64,000 nt of DNA, from positions 61,746,944 to 61,810,943 of the forward strand of contig CM026552.1 of the NCBI GenBank assembly GCA_015143295.1, given 5' to 3'. A model generated the notes under the pieces. The model was given only the letters and a program-made list of their open reading frames with translations, did no database searches and had not been told where the DNA came from. The position numbers were made by a program, and so were the translations under genes. Shown one piece after another: positions 1-64,000 of this stretch. This DNA comes from Tetracentron sinense (Eukaryota > Streptophyta > Magnoliopsida > Trochodendrales > Trochodendraceae). The first letter of the stretch is position 1; each line of letters starts with the position of its first letter.

Positions 1-475
1 TGGTTAGCTAGTAGTTTGTACTCGCTGAGTATTCCATGCTTAGCCGTACTTTTATGTCGGCAGGTACTGTGGATGTCCTCGACCCCGAGCCTTGGGTCGA
101 GGAGGAGTATGTAGAGGAGAGGGAGCCACCTATCCCATGGCAGTCTCAGGAGGATGGGGACTTGGATGTGTGGCCATACCTCGACTACTGTTGAGAGGAG
201 AGGGTTAGAGAGTTCTTTTTTTGTATTTTGATAGGTGGGCATGTCCACCTTTACTTTGATTGTATTTAGTATTTGTGAACTTGGAATACTATATGGAGTT
301 ATAGAAGAAAAGAAAAAGTTGGCTTATGCTTCCGCACTTATGTTTAGTTTCCGCGCTCTGATTATCATTGTATTATATTATGTTTAGCCTCTTGCATTAC
401 AGGATGGTTTGACAGGTACACGTAGTCACCTCTAAAGTATCCCTTAACTCCTAGGGGGTATTTTGGGGCGTGACA
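1..475 (+). mobile_element. 3' part of a gypsy LTR (element L), truncated by the window edge
   Basis: The segment ends in GGGGCGTGACA at 475, matching the ...GGGGCGCGACA ends of the complete gypsy LTRs here, and contains the conserved CTGAGTATTCCATG hairpin and the small LTR reading frame. It is most similar to solo LTR H read on the - strand. It abuts the interior of A's 3' LTR: the sequence from 480 on aligns with 42905 on in A's other LTR, so L (or its solo LTR) inserted into A. GTACA at 476-480 is the likely right target duplication. The left half lies outside the window. Confidence 0.8.
54..194 (+). CDS. Conserved small acidic LTR reading frame (46 codons), L copy
   Basis: The frame starts MSAG, contains PWVEEEYVEERE and ends in DLDVWPYLDYC before TGA. 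The same start, the PWVEEEYVEE core and the frame recur in the LTRs of E and F, and in H up to a premature stop, with many third-position differences; that is the reason for listing it. It lies directly after the ATGTCGGCAGG motif, which could be a start codon or a splice acceptor (CAG|G), so the true start is uncertain. There is no known family that I recognise. Function unknown. Confidence 0.4.
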   Translation: MSAGTVDVLDPEPWVEEEYVEEREPPIPWQSQEDGDLDVWPYLDYC

Positions 476-507
476 GTACACATCTTATAAGATTCTTCAT
501 TTCACTT

Positions 508-870
508 ATCTTATTTAACTAGTACCCGAATTATGAAATGGACGGACGTACTAGGATCTTGTTATTCTTTCTTGTCTTGTTTAACTAGTACCCGAACTAT
601 GAAATGGACGGACATAGTAGGTTCTTGTCATTCTTGCTTGTCTTATTTAACTAGTACCCGAACTATGAAATGGACGGACATACTAGGTTCTTGTCTTGAT
701 TGACTAATGCCCAGACTATAATGGAATGGAACACATTAGCCTCATGTCTTGTCTTGACTAGTACCCGAACAATGAAATGGACGGACATACTAGCTTCTTA
801 CCTTGTTAACTAGTACCTAAACTATTAAATGGACGGACATACTAGCTTCTTGTCTTGTTTTCTTATGAGC
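508..870. repeat. Tandem repeat of about 60-70 bp in A 3' LTR
   Basis: About five diverged units share the core CTAGTACCCGAACTATGAA followed by ATGGACGGACATACTAG and a CTTGTC-rich spacer. The same array is in A's other LTR (about 42948-43300), and H has a different array in the corresponding position. In the element's sense it falls inside the candidate LTR leader intron. Confidence 0.8.
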
Positions 871-1967
871 CAGGTTCGACATATCCGGGGGATATGCCCT
901 ACCCTTGACTGGTCCGATGTCTAGCTTTATCATGCGTTTCATAAATCATGTATCTTGTTCTTTTTTATTTCTTACATGTATACTTATACTTCAAAAGTTT
1001 GGTTCATGCATGCATGCTTGGTGTGTGTGGCATTCGTGACGATCATACTATTATAGATGATTCAAGGGACACATTGCATTTCAATTCTTTTTAATAATCA
1101 TGTTAACATGAAAAAATAAAGCATAATGTGACATTTCTTATAATTGCATAGATATGGGGAATTAAATGTAAACATATAGAGCATTTATTTTAAAATCACC
1201 TTTTAAGGAAAGCTACACAGATCATATTTCCCAAATCCTTCATTTTATTCTTAGCATTCTCATTCATGCATTTTATCAAATACCTAATGTGCAACACATT
1301 CATAGCCACATTATTTTAAGTTCTTTTAGTTCATATGTTTCGTCAAACACATGGTGTGCGTTTATTATGCGTATAATGCTCATCCATCATTTTCCAACAC
1401 ACCTTCATCACCATTCACACGGCATCCAAATGCTTCATCCACCTATACATCCACAACTATTACTTATCTTGTTTATTTAGGGAAATTAAAGCATTATAAC
1501 AAGAAAGTAATCATGTGGAAGATCAATCTTCAAAATTCATAAAGAAACTTAGCTTATTACTAAGGTAGATAGAAGGGTATACTAACCTTGAGGATTTACT
1601 CTAATTCTTGAAGAGAAACCCTCCTTGGTTTGAAATCCAAGCTTGATGAAGAATGCAACCCTTGAGGAGGAAGATCCCACTTGAACCAAAATGCTCAAAG
1701 CTTGAAAATGGGGAAATATCCACACCTTGAAAACTTTAAGGACCCTTGCTTGATTTGATCCAAGCTTGGATTGAGCTCCCCTCTCTTCAATCCAAAGCCT
1801 CCTTGGAAAAATCCCCAATCTCCCTTCTCCCTTCTTCCTCTCCTTTCCTTTCTCTCTTTTTCTCTCCTCTAGGTTTAGGGTGAGCCAAAAACTCCAAATG
1901 GCTTTTTATTTGTAAACCCAAGGGTTGAAACCCTTATTTTCGTGTGCTTTTAAAAACAGAATTTCGC

Positions 1968-2206
1968 GATGATGATCAATCGTCGAATTGGAACGATCGA
2001 TCGTCCATGTTCCCGTAGGCTTTACCAATTTCTGTCTCTGGGCGATCGATTGTTGATCGTCCAGCTTCTCGAAAGTTATCTCAATTTCTAGGTTTAGGGC
2101 AATCGATTGTCAAGTTTTGGACAATCGATCGTCCAAGTTCCAGTAGGTTGCCGAGGTTTCTGGGCTCGTGACGATCGATCGTCGCCATGTGGCGATCGAT
2201 CGTCAA
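1968..2206. repeat. Palindrome array GACGATCGATCGTC in A 3' LTR
   Basis: Several perfect or near-perfect copies of GACGATCGATCGTC are separated by short spacers containing CCCGTAGG and TTTCTG. In the element's - strand sense the array lies upstream of the TATA position. Compare the better preserved copy at 44534-44753. The palindrome resembles, but differs from, the ACCGATCGATCGGT arrays of E, H and G. Confidence 0.75.
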
Positions 2207-2413
2207 TCCCAGTTTTTCATCCTTTTCACCTGCAAACCCCTTAAGGCATTTCAAACCTCTTTTAAGCATTCTTAAGGTACTAAAACCCTTCCTTCAAGCT
2301 GCACATGGGTTATTGACATTGAATTCCTCATAAATTGTTAATTGAATTACGTGAAAGGCCAATTGGCTATGAGAACGCTGTTTATTAGGTACGAAAGTTT
2401 TCGGGGCGCTACA

Positions 2414-2428
2414 TTCTCCCCCCCTTAC
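2414..2428 (-). promoter_or_regulatory. Polypurine tract of element A
   Basis: On the - strand this reads GTAAGGGGGGGAGAA immediately before the LTR start TGTAGC. It matches the GTAAGGGGGGGAGGA tracts of E and F and is the primer for plus-strand DNA synthesis in LTR retrotransposons. Confidence 0.85.
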
Positions 2429-2839
2429 AAAAAATTTTGTCCTCGAAATTTGGATGATGGTACCATCAGTGGGGATACTTATCCCACACTCCTTTCTCCA
2501 AGAACTCTCTAGGAACACTAAGGGAAAAGCCTTTAGTGGAAGCATTTGCTCAATGGCGAGATGCTTGAACATTCATACAAATCAATTTTTTTCTTCAAGT
2601 GTGCAAAATATCATAAAATATAACCAACACCTTTATACACATAGGCAACATACTAAAACATAACATGACATCATCCTTTACAAAACAAAATTTCTATCTC
2701 TCTCTGGACTCTTGCAACATAATTTGGTGCCTGAGCACCCTGTCCTGGTATGGCAAGGACTTGGCCCTCGTTAGCCTGGCGTGGCAGTCATATGGGCTAC
2801 TAGGGCCTGGAAGCCTGAAAAGACTTCTGCTACGCATTC

Positions 2840-3906
2840 AGCTGAACTAGTTGCCTACTTCTCCGAGACTGAGTCAGCTGCGGATGGTGAGGAAAATCTC
2901 TAATCCTATGCCCGTAGTCACCGCAATGGAAACAAGCACCCATGCGTGCTCGACACTCCCCAACTTTATGCTTCCTCCCACAATGTGCACAGGCCTCAAA
3001 CGTGGGTGAAGAGGATTGTGTTTGTTGAGTGACTTACGTTGTAGTAGGGCGAGGAGCCTGGGGCATAATAAGAGAACTCTGCACTTGCGTATGTCCAGAG
3101 GATTGGTATAGAGCCGTCCTAGCCCTCTTTTCTGGTTGTATTAAGCTACTGGACTGGCCTCTCAGCATTTCTCTCCTCTTACAAAATTCCTCAATGTTCA
3201 TTTAAGCCAATTGAGCCTTGTCCAATACCTCTGCGTAGGTCTCATGCCGGAACATTGAGACCTTATCTTTGATGTGGGCCTACAATCCCCTCTCGAATTG
3301 CCTAGCCTTCATTGCTTTCGTGGCTATCAAATATGGAGTGAACCTTGAAAATTCAGAGAACTTGGCCTCGTACTTAGCCACTGTCATGTTCCTTTGTTCC
3401 AAGGTAATGAACTCTAGTTCTTTCTTTTCTCTTACCCCCACTGGGAAGTATTTCTTGTAGAAAACATCAAGAAACTCTTCCCAAGTCCATTCTTTACCCG
3501 CTCGAGTCAAGTCTCTCATTCTGACTGTGTATCTCCACCAGTGATCAGCCTCACCCTCCATCATGAAGGTGGCTCAAGTGACTCTCTCCACCTCAGTTGG
3601 CAACAACACTGAGTAAAACTTCTCCAGTTGCCTGATTCATCCTTTTGCAACCAATGGGTCTATGCCACCATAGAATACCGGAGGCCTCATCCTTCGAAAA
3701 GCCTCAATTCCTATGGCATGAGATGTAGGAGGAGGTACAAGTGCCACAGTAGGAGTGGGGGTAGAGGGCTGCCTAGCTGCAAGCATAGCTAAGGTCTCAG
3801 CTATCGACCCCAAGACTTGTGTAAGGTTAGGTTGCTCATCCCCTACCGGAGCTCCATTTTCATTTCCTCTAGTAGGGTAACTGTGACCCCGATTGACACG
3901 TCTCAT
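2840..3906 (-). pseudogene. gag: Decayed gag of element A (gypsy capsid/nucleocapsid)
   Basis: The start (ATG at 3906) gives MRRVNRG and a QVLGSIAETLAMLAARQ segment that closely parallels the gag of E and F, followed by the capsid block (EADHWWRYTVRMRDL, YKKYFPVGVREKKE) and two Cys/His knuckles near 3000-2895. In the second knuckle the last Cys is replaced by Phe. The frame is broken: a single-base change near 3640 shifts it and a TGA replaces a Trp codon near 3572. An AG acceptor-like site precedes the ATG by about 10 nt, as in E and F. Nothing resembling protease, RT or integrase follows before the polypurine tract about 410 bp on, so A is a gag-only, non-autonomous or deleted member. Confidence 0.8.
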
Positions 3907-4329
3907 GTTGAATTCTAAGAACAATAGCAAAGCATGAGCCTAACTTGGGACCCGACTTATTCCGAACCCAATTTCAACACTCACTTAATGTTTATAGGCA
4001 CATGATAATACACAGAAGCATACAATAAATAATATCAGCATACAATCAATGTTTCCTAGCATATGACGCCTAGTTTGGTTGAAATTGCAACCGGTTTTAA
4101 CCAACACTAACCTATTAATCTAAACTTGAGAGCACTAACATAACTTATATAAGCGTATTGTATATATCCAAGTACAACCATAATAGTATAATCGTATAAT
4201 TAGTTTTCTTAGCCATGTGAAGTTTTCACACTCGGTTTAAGGTAGTTTATATATTTGAGTTATTTTAAGTAATATCCTCTTAATCTTGGTGACATGTATG
4301 ATGCTTCTAAGATCTACATGATGCCTGCA

Positions 4330-4460
4330 GAATGTGTGTGATGCTTATGATGTGTATGAAGTGCATGCTATGCGATGCATGATGCTTATGCCATGCATGA
4401 TGCTTAGGCGATGCATGATGCTTATGCGATGTATGGAGTGCATGCTACGTATGAAAGTGC
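4330..4460. repeat. Short tandem repeat, GATGCTTATGCGATGCAT type
   Basis: Irregular units built on GATGCATGATGCTTATG repeat across this stretch, which lies inside the leader of A. It has no counterpart in E or F. Confidence 0.7.
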
Positions 4461-4499
4461 ATGATATGTATGATTATCCTTGGATTTATAATGTATTTA

Positions 4500-4810
4500 T
4501 TATTTTGGACTGAGCATCGGGTCTAGAACGTGCTGCAGAATGAACGCGCATCTGTATCTAGAACTTTGGACTGAGCACTGAGTCTAGAACGTGCTGTAGA
4601 ATTAATGCGCATCTGTATCTAGAAACGTGCATCAAACATGCATGAGCTTGTCCAAAATTTTATCTATTCTTGTAGTTTATAATATATTTATCATTTGGGA
4701 CTAGGCACTGAGTCTAGGACGTGCTGTAGATAATGCGCATCTGTACCTAGAAACGTGCATCAAACATCCCTGAGCTGGTTAAAATGTATATATATATATA
4801 TATATATGTT
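4500..4810. repeat. Three diverged tandem units plus a (TA)n tract in the A leader
   Basis: Three copies share GGACTGAGCACTGAGTCTAG, then ACGTGCTG and GCGCATCTGTA, starting near 4507, 4566 and 4698. A (TA)n run lies at about 4787-4807. This appears specific to A within the window. Confidence 0.75.
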
Positions 4811-5437
4811 CCTACTAGTCAGGGAGATGCATGAACTTATATGGGCTTATTGCTATAATATGAGGTGCGAATTGTGCTTATTTGTGATTCAAGATGCATT
4901 AAGCATATTTTAATAGATGAAATTTCACAAGATTCACATAACAGCATATATATTGAAACCTATGTCCCTTGTTCCATAACAACTCTAAATCCACTAGACT
5001 TGCAAGACAAAAGAACTTTCTATAGTCTCACTCAGAAACAAATCCCTACCTAGATCTAATAACACAATGTATGAAAAGGGACCTACGACCCCTTTGTCAA
5101 CTAACACCTAGGCTAGACCCTAGCCTGAGTATCACACAACTCATGAGTCTAACTGGGAAGCTTGTTCAAAGGGCATTGGTTTTAACTTACATATAACATA
5201 TAGTATGCACCCAACACTTAACATATAATATCATATAACAATGCAACACATAATAGTACAAGTATATAAAATTTTTGGTTTTCTAGTGAAATAGGCACTA
5301 ACTATGGTTGCAATCACCCGTTATAGACAAAGACTAAGTGATTAGTCCACACTTGGAATACAACTCTTTCCTTAGACTTAATGCCTTGTATAAATCGTGG
5401 TATCGAACTCTAAATGACCCTAGAGACCTAATACCTA

Positions 5438-5450
5438 GGTTCTAATACCA
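5438..5450 (-). promoter_or_regulatory. Primer binding site of element A (tRNA-Met type, mutated)
   Basis: On the - strand this reads TGGTATTAGAACC, three bases after the LTR end ...CGGGACA at 5454. E and G have TGGTATCAGAGC, the canonical initiator tRNA-Met complement, so this copy has drifted. Confidence 0.75.
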
Positions 5451-5453
5451 CTC

Positions 5454-5796
5454 TGTCCCGCCCCAAAATACTCCCTAGGAGTTAGGATACTTTGGCAACG
5501 TGACTTAACCTTAAATCAATCCTACAAAGAGTATTATACAAGGCATGTCAAATAGTGGCCCCAAAAATTTCTTTAAAATAAATGTAATTCCAAGTGTTAA
5601 TATAAATGAACGACTGAATAAAATACAATAATTAGAAGGGGTACAAATACTTGAGTTACCAACTCAAGCCCATATGAAAATCCCCCCCCCCCGAAAAGTA
5701 AATCCCAAAATACATCTCTCTCTCTACTCCACCCAACCATAGGGTCACCGGCCAAGACTCCTAACTTCCGGATGATAATCCCTAGCAAGCACCTAC
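5454..5796 (-). mobile_element. 5' LTR of element A, 3' fragment (split by E)
   Basis: Read on -, this is the end of A's 5' LTR, finishing ...GGGGCGGGACA at 5454 next to the primer site. The rest of the LTR resumes at 42597. The break is the E insertion: CCTAC at 5792-5796 is repeated at 42592-42596. Confidence 0.9.
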
Positions 5797-6320
5797 TGTA
5801 GAGCCCCGGACCTTTTCACATTTAATGCATGACACTTTCGTTTCCATTTTTTTCTTTTACAGAGAAATAATTAATAAATAAAGAAGAAGTTGGAAATTCC
5901 GAAACACCAGAAATGTTCATTTTCGAAGTACGAACCCAACGCAAGTTGAATCGTCAAAATCGGACGAACGAGTCAAAAGATATGGCCAAAACAGTCTGGA
6001 CCTGCAGGCAACCGATCGCTCGGTCCATAAAGCGATCGATCGGTCCAAAACCGATCGATCGGTAGCTATCGACTGGTCAAGATTTTTGTATGGGGAAATT
6101 TTCCAGAGAGTGAAATTTTAACCGATCGCTCGGTTATGAAACCGATCGATCGGTAGGCAACCGATCGATCGGTCATTAACACCGATCGCTCGGTACTCGC
6201 GTTTTTGCAGAAAATTTAGTAAGGGTGTTTTCGTCTTTTGGGCGTTTCACTCATACCTTAAAGGCTTTGCCCGATCATTTGAGGGTTCATACAGAACCCT
6301 TAGAGTCTTTTGAGAGATAG
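5797..6320 (+). mobile_element. 5' LTR of E, first part (U3 and start of leader)
   Basis: It matches 40268-40790 of E's 3' LTR almost base for base. It contains a conserved segment of about 85 bp (CGCAAGTTGAATCGTC ... GATATGGCC), the 3+4 palindrome array, and a TATA-like TTAAAGG near 6258. It is cut at 6320 by F; GATAG at 6316-6320 is F's left target duplication. Confidence 0.9.
6011..6194. repeat. 3+4 array of ACCGATCGATCGGT-type palindromes (E 5' LTR)
   Basis: Seven 14-bp sites start near 6011, 6031, 6050, 6121, 6141, 6160 and 6181. They alternate between the perfect palindrome ACCGATCGATCGGT and the variant ACCGATCGCTCGGT. A spacer at 6064-6120 containing TTTTTGTATGGGG and CCAGAGAG separates three from four. 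The same 3+4 layout and spacer occur in copia G and solo LTR H. It lies about 64 bp upstream of the TATA-like TTAAAGG. Confidence 0.92.
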
Positions 6321-6639
6321 TGTAGAGCCCCAGACTTTTTCATGCTTAATACATGACACTTTCGTTGTCATCTTGCCTTTTTAAGAGGTATGATTAATAA
6401 ATGAGGAAGAATTTGGAAATTTCGAAATGCCAGAATTGTTCCTCTTCGAAGTACGAACACAACGCAAGTTGAATCGTCAAAATCGGACGAACGAGTTAAA
6501 AGATATGGCCAAAACAGTCTGTACCTGTAGTAAAACGTATACTGTGTGCATCCGTTGTACAGCTCACCACGGGTACGTTGTACAACTCACCACGGGCACG
6601 CTGTACATGAGACGACGTGACAACGGGTTCGTCACGGGT

Positions 6640-7065
6640 TCGTCACCCTTGACAACGCCACCACGAGTTGCACTATTCACGCCACCACGAGTTGGCACTA
6701 TTCACGCCACCATGAGTTGCACTATTCACGCCACCACGAGTTGCACTATTCACGCCACCACGAGTTGGCACTATTCACGCCACCACGAGTTGGCACTATT
6801 CATGCCACCACGAGTTGGCACTATTCACGCCACCACGAGTTTGCACTATTCACGCCACCACGAGTTGGCATTATTCACGCCACCACGAGTTTGCACTATT
6901 CATGGCACCACGAGTTGCACTATTCACGCCACCACGAGTTGGCACTATTCACGCCACCACGAGTTGCACTATTCACGCCACCACGAGTTGGCACTATTCA
7001 TGGCACCACGAGTTGGCACTATTCACAGCACCACGAGTTGGCACTATTCACAGCACAATGTGTTC
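6640..7065. repeat. 24/25-bp minisatellite in F 5' LTR
   Basis: About 17 units of CACTATTCACGCCACCACGA plus GTTG or GTTGG/GTTTG are head to tail, with variants such as TTCATGGCACC. The 3' LTR copy (14420-14830) has the same units in a different order. It occupies the place where E carries the ACCGATCGATCGGT array. All three forward frames stay open for long stretches only because of the repeat, so the frames are not genes. Confidence 0.92.
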
Positions 7066-7494
7066 AGCACTATTCACGGTCCTCGCGTCATTGCAGAAAT
7101 CCCAGTAAGGGTATTACGGTCTTTTGGTCAGTTCACTCTTACCTTAAGAGTTTAACCCGAGCCTTTAGGGCTTCATTCGACACTTAGAGAGTTTGAGAGA
7201 ATAGGAGAAAGGGGAGAAGGCGATTCCAACCTAGGGTTTCCATTTTGGAGAGAAATCAAAGGGTTTTGAAACCCTAGATCAACCTCCAGCCCATTTTTCT
7301 TCAAGATCAAGGCACAAACTCGTGAGGAGCATCTCCTCAAACTAGGGCAGCAGCTACACAGTCGTTTTGGAAAGGGGTTTCTTCCTCATTTCTTCAAGGT
7401 CGGTACTTTTTACTACCCTCCTAGTTATAGTTCCTCTTTCCCCTTCTTTCCTCTTCATTTTCTTTCATTTACACATGTGCTATGAGATGGATGA

Positions 7495-7562
7495 ATGGTA
7501 AATAGTAAATGGTGAATGGTGAATGGTGAATGGTGAATGGTGAATGGTGAATGGTGAATGGA
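7495..7562. repeat. TGAATGG minisatellite in F 5' LTR
   Basis: A 7-bp unit (TGAATGG) is repeated about eight times after two TAAATGG-like units. Copy number differs among the F LTRs (compare 15270-15325 and 20700-20757); E's LTR has only two or three. It lies inside the candidate leader intron. Confidence 0.9.
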
Positions 7563-8039
7563 GATGGGATGGGCGATTGGATGCCAATGGTTGTGTGTGA
7601 TGAACAAATGGGGAAGGGCATTGTTCCAATAATGAACGTACATGTATGATTTGAGTAAAACCCATCTAGAAAAGCATGTTGTAGGATAAATCCATAATGA
7701 ACATACCATGTTTGATGAAATGCCAAGGTGAACACAGTGAGCTGAAAATCTGGAAATGCATGCCTAATAAATTATGAATATTGCTAGGGACTATGATAGT
7801 GTGTTTCCTGCTTTCCCATAATGCTATGAATATTACATTACTCAATCTTTGATGCTATATGTGTTGTGAAATTACCCAAATGTCATCTTTAAATTTGAAT
7901 GCAAGTATGTACACGGTTCCCACGAGCACGGCATGCATGGCATGATTTATCGAGGTTTTCAAGAACATGGTTAGAGGTGGGACATATCCTACGATATGTT
8001 TTACCTCGCTTTTCACAAGAAGACAAGAACCAACATTCC

Positions 8040-8200
8040 ACGAGGGGTCTCCCCTCACTCACAAGTGCATATCATGAAGAAGGGTCTCCCTTCCCTCGCA
8101 AGTGCATACATATCATAAAGAAGGGTCTCCCTTCCCTCGCAAGTGCATTGCATAAAGAAGGGTCTCCCTTCCCTCTCAAGGCATCTCACAAGTGCATCTC
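8040..8200. repeat. AAGGGTCTCCCTT self-complementary repeats (F 5' LTR)
   Basis: Three units of GAAGGGTCTCCCTTCCCTC, each followed by a CAAGTGCAT spacer, plus a diverged first unit. AAGGG and CCCTT can pair. E's LTR has the same core in a longer unit (17579-17800, 23050-23260, 41665-41880). Confidence 0.8.
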
Positions 8201-8527
8201 ACAAGTGCATCTCACAAGTTACATGATCACAAGCAAGCATGCATGACATGACATGACATACAAGAATCAAGCAAGATAGACAAGACAAGCTTTTACGTAC
8301 GAAAAGATATTTCAAGTCAAGTCAGGTGCACGATGTTTTCAAGAGGATTTATCGGTTTTCTACGAGTTTCAAGCATGATTATAAACTGCTTTACTTCCTT
8401 GTATGATATAAATTGTTTCCGTGTGACAAATATGAATTTCTCCTGATTATGTATTGCCATGTTTATGCTATAATTGTTGGTTAGTATTCAGTACCCGCTG
8501 AGTATTCCATGCTCAGCCGTACTTCTT

Positions 8528-8647
8528 ATGTCGGCAGGTTCTGAGGGAGCTGCTACTCCATTTGATGTTTGTGCTCCTGGTCCATGGGTGGAAGAGGAGT
8601 ATGTCGAGGAGCCTTTGGAGGAACCTCCAGTAGAGGGTTACCAATAG
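8528..8647 (+). CDS. Conserved small acidic LTR reading frame (39 codons), F 5' LTR
   Basis: The frame runs from ATGTCGGCAGG to TAG and encodes MSAG..., with PWVEEEYVEEPLEEPPVEGY near the end. Aligned with E's copy (23576-23695) there is no indel, and about six of the codon differences are synonymous. The peptide is strongly acidic with no membrane segment or known motif. If ATGTCGGCAG|G is instead a splice acceptor, the reading frame would be entered differently. Function unknown. Confidence 0.45.
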   Translation: MSAGSEGAATPFDVCAPGPWVEEEYVEEPLEEPPVEGYQ

Positions 8648-8937
8648 GTGGTTGTAGATTCTGAGTGGTTTAGCTGTGGGTGAGACGAGAGTCAGATTTA
8701 TGTATTTGGGCGGGCATGTCCGCACTTTCTTTTGGATTCTTTTTGTGTAAACTTGGATTGATTATGTATATACATAGAGGTTTGGTAGACTTCCGCTATG
8801 CCATGTTAGAGCATGTTTCCGCTGTTTTGTCCTCTATCGTATATGCTCTGTGGGTTTTGCAGGTTAGTTGTCAAGCAAGTCATGATTAGTCGTCCAAAGT
8901 TCACTCTAACTCCTAGGGTGGGTTTTGGGGCGCGACA

Positions 8938-9291
8938 GAAGTGGTACCAGAGCTTAGGCTTTAGGTCTCTAGGGTCACTTAGAATCTTATACCACGGCTT
9001 GACAAGAGCATATGTCAGGAAACAAGTTAGGAAGAAAGTAAGTCGGAAGAGAGTCTTGATCCAAGTGTAAGACTAAACTTTAGTCTTAGTCAAAATGATT
9101 GTTTCAACCAAGTACGAGCCTTAGGAACGCTAGAACACCAAAGTATAATATTATAAATACTCTGATGACTTAATGCGATGTATATTAGTATTATACAACT
9201 AATACAAATTGGATTATTGTGAAATGGCATTGAAGTAAACTGTGGTTTAAAGTTAGACTCATGTGGTGTTATTATTCTCAGGACTTGAGTC
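8938..9291 (+). promoter_or_regulatory. F primer binding site and untranslated leader
   Basis: TGGTACCAGAGC at 8942-8953 is a tRNA-Met primer site with one change from TGGTATCAGAGC. The leader continues to gag without a supported ORF. TTATTCTCAG|G at 9281/9282 is a splice-acceptor-like site ten bases before the gag ATG; E and A have equivalents. Confidence 0.8.
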
Positions 9292-10491
9292 ATGAGACGG
9301 AACACACGGGGTCGTGGACCACATACCAGAGCTTCCTCTTCTTCACGGGATGAGGATGAGCAGCCGGACCTCTCTCGAGTCTTAGGCTCTATTGCTGAGA
9401 CACTCGCCATACTGGCGGCTCGGCAGGCTATACCATCATCGGCGGCACCTACTCCACCGCCCGCAGCTCCAGTACATCGTACCGCTGGAGTTGAGGCATT
9501 CAGGAGATTGAGGCCTCCACCATTCCATGGGAGTGTGGACCCTCTTGCTGCGGAGGCATGGATCCTCCAGATGGAGAAGATCCTTACGGTCCTCTCACCT
9601 ACAGAGGAGGAGAGGGTAGCATGGGCAGCTTTCATGCTAGAAGGCGAAGCCCACCATTGGTGGTTGTCCGTACTGAGGACGAGAGATTTGACCATGCAGG
9701 GTCTACCTTGGACTTGGGAGGAGTTCAAGGATACTTTTTACAAAAAGTATTTTCCGATTGGAGCACGGGAAAAGAAAGAGAGAGAATTCATCAACCTTGA
9801 GCAAGGTTTGATGTCGGTTGCACAATACGAGGCCAAGTTCTCGGAGTTGTCGAGATTTGCGCCTCATATGGTTGCTACTGAGGCAATGAAGGCGAGGAGA
9901 TTTGAGCAAGGGCTCAAGGATGTGATTATGGAGAAGGTGTCCGTTTTCAGGCATACTACCTACCCTGAGGTAGTAGACAAGGCCTTATTGGTCAAGGCCA
10001 ATTCGGAGACAGTGTCCAAGAAGAGGGAGTGGGCGAGAGGCCAAGCTAGTAGTTCAGCACCTCCAGAGAGGCGGACTCGTTATCAGTATGCGTGGCCAGC
10101 ACCATCGATGAGGCCTTCTTATGCGCCTCCAGCTCCACGGCAGTATGTGCCTCAGGCACCGAGACCTCAGGCTCTTCCAGCCCCACGGCCTGTTGCACCT
10201 CAGACGATGAGGTATGCTCCGCTTCCAGCCCCTCCGACTTATACACACGAGGTCTGCACTTCATGCGGCAAAAGGCATCCGGCAGGAGATTGTCGAAGAG
10301 CATCTGGTGGATGTTATCATTGCGGTCGCCAGGGCCACATGATCAGGGATTGCCCCAGTCGGCATTTATCAGGCCAGTCTCAGGGGATTAGTCCACCAGC
10401 ACGCCCAGCAGGATCATATCAGGCGTCATCTCAGACTACCCGGTTACACCACAGTCTCGCCAGGCGAACCAGGGGCGAGTTTTTGCCTTGA
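9292..10491 (+). CDS. gag: Gag polyprotein of F (tail frameshifted)
   Basis: Gag forms the virus-like particle that packages the element RNA in the cytoplasm. The frame starts MRRNTRGRG, has the QVLGSIAETLAILAARQ-like N-terminal helix (SRVLGSIAETL), the capsid domain at about residues 95-215 (GEAHHWWLS, YKKYFPIGAREKKE, FEQGLK), a basic Pro/Ala-rich linker at about 240-315, and two knuckles, CTSCGKRHPAGDC (about 322) and CYHCGRQGHMIRDC (about 340). The start is chosen because E's gag begins identically and an acceptor-like CAG lies just upstream. A one-base deletion after 10444, relative to E, shifts the last ~16 residues of this frame. The correct frame would run to the intron donor at 10530. 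Confidence 0.88.
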   Translation: MRRNTRGRGPHTRASSSSRDEDEQPDLSRVLGSIAETLAILAARQAIPSSAAPTPPPAAPVHRTAGVEAFRRLRPPPFHGSVDPLAAEAWILQMEKILTVLSPTEEERVAWAAFMLEGEAHHWWLSVLRTRDLTMQGLPWTWEEFKDTFYKKYFPIGAREKKEREFINLEQGLMSVAQYEAKFSELSRFAPHMVATEAMKARRFEQGLKDVIMEKVSVFRHTTYPEVVDKALLVKANSETVSKKREWARGQASSSAPPERRTRYQYAWPAPSMRPSYAPPAPRQYVPQAPRPQALPAPRPVAPQTMRYAPLPAPPTYTHEVCTSCGKRHPAGDCRRASGGCYHCGRQGHMIRDCPSRHLSGQSQGISPPARPAGSYQASSQTTRLHHSLARRTRGEFLP

Positions 10492-10530
10492 CAGAGGGTG
10501 ATGCACTTGCATCTGACGATGTGGTGCAAG

Positions 10531-10674
10531 GTACGCGTTTGGAGTTATTTTCCTTATTCGTGATGGTTATGTTATGTTTTATCCCATGTGTACGTACTTG
10601 GTATGCTATATATGTATATACCTATGTGTATACACTGTTGATGCTTGAATTGACGTAACTAGCTAAAATTTCAG
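10531..10674 (+). other. Intron-like segment between gag and protease of F
   Basis: The segment begins CAAG|GTACGC and ends AAAATTTCAG|GAG, is AT-rich with stops in its frames, and is 144 bp. Removing it joins ...DDVVQ directly to G(A)LLVNE of the protease region in frame. E has a 148-bp counterpart with the same borders. It looks like a plant intron that controls gag versus gag-pol output; this is inferred, not shown by transcripts. Confidence 0.6.
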
Positions 10675-11183
10675 GAGCCCTACTAGTCAATGAGTGTTTG
10701 GCTCGAGTGTTGATTGATACCGGGTCTACTCATTCATTTGTCTCGCCGAGTTTTTCAGAAGGCTTTTCTGTAGAGCCAAGTCAGCTAGAACTGGAGTTAG
10801 CCATTTCGACTCCTCTCGGCAAAACAGTATTGGCAGATAAAGTGTATGGAGATAGTGTGGTCCAAGTTGGGAGCCACGAGTTGGCGGTTGATCTCATCGT
10901 CCTTGGATTCCAAGACTTTGATGTTATATTGGGAATGGATTGGTTAGCAGCACATCATGGGCATGTAGCTTGCTTTGAGAAAATGGTACTCTTCAAGCCG
11001 GTAGAAGGAAAACCATTTCACTTTCGAGGGTTGAGAAGTAGAGACATTGCCCGCTTTGCGGCGTTGAGCTTAGCTAACCCTGAAGCAAAGGACTCATCGA
11101 CTATTCCGGTTGTGAGTGAATTCCTGGATGTATTTCCAGAAGAGTTGCCAGGATTGCCTCAGATAGGGAGATTGAGTTTGTGA
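10675..11183 (+). CDS. pol: Protease and start of the RT region of F pol
   Basis: This is the retropepsin-like aspartic protease that cleaves the Gag-Pol precursor. The catalytic motif is [11 protein letters not shown] (Asp in DTG), with the second conserved block [11 protein letters not shown]. The continuous frame with an ATG begins at 10698, but the likely in-frame entry is the splice acceptor at 10675. The frame runs into [15 protein letters not shown], the usual lead-in to chromovirus RT, and then shifts: a one-base deletion near 11160 (CCTCAG versus CCTCCAG in E) ends it at 11183 and puts RT in another frame. Confidence 0.85.
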
Positions 11184-13999
11184 TCGAGCTTGCACCAGGC
11201 ACGGCTCCTGTTTTCAGAGCTCCATATAGAATGGCCCCTATTGAACTTAAGGAGTTGAAGACTCAGTTGGAGGAATTACAAGGCCTTGGTTTCATTCGAC
11301 CAAGTGTCTCACCGTGGGGTGCCCCGGTGTTGTTTGTTAAGAAGAAAGATGGCTCGATGCGGATGTGTGTCGATTACCGACAATTGAACAAAGTCACCAT
11401 AAAGAATAGGTATCCCTTGCCTAGGATTGATGACTTGTTCGATCAGTTGAAGGGAGCGAGATTTTTCTCGAAGATAGATCTTCGATCGGGTTATCACCAG
11501 TTGAAGATTAAGGTGGAAGATGTTCCCAAAACTGCTTTCAGGACTCGGTATGGGCACTACGAGTTCTTGGTGATGCCTTTTGGACTCACGAACGCGCCGG
11601 CAGCCTTTATGGATTTGATGAACCGGGTGTTCCGGCCATATCTTGATAGGTGCGTGATTGTATTTGTTGATGACATCTTGGTCTATTCCCAGACACGGGA
11701 AGATCACACACGCGACCTATGCCTTGCTTTGGAAATGCTAAGAGAACACAAGCTATACGCCAAACTTAGCAAGTGTGAGTTTTGGTTGGAAGAGGTGGCA
11801 TTCCTAGGCCACGTGGTTTCTGCAGAAGGTATCTCGGTGGATCCGAAGAAGATCGAAGCAGTTATGAGTTGGGCGAGGCCCAAGAGTGTTACCGAGATAC
11901 GCAGCTTTCTTGGGTTGGCAGGCTACTACAGGAGATTCGTAGAGGGTTTCTCTAGCCTTGCAGCACCGCTCACTTACCTGACAAGGAAGAATGCCAAGTT
12001 TGTATGGAGTGATAAGTGCGAGATCAGTTTCACGGAACTGAAGAAGAGGCTTACTACAGCTCCTGTCCTTACAGTGCCATCCGGACCTCTTGGGTATGAG
12101 GTGTACAGTGATGCCTCACACGTTGGACTTGGATGTGTGCTTATGCAACACAAGAAAGTCATTGCCTATGCATCAAGGCAATTGAAGGAGCATGAGAAGA
12201 ATTATCCCACGCACGACTTGGAGCTTGCGGCGGTCGTGTTTGCACTTAAGATTTGGCGTCATTACCTTTATGGGGTGGAGTTCTATGTGTTCACTGATCA
12301 CAAGAGTCTCAAGTATCTCTTTTCCCAAAAGGAGCTGAATCTAAGGCAACGGCGTTGGATGGAATTTTTGAAAGACTATGATTGTACCATTCAATACCAC
12401 CCGGGTAAAGCAAATGTAGTGGCAGATGCTTTGAGTAGAAGACCTCAAGGGTTGTTAGCACATATGTTGGTTCAAGAATGGAAGCTACTACAAGATTTGG
12501 CAAATCTGGACATCAGTGTGAATGACTCTGTCCGTGGTCCTACCTTGGCAAATGTTACGGTTCGGCCGTACATTATAGATTTGATCCAAGAATATCAAGA
12601 CATGGATGCTGAATTGTCGGCTTATCGGGACAAGGAAGTTGCTAAGGGTAGTGAGGACTTCTCTCTCACTAGTCGGGGTGCTATCACATTCAAAGGAAGG
12701 TTGTGTGTTCCGGCCAACGCAGATCTTCGACGAGAGATCATGGATGAGGCACATCGTTCGAAGTACACAGTGCATCCAGGGGGTACAAAGATGTACCGGA
12801 ACCTCAAGAGTCACTTTTGGTGGCGGAATATGAAGAGGGATGTTGCGGAATATGTAGCACGGTGCTTGGTGTGTCAACAAGTGAAAGCAGAACACATGCG
12901 ACCCGCCGGTCTATTGCATTCCCTTCCTATTCCCGAGTGGAAATGGGAGAACATATCCATGGATTTCATAGTTGGCTTGCCAAAGACGGCAAGGGGCTCA
13001 GATGCGATATGGGTAGTAGTGGATCGTTTGACAAAGTCCGCTCATTTCTTACCCTACCGTACTACCTTCAACTCTAGTCAGTTGGCTGCACTATATATCA
13101 AGGAAGTAGTTAGACTACATGGGGTGCCAGTCAGTATTGTGTCAGATCGGGATCCAAGATTCACGTCAAGATTTTGGAAAAGTTTCCAAGAGGCTATGGG
13201 TTCCCAACTTGATTTCAGCACCGCCTTTCATCCACAAACGGATGGACAAACCGAGAGAGTGAACCAAGTCATTGAAGACATGCTTCGAGCTTGTATGTTA
13301 GATTTCAGAGGCAGTTGGGAAGAGCACTTGCCTCTGGCTGAATTCGCTTATAATAACAGCTATCAGGCAAGTATTCAAATGGCACCATTTGAGGCCTTGT
13401 ATGGGCGAAGTTGTAGGTCTCCTCTCTATTGGGATGAGGTAGGAGAAAGGAAAGTGCTTGGTCCGGAGTTGATTGAGCAAACTGCAAACACAGTTAAGAT
13501 CATCCGGGATCGATTGAAAGCCGCTCAAGATCGCCAGAAAAGTTATGCGGACACACGCCGTAGGGACTTGGAATTTCAAGTAGGGGATCAAGTTTTTGTG
13601 AAAGTATCTCCTAGCAAAGGGATCATGAGATTTGGGAAGCGAGGCAAGCTCAGTCCTCGGTATGTTGGGCCTTTTGAGATTATCACACGGGTTGGTGAAG
13701 TTGCTTATCGAGTAGCTCTTCCACCTCACATGGCTGCAGTTCATAACGTCTTCCATGTGTCCATGCTTCGGAAGTATCTTGCGGATCCTTCGCATGTCAT
13801 AGACTTGGAACAGTTGGAGATTCGAGAGGACCTCACCTTGATTGAAAAGCCAGTCCAGATTTTAGATCGAAGGAATCAAGTGCTTCGCAACAAGACAATC
13901 CCTTTGGTTCTTGTGCAATGGCAACACCATGCTCGGGAAGAAGCTACATGGGAGCGTGAAGCCGAAGTCAAAGCAAAGTACCCAGAATTACTTGAATGA
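11180..13999 (+). CDS. pol: RT-RNase H-integrase-chromodomain part of F pol
   Basis: This 939-codon frame carries most of the replication enzymes. Reverse transcriptase spans about residues 1-270 (VDYRQLN near 65, catalytic FVDDIL near 163, [10 protein letters not shown]). RNase H follows ([10 protein letters not shown] near 309, [15 protein letters not shown] near 415). Integrase has an HHCC zinc region (about 523-570), catalytic Asp in MDFIVGLP (about 594), Asp in SDRDPRF (about 655) and Glu in QTERVNQ (about 691), then a GPFEIITR module (about 829). The C-terminus (890-933) is chromodomain-like ([15 protein letters not shown]), which marks a chromovirus; such domains steer integration toward particular chromatin. 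The apparent ATG at 11180 is created by the upstream frameshift. Confidence 0.92.
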
Positions 14000-14101
14000 G
14001 TTTCTGTGTGAAGTCTGTATATGACATGTAATGTTCTTTTTGAATTGTAATGCAAGTAGTGTCTGAATTTCGAGGACGAAATTTTTGTAAGGGGGGGAGG
14101 A
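14000..14101 (+). promoter_or_regulatory. 3' untranslated stretch and polypurine tract of F
   Basis: After the pol stop, the sequence TTTCGAGGACGAAATTTTTG is followed by GTAAGGGGGGGAGGA at 14087-14101, directly before the LTR start at 14102. E and the duplicated copy (before 19533) have the same block. Confidence 0.85.
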
Positions 14102-14419
14102 TGTAGAGCCCCAGACTTTTTCATGCATAATACATGACACTTTCGTTGTCATCTTGCCTTTTTAAGAGGTATGATTAATAAATGAGGAAGAATTTGGAAA
14201 TTTCGAAATGTCAGAATTGTTCCTCTTCGAAGTACGAACACAACGCAAGTTGAATCGTCAAAATCGGACGAACGAGTCAAAAGATATGGCCAAAACAGTC
14301 TGTACCTGTAGGAAAACGTATACTGTGTGCATCCGTTGTACAGCTCACCACGGGTACGTTGTACAACTCACCACGGGCACGCTGTACATGAGACGACGTG
14401 ACAACGGGTTCTTCACCCT

Positions 14420-14830
14420 TGACAACGCCACCACGAGTTACACTATTCACGCCACCACGAGTTGGCACTACTCACGCCACCACGAGTTGGCACTATTCAC
14501 GCCACCACGAGTTGCACTATTCACGCCACCACGAGTTGCACTATTCACGCCACCACGAGTTGGCACTATTCACGCCACCACGAGTTTGCACTATTCATGG
14601 CACCACGAGTTGCACTATTCACGCCACCACGAGTTACACTATTCACGCCACCACGAGTTGGCACTATTCATATCACCACGAGTTGGCACTATTCACGCCA
14701 CCACGAGTTGGCACTATTCACAGCCACCATGAGTTGCCACTATTCACAGCACCACGAGTTGGCACTATTCACGCCACCACGAGTTGGCACTATTCATGGC
14801 ACCACGAGTTGGCACTATTCACAGCACAAT
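14420..14830. repeat. 24/25-bp minisatellite in F 3' LTR
   Basis: The units are the same as at 6640-7065 but the order of the variants (GCACT, GTTACACT, CATATCACC, CACAGCCACC) differs, showing array turnover since insertion. The copy at 19850-20262 matches this order, so the duplicate derives from the 3' LTR. Confidence 0.9.
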
Positions 14831-16289
14831 GTGTTCAGCACTATTCACGGTCCTCGCGTCATTACAGAAATCCCAGTAAGGGTATTACGGTCTTTTGGTC
14901 AGTTCACTCTTACCTTAAGAGTTTAACCCGAGCCTTTAGGGCTTCATTCGACACTTAGAGAGTTTGAGAGAATAGGAGAAAGGGGAGAAGGCGATTCCAA
15001 CCTAGGGTTTCCATTTTGGAGAGAAATCAAAGGGTTTTGAAACCCTAGATCAACCTCCAGCCCATTTTTCTTCAAGATCAAGGCACAAACTCGTGAGGAG
15101 CATCTCCTCAAACTAGGGCAGCAGCTACACAGTCGTTTTGGAAAGGGGTTTCTTCCTCATTTCTTCAAGGTCGGTACTTTTACTACCCTCCTAGTTATAG
15201 TTCCTCTTTCCCCTTCTTTCCTCTTCATTTTCTTTCATTTACACATGTGCTATGAGATGGATGAATGATAAATAGTAAATGGTGAATGGTGAATGGTGAA
15301 TGGTGAATGGTGAATGGTGAATGGAGATGGGATGGGCGATTGGATGCCAATGGTTGTGTGTGATGAACAAATGGGGAAGGGCATTGTTCCAATAATGAAC
15401 GTACATGTATGAATTGAGTAAAACCCATCTAGAAAAGCATGTTGTAGGATAAATCCATAATGAACATACCATGTTTGATGAAATGCCAAGGTGAACACAG
15501 TGAGCTGAAAATCTGGAAATGCATGCCTAATAAATTATGAATATTGCTAGGGACTATGATAGTGTGTTTCCTGCTTTCCCATAATGCTATGAATATTACA
15601 TTACTCAATCTTTGATGCTATATGTGTTGTGAAATTACCCAAATGTCATCTTTAAATTTGAATGCAAGTATGTACACGGTTCCCACGAGCACGGCATGCA
15701 TGGCATGATTTATCGAGGTTTTCAAGAACATGGTTAGAGGTGGGACATATCCTACGATATGTTTTACCTCGCTTTTCACAAGAAGACAAGAACCAACATT
15801 CCACGAGGGGTCTCCCCTCACTCACAAGTGCATATCATGAAGAAGGGTCTCCCTTCCCTCGCAAGTGCATACATATCATAAAGAAGGGTCTCCCTTCCCT
15901 CGCAAGTGCATTGCATAAAGAAGGGTCTCCCTTCCCTCTCAAGGCATCTCACAAGTGCATCTCACAAGTGCATCTCACAAGTTACATGATCACAAGCAAG
16001 CATGCATGACATGACATGACATACAAGAATCAAGCAAGATAGACAAGACAAGCTTTACGTACGAAAAGATATTTCAAGTCAAGTCAGGTGCACGATGTTT
16101 TCAAGAGGATTTATCGGTTTTCTACGAGTTTCAAGCATGATTATAAACTGCTTTACTTCCTTGTATGATATAAATTGTTTCCGTGTGACAAATATGAATT
16201 TCTCCTGATTATGTATTGCCATGTTTATGCTATAATTGTTGGTTAGTATTCAGTACCCGCTGAGTATTCCATGCTCAGCCGTACTTCTT

Positions 16290-16409
16290 ATGTCGGCAGG
16301 TTCTGAGGGAGCTGCTACTCCATTTGATGTTTGTGCTCCTGGTCCATGGGTGGAAGAGGAGTATGTCGAGGAGCCTTTGGAGGAACCTCCAGTAGAGGGT
16401 TACCAATAG
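16290..16409 (+). CDS. Small acidic LTR reading frame, F 3' LTR copy
   Basis: The frame is the same as at 8528-8647, intact from MSAG to the TAG after VEGYQ. Confidence 0.4.
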   Translation: MSAGSEGAATPFDVCAPGPWVEEEYVEEPLEEPPVEGYQ

Positions 16410-16666
16410 GTGGTTGTAGATTCTGAGTGGTTTAGCTGTGGGTGAGACGAGAGTCAGATTTATGTATTTGGGCGGGCATGTCCGCACTTTCTTTTGGATT
16501 CTTTTGTGTAAACTTGGATTGATTATGTATATACATAGAGGTTTGGTAGACTTCCGCTATGCCATGTTAGAGCATGTTTCCGCTGTTTTGTCCTCTATCG
16601 TATATGCTCTGTGGGTTTTGCAGGTTAGTTCACTCTAACTCCTAGGGTGGGTTTTGGGGCGCGACA

Positions 16667-18292
16667 GATAGAGAGAAAGGAGAAGGGTTTCCAAAACCTA
16701 GGTTTTCATTTGGGAGAAATCAAAGGGGTTAAGACCCTAGATCAACCCCAATCCCGTTTTCTTCAAGATCAAGGCCAAGCATTCGAGGAGCTCGTGATCC
16801 AAGCTAGGGCAGCAGCTACACGGTCGTTTTTGGAAGGGGTTTCTTCCTCATTGTTCAAGGTCGGTACTTCTTGCTACCCTCCTAGTTATAGTTCTTCCTT
16901 TCCTTTATTTTCTTTGTGTTCCCTTATACATCCATGTATTATGAGATGGGTTGTGAATGGTGAATGGTGAATGATGAATGGAGATGAATGTGGGCGATTG
17001 GATGCCGTGTGTATTGATGTGATGGATGAACGGGGAGGGCATTGTACCCATAATAAACATACAAGTGTGATGTGAGTATAACCCACCTAGAAAAGCATGT
17101 TGTAGGGTTAATAAATAATGAACACACCCTATGTTTGACGAAATGCCAAGGTGAATAAATGAGTGATAAATTAAGGGAATACATGCTTAATTATTCATGA
17201 AATTGTTAGGGCTTATGATAGTGTGTTTCTTACATTTCTTAAAATGTGCGATTTATTACTTGTTCAAATCGTGATATGCTATGCTTTGTAAATTACCCAA
17301 ATTGTCATATTTATTCCAAATGCAGTATGCACACGATCTCACAAGCACGCATGCATGACATGGATTACCGACGTTTTTCAAGAATGGGATTTAGAGGTGG
17401 GGCATATCCTACGCTATGTTTTACCTCGCTTTTGGCAAGGACAAGTCATCATGCATTATCATAAGAGGGCTTCCCTTCCCTCGCAAGTACATACATATCA
17501 TAAGAAGGGCTTCCCTTCCCGCGCAAGTACATCTCACAAGGACATCTCACAAGTGAAAGGACATGACATGAGCATTTAGAAAGAAGGGTCTCCCTTCCTC
17601 ACAAGTAGTTTACTCTTCCAAGCATGATACAAGCATGGCATGACACGGCATGACAAGCATGAGCATTTTAGGAAGAAGGGTCTCCCTTCCCTCACAAGTA
17701 GATTACTTTTCCGAACAAGCAGCATGATACATGACATGACAAGCTGAGCATTTAGAAGAAGGGTCTCCCTTCCCTCACAAGTAGTTTACTTTCCAAGCAG
17801 CATGACATGGCATGACACGCATGATATGATAAGATAAGACAACATGACAAGTTTTCAAGCACGGAAATGGGTATTTCCAAATCAAGTCAAGTGCACAAGG
17901 TTTTCAAGGGTTTAACGGCTTTCTACGAAATACAAGCATGATTATAAATTGCTTTTACTTCCTTGTATGATATGAATTGTTTCCTTCTAACTTATAAGAA
18001 TTGTTCCTGCTTTATGTATGCTATTGTATGCTATGACTGTTGGTTAGTGCCTTAGTACCCCGCTGAGTAGTCCATGCTCAGCCGTACTTCTTATGTCGGC
18101 AGGTGATGGCGGAGCAGCTGCTCCATTTGATATCTGTGCTCCGAGCCCTTGGGTGGAGGAGGAGTACGTCGAGGAGCCTTTGGAGGAACCTCCCGTAGAG
18201 GGTTACCATTAGGTGGTTGTAGATTCTGAGTGTATAGCTGTGGGTGAGATGAGAGATATACATTCATGTATTTTGGCGGGGTCTGTCCGCAC
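16667..18292 (+). mobile_element. Fragment of E LTR (first copy next to F)
   Basis: It begins with GATAG, the right target duplication of F, and aligns with 22132-23756 of the E 5' LTR. It stops abruptly at TGTCCGCAC and joins F-type integrase sequence; the four bases GCAC are shared by both partners. It has many one-base insertions or deletions relative to the second copy. It includes a small ORF copy at 18093-18212. Confidence 0.85.
18093..18212 (+). CDS. Small acidic LTR reading frame, duplicated E LTR copy
   Basis: The frame is intact and encodes MSAGDGG... with PWVEEEYVEEPLEEPPVEGY, despite the high indel density around it. Confidence 0.35.
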   Translation: MSAGDGGAAAPFDICAPSPWVEEEYVEEPLEEPPVEGYH

Positions 18293-19430
18293 GGTGCTTA
18301 GTGTGTCAACAGGTGAAAGCAGAACACATGCGACCCGCCGGTCTATTGCATTCCCTTCCGATTCCCGAGTGGAAATGGGAGAAACATATCCATGGATTTC
18401 ATAGTTGGCTTGCCAAAGACGGCAAGGGGCTCAGATGCGATATGGGTAGTAGTGGATCGTTTGACAAAGTCCGCTCATTTCTTACCCTACCGTACTACCT
18501 TCAACTCTAGTCAGTTGGCTGCACTATATATCAAGGAAGTAGTTAGACTACATGGGGTGCACTGTCAGTATTGTGTCAGATCGGGATCCAAGATTCACGT
18601 CAAGATTTTGGAAAAGTTTCCAAGAGGCTATGGGTTCCCAACTTGATTTCAGCACCGCCTTTCATCCACAAACGGATGGACAAACCGAGAGAGTGAACCA
18701 AGTCATTGAAGACATGCTTCGAGCTTGTATGTTAGATTTCAGAGGCAGTTGGGAAGAGCACTTGCCTCTAGCTGAATTCGCTTATAATAACAGCTATCAG
18801 GCAAGTATTCAAATGGCACCATTTGAGGCCTTGTATGGGCGTAGTTGTAGGTCTCCTCTCTATTGGGATGCGGTAGGAGAAATGAAGTGTTTGGTCCGGA
18901 GTTGATGAGCAAACTGCAAACACAGTTAAGATCATCCGGGATCGATTGAAAGCCGCTCAAGATCGCCAGAAAGTTATGCGGACACACGCCGTAGGGACTT
19001 GGAATTTCAAGTAGGGGATCAAGTTTTTGTGAAAGTATCTCCTAGCAAAGGGATCATGAGATTTGGGAAGCGAGGCAAGCTCAGTCCTCGGTATGTTGGG
19101 CCTTTTGAGATTATCACACGGGTTGGTGAAGTTGCTTATCGAGTAGGTCTTCCACCTCACATGGCTGCAGTTCATAACGTCTTCCATGTGTCCATGCTTC
19201 GGAAGTATCTTGCGGATCCTTCGCATGTCATAGACTTGGAACAGTTGGAGATTCGAGAGGACCTCCCCTTGATTGAAAAGCCAGTCCAGATTTTAGATCG
19301 AAGGAATCAAGTGCTTCGCAACAAGACAATCCCTTTGGTTCTTTTGCAATGGCAACACCATGCTCGGGAAGAAGCTACATGGGAGCGTGAAGCCGAAGTC
19401 AAAGCAAAGTACCCAGAATTACTTGAATGA
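18289..19430 (+). pseudogene. pol: Duplicated, frameshifted integrase-chromodomain end of F pol
   Basis: It aligns with 12863-13999 of F, starting at the CLVCQQVK integrase zinc region. The frame is broken by several one-base changes: an extra base near 18384, an insertion in GGTGCACTGTC near 18560, losses near 18891 and 18907, and one near 18971. The chromodomain end is intact (from 18999). It has no start codon or upstream RT and cannot make a working enzyme. Confidence 0.9.
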
Positions 19431-19532
19431 GTTTCTGTGTGAAGTCTGTATATGACATGTAATGTTCTTTTTGAATTGTAATGCAAGTAGTGTCTGAATT
19501 TCGAGGACGAAATTTTTGTAAGGGGGGGAGGA
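19431..19532 (+). promoter_or_regulatory. Duplicated 3' untranslated stretch and polypurine tract
   Basis: It repeats 14000-14101, including GTAAGGGGGGGAGGA just before the LTR at 19533. Confidence 0.85.
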
Positions 19533-22131
19533 TGTAGAGCCCCAGACTTTTTCATGCATAATACATGACACTTTCGTTGTCATCTTGCCTTTTTAAGAGG
19601 TATGATTAATAAATGAGGAAGAATTTGGAAATTTCGAAATGTAGAATTGTTCCTCTTCGAAGTACGAACACAACGCAAGTTGAATCGTCAAAATCGGGAC
19701 GAACGAGTCAAAGATATGGCCAAAACAGTCTGTACCTGTAGGAAAACGTATACTGTGTGCATCCGTTGTACAGCTCACCACGGGTACGTTGTACAACTCA
19801 CCACGGGCACGCTGTACATGAGACGACGTGACAACGGGTTCTTCACCCTTGACAACGCCACCACGAGTTACACTATTCACGCCACCACGAGTTGGCACTA
19901 CTCACGCCACCACGAGTTGGCACTATTCACGCCACCACGAGTTGCACTATTCACGCCACCACGAGTTGCACTATTCACGCCACCACAAGTTGGCACTATT
20001 TACGCCACCACGAGTTTGCACTATTCATGGCACCACGAGTTGCACTATTCACGCCACCACGAGTTACACTATTCACGCCACCACGAGTTGGCACTATTCA
20101 TATCACCACGAGTTGGCACTATTCACGCCACCACGAGTTGGCACTATTCACAGCCACCATGAGTTGCCACTATTCACAGCATCACGAGTTGGCACTATTC
20201 ACGCCACCACGAGTTGGCACTATTCATGGCACCACGAGTTGGCACTATTCACAGCACAATGTGTTCAGCACTATTCACGGTCCTCGCGTCATTGCAGAAA
20301 TCCCAGTAAGGGTATTACGGTCTTTTGGTCAGTTCACTCTTACCTTAAGAGTTTAACCCGAGCCTTTAGGGCTTCATTCGACACTTAGAGAGTTTGAGAG
20401 AATAGGAGAAAGGGGAGAAGGCTATTCCAACCTAGGGTTTCCATTTTGGAGAGAAATCAAAGGGTTTTGAAACCCTAGATCAACCTCCAGCCCATTTTTC
20501 TTCAAGATCAAGGCACAAACTCGTGAGGAGCATCTCCTCAAACTAGGGCAGCAGCTACACAGTCGTTTTGGAAAGGGGTTTCTTCCTCATTTCTTCAAGG
20601 TCGGTACTTTTTACTACCCTCCTAGTTATAGTTCCTCTTTCCCCTTCTTTCCTCTTCATTTTCTTTCATTTACACATGTGCTATGAGATGGATGAATGGT
20701 AAATAGTAAATGGTAAATGGTGAATGGTGAATGGTGAATGGTGAATGGTGAATGGAGATGGGATGGGCGATTGGATGCCAATGGTTGTGTGTGATGAACA
20801 AATGGGGAAGGGCATTGTTCCAATAATGAACGTACATGTATGATTTGAGTAAAACCCATCTAGAAAAGCATGTTGTAGGATAAATCCATAATGAACATAC
20901 CATGTTTGATGAAATGCCAAGGTGAACACAGTGAGCTGAAAATCTGGAAATGCATGCCTAATAAATTATGAATATTGCTAGGGACTATGATAGTGTGTTT
21001 CCTGCTTTCCCATAATGCTATGAATATTACATTACTCAATCTTTGATGCTATATGTGTTGTGAAATTACCCAAATGTCATCTTTAAATTTGAATGCAAGT
21101 ATGTACACGGTTCCCACGAGCACGGCATGCATGGCATGATTTATCGAGGTTTTCAAGAACATGGTTAGAGGTGGGACATATCCTACGATATGTTTTACCT
21201 CGCTTTTCACAAGAAGACAAGAACCAACATTCCACGAGGGGTCTCCCCTCACTCACAAGTGCATATCATGAAGAAGGGTCTCCCTTCCCTCGCAAGTGCA
21301 TACATATCATAAAGAAGGGTCTCCCTTCCCTCGCAAGTGCATTGCATAAAGAAGGGTCTCCCTTCCCTCTCAAGGCATCTCACAAGTGCATCTCACAAGT
21401 GCATCTCACAAGTTACATGATCACAAGCAAGCATGCATGACATGACATGACATACAAGAATCAAGCAAGATAGACAAGACAAGCTTTTACGTACGAAAAG
21501 ATATTTCAAGTCAAGTCAGGTGCATGATGTTTTCAAGAGGATTTATCGGTTTTCTACGAGTTTCAAGCATGATTATAAACTGCTTTACTTCCTTGTATGA
21601 TATAAATTGTTTCCGTGTGACAAATATGAATTTCTCCTGATTATGTATTGCCATGTTTATGCTATAATTGTTGGTTAGTATTCAGTACCCGCTGAGTATT
21701 CCATGCTCAGCCGTACTTCTTATGTCGGCAGGTTCTGAGGGAGCTGCTACTCCATTTGATGTTTGTGCTCCTGGTCCATGGGTGGAAGAGGAGTATGTCG
21801 AGGAGCCTTTGGAAGAACCTCCAGTAGAGGGTTACCAATAGGTGGTTGTAGATTCTGAGTGGTTTAGCTGTGGGTGAGACGAGAGTCAGATTTATGTATT
21901 TGGGCGGGCATGTCCACACTTTCTTTTGGATTCTTTTTGTGTAAACTTGGATTGATTATGTATATACATAGAGGTTTGGTAGACTTCCGCTATGCCATGT
22001 TAGAGCATGTTTCCGCTGTTTTGTCCTCTATCGTATATGCTCTGTGGGTTTTGCAGGTTAGTTGTCAAGCAAGTCATGATTAGTCGTCCAAAGTTCACTC
22101 TAACTCCTAGGGTGGGTTTTGGGGCGCGACA
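19533..22131 (+). mobile_element. Second copy of the F 3' LTR (duplication)
   Basis: The 2599-bp LTR is near identical to 14102-16666 from about 19720 on, keeps the minisatellite order of the 3' LTR, lacks the ~35-bp deletion seen at 16627, and is again followed by GATAG and E LTR sequence. It is part of the tandem duplication rather than a separate insertion, because no independent target duplication is seen. Confidence 0.9.
21722..21841 (+). CDS. Small acidic LTR reading frame, duplicated F LTR copy
   Basis: It is identical in frame and length to the F copies, with one synonymous GAG/GAA change. Confidence 0.4.
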   Translation: MSAGSEGAATPFDVCAPGPWVEEEYVEEPLEEPPVEGYQ

Positions 22132-22325
22132 GATAGTGAGAAAGGAGAAGGGTTTCCAAAACCTAGGTTTTCATTTGGGAGAAATCAAAGGGGTTAAGAC
22201 CCTAGATCAACCCCAAGCCCGTGTTCTTCAAGATCAAGGCTCAAGCATTCGAGGAGCTCGTGATCCAAGCTAGGGCAGCAGCTACACGGTCGTTTTTGGA
22301 AGGGGTTTCTTCCTCATTGTTCAAG

Positions 22326-23585
22326 GTCGGTACTTCTTGCTACCCTCCTAGTTATAGTTCTTCCTTTCCTTTATTTTCTTTGTGTTCCCTTATACATCCA
22401 TGTATTATGAGATGGGTTGTGAATGGTGAATGGTGAATGATGAATGGAGATGAATGTGGGCGATTGGATGCCGTGTGTATTGATGTGATGGATGAACGGG
22501 GAGGGCATTGTACCCATAATAAACATACATATGTGATGTGAGTAAAATCCACCTAGAAAAGCATGTTGTAGGGTTAACAAATAATGAACACACTATGTTT
22601 GATGAGATGCCAAGGTGAATAAAATGAGTGATAAATTAAGGGAATACATGCTTAATTATTCATGAAATTGTTAGGGCATATGATAGTGTGTTTCTTACAT
22701 TTCTCAAAATGTGCGATTTATTACTTGTTCAAATCGTGATATGCTATGCTTTGTAAATTACCCAAATTGTCATATTTAATTCCAAATGCAAGTATGCACA
22801 CGATCTCACAAGCACGCATGCATGACATGGATTACCGACGTTTTTCAAGAATGGGATTTAGAGGTGGGGCATATCCTACGATATGTTTTACCTCGCTTTT
22901 GGCAAGGACAAGTCAATCATGCATTATCATAAGAAGGGCTTCCCTTCCCTCGCAAGTACATACATATCATAAGAAGGGCTTCCCTTCCCTCGCAAGTACA
23001 TCTCACAAGGACATCTCACAAGTGAAAGGACATGACATGAGCATTTAGAAAGAAGGGTCTCCCTTCCCTCACAAGTAGTTTACTCTTCCAAGCATGATAC
23101 AAGCATGGCATGACACGGCATGACAAGCATGAGCATTTTAGGAAGAAGGGTCTCCCTTCCCTCACAAGTAGATTACTTTTCCGAACAAGCAAGCATGATA
23201 CATGACATGACAAGCATGAGCATTTAGGAAGAAGGGTCTCCCTTCCCTCACAAGTAGTTTACTTTCCAAGCAAGCATGACATGGCATGACACGCATGATA
23301 TGATAAGATAAGACAACATGACAAGTTTCAAGCACGGAAAATGGTATTTCCAAATCAAGTCAAGTGCACAAGGTTTTCAAGGGTTTTAACGGCTTTCTAC
23401 GAAATACAAGCATGATTATAAATTGCTTTTACTTCCTTGTATGATATGAATTGTTTCCTTCTAACTTATAAGAATTGTTCCTGCTTTATGTATGCTATCT
23501 GTATGCTATGACTGTTGGTTAGTGCTTAGTACCCGCTTAGTATTCCATGCTCAGCCGTACTTCTTATGTCGGCAGGTGATGGCGG
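22326..23585 (+). other. Candidate leader intron within the E 5' LTR
   Basis: The borders are CAAG|GTCGGTAC and TTATGTCGGCAG|G, 1260 bp apart. The leader before the donor lacks ATG while the interior has many. The same borders are found in the 3' LTR (40981-42190). Confidence 0.45.
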
Positions 23586-23695
23586 AGCAGCTGCTCCATT
23601 TGATATCTGTGCTCCGAGCCCTTGGGTGGAGGAGGAGTACGTCGAGGAGCCTTTGGAGGAACCTCCCGTAGAGGGTTACCATTAGGTGGTTGTAG
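23576..23695 (+). CDS. Small acidic LTR reading frame, E 5' LTR
   Basis: It has 39 codons and encodes MSAGDGG...PFDICAPSPWVEEEYVEE... to VEGYH. Compared with F, changes include synonymous TAT/TAC, GAA/GAG and CCA/CCC and no indels, as expected for a translated frame. Function unknown. Confidence 0.45.
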
Positions 23696-23976
23696 ATTCT
23701 GAGTGTATAGCTGTGGGTGAGATGAGAGATATACATTCATGTATTTTGGCGGGTCTGTCCGCACTTTCTTTTGGTTACTTTTTGTATAAACTTGGATTTG
23801 CGTATGTATATTCATAGAGGTTTGGTTAGACTTCCGCTGTGTTTTATAGTTATGTTTCCGCTATATTGTCTTCTATGGTATATGCTCTGTGGGTTTTGCA
23901 GGTTGGTTGTCAAGCAAGTCATGATTAGTTGTCCAAAGTTCACTCTAACTCCTAGGGTGGGTTTTGGGGCGCGACA

Positions 23977-24336
23977 GAAGTGGTATCAGAGCTTCGGCTT
24001 TAGGTCTCTAGGGTCACTTAGAATCTTGTACCACGGGTTGCCAAGAGCATATGTTAGGAAACAAGTTAGGAAGGAAGTAAGTCGGAAGAGAGTCTTGATC
24101 CAAGTGTAAGACTAAACTTTAGTCTTAGTCCAAAATGGTTGCTTTAACCAAGTACGGTCCTAGGTACGCTAGAACGCTAAAGTATAAGTATAATGTGATG
24201 AATACTCTGATGACTTGATATAATGTATATTAGTATTATACAACTAATAAAAATTGAATTATTGTGAAACGATATTGAAATAAACTGTGGTTTTAAGTGA
24301 GACTCATGTGGTGCTATTGTTCTCAGGACTTTAGTC
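23977..24336 (+). promoter_or_regulatory. E primer binding site and leader
   Basis: TGGTATCAGAGC at 23981-23992 is the canonical tRNA-Met complement. The leader has no supported ORF. ATTGTTCTCAG|G at 24326/24327 is an acceptor-like site ten bases before the gag start. Confidence 0.88.
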
Positions 24337-25585
24337 ATGAGGCGGGGCACGCGGGGTCGTGGACCACACACCAGAGCTTCATCTTCTTCCAGAGATGAGG
24401 ATGAGCAGCCGGACCTCTCCCAGGTCTTAGGCTCTATTGCTGAGACACTCGCCATACTGGCGGCTCGGCAAACTATACCATCATCGGCGGCACCTACTCC
24501 ACCGCCCGTAGCTCCAGTACATCGTACCGCAGGAGTTGAGGCATTCAGGAGATTGAGGCCTCCATCCTTCCACGGGAGTGTGGACCCTCTTACTGCAGAG
24601 GCTTGGATCCTCTAGGTTGAGAAGATATTTGCGGTGCTCACTCCTACAGAGGAAGAGAAAGTGGCATGGGCAGTTTTTATGCTAGAGGACGAAGCCCACC
24701 ATTGGTGGTTGTCCGCATTGAGGACGCGAGACTTGACCATGCAAGGTCAACCTTGGACTTGGGAAGAGTTCAAAGATACTTTTTACAAGAAGTATTTTCC
24801 TATCGGTGCACGGGAAAAGAAAGAGAGAGAATTCATCAACCTTGAGCAAGGTTCGATGTCTGTGGCCGCTTATGAGGCCGAGTTCTCGGAGCTATCACGC
24901 TTCGCGACGCATATGATTGCCACCGAGGCAATGAAGGCGAGAAGATTTGAGCAAGGGCTCAAGGATGTTATTATGGAGAAGGTTTCCATTTTCAGGCATG
25001 CTACCTACCCTGAAGTGGTAGACAAGGCCTTATTGGTGGAGGCCAATTCTGAAGCGGTGTCTAAGAAGAGAGAGTTGGCAAGAGGCCAAGCCAGTAGTTC
25101 AGCACCTCCAGAGAGGCGGGCTCGTACCGGCCCTTATCAGTATACATGGCCAGCACCACAGATGAGGCCGACTTATGCGCCTCCAGCCCCACGGCAGTAC
25201 GTGCCACAGGCACCTCGACCTCAGGCTCTTCCGGCCTCTCGACCAGTTACACCTCAGGCAGCGAGGTATACACCACCTTCGGCCCCTCCGGCCTACACAT
25301 ATGAGGTCTGCACTTCATGCGGCAAAAGGCATCTGGTAGGAGATTGCCGAAGAGCATCTGGTGGATGTTATCATTGCGGTCGCCAGGGCCACATGATCAG
25401 GGATTGCCCTACCCGGCATTTGCCAGGCCAGTCTCAGGGGATTAGTCCACCAGCACGCCCAGCAGGATCATATCAGGCATCATCTCAGACTAACCGGTCT
25501 ACACCTCAGTCTCGCCAGGCAAACCAGGGGCGAGTTTTTGCCTTGACAGAGGGTGATGCACTTGCATCTGACGATGTAGTGCAAG
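24337..25585 (+). pseudogene. gag: Gag of E, interrupted by one nonsense codon
   Basis: It is collinear with F gag: MRRGTRGRG start, SQVLGSIAETLAILAARQ, capsid block (DEAHHWWLS, YKKYFPIGAREKKE, FEQGLK), Pro/Ala-rich linker, and knuckles CTSCGKRHLVGDC and CYHCGRQGHMIRDC. A TAG at 24613-24615 replaces the Gln codon present in F (CTCCAG to CTCTAG), splitting the frame into 24337-24615 and a downstream piece with an ATG at 24634. Unlike F, the gag tail is in frame up to the intron donor (DDVVQ at 25585). Confidence 0.9.
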
Positions 25586-25733
25586 GTACGCAGTTGTAGC
25601 TTATTTAATTATCTGTAAATTAAACTGTTAAGTATTCATTGATTTTGTACATACTTGGCATGTTATATAGGTATATATACCTACATGTATACACTGTTGA
25701 TGCATGGATTAACTCCGCTAGTTAAAATTTCAG
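25586..25733 (+). other. Intron-like segment between gag and protease of E
   Basis: The borders are CAAG|GTACGC and AAAATTTCAG|GAAC. It is 148 bp, AT-rich, and contains stops in the gag frame (GTTGTAG). Removal gives an exact in-frame VVQ-G-TLLVNE junction. Because E's gag tail is intact, this copy shows frame restoration most clearly. Confidence 0.65.
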
Positions 25734-27306
25734 GAACCCTACTAGTCAATGAGTATTTGGCTCGAGTGTTGATTGATACCGGGTCTACTCATTCATTTGT
25801 CTCGCCGAGTTTTTCAGAAGGCTTTTCTGTAGAGCCAAGTCAGCTAGAACCGGAGTTAGCCATTTCGACTCCCCTCGGCAAAACAGTATTGGCAGATAAA
25901 GTGTATAGAAATAGTGTGGTCCAAGTTGGAAGCCACGAGTTGGCGGTTGATCTCATCGTCCTTGGATTCCAAGACTTTGATGTTATATTGGGAATGGATT
26001 GGTTAACAGCGCATCATGGGCATGTAGCTTGCTTTGAGAAGATGGTACTCTTCAAGCCGGTAGAAGGAAAACCATTTCACTTTCGGGGGTTGAAAGGTAG
26101 ATGTATTGCTCGTTTTGCGGCGTTGAGCTTAGCTAACCCCGAGGCAAAGGACTCATCGACTATTCCGGTTGTGAGTGAATTCCTGGATGTATTTCCAGAG
26201 GAGTTGCCAGGATTACCTCCAGACAGGGAGATTGAGCTTGCACCAGGCACAACTCCTATATTCAGGGTTCCGTATAGAATGGCTCCGATTGAACTCAAGG
26301 AGTTAAAGACTCAGTTGGAGGAATTACAAGGCCTTGGTTTCATTCGACCAAGTGTCTCACCGTGGGGTGCCCCGGTGTTGTTTGTTAAGAAGAAAGATGG
26401 TTCGATGCGGATGTGCGTCGATTACCGGCAATTGAACAAGGTCACTATAAAGAATAGGTATCCATTGCCTAGAATTGTTGATTTGTTCGATCAATTGAAA
26501 GGAGCGAGATTTTTCTCGAAGATAGATCTTCGATCGGGTTATCACCAGTTAAAGATTAAGGTGGAAGATGTTCCCAAAACTGCTTTCAGGACTCGATATG
26601 GGCACTATGAGTTCTTGGTGATGCCTTTTGGTCTACGAACGCGCTGGCAGCCTTTATGGATTTGATGAACCGGGTGTTCCGACCATACCTAGATCGGTGC
26701 GTGATTGTATTTGTTGATGACATTTTGGTCTATTCCCAGACACGGGAAAATCACACACGCGATCTACGTCTTGCTTTGGAAATGCTAAGAGAGCACAAGC
26801 TATATGCCAAACTTAGCAAGTGTGAGTTTTGGCTCGAAGAGGTGGCATTCCTAGGCCATGTTGTTTCCGCGGAAGGCATCTCCGTTGATCCGAAGAAGAT
26901 AGAAGCTGTTATGAGTTGGGCGAGGCCCAAGAGTGTTACTGAGATACGTAGCTTTCTTGGGCTGGCAGGCTACTACAGGAGATTCGTAGAGGGTTTCTCT
27001 AGCCTTGCAGCATCGCTTACTCACCTGACAAGGAAGAATGCGAAGTTTGTTTGGAGCGACAAGTGCGAGATCAGTTTCACGGAACTGAAGAAGAGGCTTA
27101 CTACAGCCCCTGTCCTTACTGTGCCATCTGGACCTTATGGGTATGAGGTGTATAGTGATGCCTCACACGTTGGACTTGGATGTGTGCTTATGCAACACAA
27201 GAAGGTCATTGCCTATGCATCAAGGCAATTGAAGGAGCATGAGAAGAATTATCCCACGCACGACTTGAGCTTGCGGCAGTCGTGTTTGCACTTAAGATTT
27301 GGCGTC
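25734..27306 (+). pseudogene. pol: Proximal pol of E: protease, RT and part of RNase H
   Basis: Protease ([19 protein letters not shown]) runs directly into RT (VDYRQLN, catalytic FVDDIL near 26718), and here the protease-RT junction that is shifted in F is in frame. The frame is broken by a one-base loss near 26633 (GGTCTACG versus GGACTCACG in F) and another near 27266. RNase H is cut after LRFGV by the insertion of G; GCGTC at 27302-27306 is duplicated at 38379-38383. Confidence 0.9.
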
Positions 27307-27982
27307 TGAAATTTATCCAGATCAATGATCTCTAAGACCTAGAGGGGGGGTGAATAGGTCTATCTAATAATTTCTAACCAATTTTAATTTTTCAATTAAT
27401 ATGTTTAGAAATCAATGATTAATTCAATCAGACAATCCACACAAATCAAACACAGAAGATTTTTACGTGGAAAACCCTAACGGGAAAAAACCACGGGACC
27501 TTGTCCACTAATAAACTTCACTATAAAAAGATATCAAGTACAAGACAAGACCTTACCAAAACAGAAACGACGTTCCTAGGTATAGACTCTTACTCTTGAT
27601 TTCCACGAACCAGCAGGTTCGATCTCCGCCTTAGCAGCTTCGGTTCCACACCGACCAAATCTTTTCAAGCGACTTCAAATCCACGATCACACACGATCGA
27701 TCTCCTTCCACGAAGGCTCCGGATCAAACACCGGACACACACAAGGTGTAGGGTTGTGAATCAATTTAGTAAATTTTCAAACCCTAGAGGGATCTCATAC
27801 AGATCTGAGATCACACAATGCAAGATCAAAGATTTAGATCTATACTTGCATTCTCTAGGATCTTAGAAAGAGGAGAGATCAACAAAGATCTAATAAAAGC
27901 AATAAGAAAAACCCTAGAAGAGTTTCTCAGACCTCTACTCTTTCAAAAATATCAAAGACACGAATTAGGTCTCTCAAAAGTT

Positions 27983-27991
27983 GTTTATATA
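27983..27991 (-). promoter_or_regulatory. TATA box of G 3' LTR
   Basis: TATATAAAC on the - strand lies 45 bp downstream of the palindrome array in the element's sense. The 5' LTR copy, which would drive the element, is at 37827-37835. Confidence 0.6.
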
Positions 27992-28036
27992 GGGTTAAAA
28001 AAAGAATCCAGAAAAAGAAAAATTCTTTTTACGGGG

Positions 28037-28221
28037 ACCGATCGATCGGTGCTCACTACCGATCGCTCGGTCCAAAACGGATCGATCGGTTCTAATGACC
28101 GATCGCTCAGTTCTAAATCACCTCTCTGGAAAATTTCCCCATACAAATATTTGGTCCAGTCGATAGCCACCGATCGCTCGGTAGGCCACCGATCGATCGG
28201 TCTCAATACCGAGCGATCGGT
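28037..28221. repeat. 3+4 palindrome array in G 3' LTR
   Basis: Sites start at 28037, 28058, 28077, 28098, 28169, 28188 and 28208. In G's sense there are three sites, a spacer with CGACTGGACC, TTTGTATGGGG and CCAGAGAG, then four sites, the same order and spacing as in gypsy E. This is direct sequence sharing between two retrotransposon superfamilies. Confidence 0.92.
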
Positions 28222-28534
28222 TGAGACAGAATTTTTGCCAAAATCATTTTCATTTTATTTTTATTTGATTCAACTAAGATCAAATAATTTTGGTAGGCTT
28301 AAAACTATCCTCCTAGGTATTTTTAGGGTTATTCTAAGTCAAATCCAACCTAGGTAGGGTCTCTAAGTCCATTACCTGTCTAGATCCGGAGTAGAAGCTT
28401 TTTCCTTCACTTTCTTCAATCTTCTTTAAGCTTTAGCTCTTCTCTTCTGACAAGTTAAACATGACTCGACGACTCGACTCAACTGACCTATCTAATGATC
28501 ACGGAATTTGCCAACACCTATTTAGGGATTTACA

Positions 28535-28550
28535 GTCTCCCCCTTTGGCA
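28535..28550 (-). promoter_or_regulatory. Polypurine tract of G
   Basis: The - strand reads GCCAAAGGGGGAGAC next to the LTR start TGTAAATCCC. A second similar tract (AAAAAGGGGGAGAT) lies at about 28831-28845, a possible extra plus-strand primer. Confidence 0.85.
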
Positions 28551-29046
28551 ATTCCGGGACAAAACAAGACTAATTCATATACGAGGTTCAAATTTTCCCA
28601 ATTGATTCAAAAATGGAAAATTGACCTTTACATGACTCAAAAATAATTACATGACTTTTGACATGTTAACTTGTCATGATTTACCAAACTTAGAACCTGT
28701 TTGCCTGCACATGCTAAATCAAAAACCTGTGAAGCATGGGAAATAAAATATAGGATAATTCACAATTCCACAATCCATAACAGGTTAGCATTTCCATAAT
28801 ACTATCAACACATTACATGAACTATTACCAATCTCCCCCTTTTTGGCTCGAAATGCCAAAGGTGGAGTAGAAAAGTAATGCATAAACCATTGAAATGAGA
28901 TGAGATAATAAAATATGAGCTTAAACCATTCAAATGTATATATCCATAACAAGTCAATAATATCCAGAAATACAACCAAGACAAAATACATCAAAATGTC
29001 AAATAAAAACTGGCACCCGACTAAGATAAACTTTCATCACGAACTA
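28551..29046 (-). other. Spacer between the extra ORF and polypurine tract of G
   Basis: It is AT-rich with no supported ORF. It contains the second polypurine-like tract near 28831. Confidence 0.6.
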
Positions 29047-30336
29047 TTACTCCTGCTCATCATCAGAAATGAGCTGTGACTCATAGTAAGCGCGAAAATC
29101 TCGAACATCTCGCTGTACTCCTAGCACGGCTGCATCGAGAGATCCAAGTCTACCACGAACCTCTGTAGTAAACTCCTCGTATGATGAAATATGAGTCCGG
29201 AGATCCATCTGCATCTCTCTCATCATCCTCCCAAGATCATCCATAGTGGTCGGTGGAGGACGAGATGACCCAACACCAATTTCTGCTCCCTCCTCTGTAT
29301 CTCGAACTGAGGCATGTGAGAAACTCTGAGATAGGGTCTTTTTATTGATTGGACCCTTAGGTACTCGAGTAGGAGCACAAGGAGGTGCAAATACCCCTTG
29401 TAAACCAAGAAGTTTAGTGATAAGAGATCCAAAGGGAAGGGCTCCAACTACAATGTCAGATCGATGAGCTTGGATCATCAAATCGATAAAATGTGCTCCA
29501 AGATCAATATCATCCCCACGAAGAAGACTGAATAGAAAACGAGCTCTTGCTTCCCTAAGGTCTGCAGTATGAACCTTTGGGTGGATATTGGCACTCATGA
29601 CTAGGTTTACAAGTCTTGCATCCCTAGTGAGTTTAGACACTTCAATGAGAGAACCAACCCAAAATGAAGGAGTGCCACTTAGAAAGGTAACAACTTGTTC
29701 CATGGTTTCTTTATCCTCATCAGTCTTATATCTATAAGGATAATAAGCATTTGGAACTCGAGGACAACCAAGAATAGCAGCAATTAAATCAGGATTTATT
29801 ACCACAGATTTTTCTAAAGCTTTAGTTTTGAAAGACCAAGTTTTCAAGTTGATATCAGAAAAATTGGAATAAAATTCCTGAACCAACTGAATAGGAGCTG
29901 GACATGATAGATGGAGAATACCTTCCCATTTACGATCGGTAATGAGTTTAGGAAGATAATAATCATCAAAGTCTGAAATTTGAATTCCACGCTCAACCAT
30001 GATAGCCTTCTTGCTAAAATATTCACGGTAAAGTTGAGCAGCCGAAGGATTAATGAAGGAAGATGATAGACTGGCATGGGAAGATGAGGCTTTACCCTTG
30101 TTTTTACCAGTTTTATCAGCCAAAGCCTTTTGGCGATTCTCAGCAGTAGAATCAATGATTCTACGAATTGGTCTGTCCCCAATGGAAATACCATGCCCTA
30201 TTGGAGTGAAAGTAGATGGCTCTAGGTTTTCCTCATCTTGAGGAGGATCCTCTTGGTTGTTGAGGACCAACCTCCGACGTTTGGGAACGCCAGACATGAG
30301 ATAGGCAAGAAGGATTAACGAAAAAACGAAAGCCAT
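29047..30336 (-). CDS. Extra ORF of G after pol; plant transposon-protein-like domain
   Basis: The uninterrupted frame of 429 codons lies in the env position of SIRE-type elements and in the same sense as pol. The longest start gives a short hydrophobic N-terminus (MAFVFSLILLAYL); the more likely start is Met14 (30297), giving MSGVPKRRR with a basic, nuclear-signal-like patch. Residues about 90-310 (VQEFYSNF, ILGCPRVP, LTRDARLVNLVMS, ARARFLFSLLRGDDIDLG, SLITKLLG) resemble the 'putative plant transposon protein' domain (PF20167 as I recall it). The C-terminal 65 residues look like a coiled coil with an acidic tail. I see no fusion peptide or internal membrane anchor, so it is not a typical envelope. 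A palindrome pair and TATA box precede it. Its function is unknown; capture from another transposon or from the host is possible. Confidence 0.8.
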   Translation of the reverse strand: MAFVFSLILLAYLMSGVPKRRRLVLNNQEDPPQDEENLEPSTFTPIGHGISIGDRPIRRIIDSTAENRQKALADKTGKNKGKASSSHASLSSSFINPSAAQLYREYFSKKAIMVERGIQISDFDDYYLPKLITDRKWEGILHLSCPAPIQLVQEFYSNFSDINLKTWSFKTKALEKSVVINPDLIAAILGCPRVPNAYYPYRYKTDEDKETMEQVVTFLSGTPSFWVGSLIEVSKLTRDARLVNLVMSANIHPKVHTADLREARARFLFSLLRGDDIDLGAHFIDLMIQAHRSDIVVGALPFGSLITKLLGLQGVFAPPCAPTRVPKGPINKKTLSQSFSHASVRDTEEGAEIGVGSSRPPPTTMDDLGRMMREMQMDLRTHISSYEEFTTEVRGRLGSLDAAVLGVQRDVRDFRAYYESQLISDDEQE

Positions 30337-30537
30337 GGAAGAAAATGCAAGAAAACAATGCCCTAGACGAGAAAATCAATCTAAATCGAAGAAAATACAC
30401 AAATCTTACCTTTTAGATGCTTGGGAAACCTTTAGAATAGAAAGGAATGATCGTATGAAGGATTTGTAGGAGAAGGAACCGAGGGATCGCTCTGGAGGTC
30501 GGAGAACAAGTGAACAAAAAAAAAATAGAAATGAGGG

Positions 30538-30544
30538 TTTTATA
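30538..30544 (-). promoter_or_regulatory. TATA box of a probable internal promoter in G
   Basis: TATAAAA on - lies about 200 bp upstream of the extra ORF and just downstream of palindromes at 30557-30598. The region between it and the ORF includes an AAAAG|GTAAGA donor-like site near 30412, but I find no convincing acceptor at a plausible distance. Confidence 0.5.
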
Positions 30545-30556
30545 ACACTGTTCACG

Positions 30557-30598
30557 AAAGACCGATCGATCGGTCTTTAGCACCGAGCGATCGGTGGT
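30557..30598. repeat. Palindrome pair upstream of the G extra ORF
   Basis: A perfect 22-bp palindrome (30557-30578, core ACCGATCGATCGGT extended by AAAG/CTTT) is followed by ACCGAGCGATCGGT at 30585-30598. These are the same sites as in the LTR arrays, and here too they sit right above a TATA box. Confidence 0.85.
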
Positions 30599-31766
30599 CT
30601 GAAAATTTTTTAAAAATTTTACAATTAAAACCTTTTCTCCCCCTCAACCAATGGAACATTGAAAATTCATTTTCACCTCAAAATGACCAACTGACCAAAA
30701 AATATGCAACATGTGATTTCATAAAAATCATAAATAATAATCACCCAAGAATTGATATATCAAGTATAGACATAAACAAGGATTATGTAAACATTAATTG
30801 ATTTTCACCGGTGATTAAATATGGTATTTGCATCAAATTCACAATCAGAGTCAAGATACAATTAGAAGTAATGTGAGTATGAAATCAAAATTCATTACTG
30901 GACTCTTTGAATTGGTTTCTTTTCTTAATCTTGATTTTGACATTATATGTCAAATGGGACTCTAAAATTTTCAAAAACTAGATTTAAAACCAATAATCAT
31001 CCATATTTATCTGATGAGCAATTTTTACCCCAAATTTGACTAACAAATTTATTTCATTTCTTTTTCAGTCAAATTGTACTCATTCTGAAAATTCTTTTTG
31101 GAGTACACATATATAGTTTTTAGTACACTGGTGACTTTCACTCAAGTGAGAAGGTAGCTCTTTCTAATGACAGTAGGGGCTTTCACACTAGCAATCCATA
31201 TAGATACCTACTGTTTGTCTAGGTAGCCATTACTCACTGTTTGCATTCACTAGTAGCTATCACACAAACTCACAGGTAGTCCTTTCCATGTCAATAATTT
31301 TTATATCTAGGGGGCTCACCTTATGGAATTTTTTATGACATTGGTTATTGTAGATTTGATTAATCTAGGGAACCATATGGTATAATATCAGAACCTTTAA
31401 ATAGGAACTAAAACCATTTAAAGAATCAGTCAGAGTGCATGTGCAAATTAGAACATCATTGTATGCTCAACTCTAACTGAGGTTAATTAGCATGACCAAA
31501 TTCAATCACAAGATCGAACCAACAATTGATCTATCCTATATTATTCAATCCTATGAAATATTTATCCTTGGATTATATGGTTAAATATGATTTCAAGGAA
31601 ATAACATTAAGCAAAAAGATAGGAAAAATAAGGTCATACAAACACATTATTTTTTGCAATATTTTTCAATTTTTGAATGTTTTTGGATTTTTATTACATA
31701 AAAAAATATAGCTCTATGACATAAATAGAACATGAAGAACACATAGGCTATGAAACAAGTACACCA
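30599..31766 (-). other. Conserved noncoding spacer of G between pol and the extra ORF
   Basis: No ORF is supported. The block at about 31130-31300 carries repeated motifs (CTTTCACACT, GATAGATACCTACTG, GGTAGCCATT) and aligns with 56755-56905 in element C, so it is a shared noncoding region of this SIRE family. A CCAAT-type ATTGG and a GAGGGGGAGAAAAGG tract lie near 30640. Confidence 0.65.
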
Positions 31767-34700
31767 TTACTCAACTCCACACAAACCGATGGATTTCCTA
31801 AGGAGTTCAAACCTAAGGGAATCTAAAGGTTTTGTGAGAATGTCCGCATATTGATTCTCTGTTTGGACATACTCAATAGACACAACTTTTTGCTCAACAA
31901 GATCACGGATGAAGTGATGCCTAATGTCTATATGCTTTGTGCGAGAGTGTTGTACAGGATTATTGGAGATATTGATTGCACTTGTGTTATCACAATACAC
32001 AATCATAGTGCTTTGATCAATCCCATAATCCTTCAACATCTGTTTCATCCACAGAAGTTGGGTGCAACAACTACCAGCTGCTATATACTCAGCCTCGGCT
32101 GTAGACAAGGAAATGGAATTCTGCTTTTTGCTAAGCCAAGCAACTAAGCAGTTTCCAATATAGAAACACCCGCCGGAGGTGCTCTTCCTATCATCAGTAT
32201 TTCCAGCCCAATCAGCATCAGAATACCCCACAACAATGACATTGGTATCGAAAGAATACCAGAGGCCTAAGGACATAGTTCCACTCACATAGCGAATGAT
32301 ACGCTTGACAGCAACTAAGTGAGACTCTTTGGGATTTGCTTGATAACGGGCACATGCTCCAACACTAAAGGCTATGTCGGGTCTAGTAGCAGTTAGGTAG
32401 AGCAAACTACCAATCATGCTTCTATAATTAGTCTGATCGACATCCTTCCCTGAAGTATCTTTACTAAGCTTTATAGTAGTACTCATAGGAGTCCTAGCAT
32501 GCTTAGCAGAACTCATTCCAAATTTCTTCACTAGATTTTTTGCATATTTGATTTGAGATACTGAGATCCCAGAATCCAATTGCTTGATCTGAAGACCAAG
32601 GAAGAAACTTAGCTCACCAACCATGCTCATTTCAAATTCATTTTTCATTTGTTCAGCAAATGAATGAGCATGTAAGTCTAATGTGGAACCAAATACTATG
32701 TCATCAACATATATCTGGGCGATGACAATATCACCTTTTACATTCTTTATGAAAAGGGTTCTGTCTACTCCCCCTCTCGAAAATCCGTTTTCCAAGAGAT
32801 AAGTAGTCAGCCTCTCATACCAAGCTCTTGGAGCTTGCTTTAAACCATAGAGGGCCCTTTTTAGCCGATATACTTGATCAAGGTGATGTGGATCTTCAAA
32901 CCCTTTTGGTTGTTCCACATAGACTTCCTCATGTAGAATGCCATTCAGAAAGGCACTCTTAACATCCATTTGAAAAAGTTTGAATTTCATATGGCAAGCC
33001 ACAGCTAGAAGAATTCTTATTGATTCTAGCCTGGCTACAGGAGCAAAAGTTTCATCGAAGTCAATACCTTCAATTTGGGTGTATCCTTGTGCAACTAACC
33101 TAGCCTTATTTCTTATGATAGTACCTTTTTCATCAGATTTGTTCTTGAAAATCCATTTGGTACCTATCACATTTGTATTGTTAGGCCTAGGTACTAAATA
33201 CCAAACATCATTCCTAGTAAACTGAAGTAACTCTTCTTGCATTGCATTTATCCAATTATCATCTGCAAGAGCTTCAACTACATTCTTGGGTTCAAAAGAT
33301 GAAGTATAGCAAATGTAGCTAACTTCATTTTCAATTTGTTTCCTCGTTCTCACTCCACTTTCAACATCACCAATTATATCAGTGGGGGTGTGAGGACTCA
33401 TGACCCTAGGATGTGTAGGTTTTGATGGAGATGTTTGCTTATCAATAGGTGGTGTTGAAATAATTTCAACATTTACATTTTCAGCACTTTCATCATCCTC
33501 ACGTTGCACATTTTCAACACCGGAGTAATCCACAACTACATTTATGGACTCCATAATTGTAGAGGTTCTCAAGTTATACACTCGATAAGCTCTACTGTTG
33601 GTGGAATATCCAAGAAATATCCCTTCATCACTCCGGGATTCAAATTTGCCCAGTTGCTCTCTATCCTTAAGGATATAGCATTTACTTCCGAATTCTCGAA
33701 AGTACTTGACACTAGGTTTCTTGTTATTCCACAACTCATATGGGGTTTTCCATGTTCCAGGTCTTACAAAAACTCTATTAACTATATAGCAAGCAGTGTT
33801 AACTGCCTCAGCCCAGAAATGAGAAGCTAGATTGTTGCTATGAAGCATAACTCTAGCCATCTCTTGGAGAACCCTGTTCTTCCTCTCTACTACACCATTC
33901 TGCTGAGGTGTAATAGGTGCAGAAAATTCATGTTTGATACCCGACTCATCACAAAAGTCGTTGTACTTAGAGTTTTCAAACTCCTTTCCCTGATCACTTC
34001 GAATTCGAGTGATTGGGCATCTTTTCTCATTTTGAATTTTCAGGCAAATACTTTTGAAATTGTCAAAAGTATCGGATTTCTCTCTTATAAATGCCACCCA
34101 TGACATTCTTGAGAAATCATCAACCATGACTAGGATGTATCGCTTTCCACCTAGACTTTCAGTTCTTGTAGGACCCATAAGGTCCATATGAATTAATTCC
34201 AGTGGATATGAAGTAGCAATACTTGAAGTCTTCTTATGTGGGGTTCTAATTTGTTTACCAATTTGGCATGGCCCACACACAGTAGTAGAAGGCTTTCCTA
34301 GTTTGGGAACACCTCTCATAAGCTCTTGCTTAGAGATTTTACTTAGGTCTTTGAAGTTCATATGACCTAGTCTTCGGTGCCACAAATCAACCTCCTCAAT
34401 TTTAGTCTTATAACAAACATTTGAGGGAATAGGACTGGGAGTTAAGCCGTAGCAATTGTCAGTGGTTCTCAATCCTTCTAGAACACACTTACCTTTACCA
34501 TTAATGACTAAGCATTTATTTTGGGTAAAGTGCACAGCATGATTATCATCACATAGTTGACTTATGCTAATTAAATTAGCTTTCAGTCCTTCAACTAACA
34601 AGGCATCTTTCAATTTAGGTATGCCTGGTGAATCGATGATACCCTTTCCTTTGACTAAAGACTTGCTTCCGTCACCAAAAGTAACAGTCCCATCAGGACA

Positions 34701-37088
34701 GTCCTCAAATTGAATAAATAAGGACTTGTTACCTGTCATATGCCGAGAACACCCACTGTCGAAGTACCACATTTCTGTGTTTTGGGCTTTCAAGGCAGTA
34801 TGAATGACAAAGCACTTAAGGTCTTCCTTTCTTATATACACAGTCTTTAAACTTTGTTTAGATCTTTGATCATTAATCTGTGTAGTAGAGACCTTTTTCC
34901 TTTTTGTCCTCCTTGACCTTTTTCTGTTTTGTTCAGTTCTAGTTTTTTGATAAATCAAATTATTTCCTCTTGAATAATCATTTGGAATAAATTGACCAGT
35001 TCTTGTTCTAGAGATTTGAGCAATTCTATTAACATCATCGCTCAACATTCTAGATTTTTCAGCTAGAACCTGAATTTGCCTTTGAAGAGTCCCTTGACAT
35101 TGATTTTGGTTCCATGAACCATTTCGGGGAGCTCTCCTAAATGCATTACAATTTGGTCGAATGTGACCTTTCACACCACAAAAATGACATGTGGGTATGA
35201 ATCTTGGTAGAGGAGGAGGATTTCTTCTAACAGGAATTTGATTCCTTAAAGCATTCACTCTAGGAGCTGTAATTCTAGGCTTTACAAAATTTGTATAAGC
35301 CTTAGTACTTGATGTAGAAGGTAAATTTTCTTTAGGTTCAGAATGTATTGGCTCAAACACTGCACTAGCCATTGTACCAACAGCTAAAGGACCGGCTGGT
35401 GTGTCAACATGTCCTATTCCAGATCTACTCGAATTTGATCCATACTTTCTAACTAATTCATCTAGGCAGCTAGTGTTACCAAACATTCTTACTTCTTTTT
35501 CAAGAGTATAGACCTTCTGAATCAAGTCAGTCTTGTCTTTAAGGGTAATTTGGTATTCTTTTTCAAGAAATTTCACCTTATCAACAAGAGAGACTTTAAA
35601 AGTTTCCAGCTCCATTTGCAGAGTTCTTAACTCTTCAATTTCTTTCATGGAAGTGTCTCTTTCAACTTCTAATTTTCTGACCACATTATTCAATGAGACA
35701 TTCTCTTCCAAAAGACATTGAACTTTTATAACAAATGCTTCTTTTTCATTTTCCAACTGACTAACTAGTGCACTCTTCTCTTCTGCTACTAGTTTACAGA
35801 TATCTCTTTCATTTTGAATGAGTTTGAGTTTTTTGCTCAAAGAGATTTTTGTTTTAGTCAGTTTCAAACTTTCAGCATACAACTTATCATAAGTTGTTTT
35901 CAAATCTTCATCACTTTCAGAGTCACTTTGACTCTTCTGTAAGTCATCACTAGACTCAGTATGAATACTCTCATCACTTCTATCCTTTTCATCAACCGCA
36001 GAGGTAGTCTCAAGTATCCCAGAAAGGGAAACAGTGAAAGCCGTATGATTTCCAGTATCTTCACTTGAAGATGAACTGTCAGATTCTTCATTCTCGGAAT
36101 CACTGTCATCCCAACAGGCATTCATCACCTTGCCCTTACTCTTCTTCTTGTTAGGACAGTTAGGTGAAATATGACCGAAGCCATGGCATTCATAACATTG
36201 AACACCTTGGGATTTCTTGTTACCACTCTTGGAATTTTTCTTGTTTTCCCAGGGCTTAGACTTTGACTTCTCAAAAGTTTTTCCTCCCTGTTTGGGATTA
36301 AATCTCTTTTTCGTTCTAAAAAATTTTCGAAATTTTTTAACGAAAAGAGCCATTTCTTCCTCATTCATATCTCCATCACTGTCATCCTCATCCAAAGTTT
36401 CCTTGATGGTTTTCAAGGCTAAAGATTTATTCTTCTTGGATGGACGTAGATTGAGTTCATAGGTTTGGAGTGATCCAACCAATTCCTCAATCTTCAGAGA
36501 GTCAACATTTTTACTCTCTTCGATTGCAGTGACTTTGGGTTGAAATCTCTCTGGGAGAGATCTAAGGACTTTTCTAACTATTTTGGACTCAGATATTTTC
36601 TCACCTAAATTGAAACTAGCGTTGACAATGTCACTAAGTTTTGCATAGAATTCATCAAAAGTGTCATTGTCTTCCATGTTTAAATGTTCAAATTTGGTGG
36701 TTAACATTTGGAGTTTTGAGATTTTAACAGTGGTAGTACCCTCATGGGTAATTTCAAGAATGTCCCAAGCCTCCTTTGCTGTTTCACATGAAGAAATTCG
36801 TCTGAATTCCTCAGCAGTGACTGCAGTAAAGATAGCATTGAGACCTTTAATGTTCCATCCACTTGAATCAAGCTCTTCTCTGGTCCATTCATCAGAATAT
36901 TTGACGACAGTCAAATCACCTACAGTTTTTATGGGCGTAGTCCACCCATTCTGTATAGACATCCAAATTCTCTCGTCTATAGATTTGAGAAAGGCTCTCA
37001 TTCTAGCTTTCCAGTATGCATAATTATTTCCATCAAAAAGTGGTGGACGAGATACGGATCCTCCTTCTCTTAGAGTACTCATGATCAC
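31767..37088 (-). CDS. gag-pol: Intact SIRE-like copia Gag-Pol polyprotein of G
   Basis: A single frame of 1773 codons encodes capsid, protease, integrase, RT and RNase H in copia order. The gag N-terminus ([16 protein letters not shown]) is a UBN2/DUF4219-like region. Knuckle 1 is [14 protein letters not shown] (about residue 297), followed by an acidic stretch, a long coiled-coil (about 390-545) and knuckle 2 [14 protein letters not shown] (about 631). Protease has FDSGCSRHM (about 774). A GAG-preintegrase block ([11 protein letters not shown], about 896) leads to integrase (HMDLMGPT near 968, [19 protein letters not shown]). RT has [15 protein letters not shown] (about 1343) and catalytic YVDDIVFG (about 1457). 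RNase H has [16 protein letters not shown] (about 1625) and STAEAEYIA. No stop or frameshift interrupts it and all catalytic motifs I looked for are present. The start lies 61 bp after the LTR. Confidence 0.96.
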
Positions 37089-37149
37089 GGATAATACAGG
37101 ATCACACTTAAGGGATTAGCCTTATCAGTGAACAAGCTCTGATACCAAT
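37089..37149 (-). promoter_or_regulatory. G leader with tRNA-Met primer binding site
   Basis: The - strand reads TGGTATCAGAGC at 37136-37147, two bases after the LTR end at 37150. The remaining short leader runs straight into the gag-pol ATG. Confidence 0.9.
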
Positions 37150-38378
37150 TGAAATTTATCCAGATCAATGATCTCTAAGACCTAGAGGGGGCGTGAATAG
37201 GTCTATCTAATAATTTCTAACCAATTTTAATTTTTCAATTAATATGTTTAGAAATCAATGATTAATTCAATCAGACAATCCACACAAATCAAACACAGAA
37301 GATTTTTACGTGGAAAACCCTAACGGGAAAAAACCACGGGACCTTGTCCAGTAATAAACTTCACTATAAAAAGATATCAAGTACAAGACAAGACCTTACC
37401 AAAACAGAAACGACGTTCCTAGGTATAGACTCTTACTCTTGATTTCCACGAACCAGCAGGTTCGATCTCCGCCTTAGCAGCTTCGGTTCCACACCGACCA
37501 AATCTTTTCAAGCGACTTCAAATCCACGATCACACACTGATCGATCTCCTTCCACGAAGGCTCCGGATCAAACACCGGACACACACAAGGTGTAGGGTTG
37601 TGAATCAATTTAGTAAATTTTCAAACCCTAGAGGGATCTCATACAGATCTGAGATCACACAATGCAAGATCAAAGATTTAGATCTATACTTGCATTCTCT
37701 AGGATCTTAGAAAGAGGAGGGATCAACAAAGATCTAATAAAAGCAATAAGAAAAACCCTAGAAGAGTTTCTCAGACCTCTACTCTTTCAAAAATATCAAA
37801 GACACGAATTAGGTCTCTCAAAAGTTGTTTATATAGGGTTAAAAAAAGAATCCAGAAAAAGAAAAATTCTTTTTACGGGGACCGATCGATCAGTGCTCAC
37901 TACCGATCGCTCGGTCCAAAACGGATCGATCGGTTCTAATGACCGATCGCTCGGTTCTAAATCACCTCTCTGGAAAATTTCCCCATACAAATATTTGGTC
38001 CAGTCGATAGCCACCGATCGCTCGGTAGGCCACCGATCGATCGGTCTCAATACCGAGCGATCGGTTGAGACAGAATTTTTGCCAAAATCATTTTCATTTT
38101 CATTTTATTTGATTCAACTAAGATCAAATAATTTTGGTAGGCTTAAAACTATCCTCCTAGGTATTTTTAGGGTTATTCTAAGTCAAATCCAACCTAGGTA
38201 GGGTCTCTAAGTCCATTACCTGTCTAGATCCGGAGTAGAAGCTTTTTCCTTCACTTTCTTCAATCTTCTTTAAGCTTTAGCTCTTCTCTTCTGACAAGTT
38301 AAACATGACTCAACGACTCGACTCAACTGACCTATCTAATGATCACGGAATTTGCCAACACCTATTTAGGGATTTACA
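37150..38378 (-). mobile_element. 5' LTR of G
   Basis: This 1229-bp LTR carries the palindrome array at 37881-38065 and a TATA box at 37827-37835. It begins TGTAAATCCC on - at 38378 and is flanked by GCGTC. Confidence 0.93.
37881..38065. repeat. 3+4 palindrome array in G 5' LTR
   Basis: Seven sites have the same spacing as in the 3' LTR; the site at 37881 has one change (CGATCAGT) and the fourth site (CGCTCGGT) keeps the consensus that the 3' LTR lost. Confidence 0.92.
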
Positions 38379-38383
38379 GCGTC

Positions 38384-40155
38384 ATTACCTTTATGGGGTG
38401 GAGTTCTATGTGTTTACCGATCACAAGAGTCTCAAGTATCTCTTTTCCCAAAAGGAGCTGAATCTAAGGCAACGGCGTTGGATGGAATTTTTGAAGGACT
38501 ATGATTGTACCATTCAATACCACCCGGGTAAAGCAAATGTAGTGGCTGATGCTTTGAGTAGAAGACCTCAGGGGCTGTTAGCACACATGTTGGTTCAAGA
38601 ATGGAAGCTACTTGAAGATTTGGCAAATCTGGACATCAGTGTGAATGACTCTGTCCGTAGTCCTATCTTGGCAAATGTTACGGTTCGGCCGTACATTATA
38701 GATTTGATCCAAGAATATCAAGCCATGGATGCGGAATTGTTGGCTTTCCGGGACAAGGAAGTTGCCAAGGGCAGTGAAGACTTTTCTCTCACTAGCCGAG
38801 GTGCTATAACGTTCAAAGGAAGGCTGTGTGTTCCGGCCAATGCAGATCTTCGACGAGAGATCATGGACGAAGCACATCATTCGAAGTACACAGTGCATCC
38901 TGGGGGTACAAAGATGTACTGGAACCACAAGAGTCACTTTTGGTGGCGGAATATGAAGAGGGATGTTGCGGAGTATGTAGCACGATGCTTAGTGTGCCAA
39001 CAGGTGAAGGCAGAGCACATGCGGCCGGCAGGTCTATTACAGTCCCTTCCGATTCCTGAGTGGAAATGGAAGAACATATCCATGGATTTCATAGTTGGCT
39101 TGCCAAAGACGGCAAGGGGCTCAGATGCGATATGGGTAGTAGTGGATCGTTTGACGAAGTCCGCTCACTTCTTGCCTTACCGAACTACTTTCAACTCTAG
39201 TCAGTTAGCCGCTTTAGTATTGTGTTGTGTCATTTAATGATGACATAAAGTTCCATAGGTAACATTCTAGGAAGTGGTGAGGTTACACGGAGTGCCCGTT
39301 AGTATTGTGTCAGATCGGGATCCAAGATTCACATCGCGATTCTGGAAAAGCTTCCAGGAGGCTATGGGTTCCCGACTTGATTTCAGCACCGCTTTTCATC
39401 CACAGACGGATGGACAAACCGAGAGAGTGAACCAAGTCATTGAAAACATGCTTCGGGCTTGTATGCTGGATTTCAAAGGCAGTTGGGAAGAGCACTTGCC
39501 TTTGGTGGAGTTCGCCTACAACAATAGCTATGAGGCGAGTATCCAAATGGCTCCGTTCGAGGCTTTGTATGGGCGAAGCTGCAGGTCACCTCTCTACTGG
39601 GATGAGGTAGGAGAAAGGAAAGTACTTGGTCCGGAGTTGATTGAGAAAACTGCAAACACAGTTAAGATCATTCGGGATCGATTGAAAGCCGCTCACGATC
39701 GCCAGAAAAGTTATGCGGACACGCGCCGTAGGGACTTGGAATTTCAAGTAGGGGATCAAGTTTTTGTGAAAGTATCTCCTAGTAAAGGGATCATAAGATT
39801 TGGAAAGCGAGGCAAGCTCAGTCCTCGGTATATAGGGCCTTTTGAGATTATCACGCGAGTTGGTGAGGTTGCTTACAGGGTAGCTCTCCCACCTCACATG
39901 GCCGCAGTTCACAACGTCTTCCATGTGTCTATGCTTCGGAAGTACATTGCGGATCCTTCGCATGTCATAGACTTGGAACCGTTGGAGATTCGAGAGGACC
40001 TCACCTTGATTGAAAAGCCAGTTCAGATTTTGGATCGAAGAGATCAAGTGCTTCGCAACAAGACAATCCCTTTGCTTCTTGTGCAATGGCAACACCATGC
40101 GCGGGAAGAAGCTACATGGGAGCGTGAGCCGAAGTCAAAGCGAAGTACCCAGAAT
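38384..40155 (+). pseudogene. pol: Distal pol of E: RNase H end, integrase, chromodomain
   Basis: It resumes RNase H ([25 protein letters not shown]), then the integrase zinc region (CLVCQQVK), [30 protein letters not shown] and the chromodomain ([15 protein letters not shown]). Near 39212 the codons for LYIKE are replaced by an unrelated ~50-bp stretch containing TAA. A one-base loss near 40128 shifts the last few residues. The piece has no start of its own. Confidence 0.9.
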
Positions 40156-40267
40156 TAATTGAAGGAGTTTTTGTATAAGTTTGTATATGACTTGTAATTT
40201 TGTTTTTGGGTTGTAATGCAAGTAGCGTCTAAATTTCGAGGACGAAATTCTTGTAAGGGGGGGAGGA
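40156..40267 (+). promoter_or_regulatory. 3' untranslated stretch and polypurine tract of E
   Basis: AATTTCGAGGACGAAATTC is followed by GTAAGGGGGGGAGGA at 40253-40267, directly before TGTAGAG at 40268. Confidence 0.88.
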
Positions 40268-40481
40268 TGTAGAGCCCCGGACCTTTTCACATTTAATGCA
40301 TGACACTTTCGTTTCCATTTTTTTATTTTAAAGAGAAATAATTAATAAATAAAGACGAAGTTGGAAATTCTGAAATGCCAGAAATGTTTGTTTTCGAAGT
40401 ACGAACCCAACGCAAGTTGAATCGTCAAAATCGGACGAACGAGTCAAAAGATATGGCCAAAACAGTCTGGACCTGCAGGCA

Positions 40482-40665
40482 ACCGATCGCTCGGTCCATA
40501 AAGCGATCGATCGGTCCAAAACCGATCGATCGGTAGCTATCGACTGGTCAAGATTTTTGTATGGGGAAATTTTCCAGAGAGTGAAATTTTAACCGATCGC
40601 TCGGTTATGAAACCGATCGATCGGTAGGTAACCGATCGATCGGTCATTAACACCGATCGCTCGGT
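40482..40665. repeat. 3+4 palindrome array in E 3' LTR
   Basis: The seven sites and spacer are the same as at 6011-6194, with one change between sites. Confidence 0.92.
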
Positions 40666-42180
40666 ACTCGCGTTTTTGCAGAAAATTTAGTAAGGGTGTT
40701 TTCGTCTTTTGGGCGTTTCACTCATACCTTAAAGGCTTTGCCCGATCATTTGAGGGTTCATACACAACCCTTAGAGTCTTTTGAGAGATAGAGAGAAAGG
40801 AGAAGGGTTTCCAAAACCTAGGTTTTCATTTGGGAGAAATCAAAGGGGTTAAGACCCTAGATCAACCCCAAGCCCATTTTCTTCAAGATCAAGGCTCAAG
40901 CATTCGAGGAGCTCGTGATCCAAGCTAGGGCAGCAGCTACACGGTTGTTTTTGGAAGGGGTTTCTTCCTCATTGATCAAGGTCGGTACTTCTTGCTACCC
41001 TCCTAGTTATAGTTCTTCCTTTCCTTTATTTTCTTTGTGTTCCCCTATACATCCATGTATTATGAGATGGGTTGTGAATGGTGAATGGTGAATGATGAAT
41101 GGAGATGAATGTGGGCGATTGGATGCCGTGTGTATTGATGTGATGGATGAACGGGGAGGGCATTGTACCCATAATAAACATACATATGTGATGTGAGTAA
41201 AATCCACCTAGAAAAGCATGTTGTAGGGTTAACAAATAATGAACACACTATGTTTGATGAGATGCCAAGGTGAATAAAATGAGTGATAAATTAAGGGAAT
41301 ACATGCTTAATTATTCATGAAATTGTTAGGGCATATGATAGTGTGTTTCTTACATTTCTCAAAATTTGCGACTTATTACTTGTTCAAATCGTGATATGCT
41401 ATGCTTTGTAAATTACCCAAATTGTCATATTTAATTCCAAATGCAAGTATGCACACGATCTCACAAGCACGCATGCATGACATGGATTACCGACGTTTTT
41501 CAAGAATGGGATTTAGAGGTGGGGCATATCCTACGATATGTTTTACCTCGCTTTTGGCAAGGACAAGTCAATCATGCATTATCATAAGAAGGGCTTCCCT
41601 TCCCTCGCAAGTACATCTCACAAGGACATCTCACAAGTGAAAGGACATGACATGAGCATTTAGAAAGAAGGGTCTTCCTTCCTTCACAAGTAGTTTACTC
41701 TTCCAAGCATGATACAAGCATGGCATGACACGGCATGACAAGCATGAGCATTTTAGGAAGAAGGGTCTCCCTTCCCTCACAAGTAGATTACTTTTCCGAA
41801 CAAGCAAGCATGATACATGACATGACAAGCATGAGCATTTAGGAAGAAGGGTCTCCCTTCCCTCACAAGTAGTTTACTTTCCAAGCAAGCATGACATGGC
41901 ATGACACGCATGATATGATAAGATAAGACAACATGACAAGTTTCAAGCACGGAAAATGGTATTTCCAAATCAAGTCAAGTGCACAAGGTTTTCAAGGGTT
42001 TTAACGGCTTTCTACGAAATACAAGCATGATTATAAATTGCTTTTACTTCCTTGCATGATATGAATTGTTTCCTTCTAACTTATAAGAATTGTTCCTGCT
42101 TTATGTATGCTATCTGTATGCTATGACTGTTGGTTATTGCTTAGTACCCGCTGAGTATTCCATGCTCAGCCGTACTTCTT

Positions 42181-42300
42181 ATGTCGGCAGGTGATGGCGG
42201 AGCAGCTGCTCCATTTGATATCTGTGCTCCGAGCCCTTGGGTGGAGGAGGAGTACGTCGAGGAGCCTTTGGAGGAACCTCCCGTAGAGGGTTACCATTAG
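42181..42300 (+). CDS. Small acidic LTR reading frame, E 3' LTR
   Basis: It is intact and identical in frame to 23576-23695. Confidence 0.4.
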   Translation: MSAGDGGAAAPFDICAPSPWVEEEYVEEPLEEPPVEGYH

Positions 42301-42592
42301 GTGGTTGTAGATTCTGAGTGTATAGCTGTGGGTGAGATGAGAGATATACATTCATGTATTTTGGCGGGTCTGTCCGCACTTTCTTTTGGTTACTTTTTGT
42401 ATAAACTTGGATTTGCGTATGTATATTCATAGAGGTTTGGTTAGACTTTCGCTGTGTTTTATAGTTATGTTTCCGCTATATTGTCCTCTATGGTATATGC
42501 TCTGTGGGTTTTGCAGGTTGGTTGTCAAGCAAGTCATGATTAGTCGTCCAAAGTTCACTCTAACTCCTAGGGTGGGTTTTGGGGCGCGACAC

Positions 42593-42661
42593 CTACTCCC
42601 CATGAACCTCCTTGATCCAAGGTCCCGGAGCATATGTAACGAACGTTGAACATGCCGACAT
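42593..42661 (-). pseudogene. Diverged small LTR reading frame in A
   Basis: It starts MSAC and contains APGPWIKEVHGE before TAG, aligned with APGPWVEEEYVEE of F. It is shorter and the E insertion lies at its stop codon. The GGCAG|G acceptor-like site is mutated to GGCATG. Confidence 0.35.
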
Positions 42662-42947
42662 CAATACGTATGGCTGTGTATGGAATACTTAGCGAGTACA
42701 AGCTAACAATAGTAATAACAATAATAAGTCGTACATGGTACAGGTCATCATCATATCAGCATAATCAGAGTGCGGAAGCTAAGACAAAACAACAGATGTA
42801 AAATTTTGAACATCATATAGTACATCATGCCTTATGTTCATGCTTTAACCAATCTTGTTTCAATTACCTCGTGAGTTCCTTATGCGTCTTATGTATCTAG
42901 TGTTTACCATACACATCTTATAAGATTCTTCATTTCACTTATCTTAT

Positions 42948-43300
42948 TTAGCTAGTGCCCAAACTATGAAATAGACGGACGTCCTAGGATCTTGTCATTC
43001 TTGCTTGTCTTGTTTAACTAGTACCCGAACTATGAAATGGGTGGACATACTAGGTTCTTGTCATTCTTGCTTATCTTGTTTAAGTAGTACCCGAACTATG
43101 AAATGGATGGACATACTAGGTTCTTGTCTTGCTTGACTAATGCCCGTACTATAATGGAACGGAACACATTAGCCTCATGTCTTGTCTTGACTAGTACCCT
43201 AAGTATGAAATGGACGGATATACTAGCTTCCTACTTTGTTAACTAGTACCCGAAGTATGAAATGGATGGACATATTAGCTTCTTGTCTTGTTTACTTGTC
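42948..43300. repeat. Tandem repeat of about 60-70 bp in A 5' LTR
   Basis: It is the counterpart of 508-870, with the core CTAGTACCCGAACTATGAA and GGACATACTAG. Confidence 0.8.
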
Positions 43301-44470
43301 TTGTTTTCTTATGAACCAGGTGTGACATATCCGGGGGATATGCCCTACCCTTGACCGGCCCGATGTCCGGCTTTATCATGCGTTCCATAAATCACTATTC
43401 TTGTTCTTGTTTATTTCTTACATGTATACTCAAACTACTTTTGGATCTGCTCATGAAAGAGGGCCAAGATACTTTGATTTCTTACATTTTAGAAAATAGG
43501 GTCATATGTGTCTTTCGTACATGTTAATTCGAATTAGTGAATATTATATTCTTTAATTTATATGATTACTACTATTTATGCAACTTGGTGTGTGTGGCAT
43601 TCGTGACAATCATACTATCATAGATGATTCAAGGGACACATATTGTATTTCAATTCTTGTTAATAATCATGTTAACATAAAACAATAAAGCATAATGTGA
43701 CATTTCTTATAATTGCATAGACATGGGGAATTAAATGTAAACATATAGAGCATTTTTTTTTAAATCACCTTTTAAGGAAAGCTACACAAATCATATTTCC
43801 CAAATCCTTCATTTTATTCTTAGCGTTCTCATTCATGCATTTTATCAAACACCTAATGTGCAACACATTCATAGCCACATTATTTCAAGTTCTTTAAGTT
43901 CAGATGTTTCGTTAAACACATGGTGTGCATTTATTATGCGTACAATGCTCATCCATCATTTTCCAACATACCTTCATCACCATTCACATGGCATCCAAAT
44001 GCCTCATCCACCTATACATCCACAACTATTACTTATCTTGTTTATTTAGGGAAATTAAAGCATTATAACAAGAAAGGAATCATGTGGAAGATCAATCTAC
44101 CAAATTCCAAAAGAAACTTAGGTTATTACTAAGGTAGATAGAAGGGTGTACTAACCTTGAGGATTTACTCTAAATCTTGAAGAGAAACCCTCCTTGGTTT
44201 GAAATCCAAGCTTGATGAAGAATGCAACCCTTGAGAAGGAAGATCCCACTTGAACCAAAATGCTCAAAGCTTGAAAATGGGGAAAGATCCACACCTTGAA
44301 AACTTTAAGGTCCCTTGCTTGATTTGATCCAAGCTTGGCTTGAGCTCCCCTCTCTTCAATCCAAAGCCTCCTTGGAAAAATCCCCAATCTCCCTTCTCCC
44401 TTCTTCCTCTCCTTTCTCTCTTTTTCTCTCCTCTAGGTTTAGGGTGAGCCAAAAACCCCAAATGGCTATC

Positions 44471-44478
44471 TATTTATA
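44471..44478 (-). promoter_or_regulatory. TATA box of A 5' LTR
   Basis: TATAAATA on - lies about 55 bp downstream of the palindrome array in the element's sense and upstream of a purine-rich, ATG-free leader. Confidence 0.6.
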
Positions 44479-44533
44479 AGCCTAAGGGTTGAGACCCTTA
44501 CTTTTGCCTGTTTTTAAAAATAGAATTTCGCAA

Positions 44534-44753
44534 TGATGATCGATCGTCGACTTGGGACGATCGATCGTCCATATTCCCGTAGGTTTTACCAAATTTCTGT
44601 CTCCAGGCGATCGATCGTCGGTTTTGGACAATCGATCGTCCAGCTTCTCGAAAGCTATCTCAATTTCTGGGTTCAGGGCGATCGATCATCAATCGACCGT
44701 CCAAGTTCCAGTAGGTTGCCCAGGTTTCTGTTCTCGTGACGATCGATCGTCAA
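44534..44753. repeat. Palindrome array GACGATCGATCGTC in A 5' LTR
   Basis: Copies near 44535, 44557, 44607, 44631, 44678 and 44738 alternate with spacers containing CCCGTAGG and TTTCTG. The core differs at both ends from the E/G/H palindrome while keeping the CGATCGATCG centre. Confidence 0.8.
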
Positions 44754-44961
44754 TCCCAGTTTTTCATCTTTTTCACCTGCAAACCCCTTGGGGCATTTCC
44801 AACCTCTTTTTCGGCATTCTTAGGGTACTAAAACCCTTCCTTCACATTGCACATGGGTTATTGACATTCAATTCCTCAGAAATTATTAATTGAACTACGT
44901 GAAAGACTAATTGGCTATAAGAACATTGTTCATTAGGTACGAAAGGTTTTGAGGCTCTACA

Positions 44962-45006
44962 ACAATATCCCTATATCATTCCCAATGAATAGGATGTCAT
45001 CTACAT
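44962..45006 (-). pseudogene. pol: Copia B reverse transcriptase fragment with the catalytic site
   Basis: Only 45 bp remain here. On - they encode VDDILFIGNDIGIL, the RT active-site block. They continue the RT of 47374 onward across solo LTR H, and A's 5' LTR starts on the other side, so both A and H landed within B's RT. TACAT at 45002-45006 is H's target duplication. Confidence 0.85.
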
Positions 45007-45324
45007 TGTCACACCCCAAAATATCCCCTAAGAGTTTAGGGATACTTTAGGTGTGACTATACGTACCTGCCAAACCATCCTGTAATGAACAAGGTGAATA
45101 TAATACTAACACAATGATAATCAGAGCGCGGAAGCTAAACATAGGTTACGGAAGCGTAAACTAATTTTTCTTTTCTTTATAAGTTTGTATCCCAAGTGAA
45201 AATATATACATAAAACATATCCAAGCCTAAGGTGGATAGGCCCACCTATCAAAATGTCAAAATACACAAAACCTCTCGTACCCTCCCCTCAATAGTAGTC
45301 GAGGTAAGGCCACACGTCGAGGTC

Positions 45325-45429
45325 TCAGTCCGCCTGAGACTGTAGTGGAATAGACGGCTCTCTCTCCTCTATGTACTCTTCCTCGACCCAAGGCTCCGGG
45401 TCGAGGGCTCCCTCGGTACCTGCCAACAT
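45325..45429 (-). CDS. Small acidic LTR reading frame in H (premature stop)
   Basis: It encodes MLAGTEGALDPEPWVEEEYI and EREPSIPLQSQAD, then TGA. Beyond that stop the L-type tail (DLDVWPYLDYY) is still readable in the same frame, so the ancestral frame was about 46 codons as in L. Confidence 0.4.
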   Translation of the reverse strand: MLAGTEGALDPEPWVEEEYIEEREPSIPLQSQAD

Positions 45430-45724
45430 GAAAGTACGGCTGAGCATGGAATACTCAGCGAGTACAAGCTGTTAGCTAACCATAACAATAATAAAACACA
45501 ACAACAGTAATACAATACAGAGCAATATGAGGAACATCATAAAGAAAACAATATCAAGCATGGTACAATACAATTATCTTGACGCGCGTGCATGAATACG
45601 AAAACTCTGATAAAACTCATGCTTGGAAATCCATCTCATGTCTCGGTATGGCTTGAGAAAATCATATATGCATGCATGCATGAATGCCTTGTCATCATCT
45701 TGTAAACTTGCATCTTGTAACTTG

Positions 45725-46005
45725 TGAGCCAGAGGCTAGCACCCGAATCTCCTTGGGCTGCCAACCTCCTTGATATAGGGTTTTCTTGTGAGCCAGAGGC
45801 TAGTACCCGAATGTCCCTAGGCTACCAACCTCCTTGACGTATGCTTGATTTTAGTTACTTATTTAGTTTTCTTGTGAGCCAGAGGCTAGTACCCGAATGT
45901 CCCTGGGCTGCCAACCTCCTTGACAATAAGTGATTTCAGTTTTCTTGTGAGCCAGAGGCTAGTACCCGAATGTCCCTGGGCTACCAACCTCCTTGACATG
46001 CAATG
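45725..46005. repeat. Tandem repeat in H, CTTGTGAGCCAGAGGCTAG type
   Basis: Four units contain GTGAGCCAGAGGCTAGTACC, CGAATGTCCCTGGGCT and CCAACCTCCTTGAC. They occupy the intron-like part of the LTR, where A and E have other repeats. Confidence 0.85.
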
Positions 46006-46915
46006 TTTTCTTGTTGATTATTATATGCACGTGCTCTTGAAATCTCGGTTCATGCAACATGCGTGTTTGGGTAAGTGACAATAGTGACAATCATGGGAAC
46101 ACATGTAACAAGAGGAATATCGCGTCACATTTCGATTCATAGTATAACATGGAAGCATTTAGGGGATCAACATAGCATTTGGTCAAATCATCATTTACAA
46201 GAGTAGTTGCATAGGGCTTACATCTATTTCCTTATTTAAATTCATTTATTCTTAGTTTAGGCATTTTATTAGACATCCGGTGTACAACATTTCTAGTAGT
46301 TTTCTTTACCCTTTTTAATGCATATTTTCCATCAATCATCATGGTATGTTCATTATTGATGGAATGCCCATCCACCGTTTTCCATTTCACACATCACATC
46401 CACATCCACATCCAATGGCATCCAATCGCCACCATCCACATCCCATTCACACATTCGAATCTTTTTCTTATCTTATTTATATTTATTAGAGATGTTACAT
46501 TTCATAGGAAAGGAAAACATAATAGCAAGAATCACATTTCACCATAGAAAACCTAGATTATTCATAGGGGAAGTTAGTAGGGTGTACTAACCTTGAATCA
46601 AGGTTTGATCTTGGTAAAAACCTTGATTTAAGCTCCCACTTGCAAGAAGGAGGACTCTTGCTTGAAGAAGGCTTGAGTAGGAAGGAAAACCTCTTGAAAA
46701 TAGCTTGGAGAATGCTGTCCTTGCTTGAGAGAGACTCCCCCCACGAGCTTGAGGCTTGGCTTTGAGAGATCTAAGCTTTGGAAAAATTCTTGGGAAGCCC
46801 AACTCTTGATTTCTTCTCAAGAGCAAAACCCTAGGTTGGGAAATCTCCTTCTCCTCTCTCTTTATCTCCCAAATACTCTAAGTATAGTGAATGAAGCCCT
46901 AAGGCTCGAGCAAAG

Positions 46916-46924
46916 CCTTATAGG
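46916..46924 (-). promoter_or_regulatory. TATA-like box of H
   Basis: CCTATAAGG on - lies about 62 bp downstream of the palindrome array; E has CCTTAAAGG at the same place. Confidence 0.5.
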
Positions 46925-46985
46925 AAAGGGTTTAACCCCCAAAAGACGAAATAGCCCTTACTGAAATTTCTGCAAAAACGCGAAG

Positions 46986-47171
46986 ACCGAGCGATCGGTG
47001 GTTATGACCGATCGATCGGTTGCCTACCAAGTGATCGGTGTTATTGACCGAGCAACCGGTCAAAAACATGCTCTCTGAAAAATTTCCTTATACAATAAAG
47101 TTAACCAGTCAATAGCCTCCGATCGATCGGTTTTGGACCAATCGATCGCTACTAATGACCAAGCAATCGGT
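46986..47171. repeat. 3+4 palindrome array in solo LTR H
   Basis: Seven decayed sites related to ACCGATCGATCGGT are split three and four (in the - sense) by a spacer with GACTGGTTAAC and TTGTATAAGG. The layout is that of E and G. Confidence 0.85.
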
Positions 47172-47373
47172 GCTCTGCAGGTCCCGACTGTTTTGACCAT
47201 ATCTTTTGACTCGCTCGACGATTCCACTTGCGTTGGATTCTTCTTTCGAAAAGGAAAATTTCTGACGTTTCAAAATTTCCAATTTCTCCCTTATTTATTA
47301 ATTAGACTACGAGAAAGGCCAATTAGCTACGAAAGTACCATTCATTAAATATAGAAAAGTCCGGGGTGCTATA

Positions 47374-48544
47374 TACATAGAGAATAAGGTATACTACCGC
47401 TCTCCCACTATCCTTCTTGTAAATACAAGATTCTTCTAAATTCTTTTGGAATCCAAATTCTTTGATCGAAAGATCAAATCTTTGGTTCCGGCTTCTAGAA
47501 GCTTGTTTCAAACCATATATTGACTTGTTTAGCTTTTATACCATGTTCTCCTGGTTAGGAGCAATGAAGCCCTCAGGTTCCTTTCTATAGATGTCTTCTT
47601 CTAACATTCCATTTAGGAAAGCAGTTTTGACATCCATTTGTCATATCTCATAGTCCTGGTGTGCAGCTATAGCTAGCAATATCTGGATGGCTCTGAGCAT
47701 AGCTACTGGTGAAAAGGTATCCTCATAATCATCTCCTTGAATTTGAGTGTAACCTTTTGCAACAAGTCTTTCTTTATAGGTCTCCACATTTCCATCGGCA
47801 CCCTTCTTCCTTTTGTAAATCCATTTGCATCCAATGGGCCTTATTCCATCTAGTGGATCTACTAAAGTCCAGACGCCATTGTCATACATGGAATCTATTT
47901 CAGCATTCATGGCTTTATTCCAATGAGATGCATCTACATCGAATGTAGCTTCCTGATAAGTATTAGGTTCTGTATCCTCATCATCAGGGGTAACTAGATA
48001 AACCTCATTATTGTAATATTGAAGTCTATCTGGTGGTCTAGAAACTCTTTCAGACCTTCTCAGTGGAATAAAATTAGAAGAGTCTGTAGTGGAAGGATTA
48101 GGTTCATTTGGGATACTGGCTGTGTTGTCTTTCATCTCATGAAATTCAACCTTTTTAAGAAGATCCATTTCTTCCTCCAAGAAGGTGGCATGATTCCTAA
48201 TAGCAATTGTTTTGTCTACATTGTAGTAGAAATAGAAACCCTTAGTATCCTTTGGATACCCCACAAAATTCCATTTTTCTTTTCTAGATTCCGACTTGGT
48301 AGATTCGAGCTTGTGAACCTGCGCAGGACAACCCCATACCCTTAGACCACAATGCATAGGGTGTAACTGATATTGATTTAGAAGAAACGCGGTTCAGAAT
48401 GTAAATGACCGTTTGTAAAGCGTACCCCCAAAGGTAGGAAGGCACATTGGCATGGCTCATTATAGATCGAACCATATCTAATAAGGTCCGATTTCTTCTT
48501 TCAGAAACACCATTTTGTTGAGTGAGGCAGGACTTGACCATTGT
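47374..48544 (-). pseudogene. pol: Copia B: integrase end and N-terminal RT
   Basis: On - the piece runs from the integrase C-terminal part (QQNGVSERRNRTLLDMVRSI, YALWSKGMG) through RT (WTLVDPLDGIRPIGCKWIYK, DTFSPVA) to LKQASRSRNQRFD and VVYLILYV, stopping at H. An in-frame stop breaks the frame near 47640 (Y-E-I-stop before QMDVKTAFLNG) and it is divided by insertions, so it is a relic. The copia lineage is not assigned. Confidence 0.88.
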
Positions 48545-51327
48545 TGTGACGCCCCGAACCCGCGCCTAGGGAATCAAGTTCCGAGACGCGCGTCCGTTCG
48601 TCAAATCATGCAAGCGGAAGACTTTACCCCTGAAAATACGGGAAATTTACACATTTATCAGATGGTTCCAAAAAAGCAAATAATACCTGTCATCACAATA
48701 GCCATCATACAAACCATATACCTGTATTATTTATATCAGTTTGTTTTATAAAAGTAGGCGCTTCTATCACGTCGGGTACAACTCGTACAAGCTTCCAAAA
48801 TATCCAGTTGGACTTTTCACTTACTGGTCAACAACTCCGAGATCTGCTGACATAAAAAGTCAGTGAGCTATGAAGCCCAATAAAACCACAATCCTTCTAA
48901 ACTATTTTTCACGTAATAACACGCATCAATAATGATATAATAAGCAGTTCAATTTGCATGTTACAGTAAAATAGAACTTTATATAATAAATTGTAACCCA
49001 AGGTCACTTAGGGTTACGTCACGTCACCCTAACAGAGGTTCCTGACCTCACATTACTTTCCAATTATGAGGTTCAGTTATGAATGTATTATATTACCAAA
49101 TTATCGTTTCGATCATCAATCATGTTTCATTTCGAGTCCTGAGACTCTATTAATTGGCCACAGCCCACAAATGTTTAGCTTAAAGTCTCTAAATCATAAC
49201 CATAATACATTGAGTTATTTAGACTCACACACGCTGTTCCTGCTTTCACCCGAACATGACCAAACCTTGGGTATACCAACCCAACTCACCTGAAATCCGA
49301 TGATTCCATACCGAACCATGAGTTCACCAACTCAGACAAATACACCAACCCTGAGTATACCAACTCAGACCACTTCGTATCCGAAGCTTACACACACAAC
49401 ATGGGCATTCACCCAATAAGGACAAAACTCTTCCATTCAACTGACTGGCAACATCTACCGTGTATTCGCCATCATCGCCCTGGGTATCAGTCAAGAAGGA
49501 ACCCTGACCAACCTGCCTACCATCATCTTCTGGCCAGTCTACGGAGGAACCCCGACATCTATACCAATGCCGACATCTCCTGACGTTCCACCAAGAAGGG
49601 ACCCCGATAGACACGGTGCCGACATCTTCTGACCCACCCAGAGAGGAACCCCGGCCTATACACTATCTGATGTTCAGCCACTTTAAACTCCCTAGGGCTC
49701 CGACATCTCCTGACTATCAGTCACGAAAGAACCACAGGCCATGCAGGACACCGCCACTCCTGACCTAGTCCAAGAGGCACCACGGACGACCTAGACAAAT
49801 AGACCGACATCTCCCGACTATCAGTCACGGAGGAACCCCGGGTCTTACTGGACACCGTCTCTCCTGACCTAGTCAAAAAGGAACCACGGATTATACTTAA
49901 CTCTGGTTATATTTTCTAACCACAGGTTAACCCCAGTTAACCCAAGCCTCGCTTGATTAACTGAAATACTTGGGCTTCGCGCCCGTGAACCAACTCAGGT
50001 AACACACCGTCCCATTAGGGAACGTTTTCAAGCTAATTGATGTCTCCATAGCCTTACAAGATGTGCAAAACAACTTTTCGTCACCCTAGAGTGGCGATAC
50101 AATTTACTCGGGACCAGATCTGGGCTTTCCAAGGGGACACATAAAATCACAACATCATATAGGGGTCTCCGACCCTTTTTCATTCACGTCAAAAGACATG
50201 CATATACTTCACATGAAATAATATAGCAAAATAAGCGAAAAAAGAGAAGAAAAGAGAGGGGTTTTACCTGCTTCATGTGTTTCGAGGCAGCTAGTGCAAA
50301 AACGGGTACCACCAACAGGTCCGGGAGGGCGATCGACCCCAAGATAAAGCTCCTCTATCTAACTTTCACTTTCTCTCTCTACCTTTTTCTCTCTCTCTAC
50401 ACGTAAATTGAGGCATCGAAGAAGAAATCAGACGCCGCCAACGCGTCGGGGACGTCAAAAAACCCTAAGGGGACCTCCCTTTCCCTTTCTCTCTCTTCCT
50501 TTCTCTCTCCTCTTTCTCTCTCTCCCTTTCTCTGTCCTCACTTTCTCTCTCTAAAGTGCTGTGTGGCAGAACCTCCCCTGTTTACAGAACGTGAGAAAAT
50601 GAGGGAGGTTGGCCTCCATTATATATAGATAAGGTCATGTGCATAGCACATGACCATAATTAATGGTCCCATTGACCAAGTCAACGGTTGACCGTTTGAC
50701 TATTTTTTTTGCCTTCTCTTATGTATACGGCCTCCGTAGTCCTACTTAATGACATCCGATTTTGACGAAACTTTAGGTGACCGAACTTGGGGCAGTCCGA
50801 CACCTACTGTAAAAATTTTGGGGAAAAATACTGAGTTTTGATAGCTGCCCTTTAGTCCGGAAGAAAATTGCAAAACCCACTAATTTTCTGATTTCGGACA
50901 CAAAACACGCTGTCACTTCTTCGTTTAAGATAACTAACTGCTGAGACGACAAAAATTAGTCCCCACGGCCGACCGACATGCATTAGTATCAACCTCATGG
51001 ATTTCTATTAGGATCTCCAACAGATATCGGGTCCCACTTAATTTCTGGAAATATGGAAATTTCCCTTTTTCTCAATTTTATCACACATAATGGCCCCGCG
51101 GTCCCGCGAAATGGTACCTGACGGAACCGATATGGTAGGGGTGTGTCCCGACAGTCGACCGGCACACTGTGTGCGATTTTTGCCAAAAGATACTGAGATT
51201 TCCTCGGTGCACTTCAATCCCGAGTAAAATCCACTTGTTATTAATTTAACAAATAATTAACTAATTAACCTCCATTAAGGACCCATAAACACATAATTTT
51301 ATTATATTAAAATTCCGGGTTGTTACA
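48545..51327 (-). mobile_element. Solo gypsy LTR I, same family as the LTR of D
   Basis: ATTGT occurs at 48540-48544 and 51328-51332 around a 2783-bp LTR. On - it begins TGTAACAACCCGG and ends GGGGCGTCACA; its start aligns with D's LTR at 63776. It has a TATA box (TATATAT, about 50620-50627 on -), a GA-rich leader, a donor-like CAG|GTAAAA at 50267, a repeat array and the ATGTCAGCAG motif at 48853-48844. Confidence 0.92.
49470..49880. repeat. Degenerate tandem repeat in solo LTR I
   Basis: Irregular units of about 55-70 bp contain CCGACATCTCCTGAC and AGGAACCCCG. They lie in the intron-like part of the LTR. Confidence 0.75.
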
Positions 51328-51412
51328 ATTGTGAGATAATTATTATCCTTTAAGTAATCCATAAAATCGTTGGTGAGGTATTCACCACCTCGATTTGATC
51401 GAAGTGTCTTTA
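51328..51412 (-). pseudogene. pol: Copia B integrase core fragment
   Basis: On - it encodes an LRSNRGGEYLTNDF-type integrase block (Asp/Glu catalytic region). It lies between solo LTR I and the MITE; both flanks join in frame to neighbouring B fragments. Confidence 0.85.
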
Positions 51413-51753
51413 GGCCCCGTTCTTTTGGTAGAACTTTTCAAGTCTAGAACTTTCATTCTTTCATGCCTAATTTTACTTGATGTCTAGAACTATATTATTC
51501 CATAAGGTGCAAAAGTTCTACAAATATAGAACTTTCAAGTTTCAACAAAATATTTGGATTTTTTAAGTTTCATAGATGTGGAACTTCTAATTAATTTAAA
51601 CTCAATAAATTTCAGATACCATCAACTAAAAGGGCTAAAAAACCCTCTCCCCTCTATTCCCAGACTCTTGCCTCTTGTTTTAAAACATTAAGCCTCTTGT
51701 TATAAAACATTAATGTTCTGGACTTTTAAAAGTTTCACCAAAAGAATGGAGCC
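51413..51753. mobile_element. Tourist-like MITE (PIF/Harbinger type)
   Basis: The 341-bp element has imperfect inverted ends of about 39 bp (GGCCCCGTTCTTTTGGTAGA... against GGCTCCATTCTTTTGGTGAA...) and TTA target duplications at 51410-51412 and 51754-51756. It has no coding capacity. It splits B's integrase exactly at a Lys codon region, so the insertion site is clear. Confidence 0.9.
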
Positions 51754-52400
51754 TTATGGATTTGTCTGTTTGATTCTCAACTTTTAATCTAAATTCTTTG
51801 AACTTTTTAAACGTGTCAGATTTGTGTTGCATCAAATAGATATATCCATATCTAGAATAGTCATCGGTAAATGTAACAAAATTCCGGTATTGACCTTGTG
51901 CAACAATGTTAAATGGATTACGTACATCACTATGTATGCGTCTCAACTTCTCTTTAGCTCTTCCTCCCTTTTTAGGGTAAGCTTCTTGGTCATCTTCCCT
52001 TCGAGACATGACTCGCAAGTAGGGAGTAGTTTTACCATGAGAAATTCAAAGGGACCATCTTTTGCCAACCTCTTGATCCTATCAAGATTAATGTGACCAA
52101 GTCTTTTATGCCAAAGATAAGTTGACTCTATGCAATGTCTCTTCATTCTAGACATTCTAGATGATGAGGCATTGTCACTTAGTAGACTTACATTATTTAC
52201 CAAAGAAAATATTAAATAGAGACCGTTAATAAGATTACCAGTAATTAAGACCATTCTATCTTTCTTAATTTCAACTATTGAATTAAAAAGGATAGAGTAT
52301 CCACAATGTAAAAGTCTTGAAACTGAAATCAAATTCCTGTGTGCACTAGGCACATAAAAAAAGTCTTCTAAAATTTAAGACTTTCAAATAGTCTAAGCTG
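51754..52400 (-). pseudogene. pol: Copia B: pre-integrase domain and N-terminal integrase
   Basis: On - the frame has YVPSAHRNLISVSRL-like sequence (SAHRNLISVSRLLHC), a LWHKRLGHINLDRIKRL preintegrase block, CESCLEGKMTKK and integrase TFTDDYSRYGYIYL. A one-base shift lies near 51960-51990. Confidence 0.87.
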
Positions 52401-52790
52401 GGGAAGCAGGAGTTAACCTTAAGGCTGATTTCCGTGAGGCGAGTTCATCACTTGATAGAAGAACGAATCGATGACGCTTAGGGTGTTAACGACCTTGCTT
52501 AGCAGCTTAGCGCGGTAAGGGATGCAGTCTTAGAGTGGTAAGGCATCTGAGATTGACTCTGATGTTTACTCTTAAAGCCCTTCCTTCTTTTTGTCTGTAA
52601 CCCCTAACCTTTTTCTTGTTTCAAGACGAGGCAATCAATCGTAGTGAGGAGCGTTGATCTCGTGCTCATGGTGCTTAGGGCTCGCGCATTGAGAGTTTTG
52701 GATGAAGCCTTTTCTTAAGGAATCTTGTACCTTGACCCACGTAGATATTGAGTCTAGTCCATCCATATTGCCTTTATGAAATGAAAGAGC
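52401..52790. other. Unassigned stretch of about 390 bp within copia B
   Basis: It lies between the protease region and the NLISVS block of B. It is more GC-rich than its neighbours and has stops in B's frame; I recognise no coding match. It could be an inserted element whose borders I cannot place, or decayed B sequence. Confidence 0.4.
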
Positions 52791-53888
52791 TCTTTTTGAG
52801 CAGGTTTTTCCATGAGGTAAATAAATAGTAAAAACGCCTATAAACTTGATTGCAACATTTGCACTCGAGCCAACTTTAAGCTTCTGCTCCTATTTTGTTG
52901 GTTTTCTGGTTTCATTGAATCCCTGTAAACAATTGCAACCATGTACAGTAGATCCAGAATCCACGCACCATAAATTAGGGGGACCATCCAGAAAATTAGA
53001 CTCAACAGTAATTAGTACTTCCAAGTATGTCATACCTTGAGTTCTGGCGCCACCCTTCTTAAGAATTGCGAGGTAAGTCCTAGAGCTCCTCTTCCAGTAG
53101 CCTATCTTACCACAGTGGAAATACTTTCCATTGCCTTTGTTATCCTTACCAGCATCTCTTGAAGAACCTTGGGCAACTTTTGCCTTACCCCTGTAGTCTT
53201 TAAACTTCCTTTACCCTTATTCCTCTTTCTATTCTGTTTACTTCGCTTAGAGGTATCAGGTTTATCGACAATTAATGTTTCACCCTTTGTTGACCTTTTG
53301 ATCAAATCTCCTACAGCCACCAGTGAGTTCATAAGCTCACTTAGTGACATTTCACTCTTGTTAATGTTATAATTTAACACAAACGCATTGTAAGACGAAG
53401 GAAGTGACTGCAGAACTGTATCAACTTGAGTGATGACTTTCATCTCCCCACCAAGATTTTCAATTCATTCAATAGGCCCATCTTCTTTATGATGTGCTCT
53501 CTAACTGGAGTTACCTCAACCATCTTGGTGTTAACAAGGGTTTTTAACTTCATTTGTTGAGCTAACCTATTTTGCTCACCAAATATCTCATGCAGGTTTT
53601 GCAAAATGTCATAAGCTTTGTCCATGTGTTCATGTTGGCTTTGTAAAATGTTAGACAATAAAGCTAGAATGTAACACTTGGTCATCTGATTGGACCTCTC
53701 CCAATGCTCCAACTCAGCCTTTTGGGCCGGTGATGTATCAACAGGAATCTCGGGTTTAGGTGTCTTAAGACACAGGTCACAGTTGTCTGCGGCAAATACA
53801 ATTCTAATTTTTTTTTCCAGTCAACATAGTTAGTTCCAACTAACTTCTCATCATGTAAAATCTCATTTAGAGGGTGAAGGCCTGTCAT
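52791..53888 (-). pseudogene. gag-pol: Copia B gag and protease region
   Basis: On - gag starts MTGLHPLNEILHDEKLVGTN (53888), with the UBN2-type capsid region to about 53100. A CFHCGKIGYW knuckle follows near 53115, then the protease WCVDSGSTVHGCNCLQGF near 52960-52910 and LKVGSSANVAIKFIG. Frameshifts occur near 53700, 53440 and 53100. Confidence 0.85.
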
Positions 53889-54166
53889 GATCTAATCAAA
53901 TGACAAAATAAAGATAGTATTAGGGTTCTATTGAATTCATTTAATACTATTAGATTATGGGTCTGTTTCTAATAGTATTGCCAATATAGGAAGAATTAAT
54001 TGGCATCGAATACCTAGTCACTAGCTTAATGTAACCCCATATTTGGGCGCAATATCACATTGCCTTGAATAGGCAGATAGAATCTATCTTCTCCACTTTC
54101 ATAGATCTTATCATGTGAATCTTGGAGCATTCGATCTATTGTCTGATCTATAAGGGATGTTATACT
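53889..54166 (-). other. Upstream region of copia B, remnant leader
   Basis: It is AT-rich with no ORF. It should contain B's leader and possibly LTR end, but I could not recognise a primer site. Element C begins at 54167; ATACT at 54162-54166 would be its target duplication if the partner copy were not lost. Confidence 0.4.
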
Positions 54167-54937
54167 TGAAAAATTCAATTCGGTGAATCCCAAATTTATG
54201 TATGTGTTGAGAATCTACAAGTTCGAGGGGGATGGTTAGGTTTCCCTAATAGTTTATCTACCCTTTTGAATGATATTAAAATAAGTTATCTAACTCAATG
54301 GAAGATGATAATCAAGTGCGGAAATATAGAGAAACACGCAAACCAAAACACAAGGATTTTTACGTGGAAACCCTTCCGGGAAAAACCACGGGACCTAGTC
54401 CAACCATGAGAATCCACTAAGACAAAGTAAACAAGAACTTACAAGACTCAAACTTGACTCATTTGGACTCGACACCACGATCCATCAGTTCATAGTCCTC
54501 CACGCCTCAAAAATTCACCACGTACTCTCAAGTCCCGTGATCAACCGCAGCCGCTCGTACTTCTCTTTGTGTCTCGAAAACAGTCCACGATCTTCCGATC
54601 GATCTCCATTAATGACGGTTTCGGATTCCACCAACCAATTCACACATCCACGATCTGTCTCGGATCGATCTCCTTTGCAAAGGCTCCGAAACACTCCGGC
54701 CAAGGTGTTCTATCCAGAACGGGTTGATGGTTTGATAAGAATCAATACCTAGATGGACTCCTTTAAAGGACAAGTCCAAACAAGCAAAATTATAGCTTTA
54801 TGCTTGCAAACTCTAGGATTAATGCCTTAACAAAAGGGGTTGAGAAAAATAATTTCCATAGGTTTTATAACCTCTGGAGAAACTTAAAAAACCTCTCTAC
54901 CCACTCCCAAGGTTGTACTCCACGAAGTGGAAGGGTT

Positions 54938-54946
54938 CTATATATA
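54938..54946 (-). promoter_or_regulatory. TATA box of C LTR
   Basis: TATATATAG on - lies about 95 bp downstream of the palindrome set. Confidence 0.6.
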
Positions 54947-55040
54947 AAGAGAATCAAAAAACATGTTTAGAAGTTGCTAAAATATGTTAAAAACCAAAGT
55001 GGCAAGCACAGGAAACGTTTTGGCAAAAATCCCTTATTAG

Positions 55041-55177
55041 GGTCAACCTATGGGGATCATTCGGTCGACCGGATGGTGCCTTTCGGTCGACCGGATGGTC
55101 CTCCAGGGTCGACCCTCACAAAATCAACTCTCTGTTGAATTTTGCCATACAAAATGTTCTATACCCAGGGTCGACCC
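55041..55177. repeat. GGTCGACC palindromes around the shared spacer in C
   Basis: Sites are GGTCAACC (55041), CGGTCGACCG (55062 and 55084), GGGTCGACCC (55106) and GGGTCGACCC (55168). In C's sense one site, then a spacer with TTTTGTATGG, AAATT and CAGAGAG, then four sites. The spacer is related to that of E/G/H but the palindrome core is different. Confidence 0.85.
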
Positions 55178-55655
55178 TGAGGTGCAAACCTGAAATTAAA
55201 AATTTCTTTTTGGGTCTCGGACCCTATACAAAAGTTGTAGCTCTTTTTGATGCGGTCGTTTTGACATATTATGGAGCAAAATCTGAGCAACGGTTTGCAA
55301 GATATGCCTCTCGCAAGTAACCTTAGATTTTTGAAAAATTTCAGTATTGTTAACTTGTTTTGCACTACTTATCTCATCACCTAGGATCCGTATGATTATC
55401 CTAGGATACTTACCACCTAAGGTATCATGTTAGGATTATTCTAGGTCCAATCCCACCTATGGTCACATGGTATCTAGGTCACTTACCATCCTATGAAGGA
55501 AATGATCAACCGAGTGGATCAACCGGTCTTCTTTGGTCTTCAACTTCGCTTTGGCATGGACGCTTGAAGGTAATGACACAAGACACAGACCTAGACACCT
55601 AGACTCACTTGTTTTGACACCGGAATATGCCAACAAAAAAAACATGGACTTTACA

Positions 55656-55670
55656 ATCTCCCCCTTTGGC
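55656..55670 (-). promoter_or_regulatory. Polypurine tract of C
   Basis: On - GCCAAAGGGGGAGAT directly precedes TGTAAAGTCC. Related purine tracts lie near 55970 and in duplicate near 56138-56175. Confidence 0.85.
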
Positions 55671-57444
55671 AATTCCATGGAAAAACCAAACTAAAGTACA
55701 TGACTTGACACAAACTCACCCAAACACATCAAAACGGTGAATTAGGACATTACATGACTCCAACACTCTTACATGACATCAATTGACAAATCATCTTAAA
55801 TTAATTAAGACACTTAAGCTCTTGTCAAGTATAGTCTATCTGCTACAACCCTGCACCTACACATGCTCATAAACAAAACACTCATTGAAGCATGTATGGA
55901 ATATAAAACTAAGTAAGCACAGGTAATGTAAGGAATGTACTAAACTTGGGAAATAATACCCAACATTCTCCCCTTTTTTGGCACAATTTCCAAAGGTATT
56001 CATGAAGCCAATATTAAAAAAAATTGTACCAATTGAGCAAATGTGAACTATTAAGACAACCATAGTACAACCAAGTAAATGCAGACAATGAGGGGACTTA
56101 AGTGCGGGGAACAAGATAGAAATATAAAGCACAAACTCCCCCTCAACTACTCAGGCATAGAACTCCCCCTCAACAACTCAACTTGATCTTCTCTCCCTAA
56201 GATCAAGGATACCACAAAAAACCGAGCACTTATGCTAGAAAGGCCCATGGTAAACCAATAAGAGACCACATAATAATAAAAAAATATCACGTGCCACACA
56301 AACATGCATCAAAAGCATTCCAAGCAGTAGTGATTTAAAATTACAAATCCAATGAAGAACATGTTTAGTTAGTCCGACTGAGGATACCCATCTAACTAAA
56401 TCTCATGGAATGCTAAAGCATAGCCAATTCACTTAGACACATTTAATGAACAGTTCAAAAGTGAAGCATTGTATGTAATGGTGGTCTGACAAGATACTAG
56501 ATCACGGTTTGTTTCCCTTTCCAAGGGTATGACATTAACCACTAAGGGGGCTCCTGAAGACATACATCTTAGAAGTCAAACCTAGTTAGATCCAGATATG
56601 ATGATTTTTTTTACATTTTAGTGCTCCTTTATCCATTTTATTTGACTCAATATTTTTCTTTTATTTTTGGTCAAATACCTCCAGTTTGTAAGATTTCTTT
56701 TGATGATCTTTATTTGATCATATCTTTTCATGCAATGATGGCTTTCACACTATCTAGGTAGGTAGTCCTAGCTATTAGTAGCAAGGGCTTTCACTCTAGT
56801 GACCCAGATAGATACCTATTGTCCGCCTTGGTAGCCATTTCATACTATTTGCATCTAATAGTGACTTTCACACTATCCCAGTAGGTAGCCCTTTTCATTG
56901 TAACAATATAAGCTCATAGAGGATACACAAAATGAGGATGACTAACAAAATGGTCATTCTAGATTGGTCATCCAAGGTCACACTATTGGGATAAGCCATA
57001 CACCTACAGATTGGAAAATAGACATCTCAATAGAATCAGTCACAGTGCATGTGAAATTTGTGAAGCATACACACATGAATAAGTCTCTAACTGCTCAAGA
57101 TAAAATCGGTCTAATTTTCAGCCTAGCCAAGAGACTATAAATGTGATTTATCCTCAATCAGTAACAAACTCATGTTCAACCTTGGACAAGTATAGAAATA
57201 AAGATCACACAACGAATGCAGATCATGCATGTCAAACAAGGGCAACATGAAAAAAATCTTTTTGGATTTTATGATTTTTCAATCTTTTTAGATTTTATGA
57301 TTTTTCAAAATAAGGAAAATAGAAAAACATACCAAAGCAAATAAACACTAGTAAAAAGAAAAAGCATACTAGTATACATAGATAGCATAGCACTAGGATA
57401 AGATATATCACTAACAGCACACCCTAGGCTATGACAGGCATGGG
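55671..57444 (-). other. Noncoding spacer of C
   Basis: The 1.8-kb stretch has no supported ORF. It includes extra polypurine-like tracts (ACTCCCCCTCAAC twice) and, at 56755-56905, repeated CTTTCACACT/GATAGATACCTA motifs aligned with 31130-31300 of G. Nothing resembling G's extra ORF is present. Confidence 0.65.
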
Positions 57445-59363
57445 CTAAGTGAAGCCCTTCAGGTCTTCTTTTCTCACCCAAATGGTTTTAGAAGTTTGAT
57501 TGACCCTATGGTCTCTAACCATTTCAGTTGAGGTAGGTATGACCTTTTGCCTCTTCCTCCTTTTCCAGGATTGAGTCCTAGAATTATGGCAGGCATTATG
57601 GTTCTCCCTATTACCTCCTCTATATCTAGCATGAGGAGTGTCATGACCATGCCACTGTCTAGAGTTGTGAGCCATCTTCATCACATCTTCACACAAACTC
57701 CTAGACTTCTCCACTAGGACCTCAAATCTCCTTTGAAGATTCCCATTAAAGTTGTTGTGGTTCTCAAAATCATGATTGGGCATTCTTCGAAGTTTAGGAC
57801 ATCGAGGCTTAATATGACCCTTCACTCCACATTTATGACATGTAGGAATGAATTTCTGAGTAGGGTCTTTTCCTTTAGTAGGGGGCAACTTTTAGCACCA
57901 GGCTCAATGTTCGAGGTGGATGGAGTTCCCTTCACATCTCCACACCTCTGGTTTTGCTCAATTTCAGCCAACTTGATTTCAAGACTTGTCTTTTCATCAA
58001 GACAAACATGTAAATCAGATTCAAGAAGCTGAGTCTTGGTAAGGAGGGAAGCCTTCTCTTCCTCAAGCTATGACACAAGAGCTCTCAACCCCGAAGCCAC
58101 TTGGTCTAAGGCATCTTTTTTCATTTCAATAGATTTGATCTTTTTAGACATGGAAAACTGAACCTTTTTCAGCTTTAGGCATTCTTGAAATAGTTCATTA
58201 TAGACTGCCTCAAGCTCTCCCTCAGAATCTGAGTCATTCTGACTCTCTTCATCCTCCTCACCATCACTACATTGTTGGTTACTTACAGCATTTGAAGAAG
58301 ATTTCTCAATCCCAGATAAGGATACAGTGAAGGCCAAATAACCCCTAGTCTCCTCACAAGAAGAACTATCTGATTCCTCAGATTCAGATTCACTGTCATC
58401 CCTTGCCTTGCCCTTAAATCTTTTCTTATTAGAGCACTCAGTTGTAATATGGCCGTAGCCTTGGCATTCATAGCATTTGAACACCTTGGGATTTCTTGTC
58501 CACACTTTTAAAATATTTCTTGTTTTTAAAGTGCTTGGACCTGGGCTTTTTAATGGATTTTTGTCCTTTCAGATTAAATCTCTTATTAAGTTTCAAAAAT
58601 TTTCTAAATTTCTTTGCAAATAAAGCCAACTCTTCTTCTTCCTCCTTAGAGTCACTATCTGAACCATCTATGGATTCCTTGACGGACTTCAAGGCAATGG
58701 ATTTTGGTTTCTTAGATGGGTTCAGATTTAACTCATAGGTTTGGAGAGAACCAACCAACTCTTCAAGTTTGAGAGCATCAACATTTTTGCTCTCCTCGAT
58801 GGCGGTAACCTTAGATCGAAATCTCTCAGGTAGAGATCTCAAAATTTTCCTAACAATTTTGGACTCTGAAATTCTTTCCCCTAGATTGAAGCTAGAATTG
58901 ACAATGTCACTCAGATTGGCATAAAAACTATCAAAAGTTTCATTATCATCCATCATCAAATTTTCAAACTTAGAGGTCAACAATTGAAGTTTGAAGATCT
59001 TGACAGTTGTAGTCCCTTCATGGGTGATTTGAAGAATGTCCCATGCCACCTTTGAAGTGTCACATGTAGAAATACGTCGAAATTCTTCAAGTGTGACAGT
59101 AGCGAAGATCGTATTTAGACCCTTACTATCCATCTACAACTCTCAAGCTCTACATTGGTCCATTCAGAAGAAGGTTTAGGGATGGTCTGGTCATTTATGG
59201 TCTTTGTTGGATGTGTCCAACCTTGTTCAAAGGAGAACCATACTCTCTCATCTAGTGATTTTAGAAATACTCTCATTCGAGCTTTCCAATAGGCATAATT
59301 ATTCCCATCAAACAATGGGGGACAAGAGATGGATCCTCCCTCTCTTTGGAGATTCATATTCAC
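57445..59363 (-). pseudogene. gag: Gag of C (SIRE-like), frameshifted
   Basis: The start MNMNLQREGGSISCPPLFDG at 59363 parallels G. The frame shifts near 59130, resumes (MDSKGLNTIFATV to KSQGVQ), shifts near 58500 at knuckle 1 (CYECQGYGHITTEC), continues through an acidic and coiled-coil segment, has a stop near 58067, and ends with knuckle 2 CHKCGVKGHIKPRC and WVRKEDLKGFT followed by a stop at 57445. G continues from the same IRKEDLK point into protease. It cannot make a full-length gag now. Confidence 0.88.
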
Positions 59364-59406
59364 CGAAAAGAATAAGACAAGATCACACTAAAAAGTAAGT
59401 GACCCT

Positions 59407-59418
59407 GCTCTGATACCA
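59407..59418 (-). promoter_or_regulatory. Primer binding site of C
   Basis: TGGTATCAGAGC on -, two bases after the LTR end at 59421, is the canonical tRNA-Met complement. Confidence 0.9.
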
Positions 59419-59420
59419 AT

Positions 59421-59787
59421 TGAAAAATTCAATTCGGTGAATTCCAAATTTATGTATGAGTTGAGAATCTACAAGTTCAAGGGGATGGCTAGGTTTCCCT
59501 AATAGTTTATCTACCCTTTTGAATGATTTTAAATTAAGTTATTTAACTCAAGGGAAGATGATAATCAAGTGCGGAAATATAGAGAAACACGCAAACCACA
59601 ATACAAGGATTTTTTCGTGGAAACCCTTCTGGGAAAAACCACGGGACCAAGTCCAGCCATGAGAATCCACTAAGACAAAGTAAACAAGAACTTACAAGAC
59701 TCGAACTTGACTCCTTCGGACTCGACACCACAATCCTTTAGTTCATAGTCCTCCACACCTCAAAAATTCACCACGTACTCTCAAGTC
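59421..59787 (-). mobile_element. 5' LTR fragment of C
   Basis: It aligns with 54167-54534 of the 3' LTR and stops at CAAGTCC, where gypsy D RNase H sequence begins. No LTR start and no target duplication are present, so the rest was deleted. Confidence 0.88.
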
Positions 59788-61483
59788 CTATGAGTGTCGG
59801 CTGTGTGTTGATGCAGAATAAAAAGGTCATTGGTTATGGTTCTCGGCAGCTCAAGATTCATGAGCTGAACTATCCCATGCATGATCTGGAATTGGCAGCC
59901 GTGGTGTTCGCATTGAAGATTTGGAGGCATTACTTATACGGAGAAAAAAATGGTGATCTAAAGTGATCACAAGAGTTTGAAGTATCTCTTCTCTCAGAAA
60001 GAGCTCAACATGCATCAGAGAAGATGGATGGAGTTTCTAAATGATTACGATTATGTGATCCAGTATCACCCTGGTAAGGATAATGTGGTGGCAGAAGCCT
60101 TGAGCAGAAAGATGGTCGAATCCGTTGCATACATAAGGATAGATCGCTAGAAGATGATAGAAGAGTTCAAGAATTGGAATCTGAGTCTGGGATTCCAAGG
60201 AAATAGCGTTCGGTTGGCTAGTATTCAAGTTAGCCAGGATTATTACGGAAGATTCAAGAAGCGCAGTTAGAAGATTCAGGGATCAGGGAAAAGGAAGTGA
60301 TTTCAAAGAATTAGAAGATGGAATCCTCCAATTTCGAGGTTGTGTGTGTGTACCTGTAAACCTCGAGCCAAAAAATGAACTACTTAATGAGGCACACCGA
60401 TCACGTTTCGCAGTGCACCTTGGAAGCACGAAGATGTACGATGATGTGAAGAGAAACTACTAGTGGAATGACATGAAAAGAGAGATTATGGAGTATATCT
60501 CTCGCTATCTGGTCTACCAACAGGTTAAATCAGAAACCACCTGGTTTGCTAAATTTGCTATCGATTCCCGAGTGGTAATGGGAACATATCACGATGGATT
60601 TTTTGGTGGGACTACCAAGATCAAGGAGTAGACATGACGCTGTCTGGGTGATAGTCGATAGACTAACTAAGTCGGCCCACTTCCTCGCTATTAAAGACAC
60701 CATCACGTTGGAAATTTTTTTGAAGCTGTATATCAAAGAGATTGTGAAGCTGTATGGTATACCGGTGAGTACAGCTTATCATCCTCAAACCAACGGACAG
60801 TCTGAGAGCACGATTCAAACACTGGAAGACTTACAGCCTGGACTATCGAGGAAACTGGGATGATCATTTTCCTTTGATTGAATTTGCATATCACAACAGT
60901 TATCAAACAAGTATTCAAATGGCTCCTTATGAAGCCTTATATGGCTGGAGTTGTCAGTCGCCAGTATGTTGGACTGAAGTTAAAGAACATAAGCTGCTGG
61001 GACCGGAACTGGTACAAGAAACTACTAAGAAGATCGAGTTGATTCGATCCAGACTATTACTTGCTTAGAGTCGGCAGAAGAGTTATGCCGATGGAAAGCG
61101 TCGGGACCTGGAATTTCAAGTTGGTGATCACGTCTTCTTGAAGGTCTCTCCATCAAAAGGTGTCGTACATTTTGGGAAGTGGAGTAAATTAAGCCCGCGA
61201 TTTATCGGGCCTTTTGAAATTTTGGCCAAAATAGGCAGTGTAGCCTACCGTCTGGCACTACCACCAGAGTTTGAGAGAGTTCACAATGTATTTCAGATAT
61301 CCATGTTGAGGAAATATGTTCCTAATCCTTCGCATGTGATTCTTCATGAACCAATTCAAATTCGAGAAGACTTAACTTTTGAGGAAAAACAAGTGCAAAT
61401 ATTGGACTACAAGGAACAAGTGTTGCGGACTAAAATAATCAAGCTAGTCAAGGTTTTGTGGCAACATCATAGCATAGAAGAAT
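59788..61483 (+). pseudogene. pol: Gypsy D pol remnant: RNase H, integrase, part of chromodomain
   Basis: It begins inside RNase H ([19 protein letters not shown], then [21 protein letters not shown]), then [11 protein letters not shown], the integrase zinc region, MDFLVGLPRSRS with the first catalytic Asp, and GQSESTIQTLED with an altered core, then GPFEILAKIG and VLWQHHSIEE of the chromodomain. Multiple stops and indels are seen, for example GATCTAAAGTGA near 59955, TAG near 60148 and a deletion of the SDRDPRF segment near 60770. No RT or gag is present. Confidence 0.88.
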
Positions 61484-63642
61484 TTGAAAGTATGCCTCTT
61501 TTTAATTTTAGAAACACCGATCTTGGGGGGCATACATCGAATCCCAAGATCTGACTAAGATTCTAATTGATTTTATTCAATGAAGGTTAGAATAACATTC
61601 ACCTTTGCGACTTTGAAATTGTTAAGTCAAATCCACGTTAGAATAGTACTCGCAAAACTTCACAAGTGTCAAGTCTCCTGTCGATTCACACGAACCTTCT
61701 TTTTCCTTTAAAGCTTTCTCTAATGGAAGCTAATAGCCCTTCCAAATTTCATGCTCTTTTATCTTTTCTTCTTTTCTTTGATCCAAGAACCTTTCTTGAT
61801 CAAACAAGATCCAATCTTGATCTTCAAAGAACTTGTTCTTGATCATCAAGATCAAAAACCAAACAAAAAGGAAGAAGGGGAAGGGTAACCGTACACCCTC
61901 AAAGGGGGAGAGGGCTGGGCGTGAACTTGAGGAGAGGGAGAGAAGAAAAAATTCTGGAGAATTATATATCTTAAAGGGCTGGGCATCCAATCCTTTATAT
62001 AACTTCCCTCTTGGTTGCTTGAATTGTAATCCAATTATAATTCATTAACCTTATCCTAATCCAATTAGGATTCCTCAATAGTTTCCTATTTGGTTTCTCT
62101 ATAATTAATTAGGAATAATCAAAATAGAAACTAATCTCATCCATTAGTGTCCAACTAATCTTATTCTTATCCAATAAGGAATCTTGAATTAGTAACTAAC
62201 TAACTAACTAACTAACTAACCTTATCTAATAAGGATATTAGTTATTAGAAACTAATTAAAATAATAACAATTATTATTCCTCCTTGAAGTGGGCGTCCCA
62301 CCCTAGGTGGGTCCCACTCCACACGCCTAAAGGGTTTCCAAAACCCTCTTGGTCACTTGAATTATTCTTTTATAATAATTCCCAATGGGTCCTACCCATT
62401 TTGTTTTTAACATCTAATGTGATTCCACCTTTTAGAGCTTCACTATACCATATAGTGATTACTTAGAGAAATTAATTAATTTGATTATAAATTAAATTAA
62501 ATACTTTAAGAAGGTCCTTGTGTGTGGGATCTAAAGGGATCTCCCATTTCTGGCTGTGGGATCAAGTACTTCACATTTTTTGTTGAAGCATTGTTACTAG
62601 GAAACACCTTTCCTAAAACTCCATTAGGATCATAGAATGTTATCTAAGTCCCTGGACTTCCACCAATCACAATTAATGTCCATTAACACAATGTGATTAA
62701 CCTCCAGAAATTAGAGAATTGCTTGTAAGTACCATCTCACAATATATTTACAAATAAATCCTTCCACATTCTGATATTACTTGTAAGCTTCCGGGATTGG
62801 AACAATTCCACTGTCTTAGTCCCTAGCTTATAAATAGAACTCTTTCTCATGATTACTTTTTCAATGAACTGAACCTCTAAAACACTTTTGAAGAAACATT
62901 AGAAAAGAACTGACATATATATATATTTATATATACATTTCCATATTGAAAATATCAACTTCGATAAAGACCATTTTACCGAAAAGCACCAGTACTGGAT
63001 TTAACAGTTCAGTTCAACAAGTATCACCTTGATATCATTATCTCCAATTAAGGAGTTGTGGATTCCTTATTGAGTGTTTACACACTTCTCCAAACATTGT
63101 GTACATGACCCAACGTACCCGGAGTTAGTCCTGTGTATTGGACATTGCCGATTGGCACATCAAAGCCATATAGACAAATGTTTGAGAAGATGTTAACCTC
63201 TCAGGTCTAAGGACAATTTGTCAAATGGATAACCCTAATACAATCTGACAGTGTATTCCATAGGGTATCCACTAGTGACCCCGTTCAGTATTATGTACTT
63301 GCTACATATACTCACATGTTAGTCAAGAGTCACCACTCTCTGTGAATGAGATTCATCACACTATCTCATAGAACTACACATGTGCAAGCCATGATGAAGT
63401 ACGGCCCCCAACCAGTACTCTAGAGGCTTCGAACCATATTAGGTTTACAAGGAACCGGGAAATCATATCTCCTTGCAACCTTTGCATGATTTTCCTACAA
63501 TGTTACCTATGGAACTTTATGTCTTCATCATATGAGACAATAATTAATATAAATACCCTTTATAGTTGGTTGTGTGAATATGATGCTTATCTAATCAACA
63601 TAGAAAAGTCTCTTATTGAATTCGAGGGCATATATGTCCAAT
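61484..63642 (-). mobile_element. Solo LTR K inserted in D
   Basis: AGAAT occurs at 61479-61483 and 63643-63647. Between them is 2159 bp without coding capacity, which interrupts the chromodomain codons of D. On - it starts ATTGGACATATATGCCC and ends near CATACTTTCAA, LTR-like ends of copia style. TATATAAAG on - at 61993-62001 is a plausible promoter. The exact terminal bases are uncertain by one or two. Confidence 0.75.
62191..62222. repeat. (AACT)n microsatellite in K
   Basis: About seven perfect AACT units. Confidence 0.9.
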
Positions 63643-63775
63643 AGAATCCACCTGCGAGCTTGAGGACACGATGCGAAATAGCCATCCTCAGTTGTTTGAG
63701 GATATATTTGTGTTGTAAAACTTGAAAACTGACGTGCAAAATTTTGAAGTCAAAATTTTTGTAAGGAGGGGAGAT
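63643..63775 (+). pseudogene. pol: End of D pol and polypurine tract
   Basis: It resumes the chromodomain tail (CELEDTMRNSHPQLFEDIF) after K, to the stop, then GTCAAAATTTTTGTAAG and the tract GTAAGGAGGGGAGAT at 63761-63775. Confidence 0.85.
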
Positions 63776-64000
63776 TGTAACTCCCCAAAATTGTAAATAA
63801 TAAAATTATGTGTTTACTGGTCCTTAACTGGGGTTAAATACTTGAGTGTTTGTAAAATTAATAAAAAGTGGGTTTTGCCCGGGATTGAAGTGCACCGAGG
63901 AAATCTCAATATCTTTCCTCCAAAATCACACACAGTGTGTCAGTCGACTACCGGGACACACTCCTATCGTATCGGTTCCGTCAGGTATCATTTCGCAGGA
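63776..64000 (+). mobile_element. 3' LTR of D, cut by the window edge
   Basis: It begins TGTAACTCCCC and aligns with the start of solo LTR I read on - (51327 downward), including CACACAGTGTG and TCGGTTCCGTCAGGTA. The remainder lies beyond the window. Confidence 0.9.

Follow-up and report, generated by a model that had tools for sequence, protein, structure and literature searches.

How do LTR retrotransposons of two superfamilies, Ty3/gypsy and Ty1/copia, come to carry the same array of palindromes? The question is raised by a stretch of 64,000 nucleotides from Tetracentron sinense (the window), in which a module of about 184 bp is common to the LTRs of the gypsy elements E and H and of the copia element G. 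A preliminary description of this DNA had reported arrays of seven sites, split three and four by a spacer, in all three elements, and these were indeed present: the module consists of seven 14-bp palindromes around a spacer that we measured at 57 bp. In the 5' LTR of gypsy E it spans positions 6011-6194 (+ strand), with palindromes at 6011, 6031, 6050 and then at 6121, 6141, 6160 and 6181. The spacer (6064-6120, +) starts with AGCTATCGACTGG, perhaps a decayed palindrome, and has TTTGTATGGGGAAATTTTCCAGAGAG as its core. The other copies lie in the 3' LTR of E (40482-40665, +), in the LTR piece H (46986-47171, -; decayed) and in the 3' and 5' LTRs of copia G (28037-28221 and 37881-38065, both -). 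All five arrays exist, but only three are independent, since the two G copies are the LTR pair of one element, and likewise the two E copies. Palindromes with at most two mismatches matched the window 34 times against 0.07 expected, a number reached by none of 100 shuffles. A further pair, beyond the arrays described earlier, is located at 30561-30595 (-) and followed by TTATAAAACCC, ahead of the ENV-position open reading frame (ORF) of copia G.

The alignment of E and G confirmed that one module is common to the two superfamilies: it extends over 189 bp at 78.8% identity, and the outer palindromes are the limits of the similarity. Identity was 90/98 in the palindromes, 48/57 (84%) in the spacer and 8/30 in the five linkers. 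Likeness of the spacers was one point on which the preliminary description had let its claim stand or fall, and they proved significantly alike, as none of 2000 dinucleotide shuffles equalled the similarity between E and G, E and H or H and G. The agreement in order, spacing and orientation was borne out, the orientation of the module being consistent relative to each element (gypsy +, copia G -). The 150-bp flanks of E and G gave shuffle p values of 0.34 (upstream) and 0.027 (downstream), each from 1000 shuffles; a trace of sequence similarity downstream of the module is not excluded.

The elements are nested. Gypsy E, chromovirus-like, occupies 5797-42591 (+), with its 3' LTR at 40268-42591, and is interrupted by element F (~6321-22131, target duplication GATAG) and by copia G (27307-38378, -). 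The LTRs of copia G (~27307-28534 and 37150-38378) are 99.3% identical; the target duplication on either side of the element, GCGTC, is 5 bp long (27302-27306 and 38379-38383). Gypsy F has RVT_1 and rve domains and a Chromo match of 23.5 bits, just under the curated cut-off of 25.1. In its LTR, a 25-bp minisatellite of 17 copies (6655-7078, +) occupies the place of E's palindrome module, and the sequence on both sides resembles the E LTR. Gypsy H is an LTR piece (~46806-47304), about 80% like E, whose palindromes have partly decayed. A second Sirevirus-like element, J, contains a related module (55062-55177, -), in which two copies each of CGGTCGACCG and GGGTCGACCC surround a similar spacer (55128-55153). 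For a 481-aa stretch of pol the top match reached 69% (Xanthoceras), with many others at about 60-65%.

We found 11,215 matches to the spacer in the 1.16-Gb genome and none with a reversed control. The LTR module was present at 25 of 26 sampled palindrome loci (22 gypsy, 3 copia), so that a generic satellite, the other reading that the preliminary description had set against its own, was rejected; by extrapolation, thousands of gypsy LTRs carry the module. Constraint on the module was evident when 19 gypsy modules were compared with four copia modules, all complete. Gypsy-copia identity was 0.892 for the palindromes, 0.797 for the spacer against 0.537 when shuffled, and 0.338 for the linkers against 0.346 when shuffled. 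In 29 of 32 modules the inner sites are spaced at 71 bp. An entire LTR segment copied recently was rejected as an explanation because the linkers are unrelated and the flanks show at most trace similarity. All four copia G LTRs have a TATA-like box 45 bp past the module, and in one group of gypsy modules (10 of 22 rows) the distance is 64-65 bp; in the other 12 rows, including E and H, no TATA box of the pattern used was found within 180 bp of the module. Genome-wide, 30,033 sites have the half-site ACCGAT twice (double-strong) and 44,939 have one half-site ACCGAG (single-weak). Only 23 are double-weak, versus about 6,700 expected if the halves were independent, although these counts are taken over related, non-independent copies and are not a formal test. 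From this scarcity the sites appear to behave like a two-half-site binding motif, which agrees with the earlier suggestion that they suit a dimeric protein.

Copia G agrees with Sireviruses in the published features that were tested. A single ORF of 1782 aa (31767-37115, -) encodes RVT_2, rve and copia gag domains; TATCAGAGC, the primer binding site, starts five bases past the 5' LTR end; and a C run, CACCCCCCCTC, recognised by eye as the polyC integrase signal, lies about 37 bp from the LTR 3' end. The seven palindromes stand upstream of the TATA-like box TATATAAA (27984-27991, -), and the 45-bp offset is equal in the other LTR. Sireviruses are described with multiple identical PPTs; one PPT-like AAAGGGGGAGA was seen ahead of the 3' LTR of copia G. 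Before the ENV-position ORF (29047-30375, -; 442 aa; Pfam Transposase_32), which was placed by position and not by homology, there are two good sites and one weak one. Bousios et al. 2010 (PMC2829016) describe the Sirevirus 'repeated motif' (RM) boxes as family-specific, CG-rich palindromes that number at least eight in an element and lie chiefly in the LTR's upper half, before the TATA box, with extra copies before ENV. We conclude that the module is this RM cluster. Element J has the Vitis motif CGGTCGACCG published there. Unlike typical RM boxes, with their CGG-CCG core, the palindromes of E and G have a CCG..CGG core with GATCGATC at its centre, and the core of G, with its ATCGAT centre, is nearer to the odd motif of Tnd-1, the exception given in the same paper. 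A further difference is the conserved spacer and fixed geometry that we describe. The paper regards the motif as specific to Sireviruses, since the classic Ty1/copia elements that it compared lack it; in Tetracentron, gypsy-type LTRs account for 22 of the 26 sampled loci. What is new, relative to that account, is that chromovirus-like (gypsy) LTRs widely carry the motif. Since palindrome clusters are a Sirevirus hallmark (PMC2829016) and copia G is Sirevirus-like, the Sireviruses are the likely source. The preliminary description, which missed this hallmark, had left the choice between movement of the module and a common source; this now narrows, with moderate confidence, to chromovirus capture of a Sirevirus module.

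The direction of transfer was addressed with further families. A sister Sirevirus family (17 LTRs) has the same sites with the palindrome symmetrically altered, mostly to GGTCGACC cores. Its linkers are 0.495 identical to those of G against 0.409 when shuffled; the linkers of E-type gypsy elements are like neither. An earlier tree of 28 modules placed copia G inside gypsy (91/85), suggesting that gypsy had passed its array to G as one block, but this was not upheld after the sister Sireviruses were added. That their array has the same sites with a different palindrome, and linkers in common with G, also speaks against it. In the three-group tree, the split between gypsy plus G and the sister Sireviruses says no more than that the third group is monophyletic, and the root rests on J and K, a second chromovirus-like gypsy family (RVT_1, RVP_2 and H2C2). 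K was classed from locus L049; a gag piece near a K-type module at locus L019 was rejected as a classifier, as it precedes another element's LTR. With J and K and with palindromes included, E-type gypsy and G were separated from the rest at 97.8/99. When palindromes were masked (98 columns) this grouping was not recovered, though it was not rejected either (p-AU 0.58). We infer that the module passed from Sireviruses to chromoviruses, a direction that is moderately supported.

Other histories must be weighed against this one. A single early capture by gypsy of the module in an older form, GGTCGACC, may have been followed by parallel changes in the palindromes of gypsy and of the G Sireviruses, as both followed the same reader. 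The LTR module of K has the GGTCGACC form, and of its eight sampled copies three have ATCGAT cores and lack GTCGAC ones. A tree in which all gypsy modules are monophyletic was not rejected (p-AU 0.17 masked, 0.27 with all columns). Such parallel switching nonetheless seems rather unlikely, as the spacer core of E-type gypsy is nearer to that of G (identity 0.823) than to that of K (0.707) or the sister Sireviruses (0.677), and E-type gypsy and G have in common a shorter gap before this core and CTATCGACTGG, at a place where a palindrome can be recognised in most of the sampled copies shown from K and the sister family. That unrelated LTRs built the array independently under one host factor would fit the unrelated gypsy and copia linkers, and also another gypsy-like family, P, with other CG palindromes and without the module's spacer; a spacer so alike at equal length, the same 3+4 split and the same 71-bp gap make this convergence very improbable. 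More broadly, we suggest tentatively that unrelated retrotransposon superfamilies of one plant use a common cis-regulatory language, in which the palindrome switches from GGTCGACC to GATCGATC symmetrically and in every site of an array at once, with Sireviruses and gypsy families changing in parallel under one trans-acting reader and with repeated gypsy capture of Sirevirus modules.

What reads the palindromes also admits several answers. They could be RNA or DNA hairpins that give rise to small RNAs, are targeted by silencing or signal packaging, and not protein-binding sites. Predicted RNA folds of both arrays are strong (z -6.9 and -6.5), and maize Sirevirus palindromes are reported as small-RNA hotspots (PMC5311732, citing Bousios 2016); any set of identical palindromes folds well, however, and such z-scores are expected. 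Hairpins should require neither regularly spaced sites nor a gap of 71 bp, and the same holds for the proximity to TATA in copia, the conserved non-palindromic spacer and the scarcity of double-weak sites; we judge them an unlikely explanation. By analogy with VANC in the VANDAL DNA transposons, the Sirevirus ENV-position protein might itself read ACCGATCGATCGGT, with gypsy parasitising a Sirevirus activator or anti-silencer. Palindromes and a TATA-like box precede its gene, which is represented by 95 scored genomic copies at 94-100% identity; the protein has a PKRRRLV stretch and, in a low-confidence model, a predicted long C-terminal helix; and ENV and linker motifs co-occur in published elements (PMC2829016). 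Yet published Sireviruses lacking ENV keep the LTR motifs (PMC2829016), element J has no match to the protein at E 1e-5, the Pfam search gave no DNA-binding domain, and the single-sequence structure model was useless (pLDDT 40). A homologue search with the protein returned none at E <= 0.001. We consider this reader improbable, and a host factor more likely than a TE protein.

In the explanation that we consider probable, the module is a regulatory array close to the LTR promoter and is read by a dimeric factor; Sireviruses were its original carriers, and chromoviruses captured it from them. In Sireviruses the array would act from immediately before the TATA box, and palindromes of copia G also from ahead of the ENV-position gene. 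A chromovirus lineage would have acquired the array as a single block, from the stem leading to G. The factor would bind each palindrome through the half-site ACCGAT, or the weaker ACCGAG, at sites about two helical turns apart, and would probably act jointly with proteins on the conserved spacer. Both the reading of palindromes by protein and activation as its outcome are what we infer; the array would drive or de-repress LTR transcription.

As in the U3 region of Tnt1 (PMC1838419), a regulatory block has evolved apart from the coding regions; the Tnt1 case lies within the copia superfamily, whereas the present one spans Ty1/copia and Ty3/gypsy. The VANC/VANDAL anti-silencing system (PMC5735166) likewise relies on short motifs, arrayed in the non-coding DNA of TEs, which diverge between related elements along with their reader. 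Its targets form tandem repeats, unlike the module described here, and its reader is known and TE-encoded. The Sirevirus palindromes themselves were described in 2010 with no reader named or function tested in the account cited (PMC2829016). With some eleven thousand spacer matches in one genome, the module offers a tangible example of regulatory sequence captured across the divide between Ty1/copia and Ty3/gypsy. Unrelated elements that keep the palindromes while the intervening bases are randomised amount to a natural mutagenesis experiment, which shows which bases, spacings and half-sites matter, and with two versions of the palindrome to compare, candidate readers can be put to a direct test.

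LTR retrotransposons lie inside one another across the window (61746944-61810943 of contig C2, in an assembly of 1.161 Gb in 1479 contigs). Gypsy E (5797-42591) is interrupted by gypsy F, inserted at 6320 with target duplication GATAG, and by copia G, inserted at 27306 with target duplication GCGTC. A search for ACCGATCGATCGGT with up to two mismatches gave 34 matches in the window, against 0.07 expected. As the preliminary description had stated, the LTRs of E, gypsy H and G each contain seven of these palindromic sites, split three and four; the arrays come from both LTRs of a single element for E and likewise for G, and from one LTR piece for H. The E and G arrays aligned at 78.8% over 189 bp; the palindromes matched at 90/98 positions, the spacer at 48/57 and the linkers, whose lengths differ by at most one base, at 8/30. 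Compared alone, the spacers of E and G, E and H, and H and G each beat 2000 of 2000 dinucleotide shuffles, in agreement with the shared spacer of that description. The 150-bp flanks of E and G gave shuffle p values of 0.34 upstream and 0.027 downstream.

The module is abundant in the genome. Exact ACCGATCGATCGGT occurred 30,033 times (reversed control: 3), and the spacer pattern with up to three mismatches 5651 + 5564 times (control: 0). The first 50 palindrome matches listed, a non-random sample from the first 18.5 Mb of contig C1, formed 29 clusters, from which 26 loci were taken, counting one module per locus. The remaining three clusters were one truncated at the end of locus L008, adjoining a gypsy LTR, one ENV-proximal palindrome belonging to the copia of L013, and one at 2459120, outside the 26-locus sample. 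The spacer module was present in 25 of the 26 loci, 22 being gypsy-type LTRs and three copia G LTRs (L013, L024 and L025, the last judged by eye, with a spacer one base short). The sole locus with palindromes but without the module, L016, has surroundings rich in tandem repeats; two to three CGATCGATCGG-like palindromes lie at its positions 4533-4610, with neither spacer nor LTR match. By our own reading, 35 of the first 100 exact spacer matches listed carried the copia-type variant. The module-bearing gypsy elements comprise at least two LTR groups, one E-like and one typified by L006, whose pol is 81% identical to that of F and whose downstream LTR part is unrelated. TATAAATA was found 64-65 bp downstream of the module in 10 copies of the L006 group; the same pattern revealed no TATA box within 180 bp of the module in the other 12 gypsy rows, including E and H.

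In Sireviruses, palindromic repeated motifs upstream of the TATA box and again before ENV are described by Bousios et al. (2010, PMC2829016), who term them Sirevirus-specific because they are absent from classic Ty1/copia elements. Copia G has a single 1782-aa gag-pol frame, a Sirevirus PBS and polyC stretch, LTR palindromes with a TATA box 45 bp after the module, and additional palindromes before a 442-aa ENV-position frame (29047-30375) with the Pfam domain Transposase_32. This frame also encodes a PKRRRLV stretch, and a poor model predicts a long C-terminal helix; 95 genomic copies were scored, at 94-100% identity, 70 of them without stops by our own count. In J, a second Sirevirus-like element, a motif identical to the published Vitis motif, CGGTCGACCG, flanks a similar spacer: none of 2000 shuffles was as similar to that of E or G, and the comparison with H gave p 0.0045. 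Among the literature matches listed (titles and abstract starts, with subscription journals mostly outside), none described gypsy LTRs that carry Sirevirus motifs or a module equal to this one.

Conservation is concentrated in the palindromes and spacer. Of 32 modules cut, 23 had all seven sites with at most five mismatches and departed from the spacing of E by no more than 2 bp. Among these 23, gypsy-copia identity was 0.892 for palindromes, 0.797 for spacers (shuffled 0.537), 0.338 for linkers (shuffled 0.346), and 0.561 and 0.571 for the 60-bp flanks (upstream shuffled 0.533). The inner sites were 71 bp apart in 29 of the unfiltered 32, and a loose site scan placed adjacent sites 19-21 bp apart in 100/123 pairs. 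Half-sites exist in two versions, ACCGAT or ACCGAG. Genome-wide, double-ACCGAT sites numbered 30,033, single 44,939 and double-ACCGAG 23, where our own arithmetic with independent halves gives about 6,700; among 217 sites in sampled modules the counts were 96, 106 and 0, with 13 lost and 2 other. Such scarcity is the pattern expected from a dimer requiring at least one good half, and is strong evidence rather than a formal test, the counts coming from copies that share descent.

The LTR of F resembles that of E on either side of the module position, which in F is occupied by a 25-bp minisatellite, ACGCCACCACGAGTTGGCACTATTC (6655-7078, 14425-14849, 19855-20279); this place in the LTR was therefore exchanged as a block. 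The bodies of E and F are 89% alike across 4 kb, and F has gypsy domains, with a chromodomain match slightly under the curated cut-off. The F region (6321-22131) appears to have the order LTR-body-LTR-partial body-LTR, as though recombination between copies had rearranged it, and 12857-16630 is duplicated as 18289-22063 (99.1%). A further gypsy-like LTR family, P (1992-2206 and 44555-44752; gag match 2890-3906), begins with TGTAGCGCCCCG and has several palindromes of a different type, GACGATCGATCGTC, at a comparable position without the spacer.

The preliminary description had left it between movement of the module and a common source. We consider it most likely, with moderate confidence from sequence comparison, that chromoviruses captured it from Sireviruses, from the stem of G. 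A sister family of G bears on this: the Sirevirus-like copia L029, whose pol is 76-86% like that of G across two pieces, has a module built on GGTCGACC-type palindromes, and 16 further LTRs from 40 scored have the same site order, a variable spacer and predominantly, not exclusively, GGTCGACC cores. G and sister linkers were 0.495 identical (shuffled 0.409), with GGCCT, for example, in common, whereas E-type gypsy linkers were at shuffled level against G (0.336 vs 0.346), the sister family (0.384 vs 0.383) and K (0.288 vs 0.296). This contrast suggests symmetric, in-place change of the palindromes at seven sites in the G lineage. The ATCGAT core is common to E-type gypsy and G, whose spacer cores are also the most alike (0.823), and both have CTATCGACTGG at a position mostly taken by a palindrome in the sister family. 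In trees of 19 gypsy (8 modules with lost sites omitted), 4 copia G, 17 sister and 8 K modules and J, all columns grouped E with G (97.8/99); with palindromes masked this grouping was absent, yet not rejected, nor was monophyly of all gypsy modules. The gypsy family K (LTR-match pairs about 7.1 kb apart; RVT_1, aspartyl protease and integrase zinc domain in copy L049) has a module with GGTCGACC cores, but three of eight sampled copies (L050, L052, L055) have ATCGAT cores and none GTCGAC. These three carry GATCGATC-like palindromes instead of GGTCGACC inside one LTR family. Either two captures or a single capture with parallel switching would account for K; at a CCG site the switch turns C into T, so mutation bias could favour it.

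Palindromes lie upstream of TATA in the copia LTR, before the copia ENV-position gene and in one gypsy group. This position, the regular spacing and the half-site behaviour point to cooperative binding by a putative dimeric protein close to the core promoter. A putative dimeric reader, as proposed in the preliminary description, agrees with the half-site pattern. It is possible that the reader is encoded by a transposable element. As database matches, Bousios et al. (PMC2829016) list sites for plant factors, chiefly stress-related ones. A host factor would fit best as reader, because gypsy elements and published ENV-less Sireviruses retain the sites.
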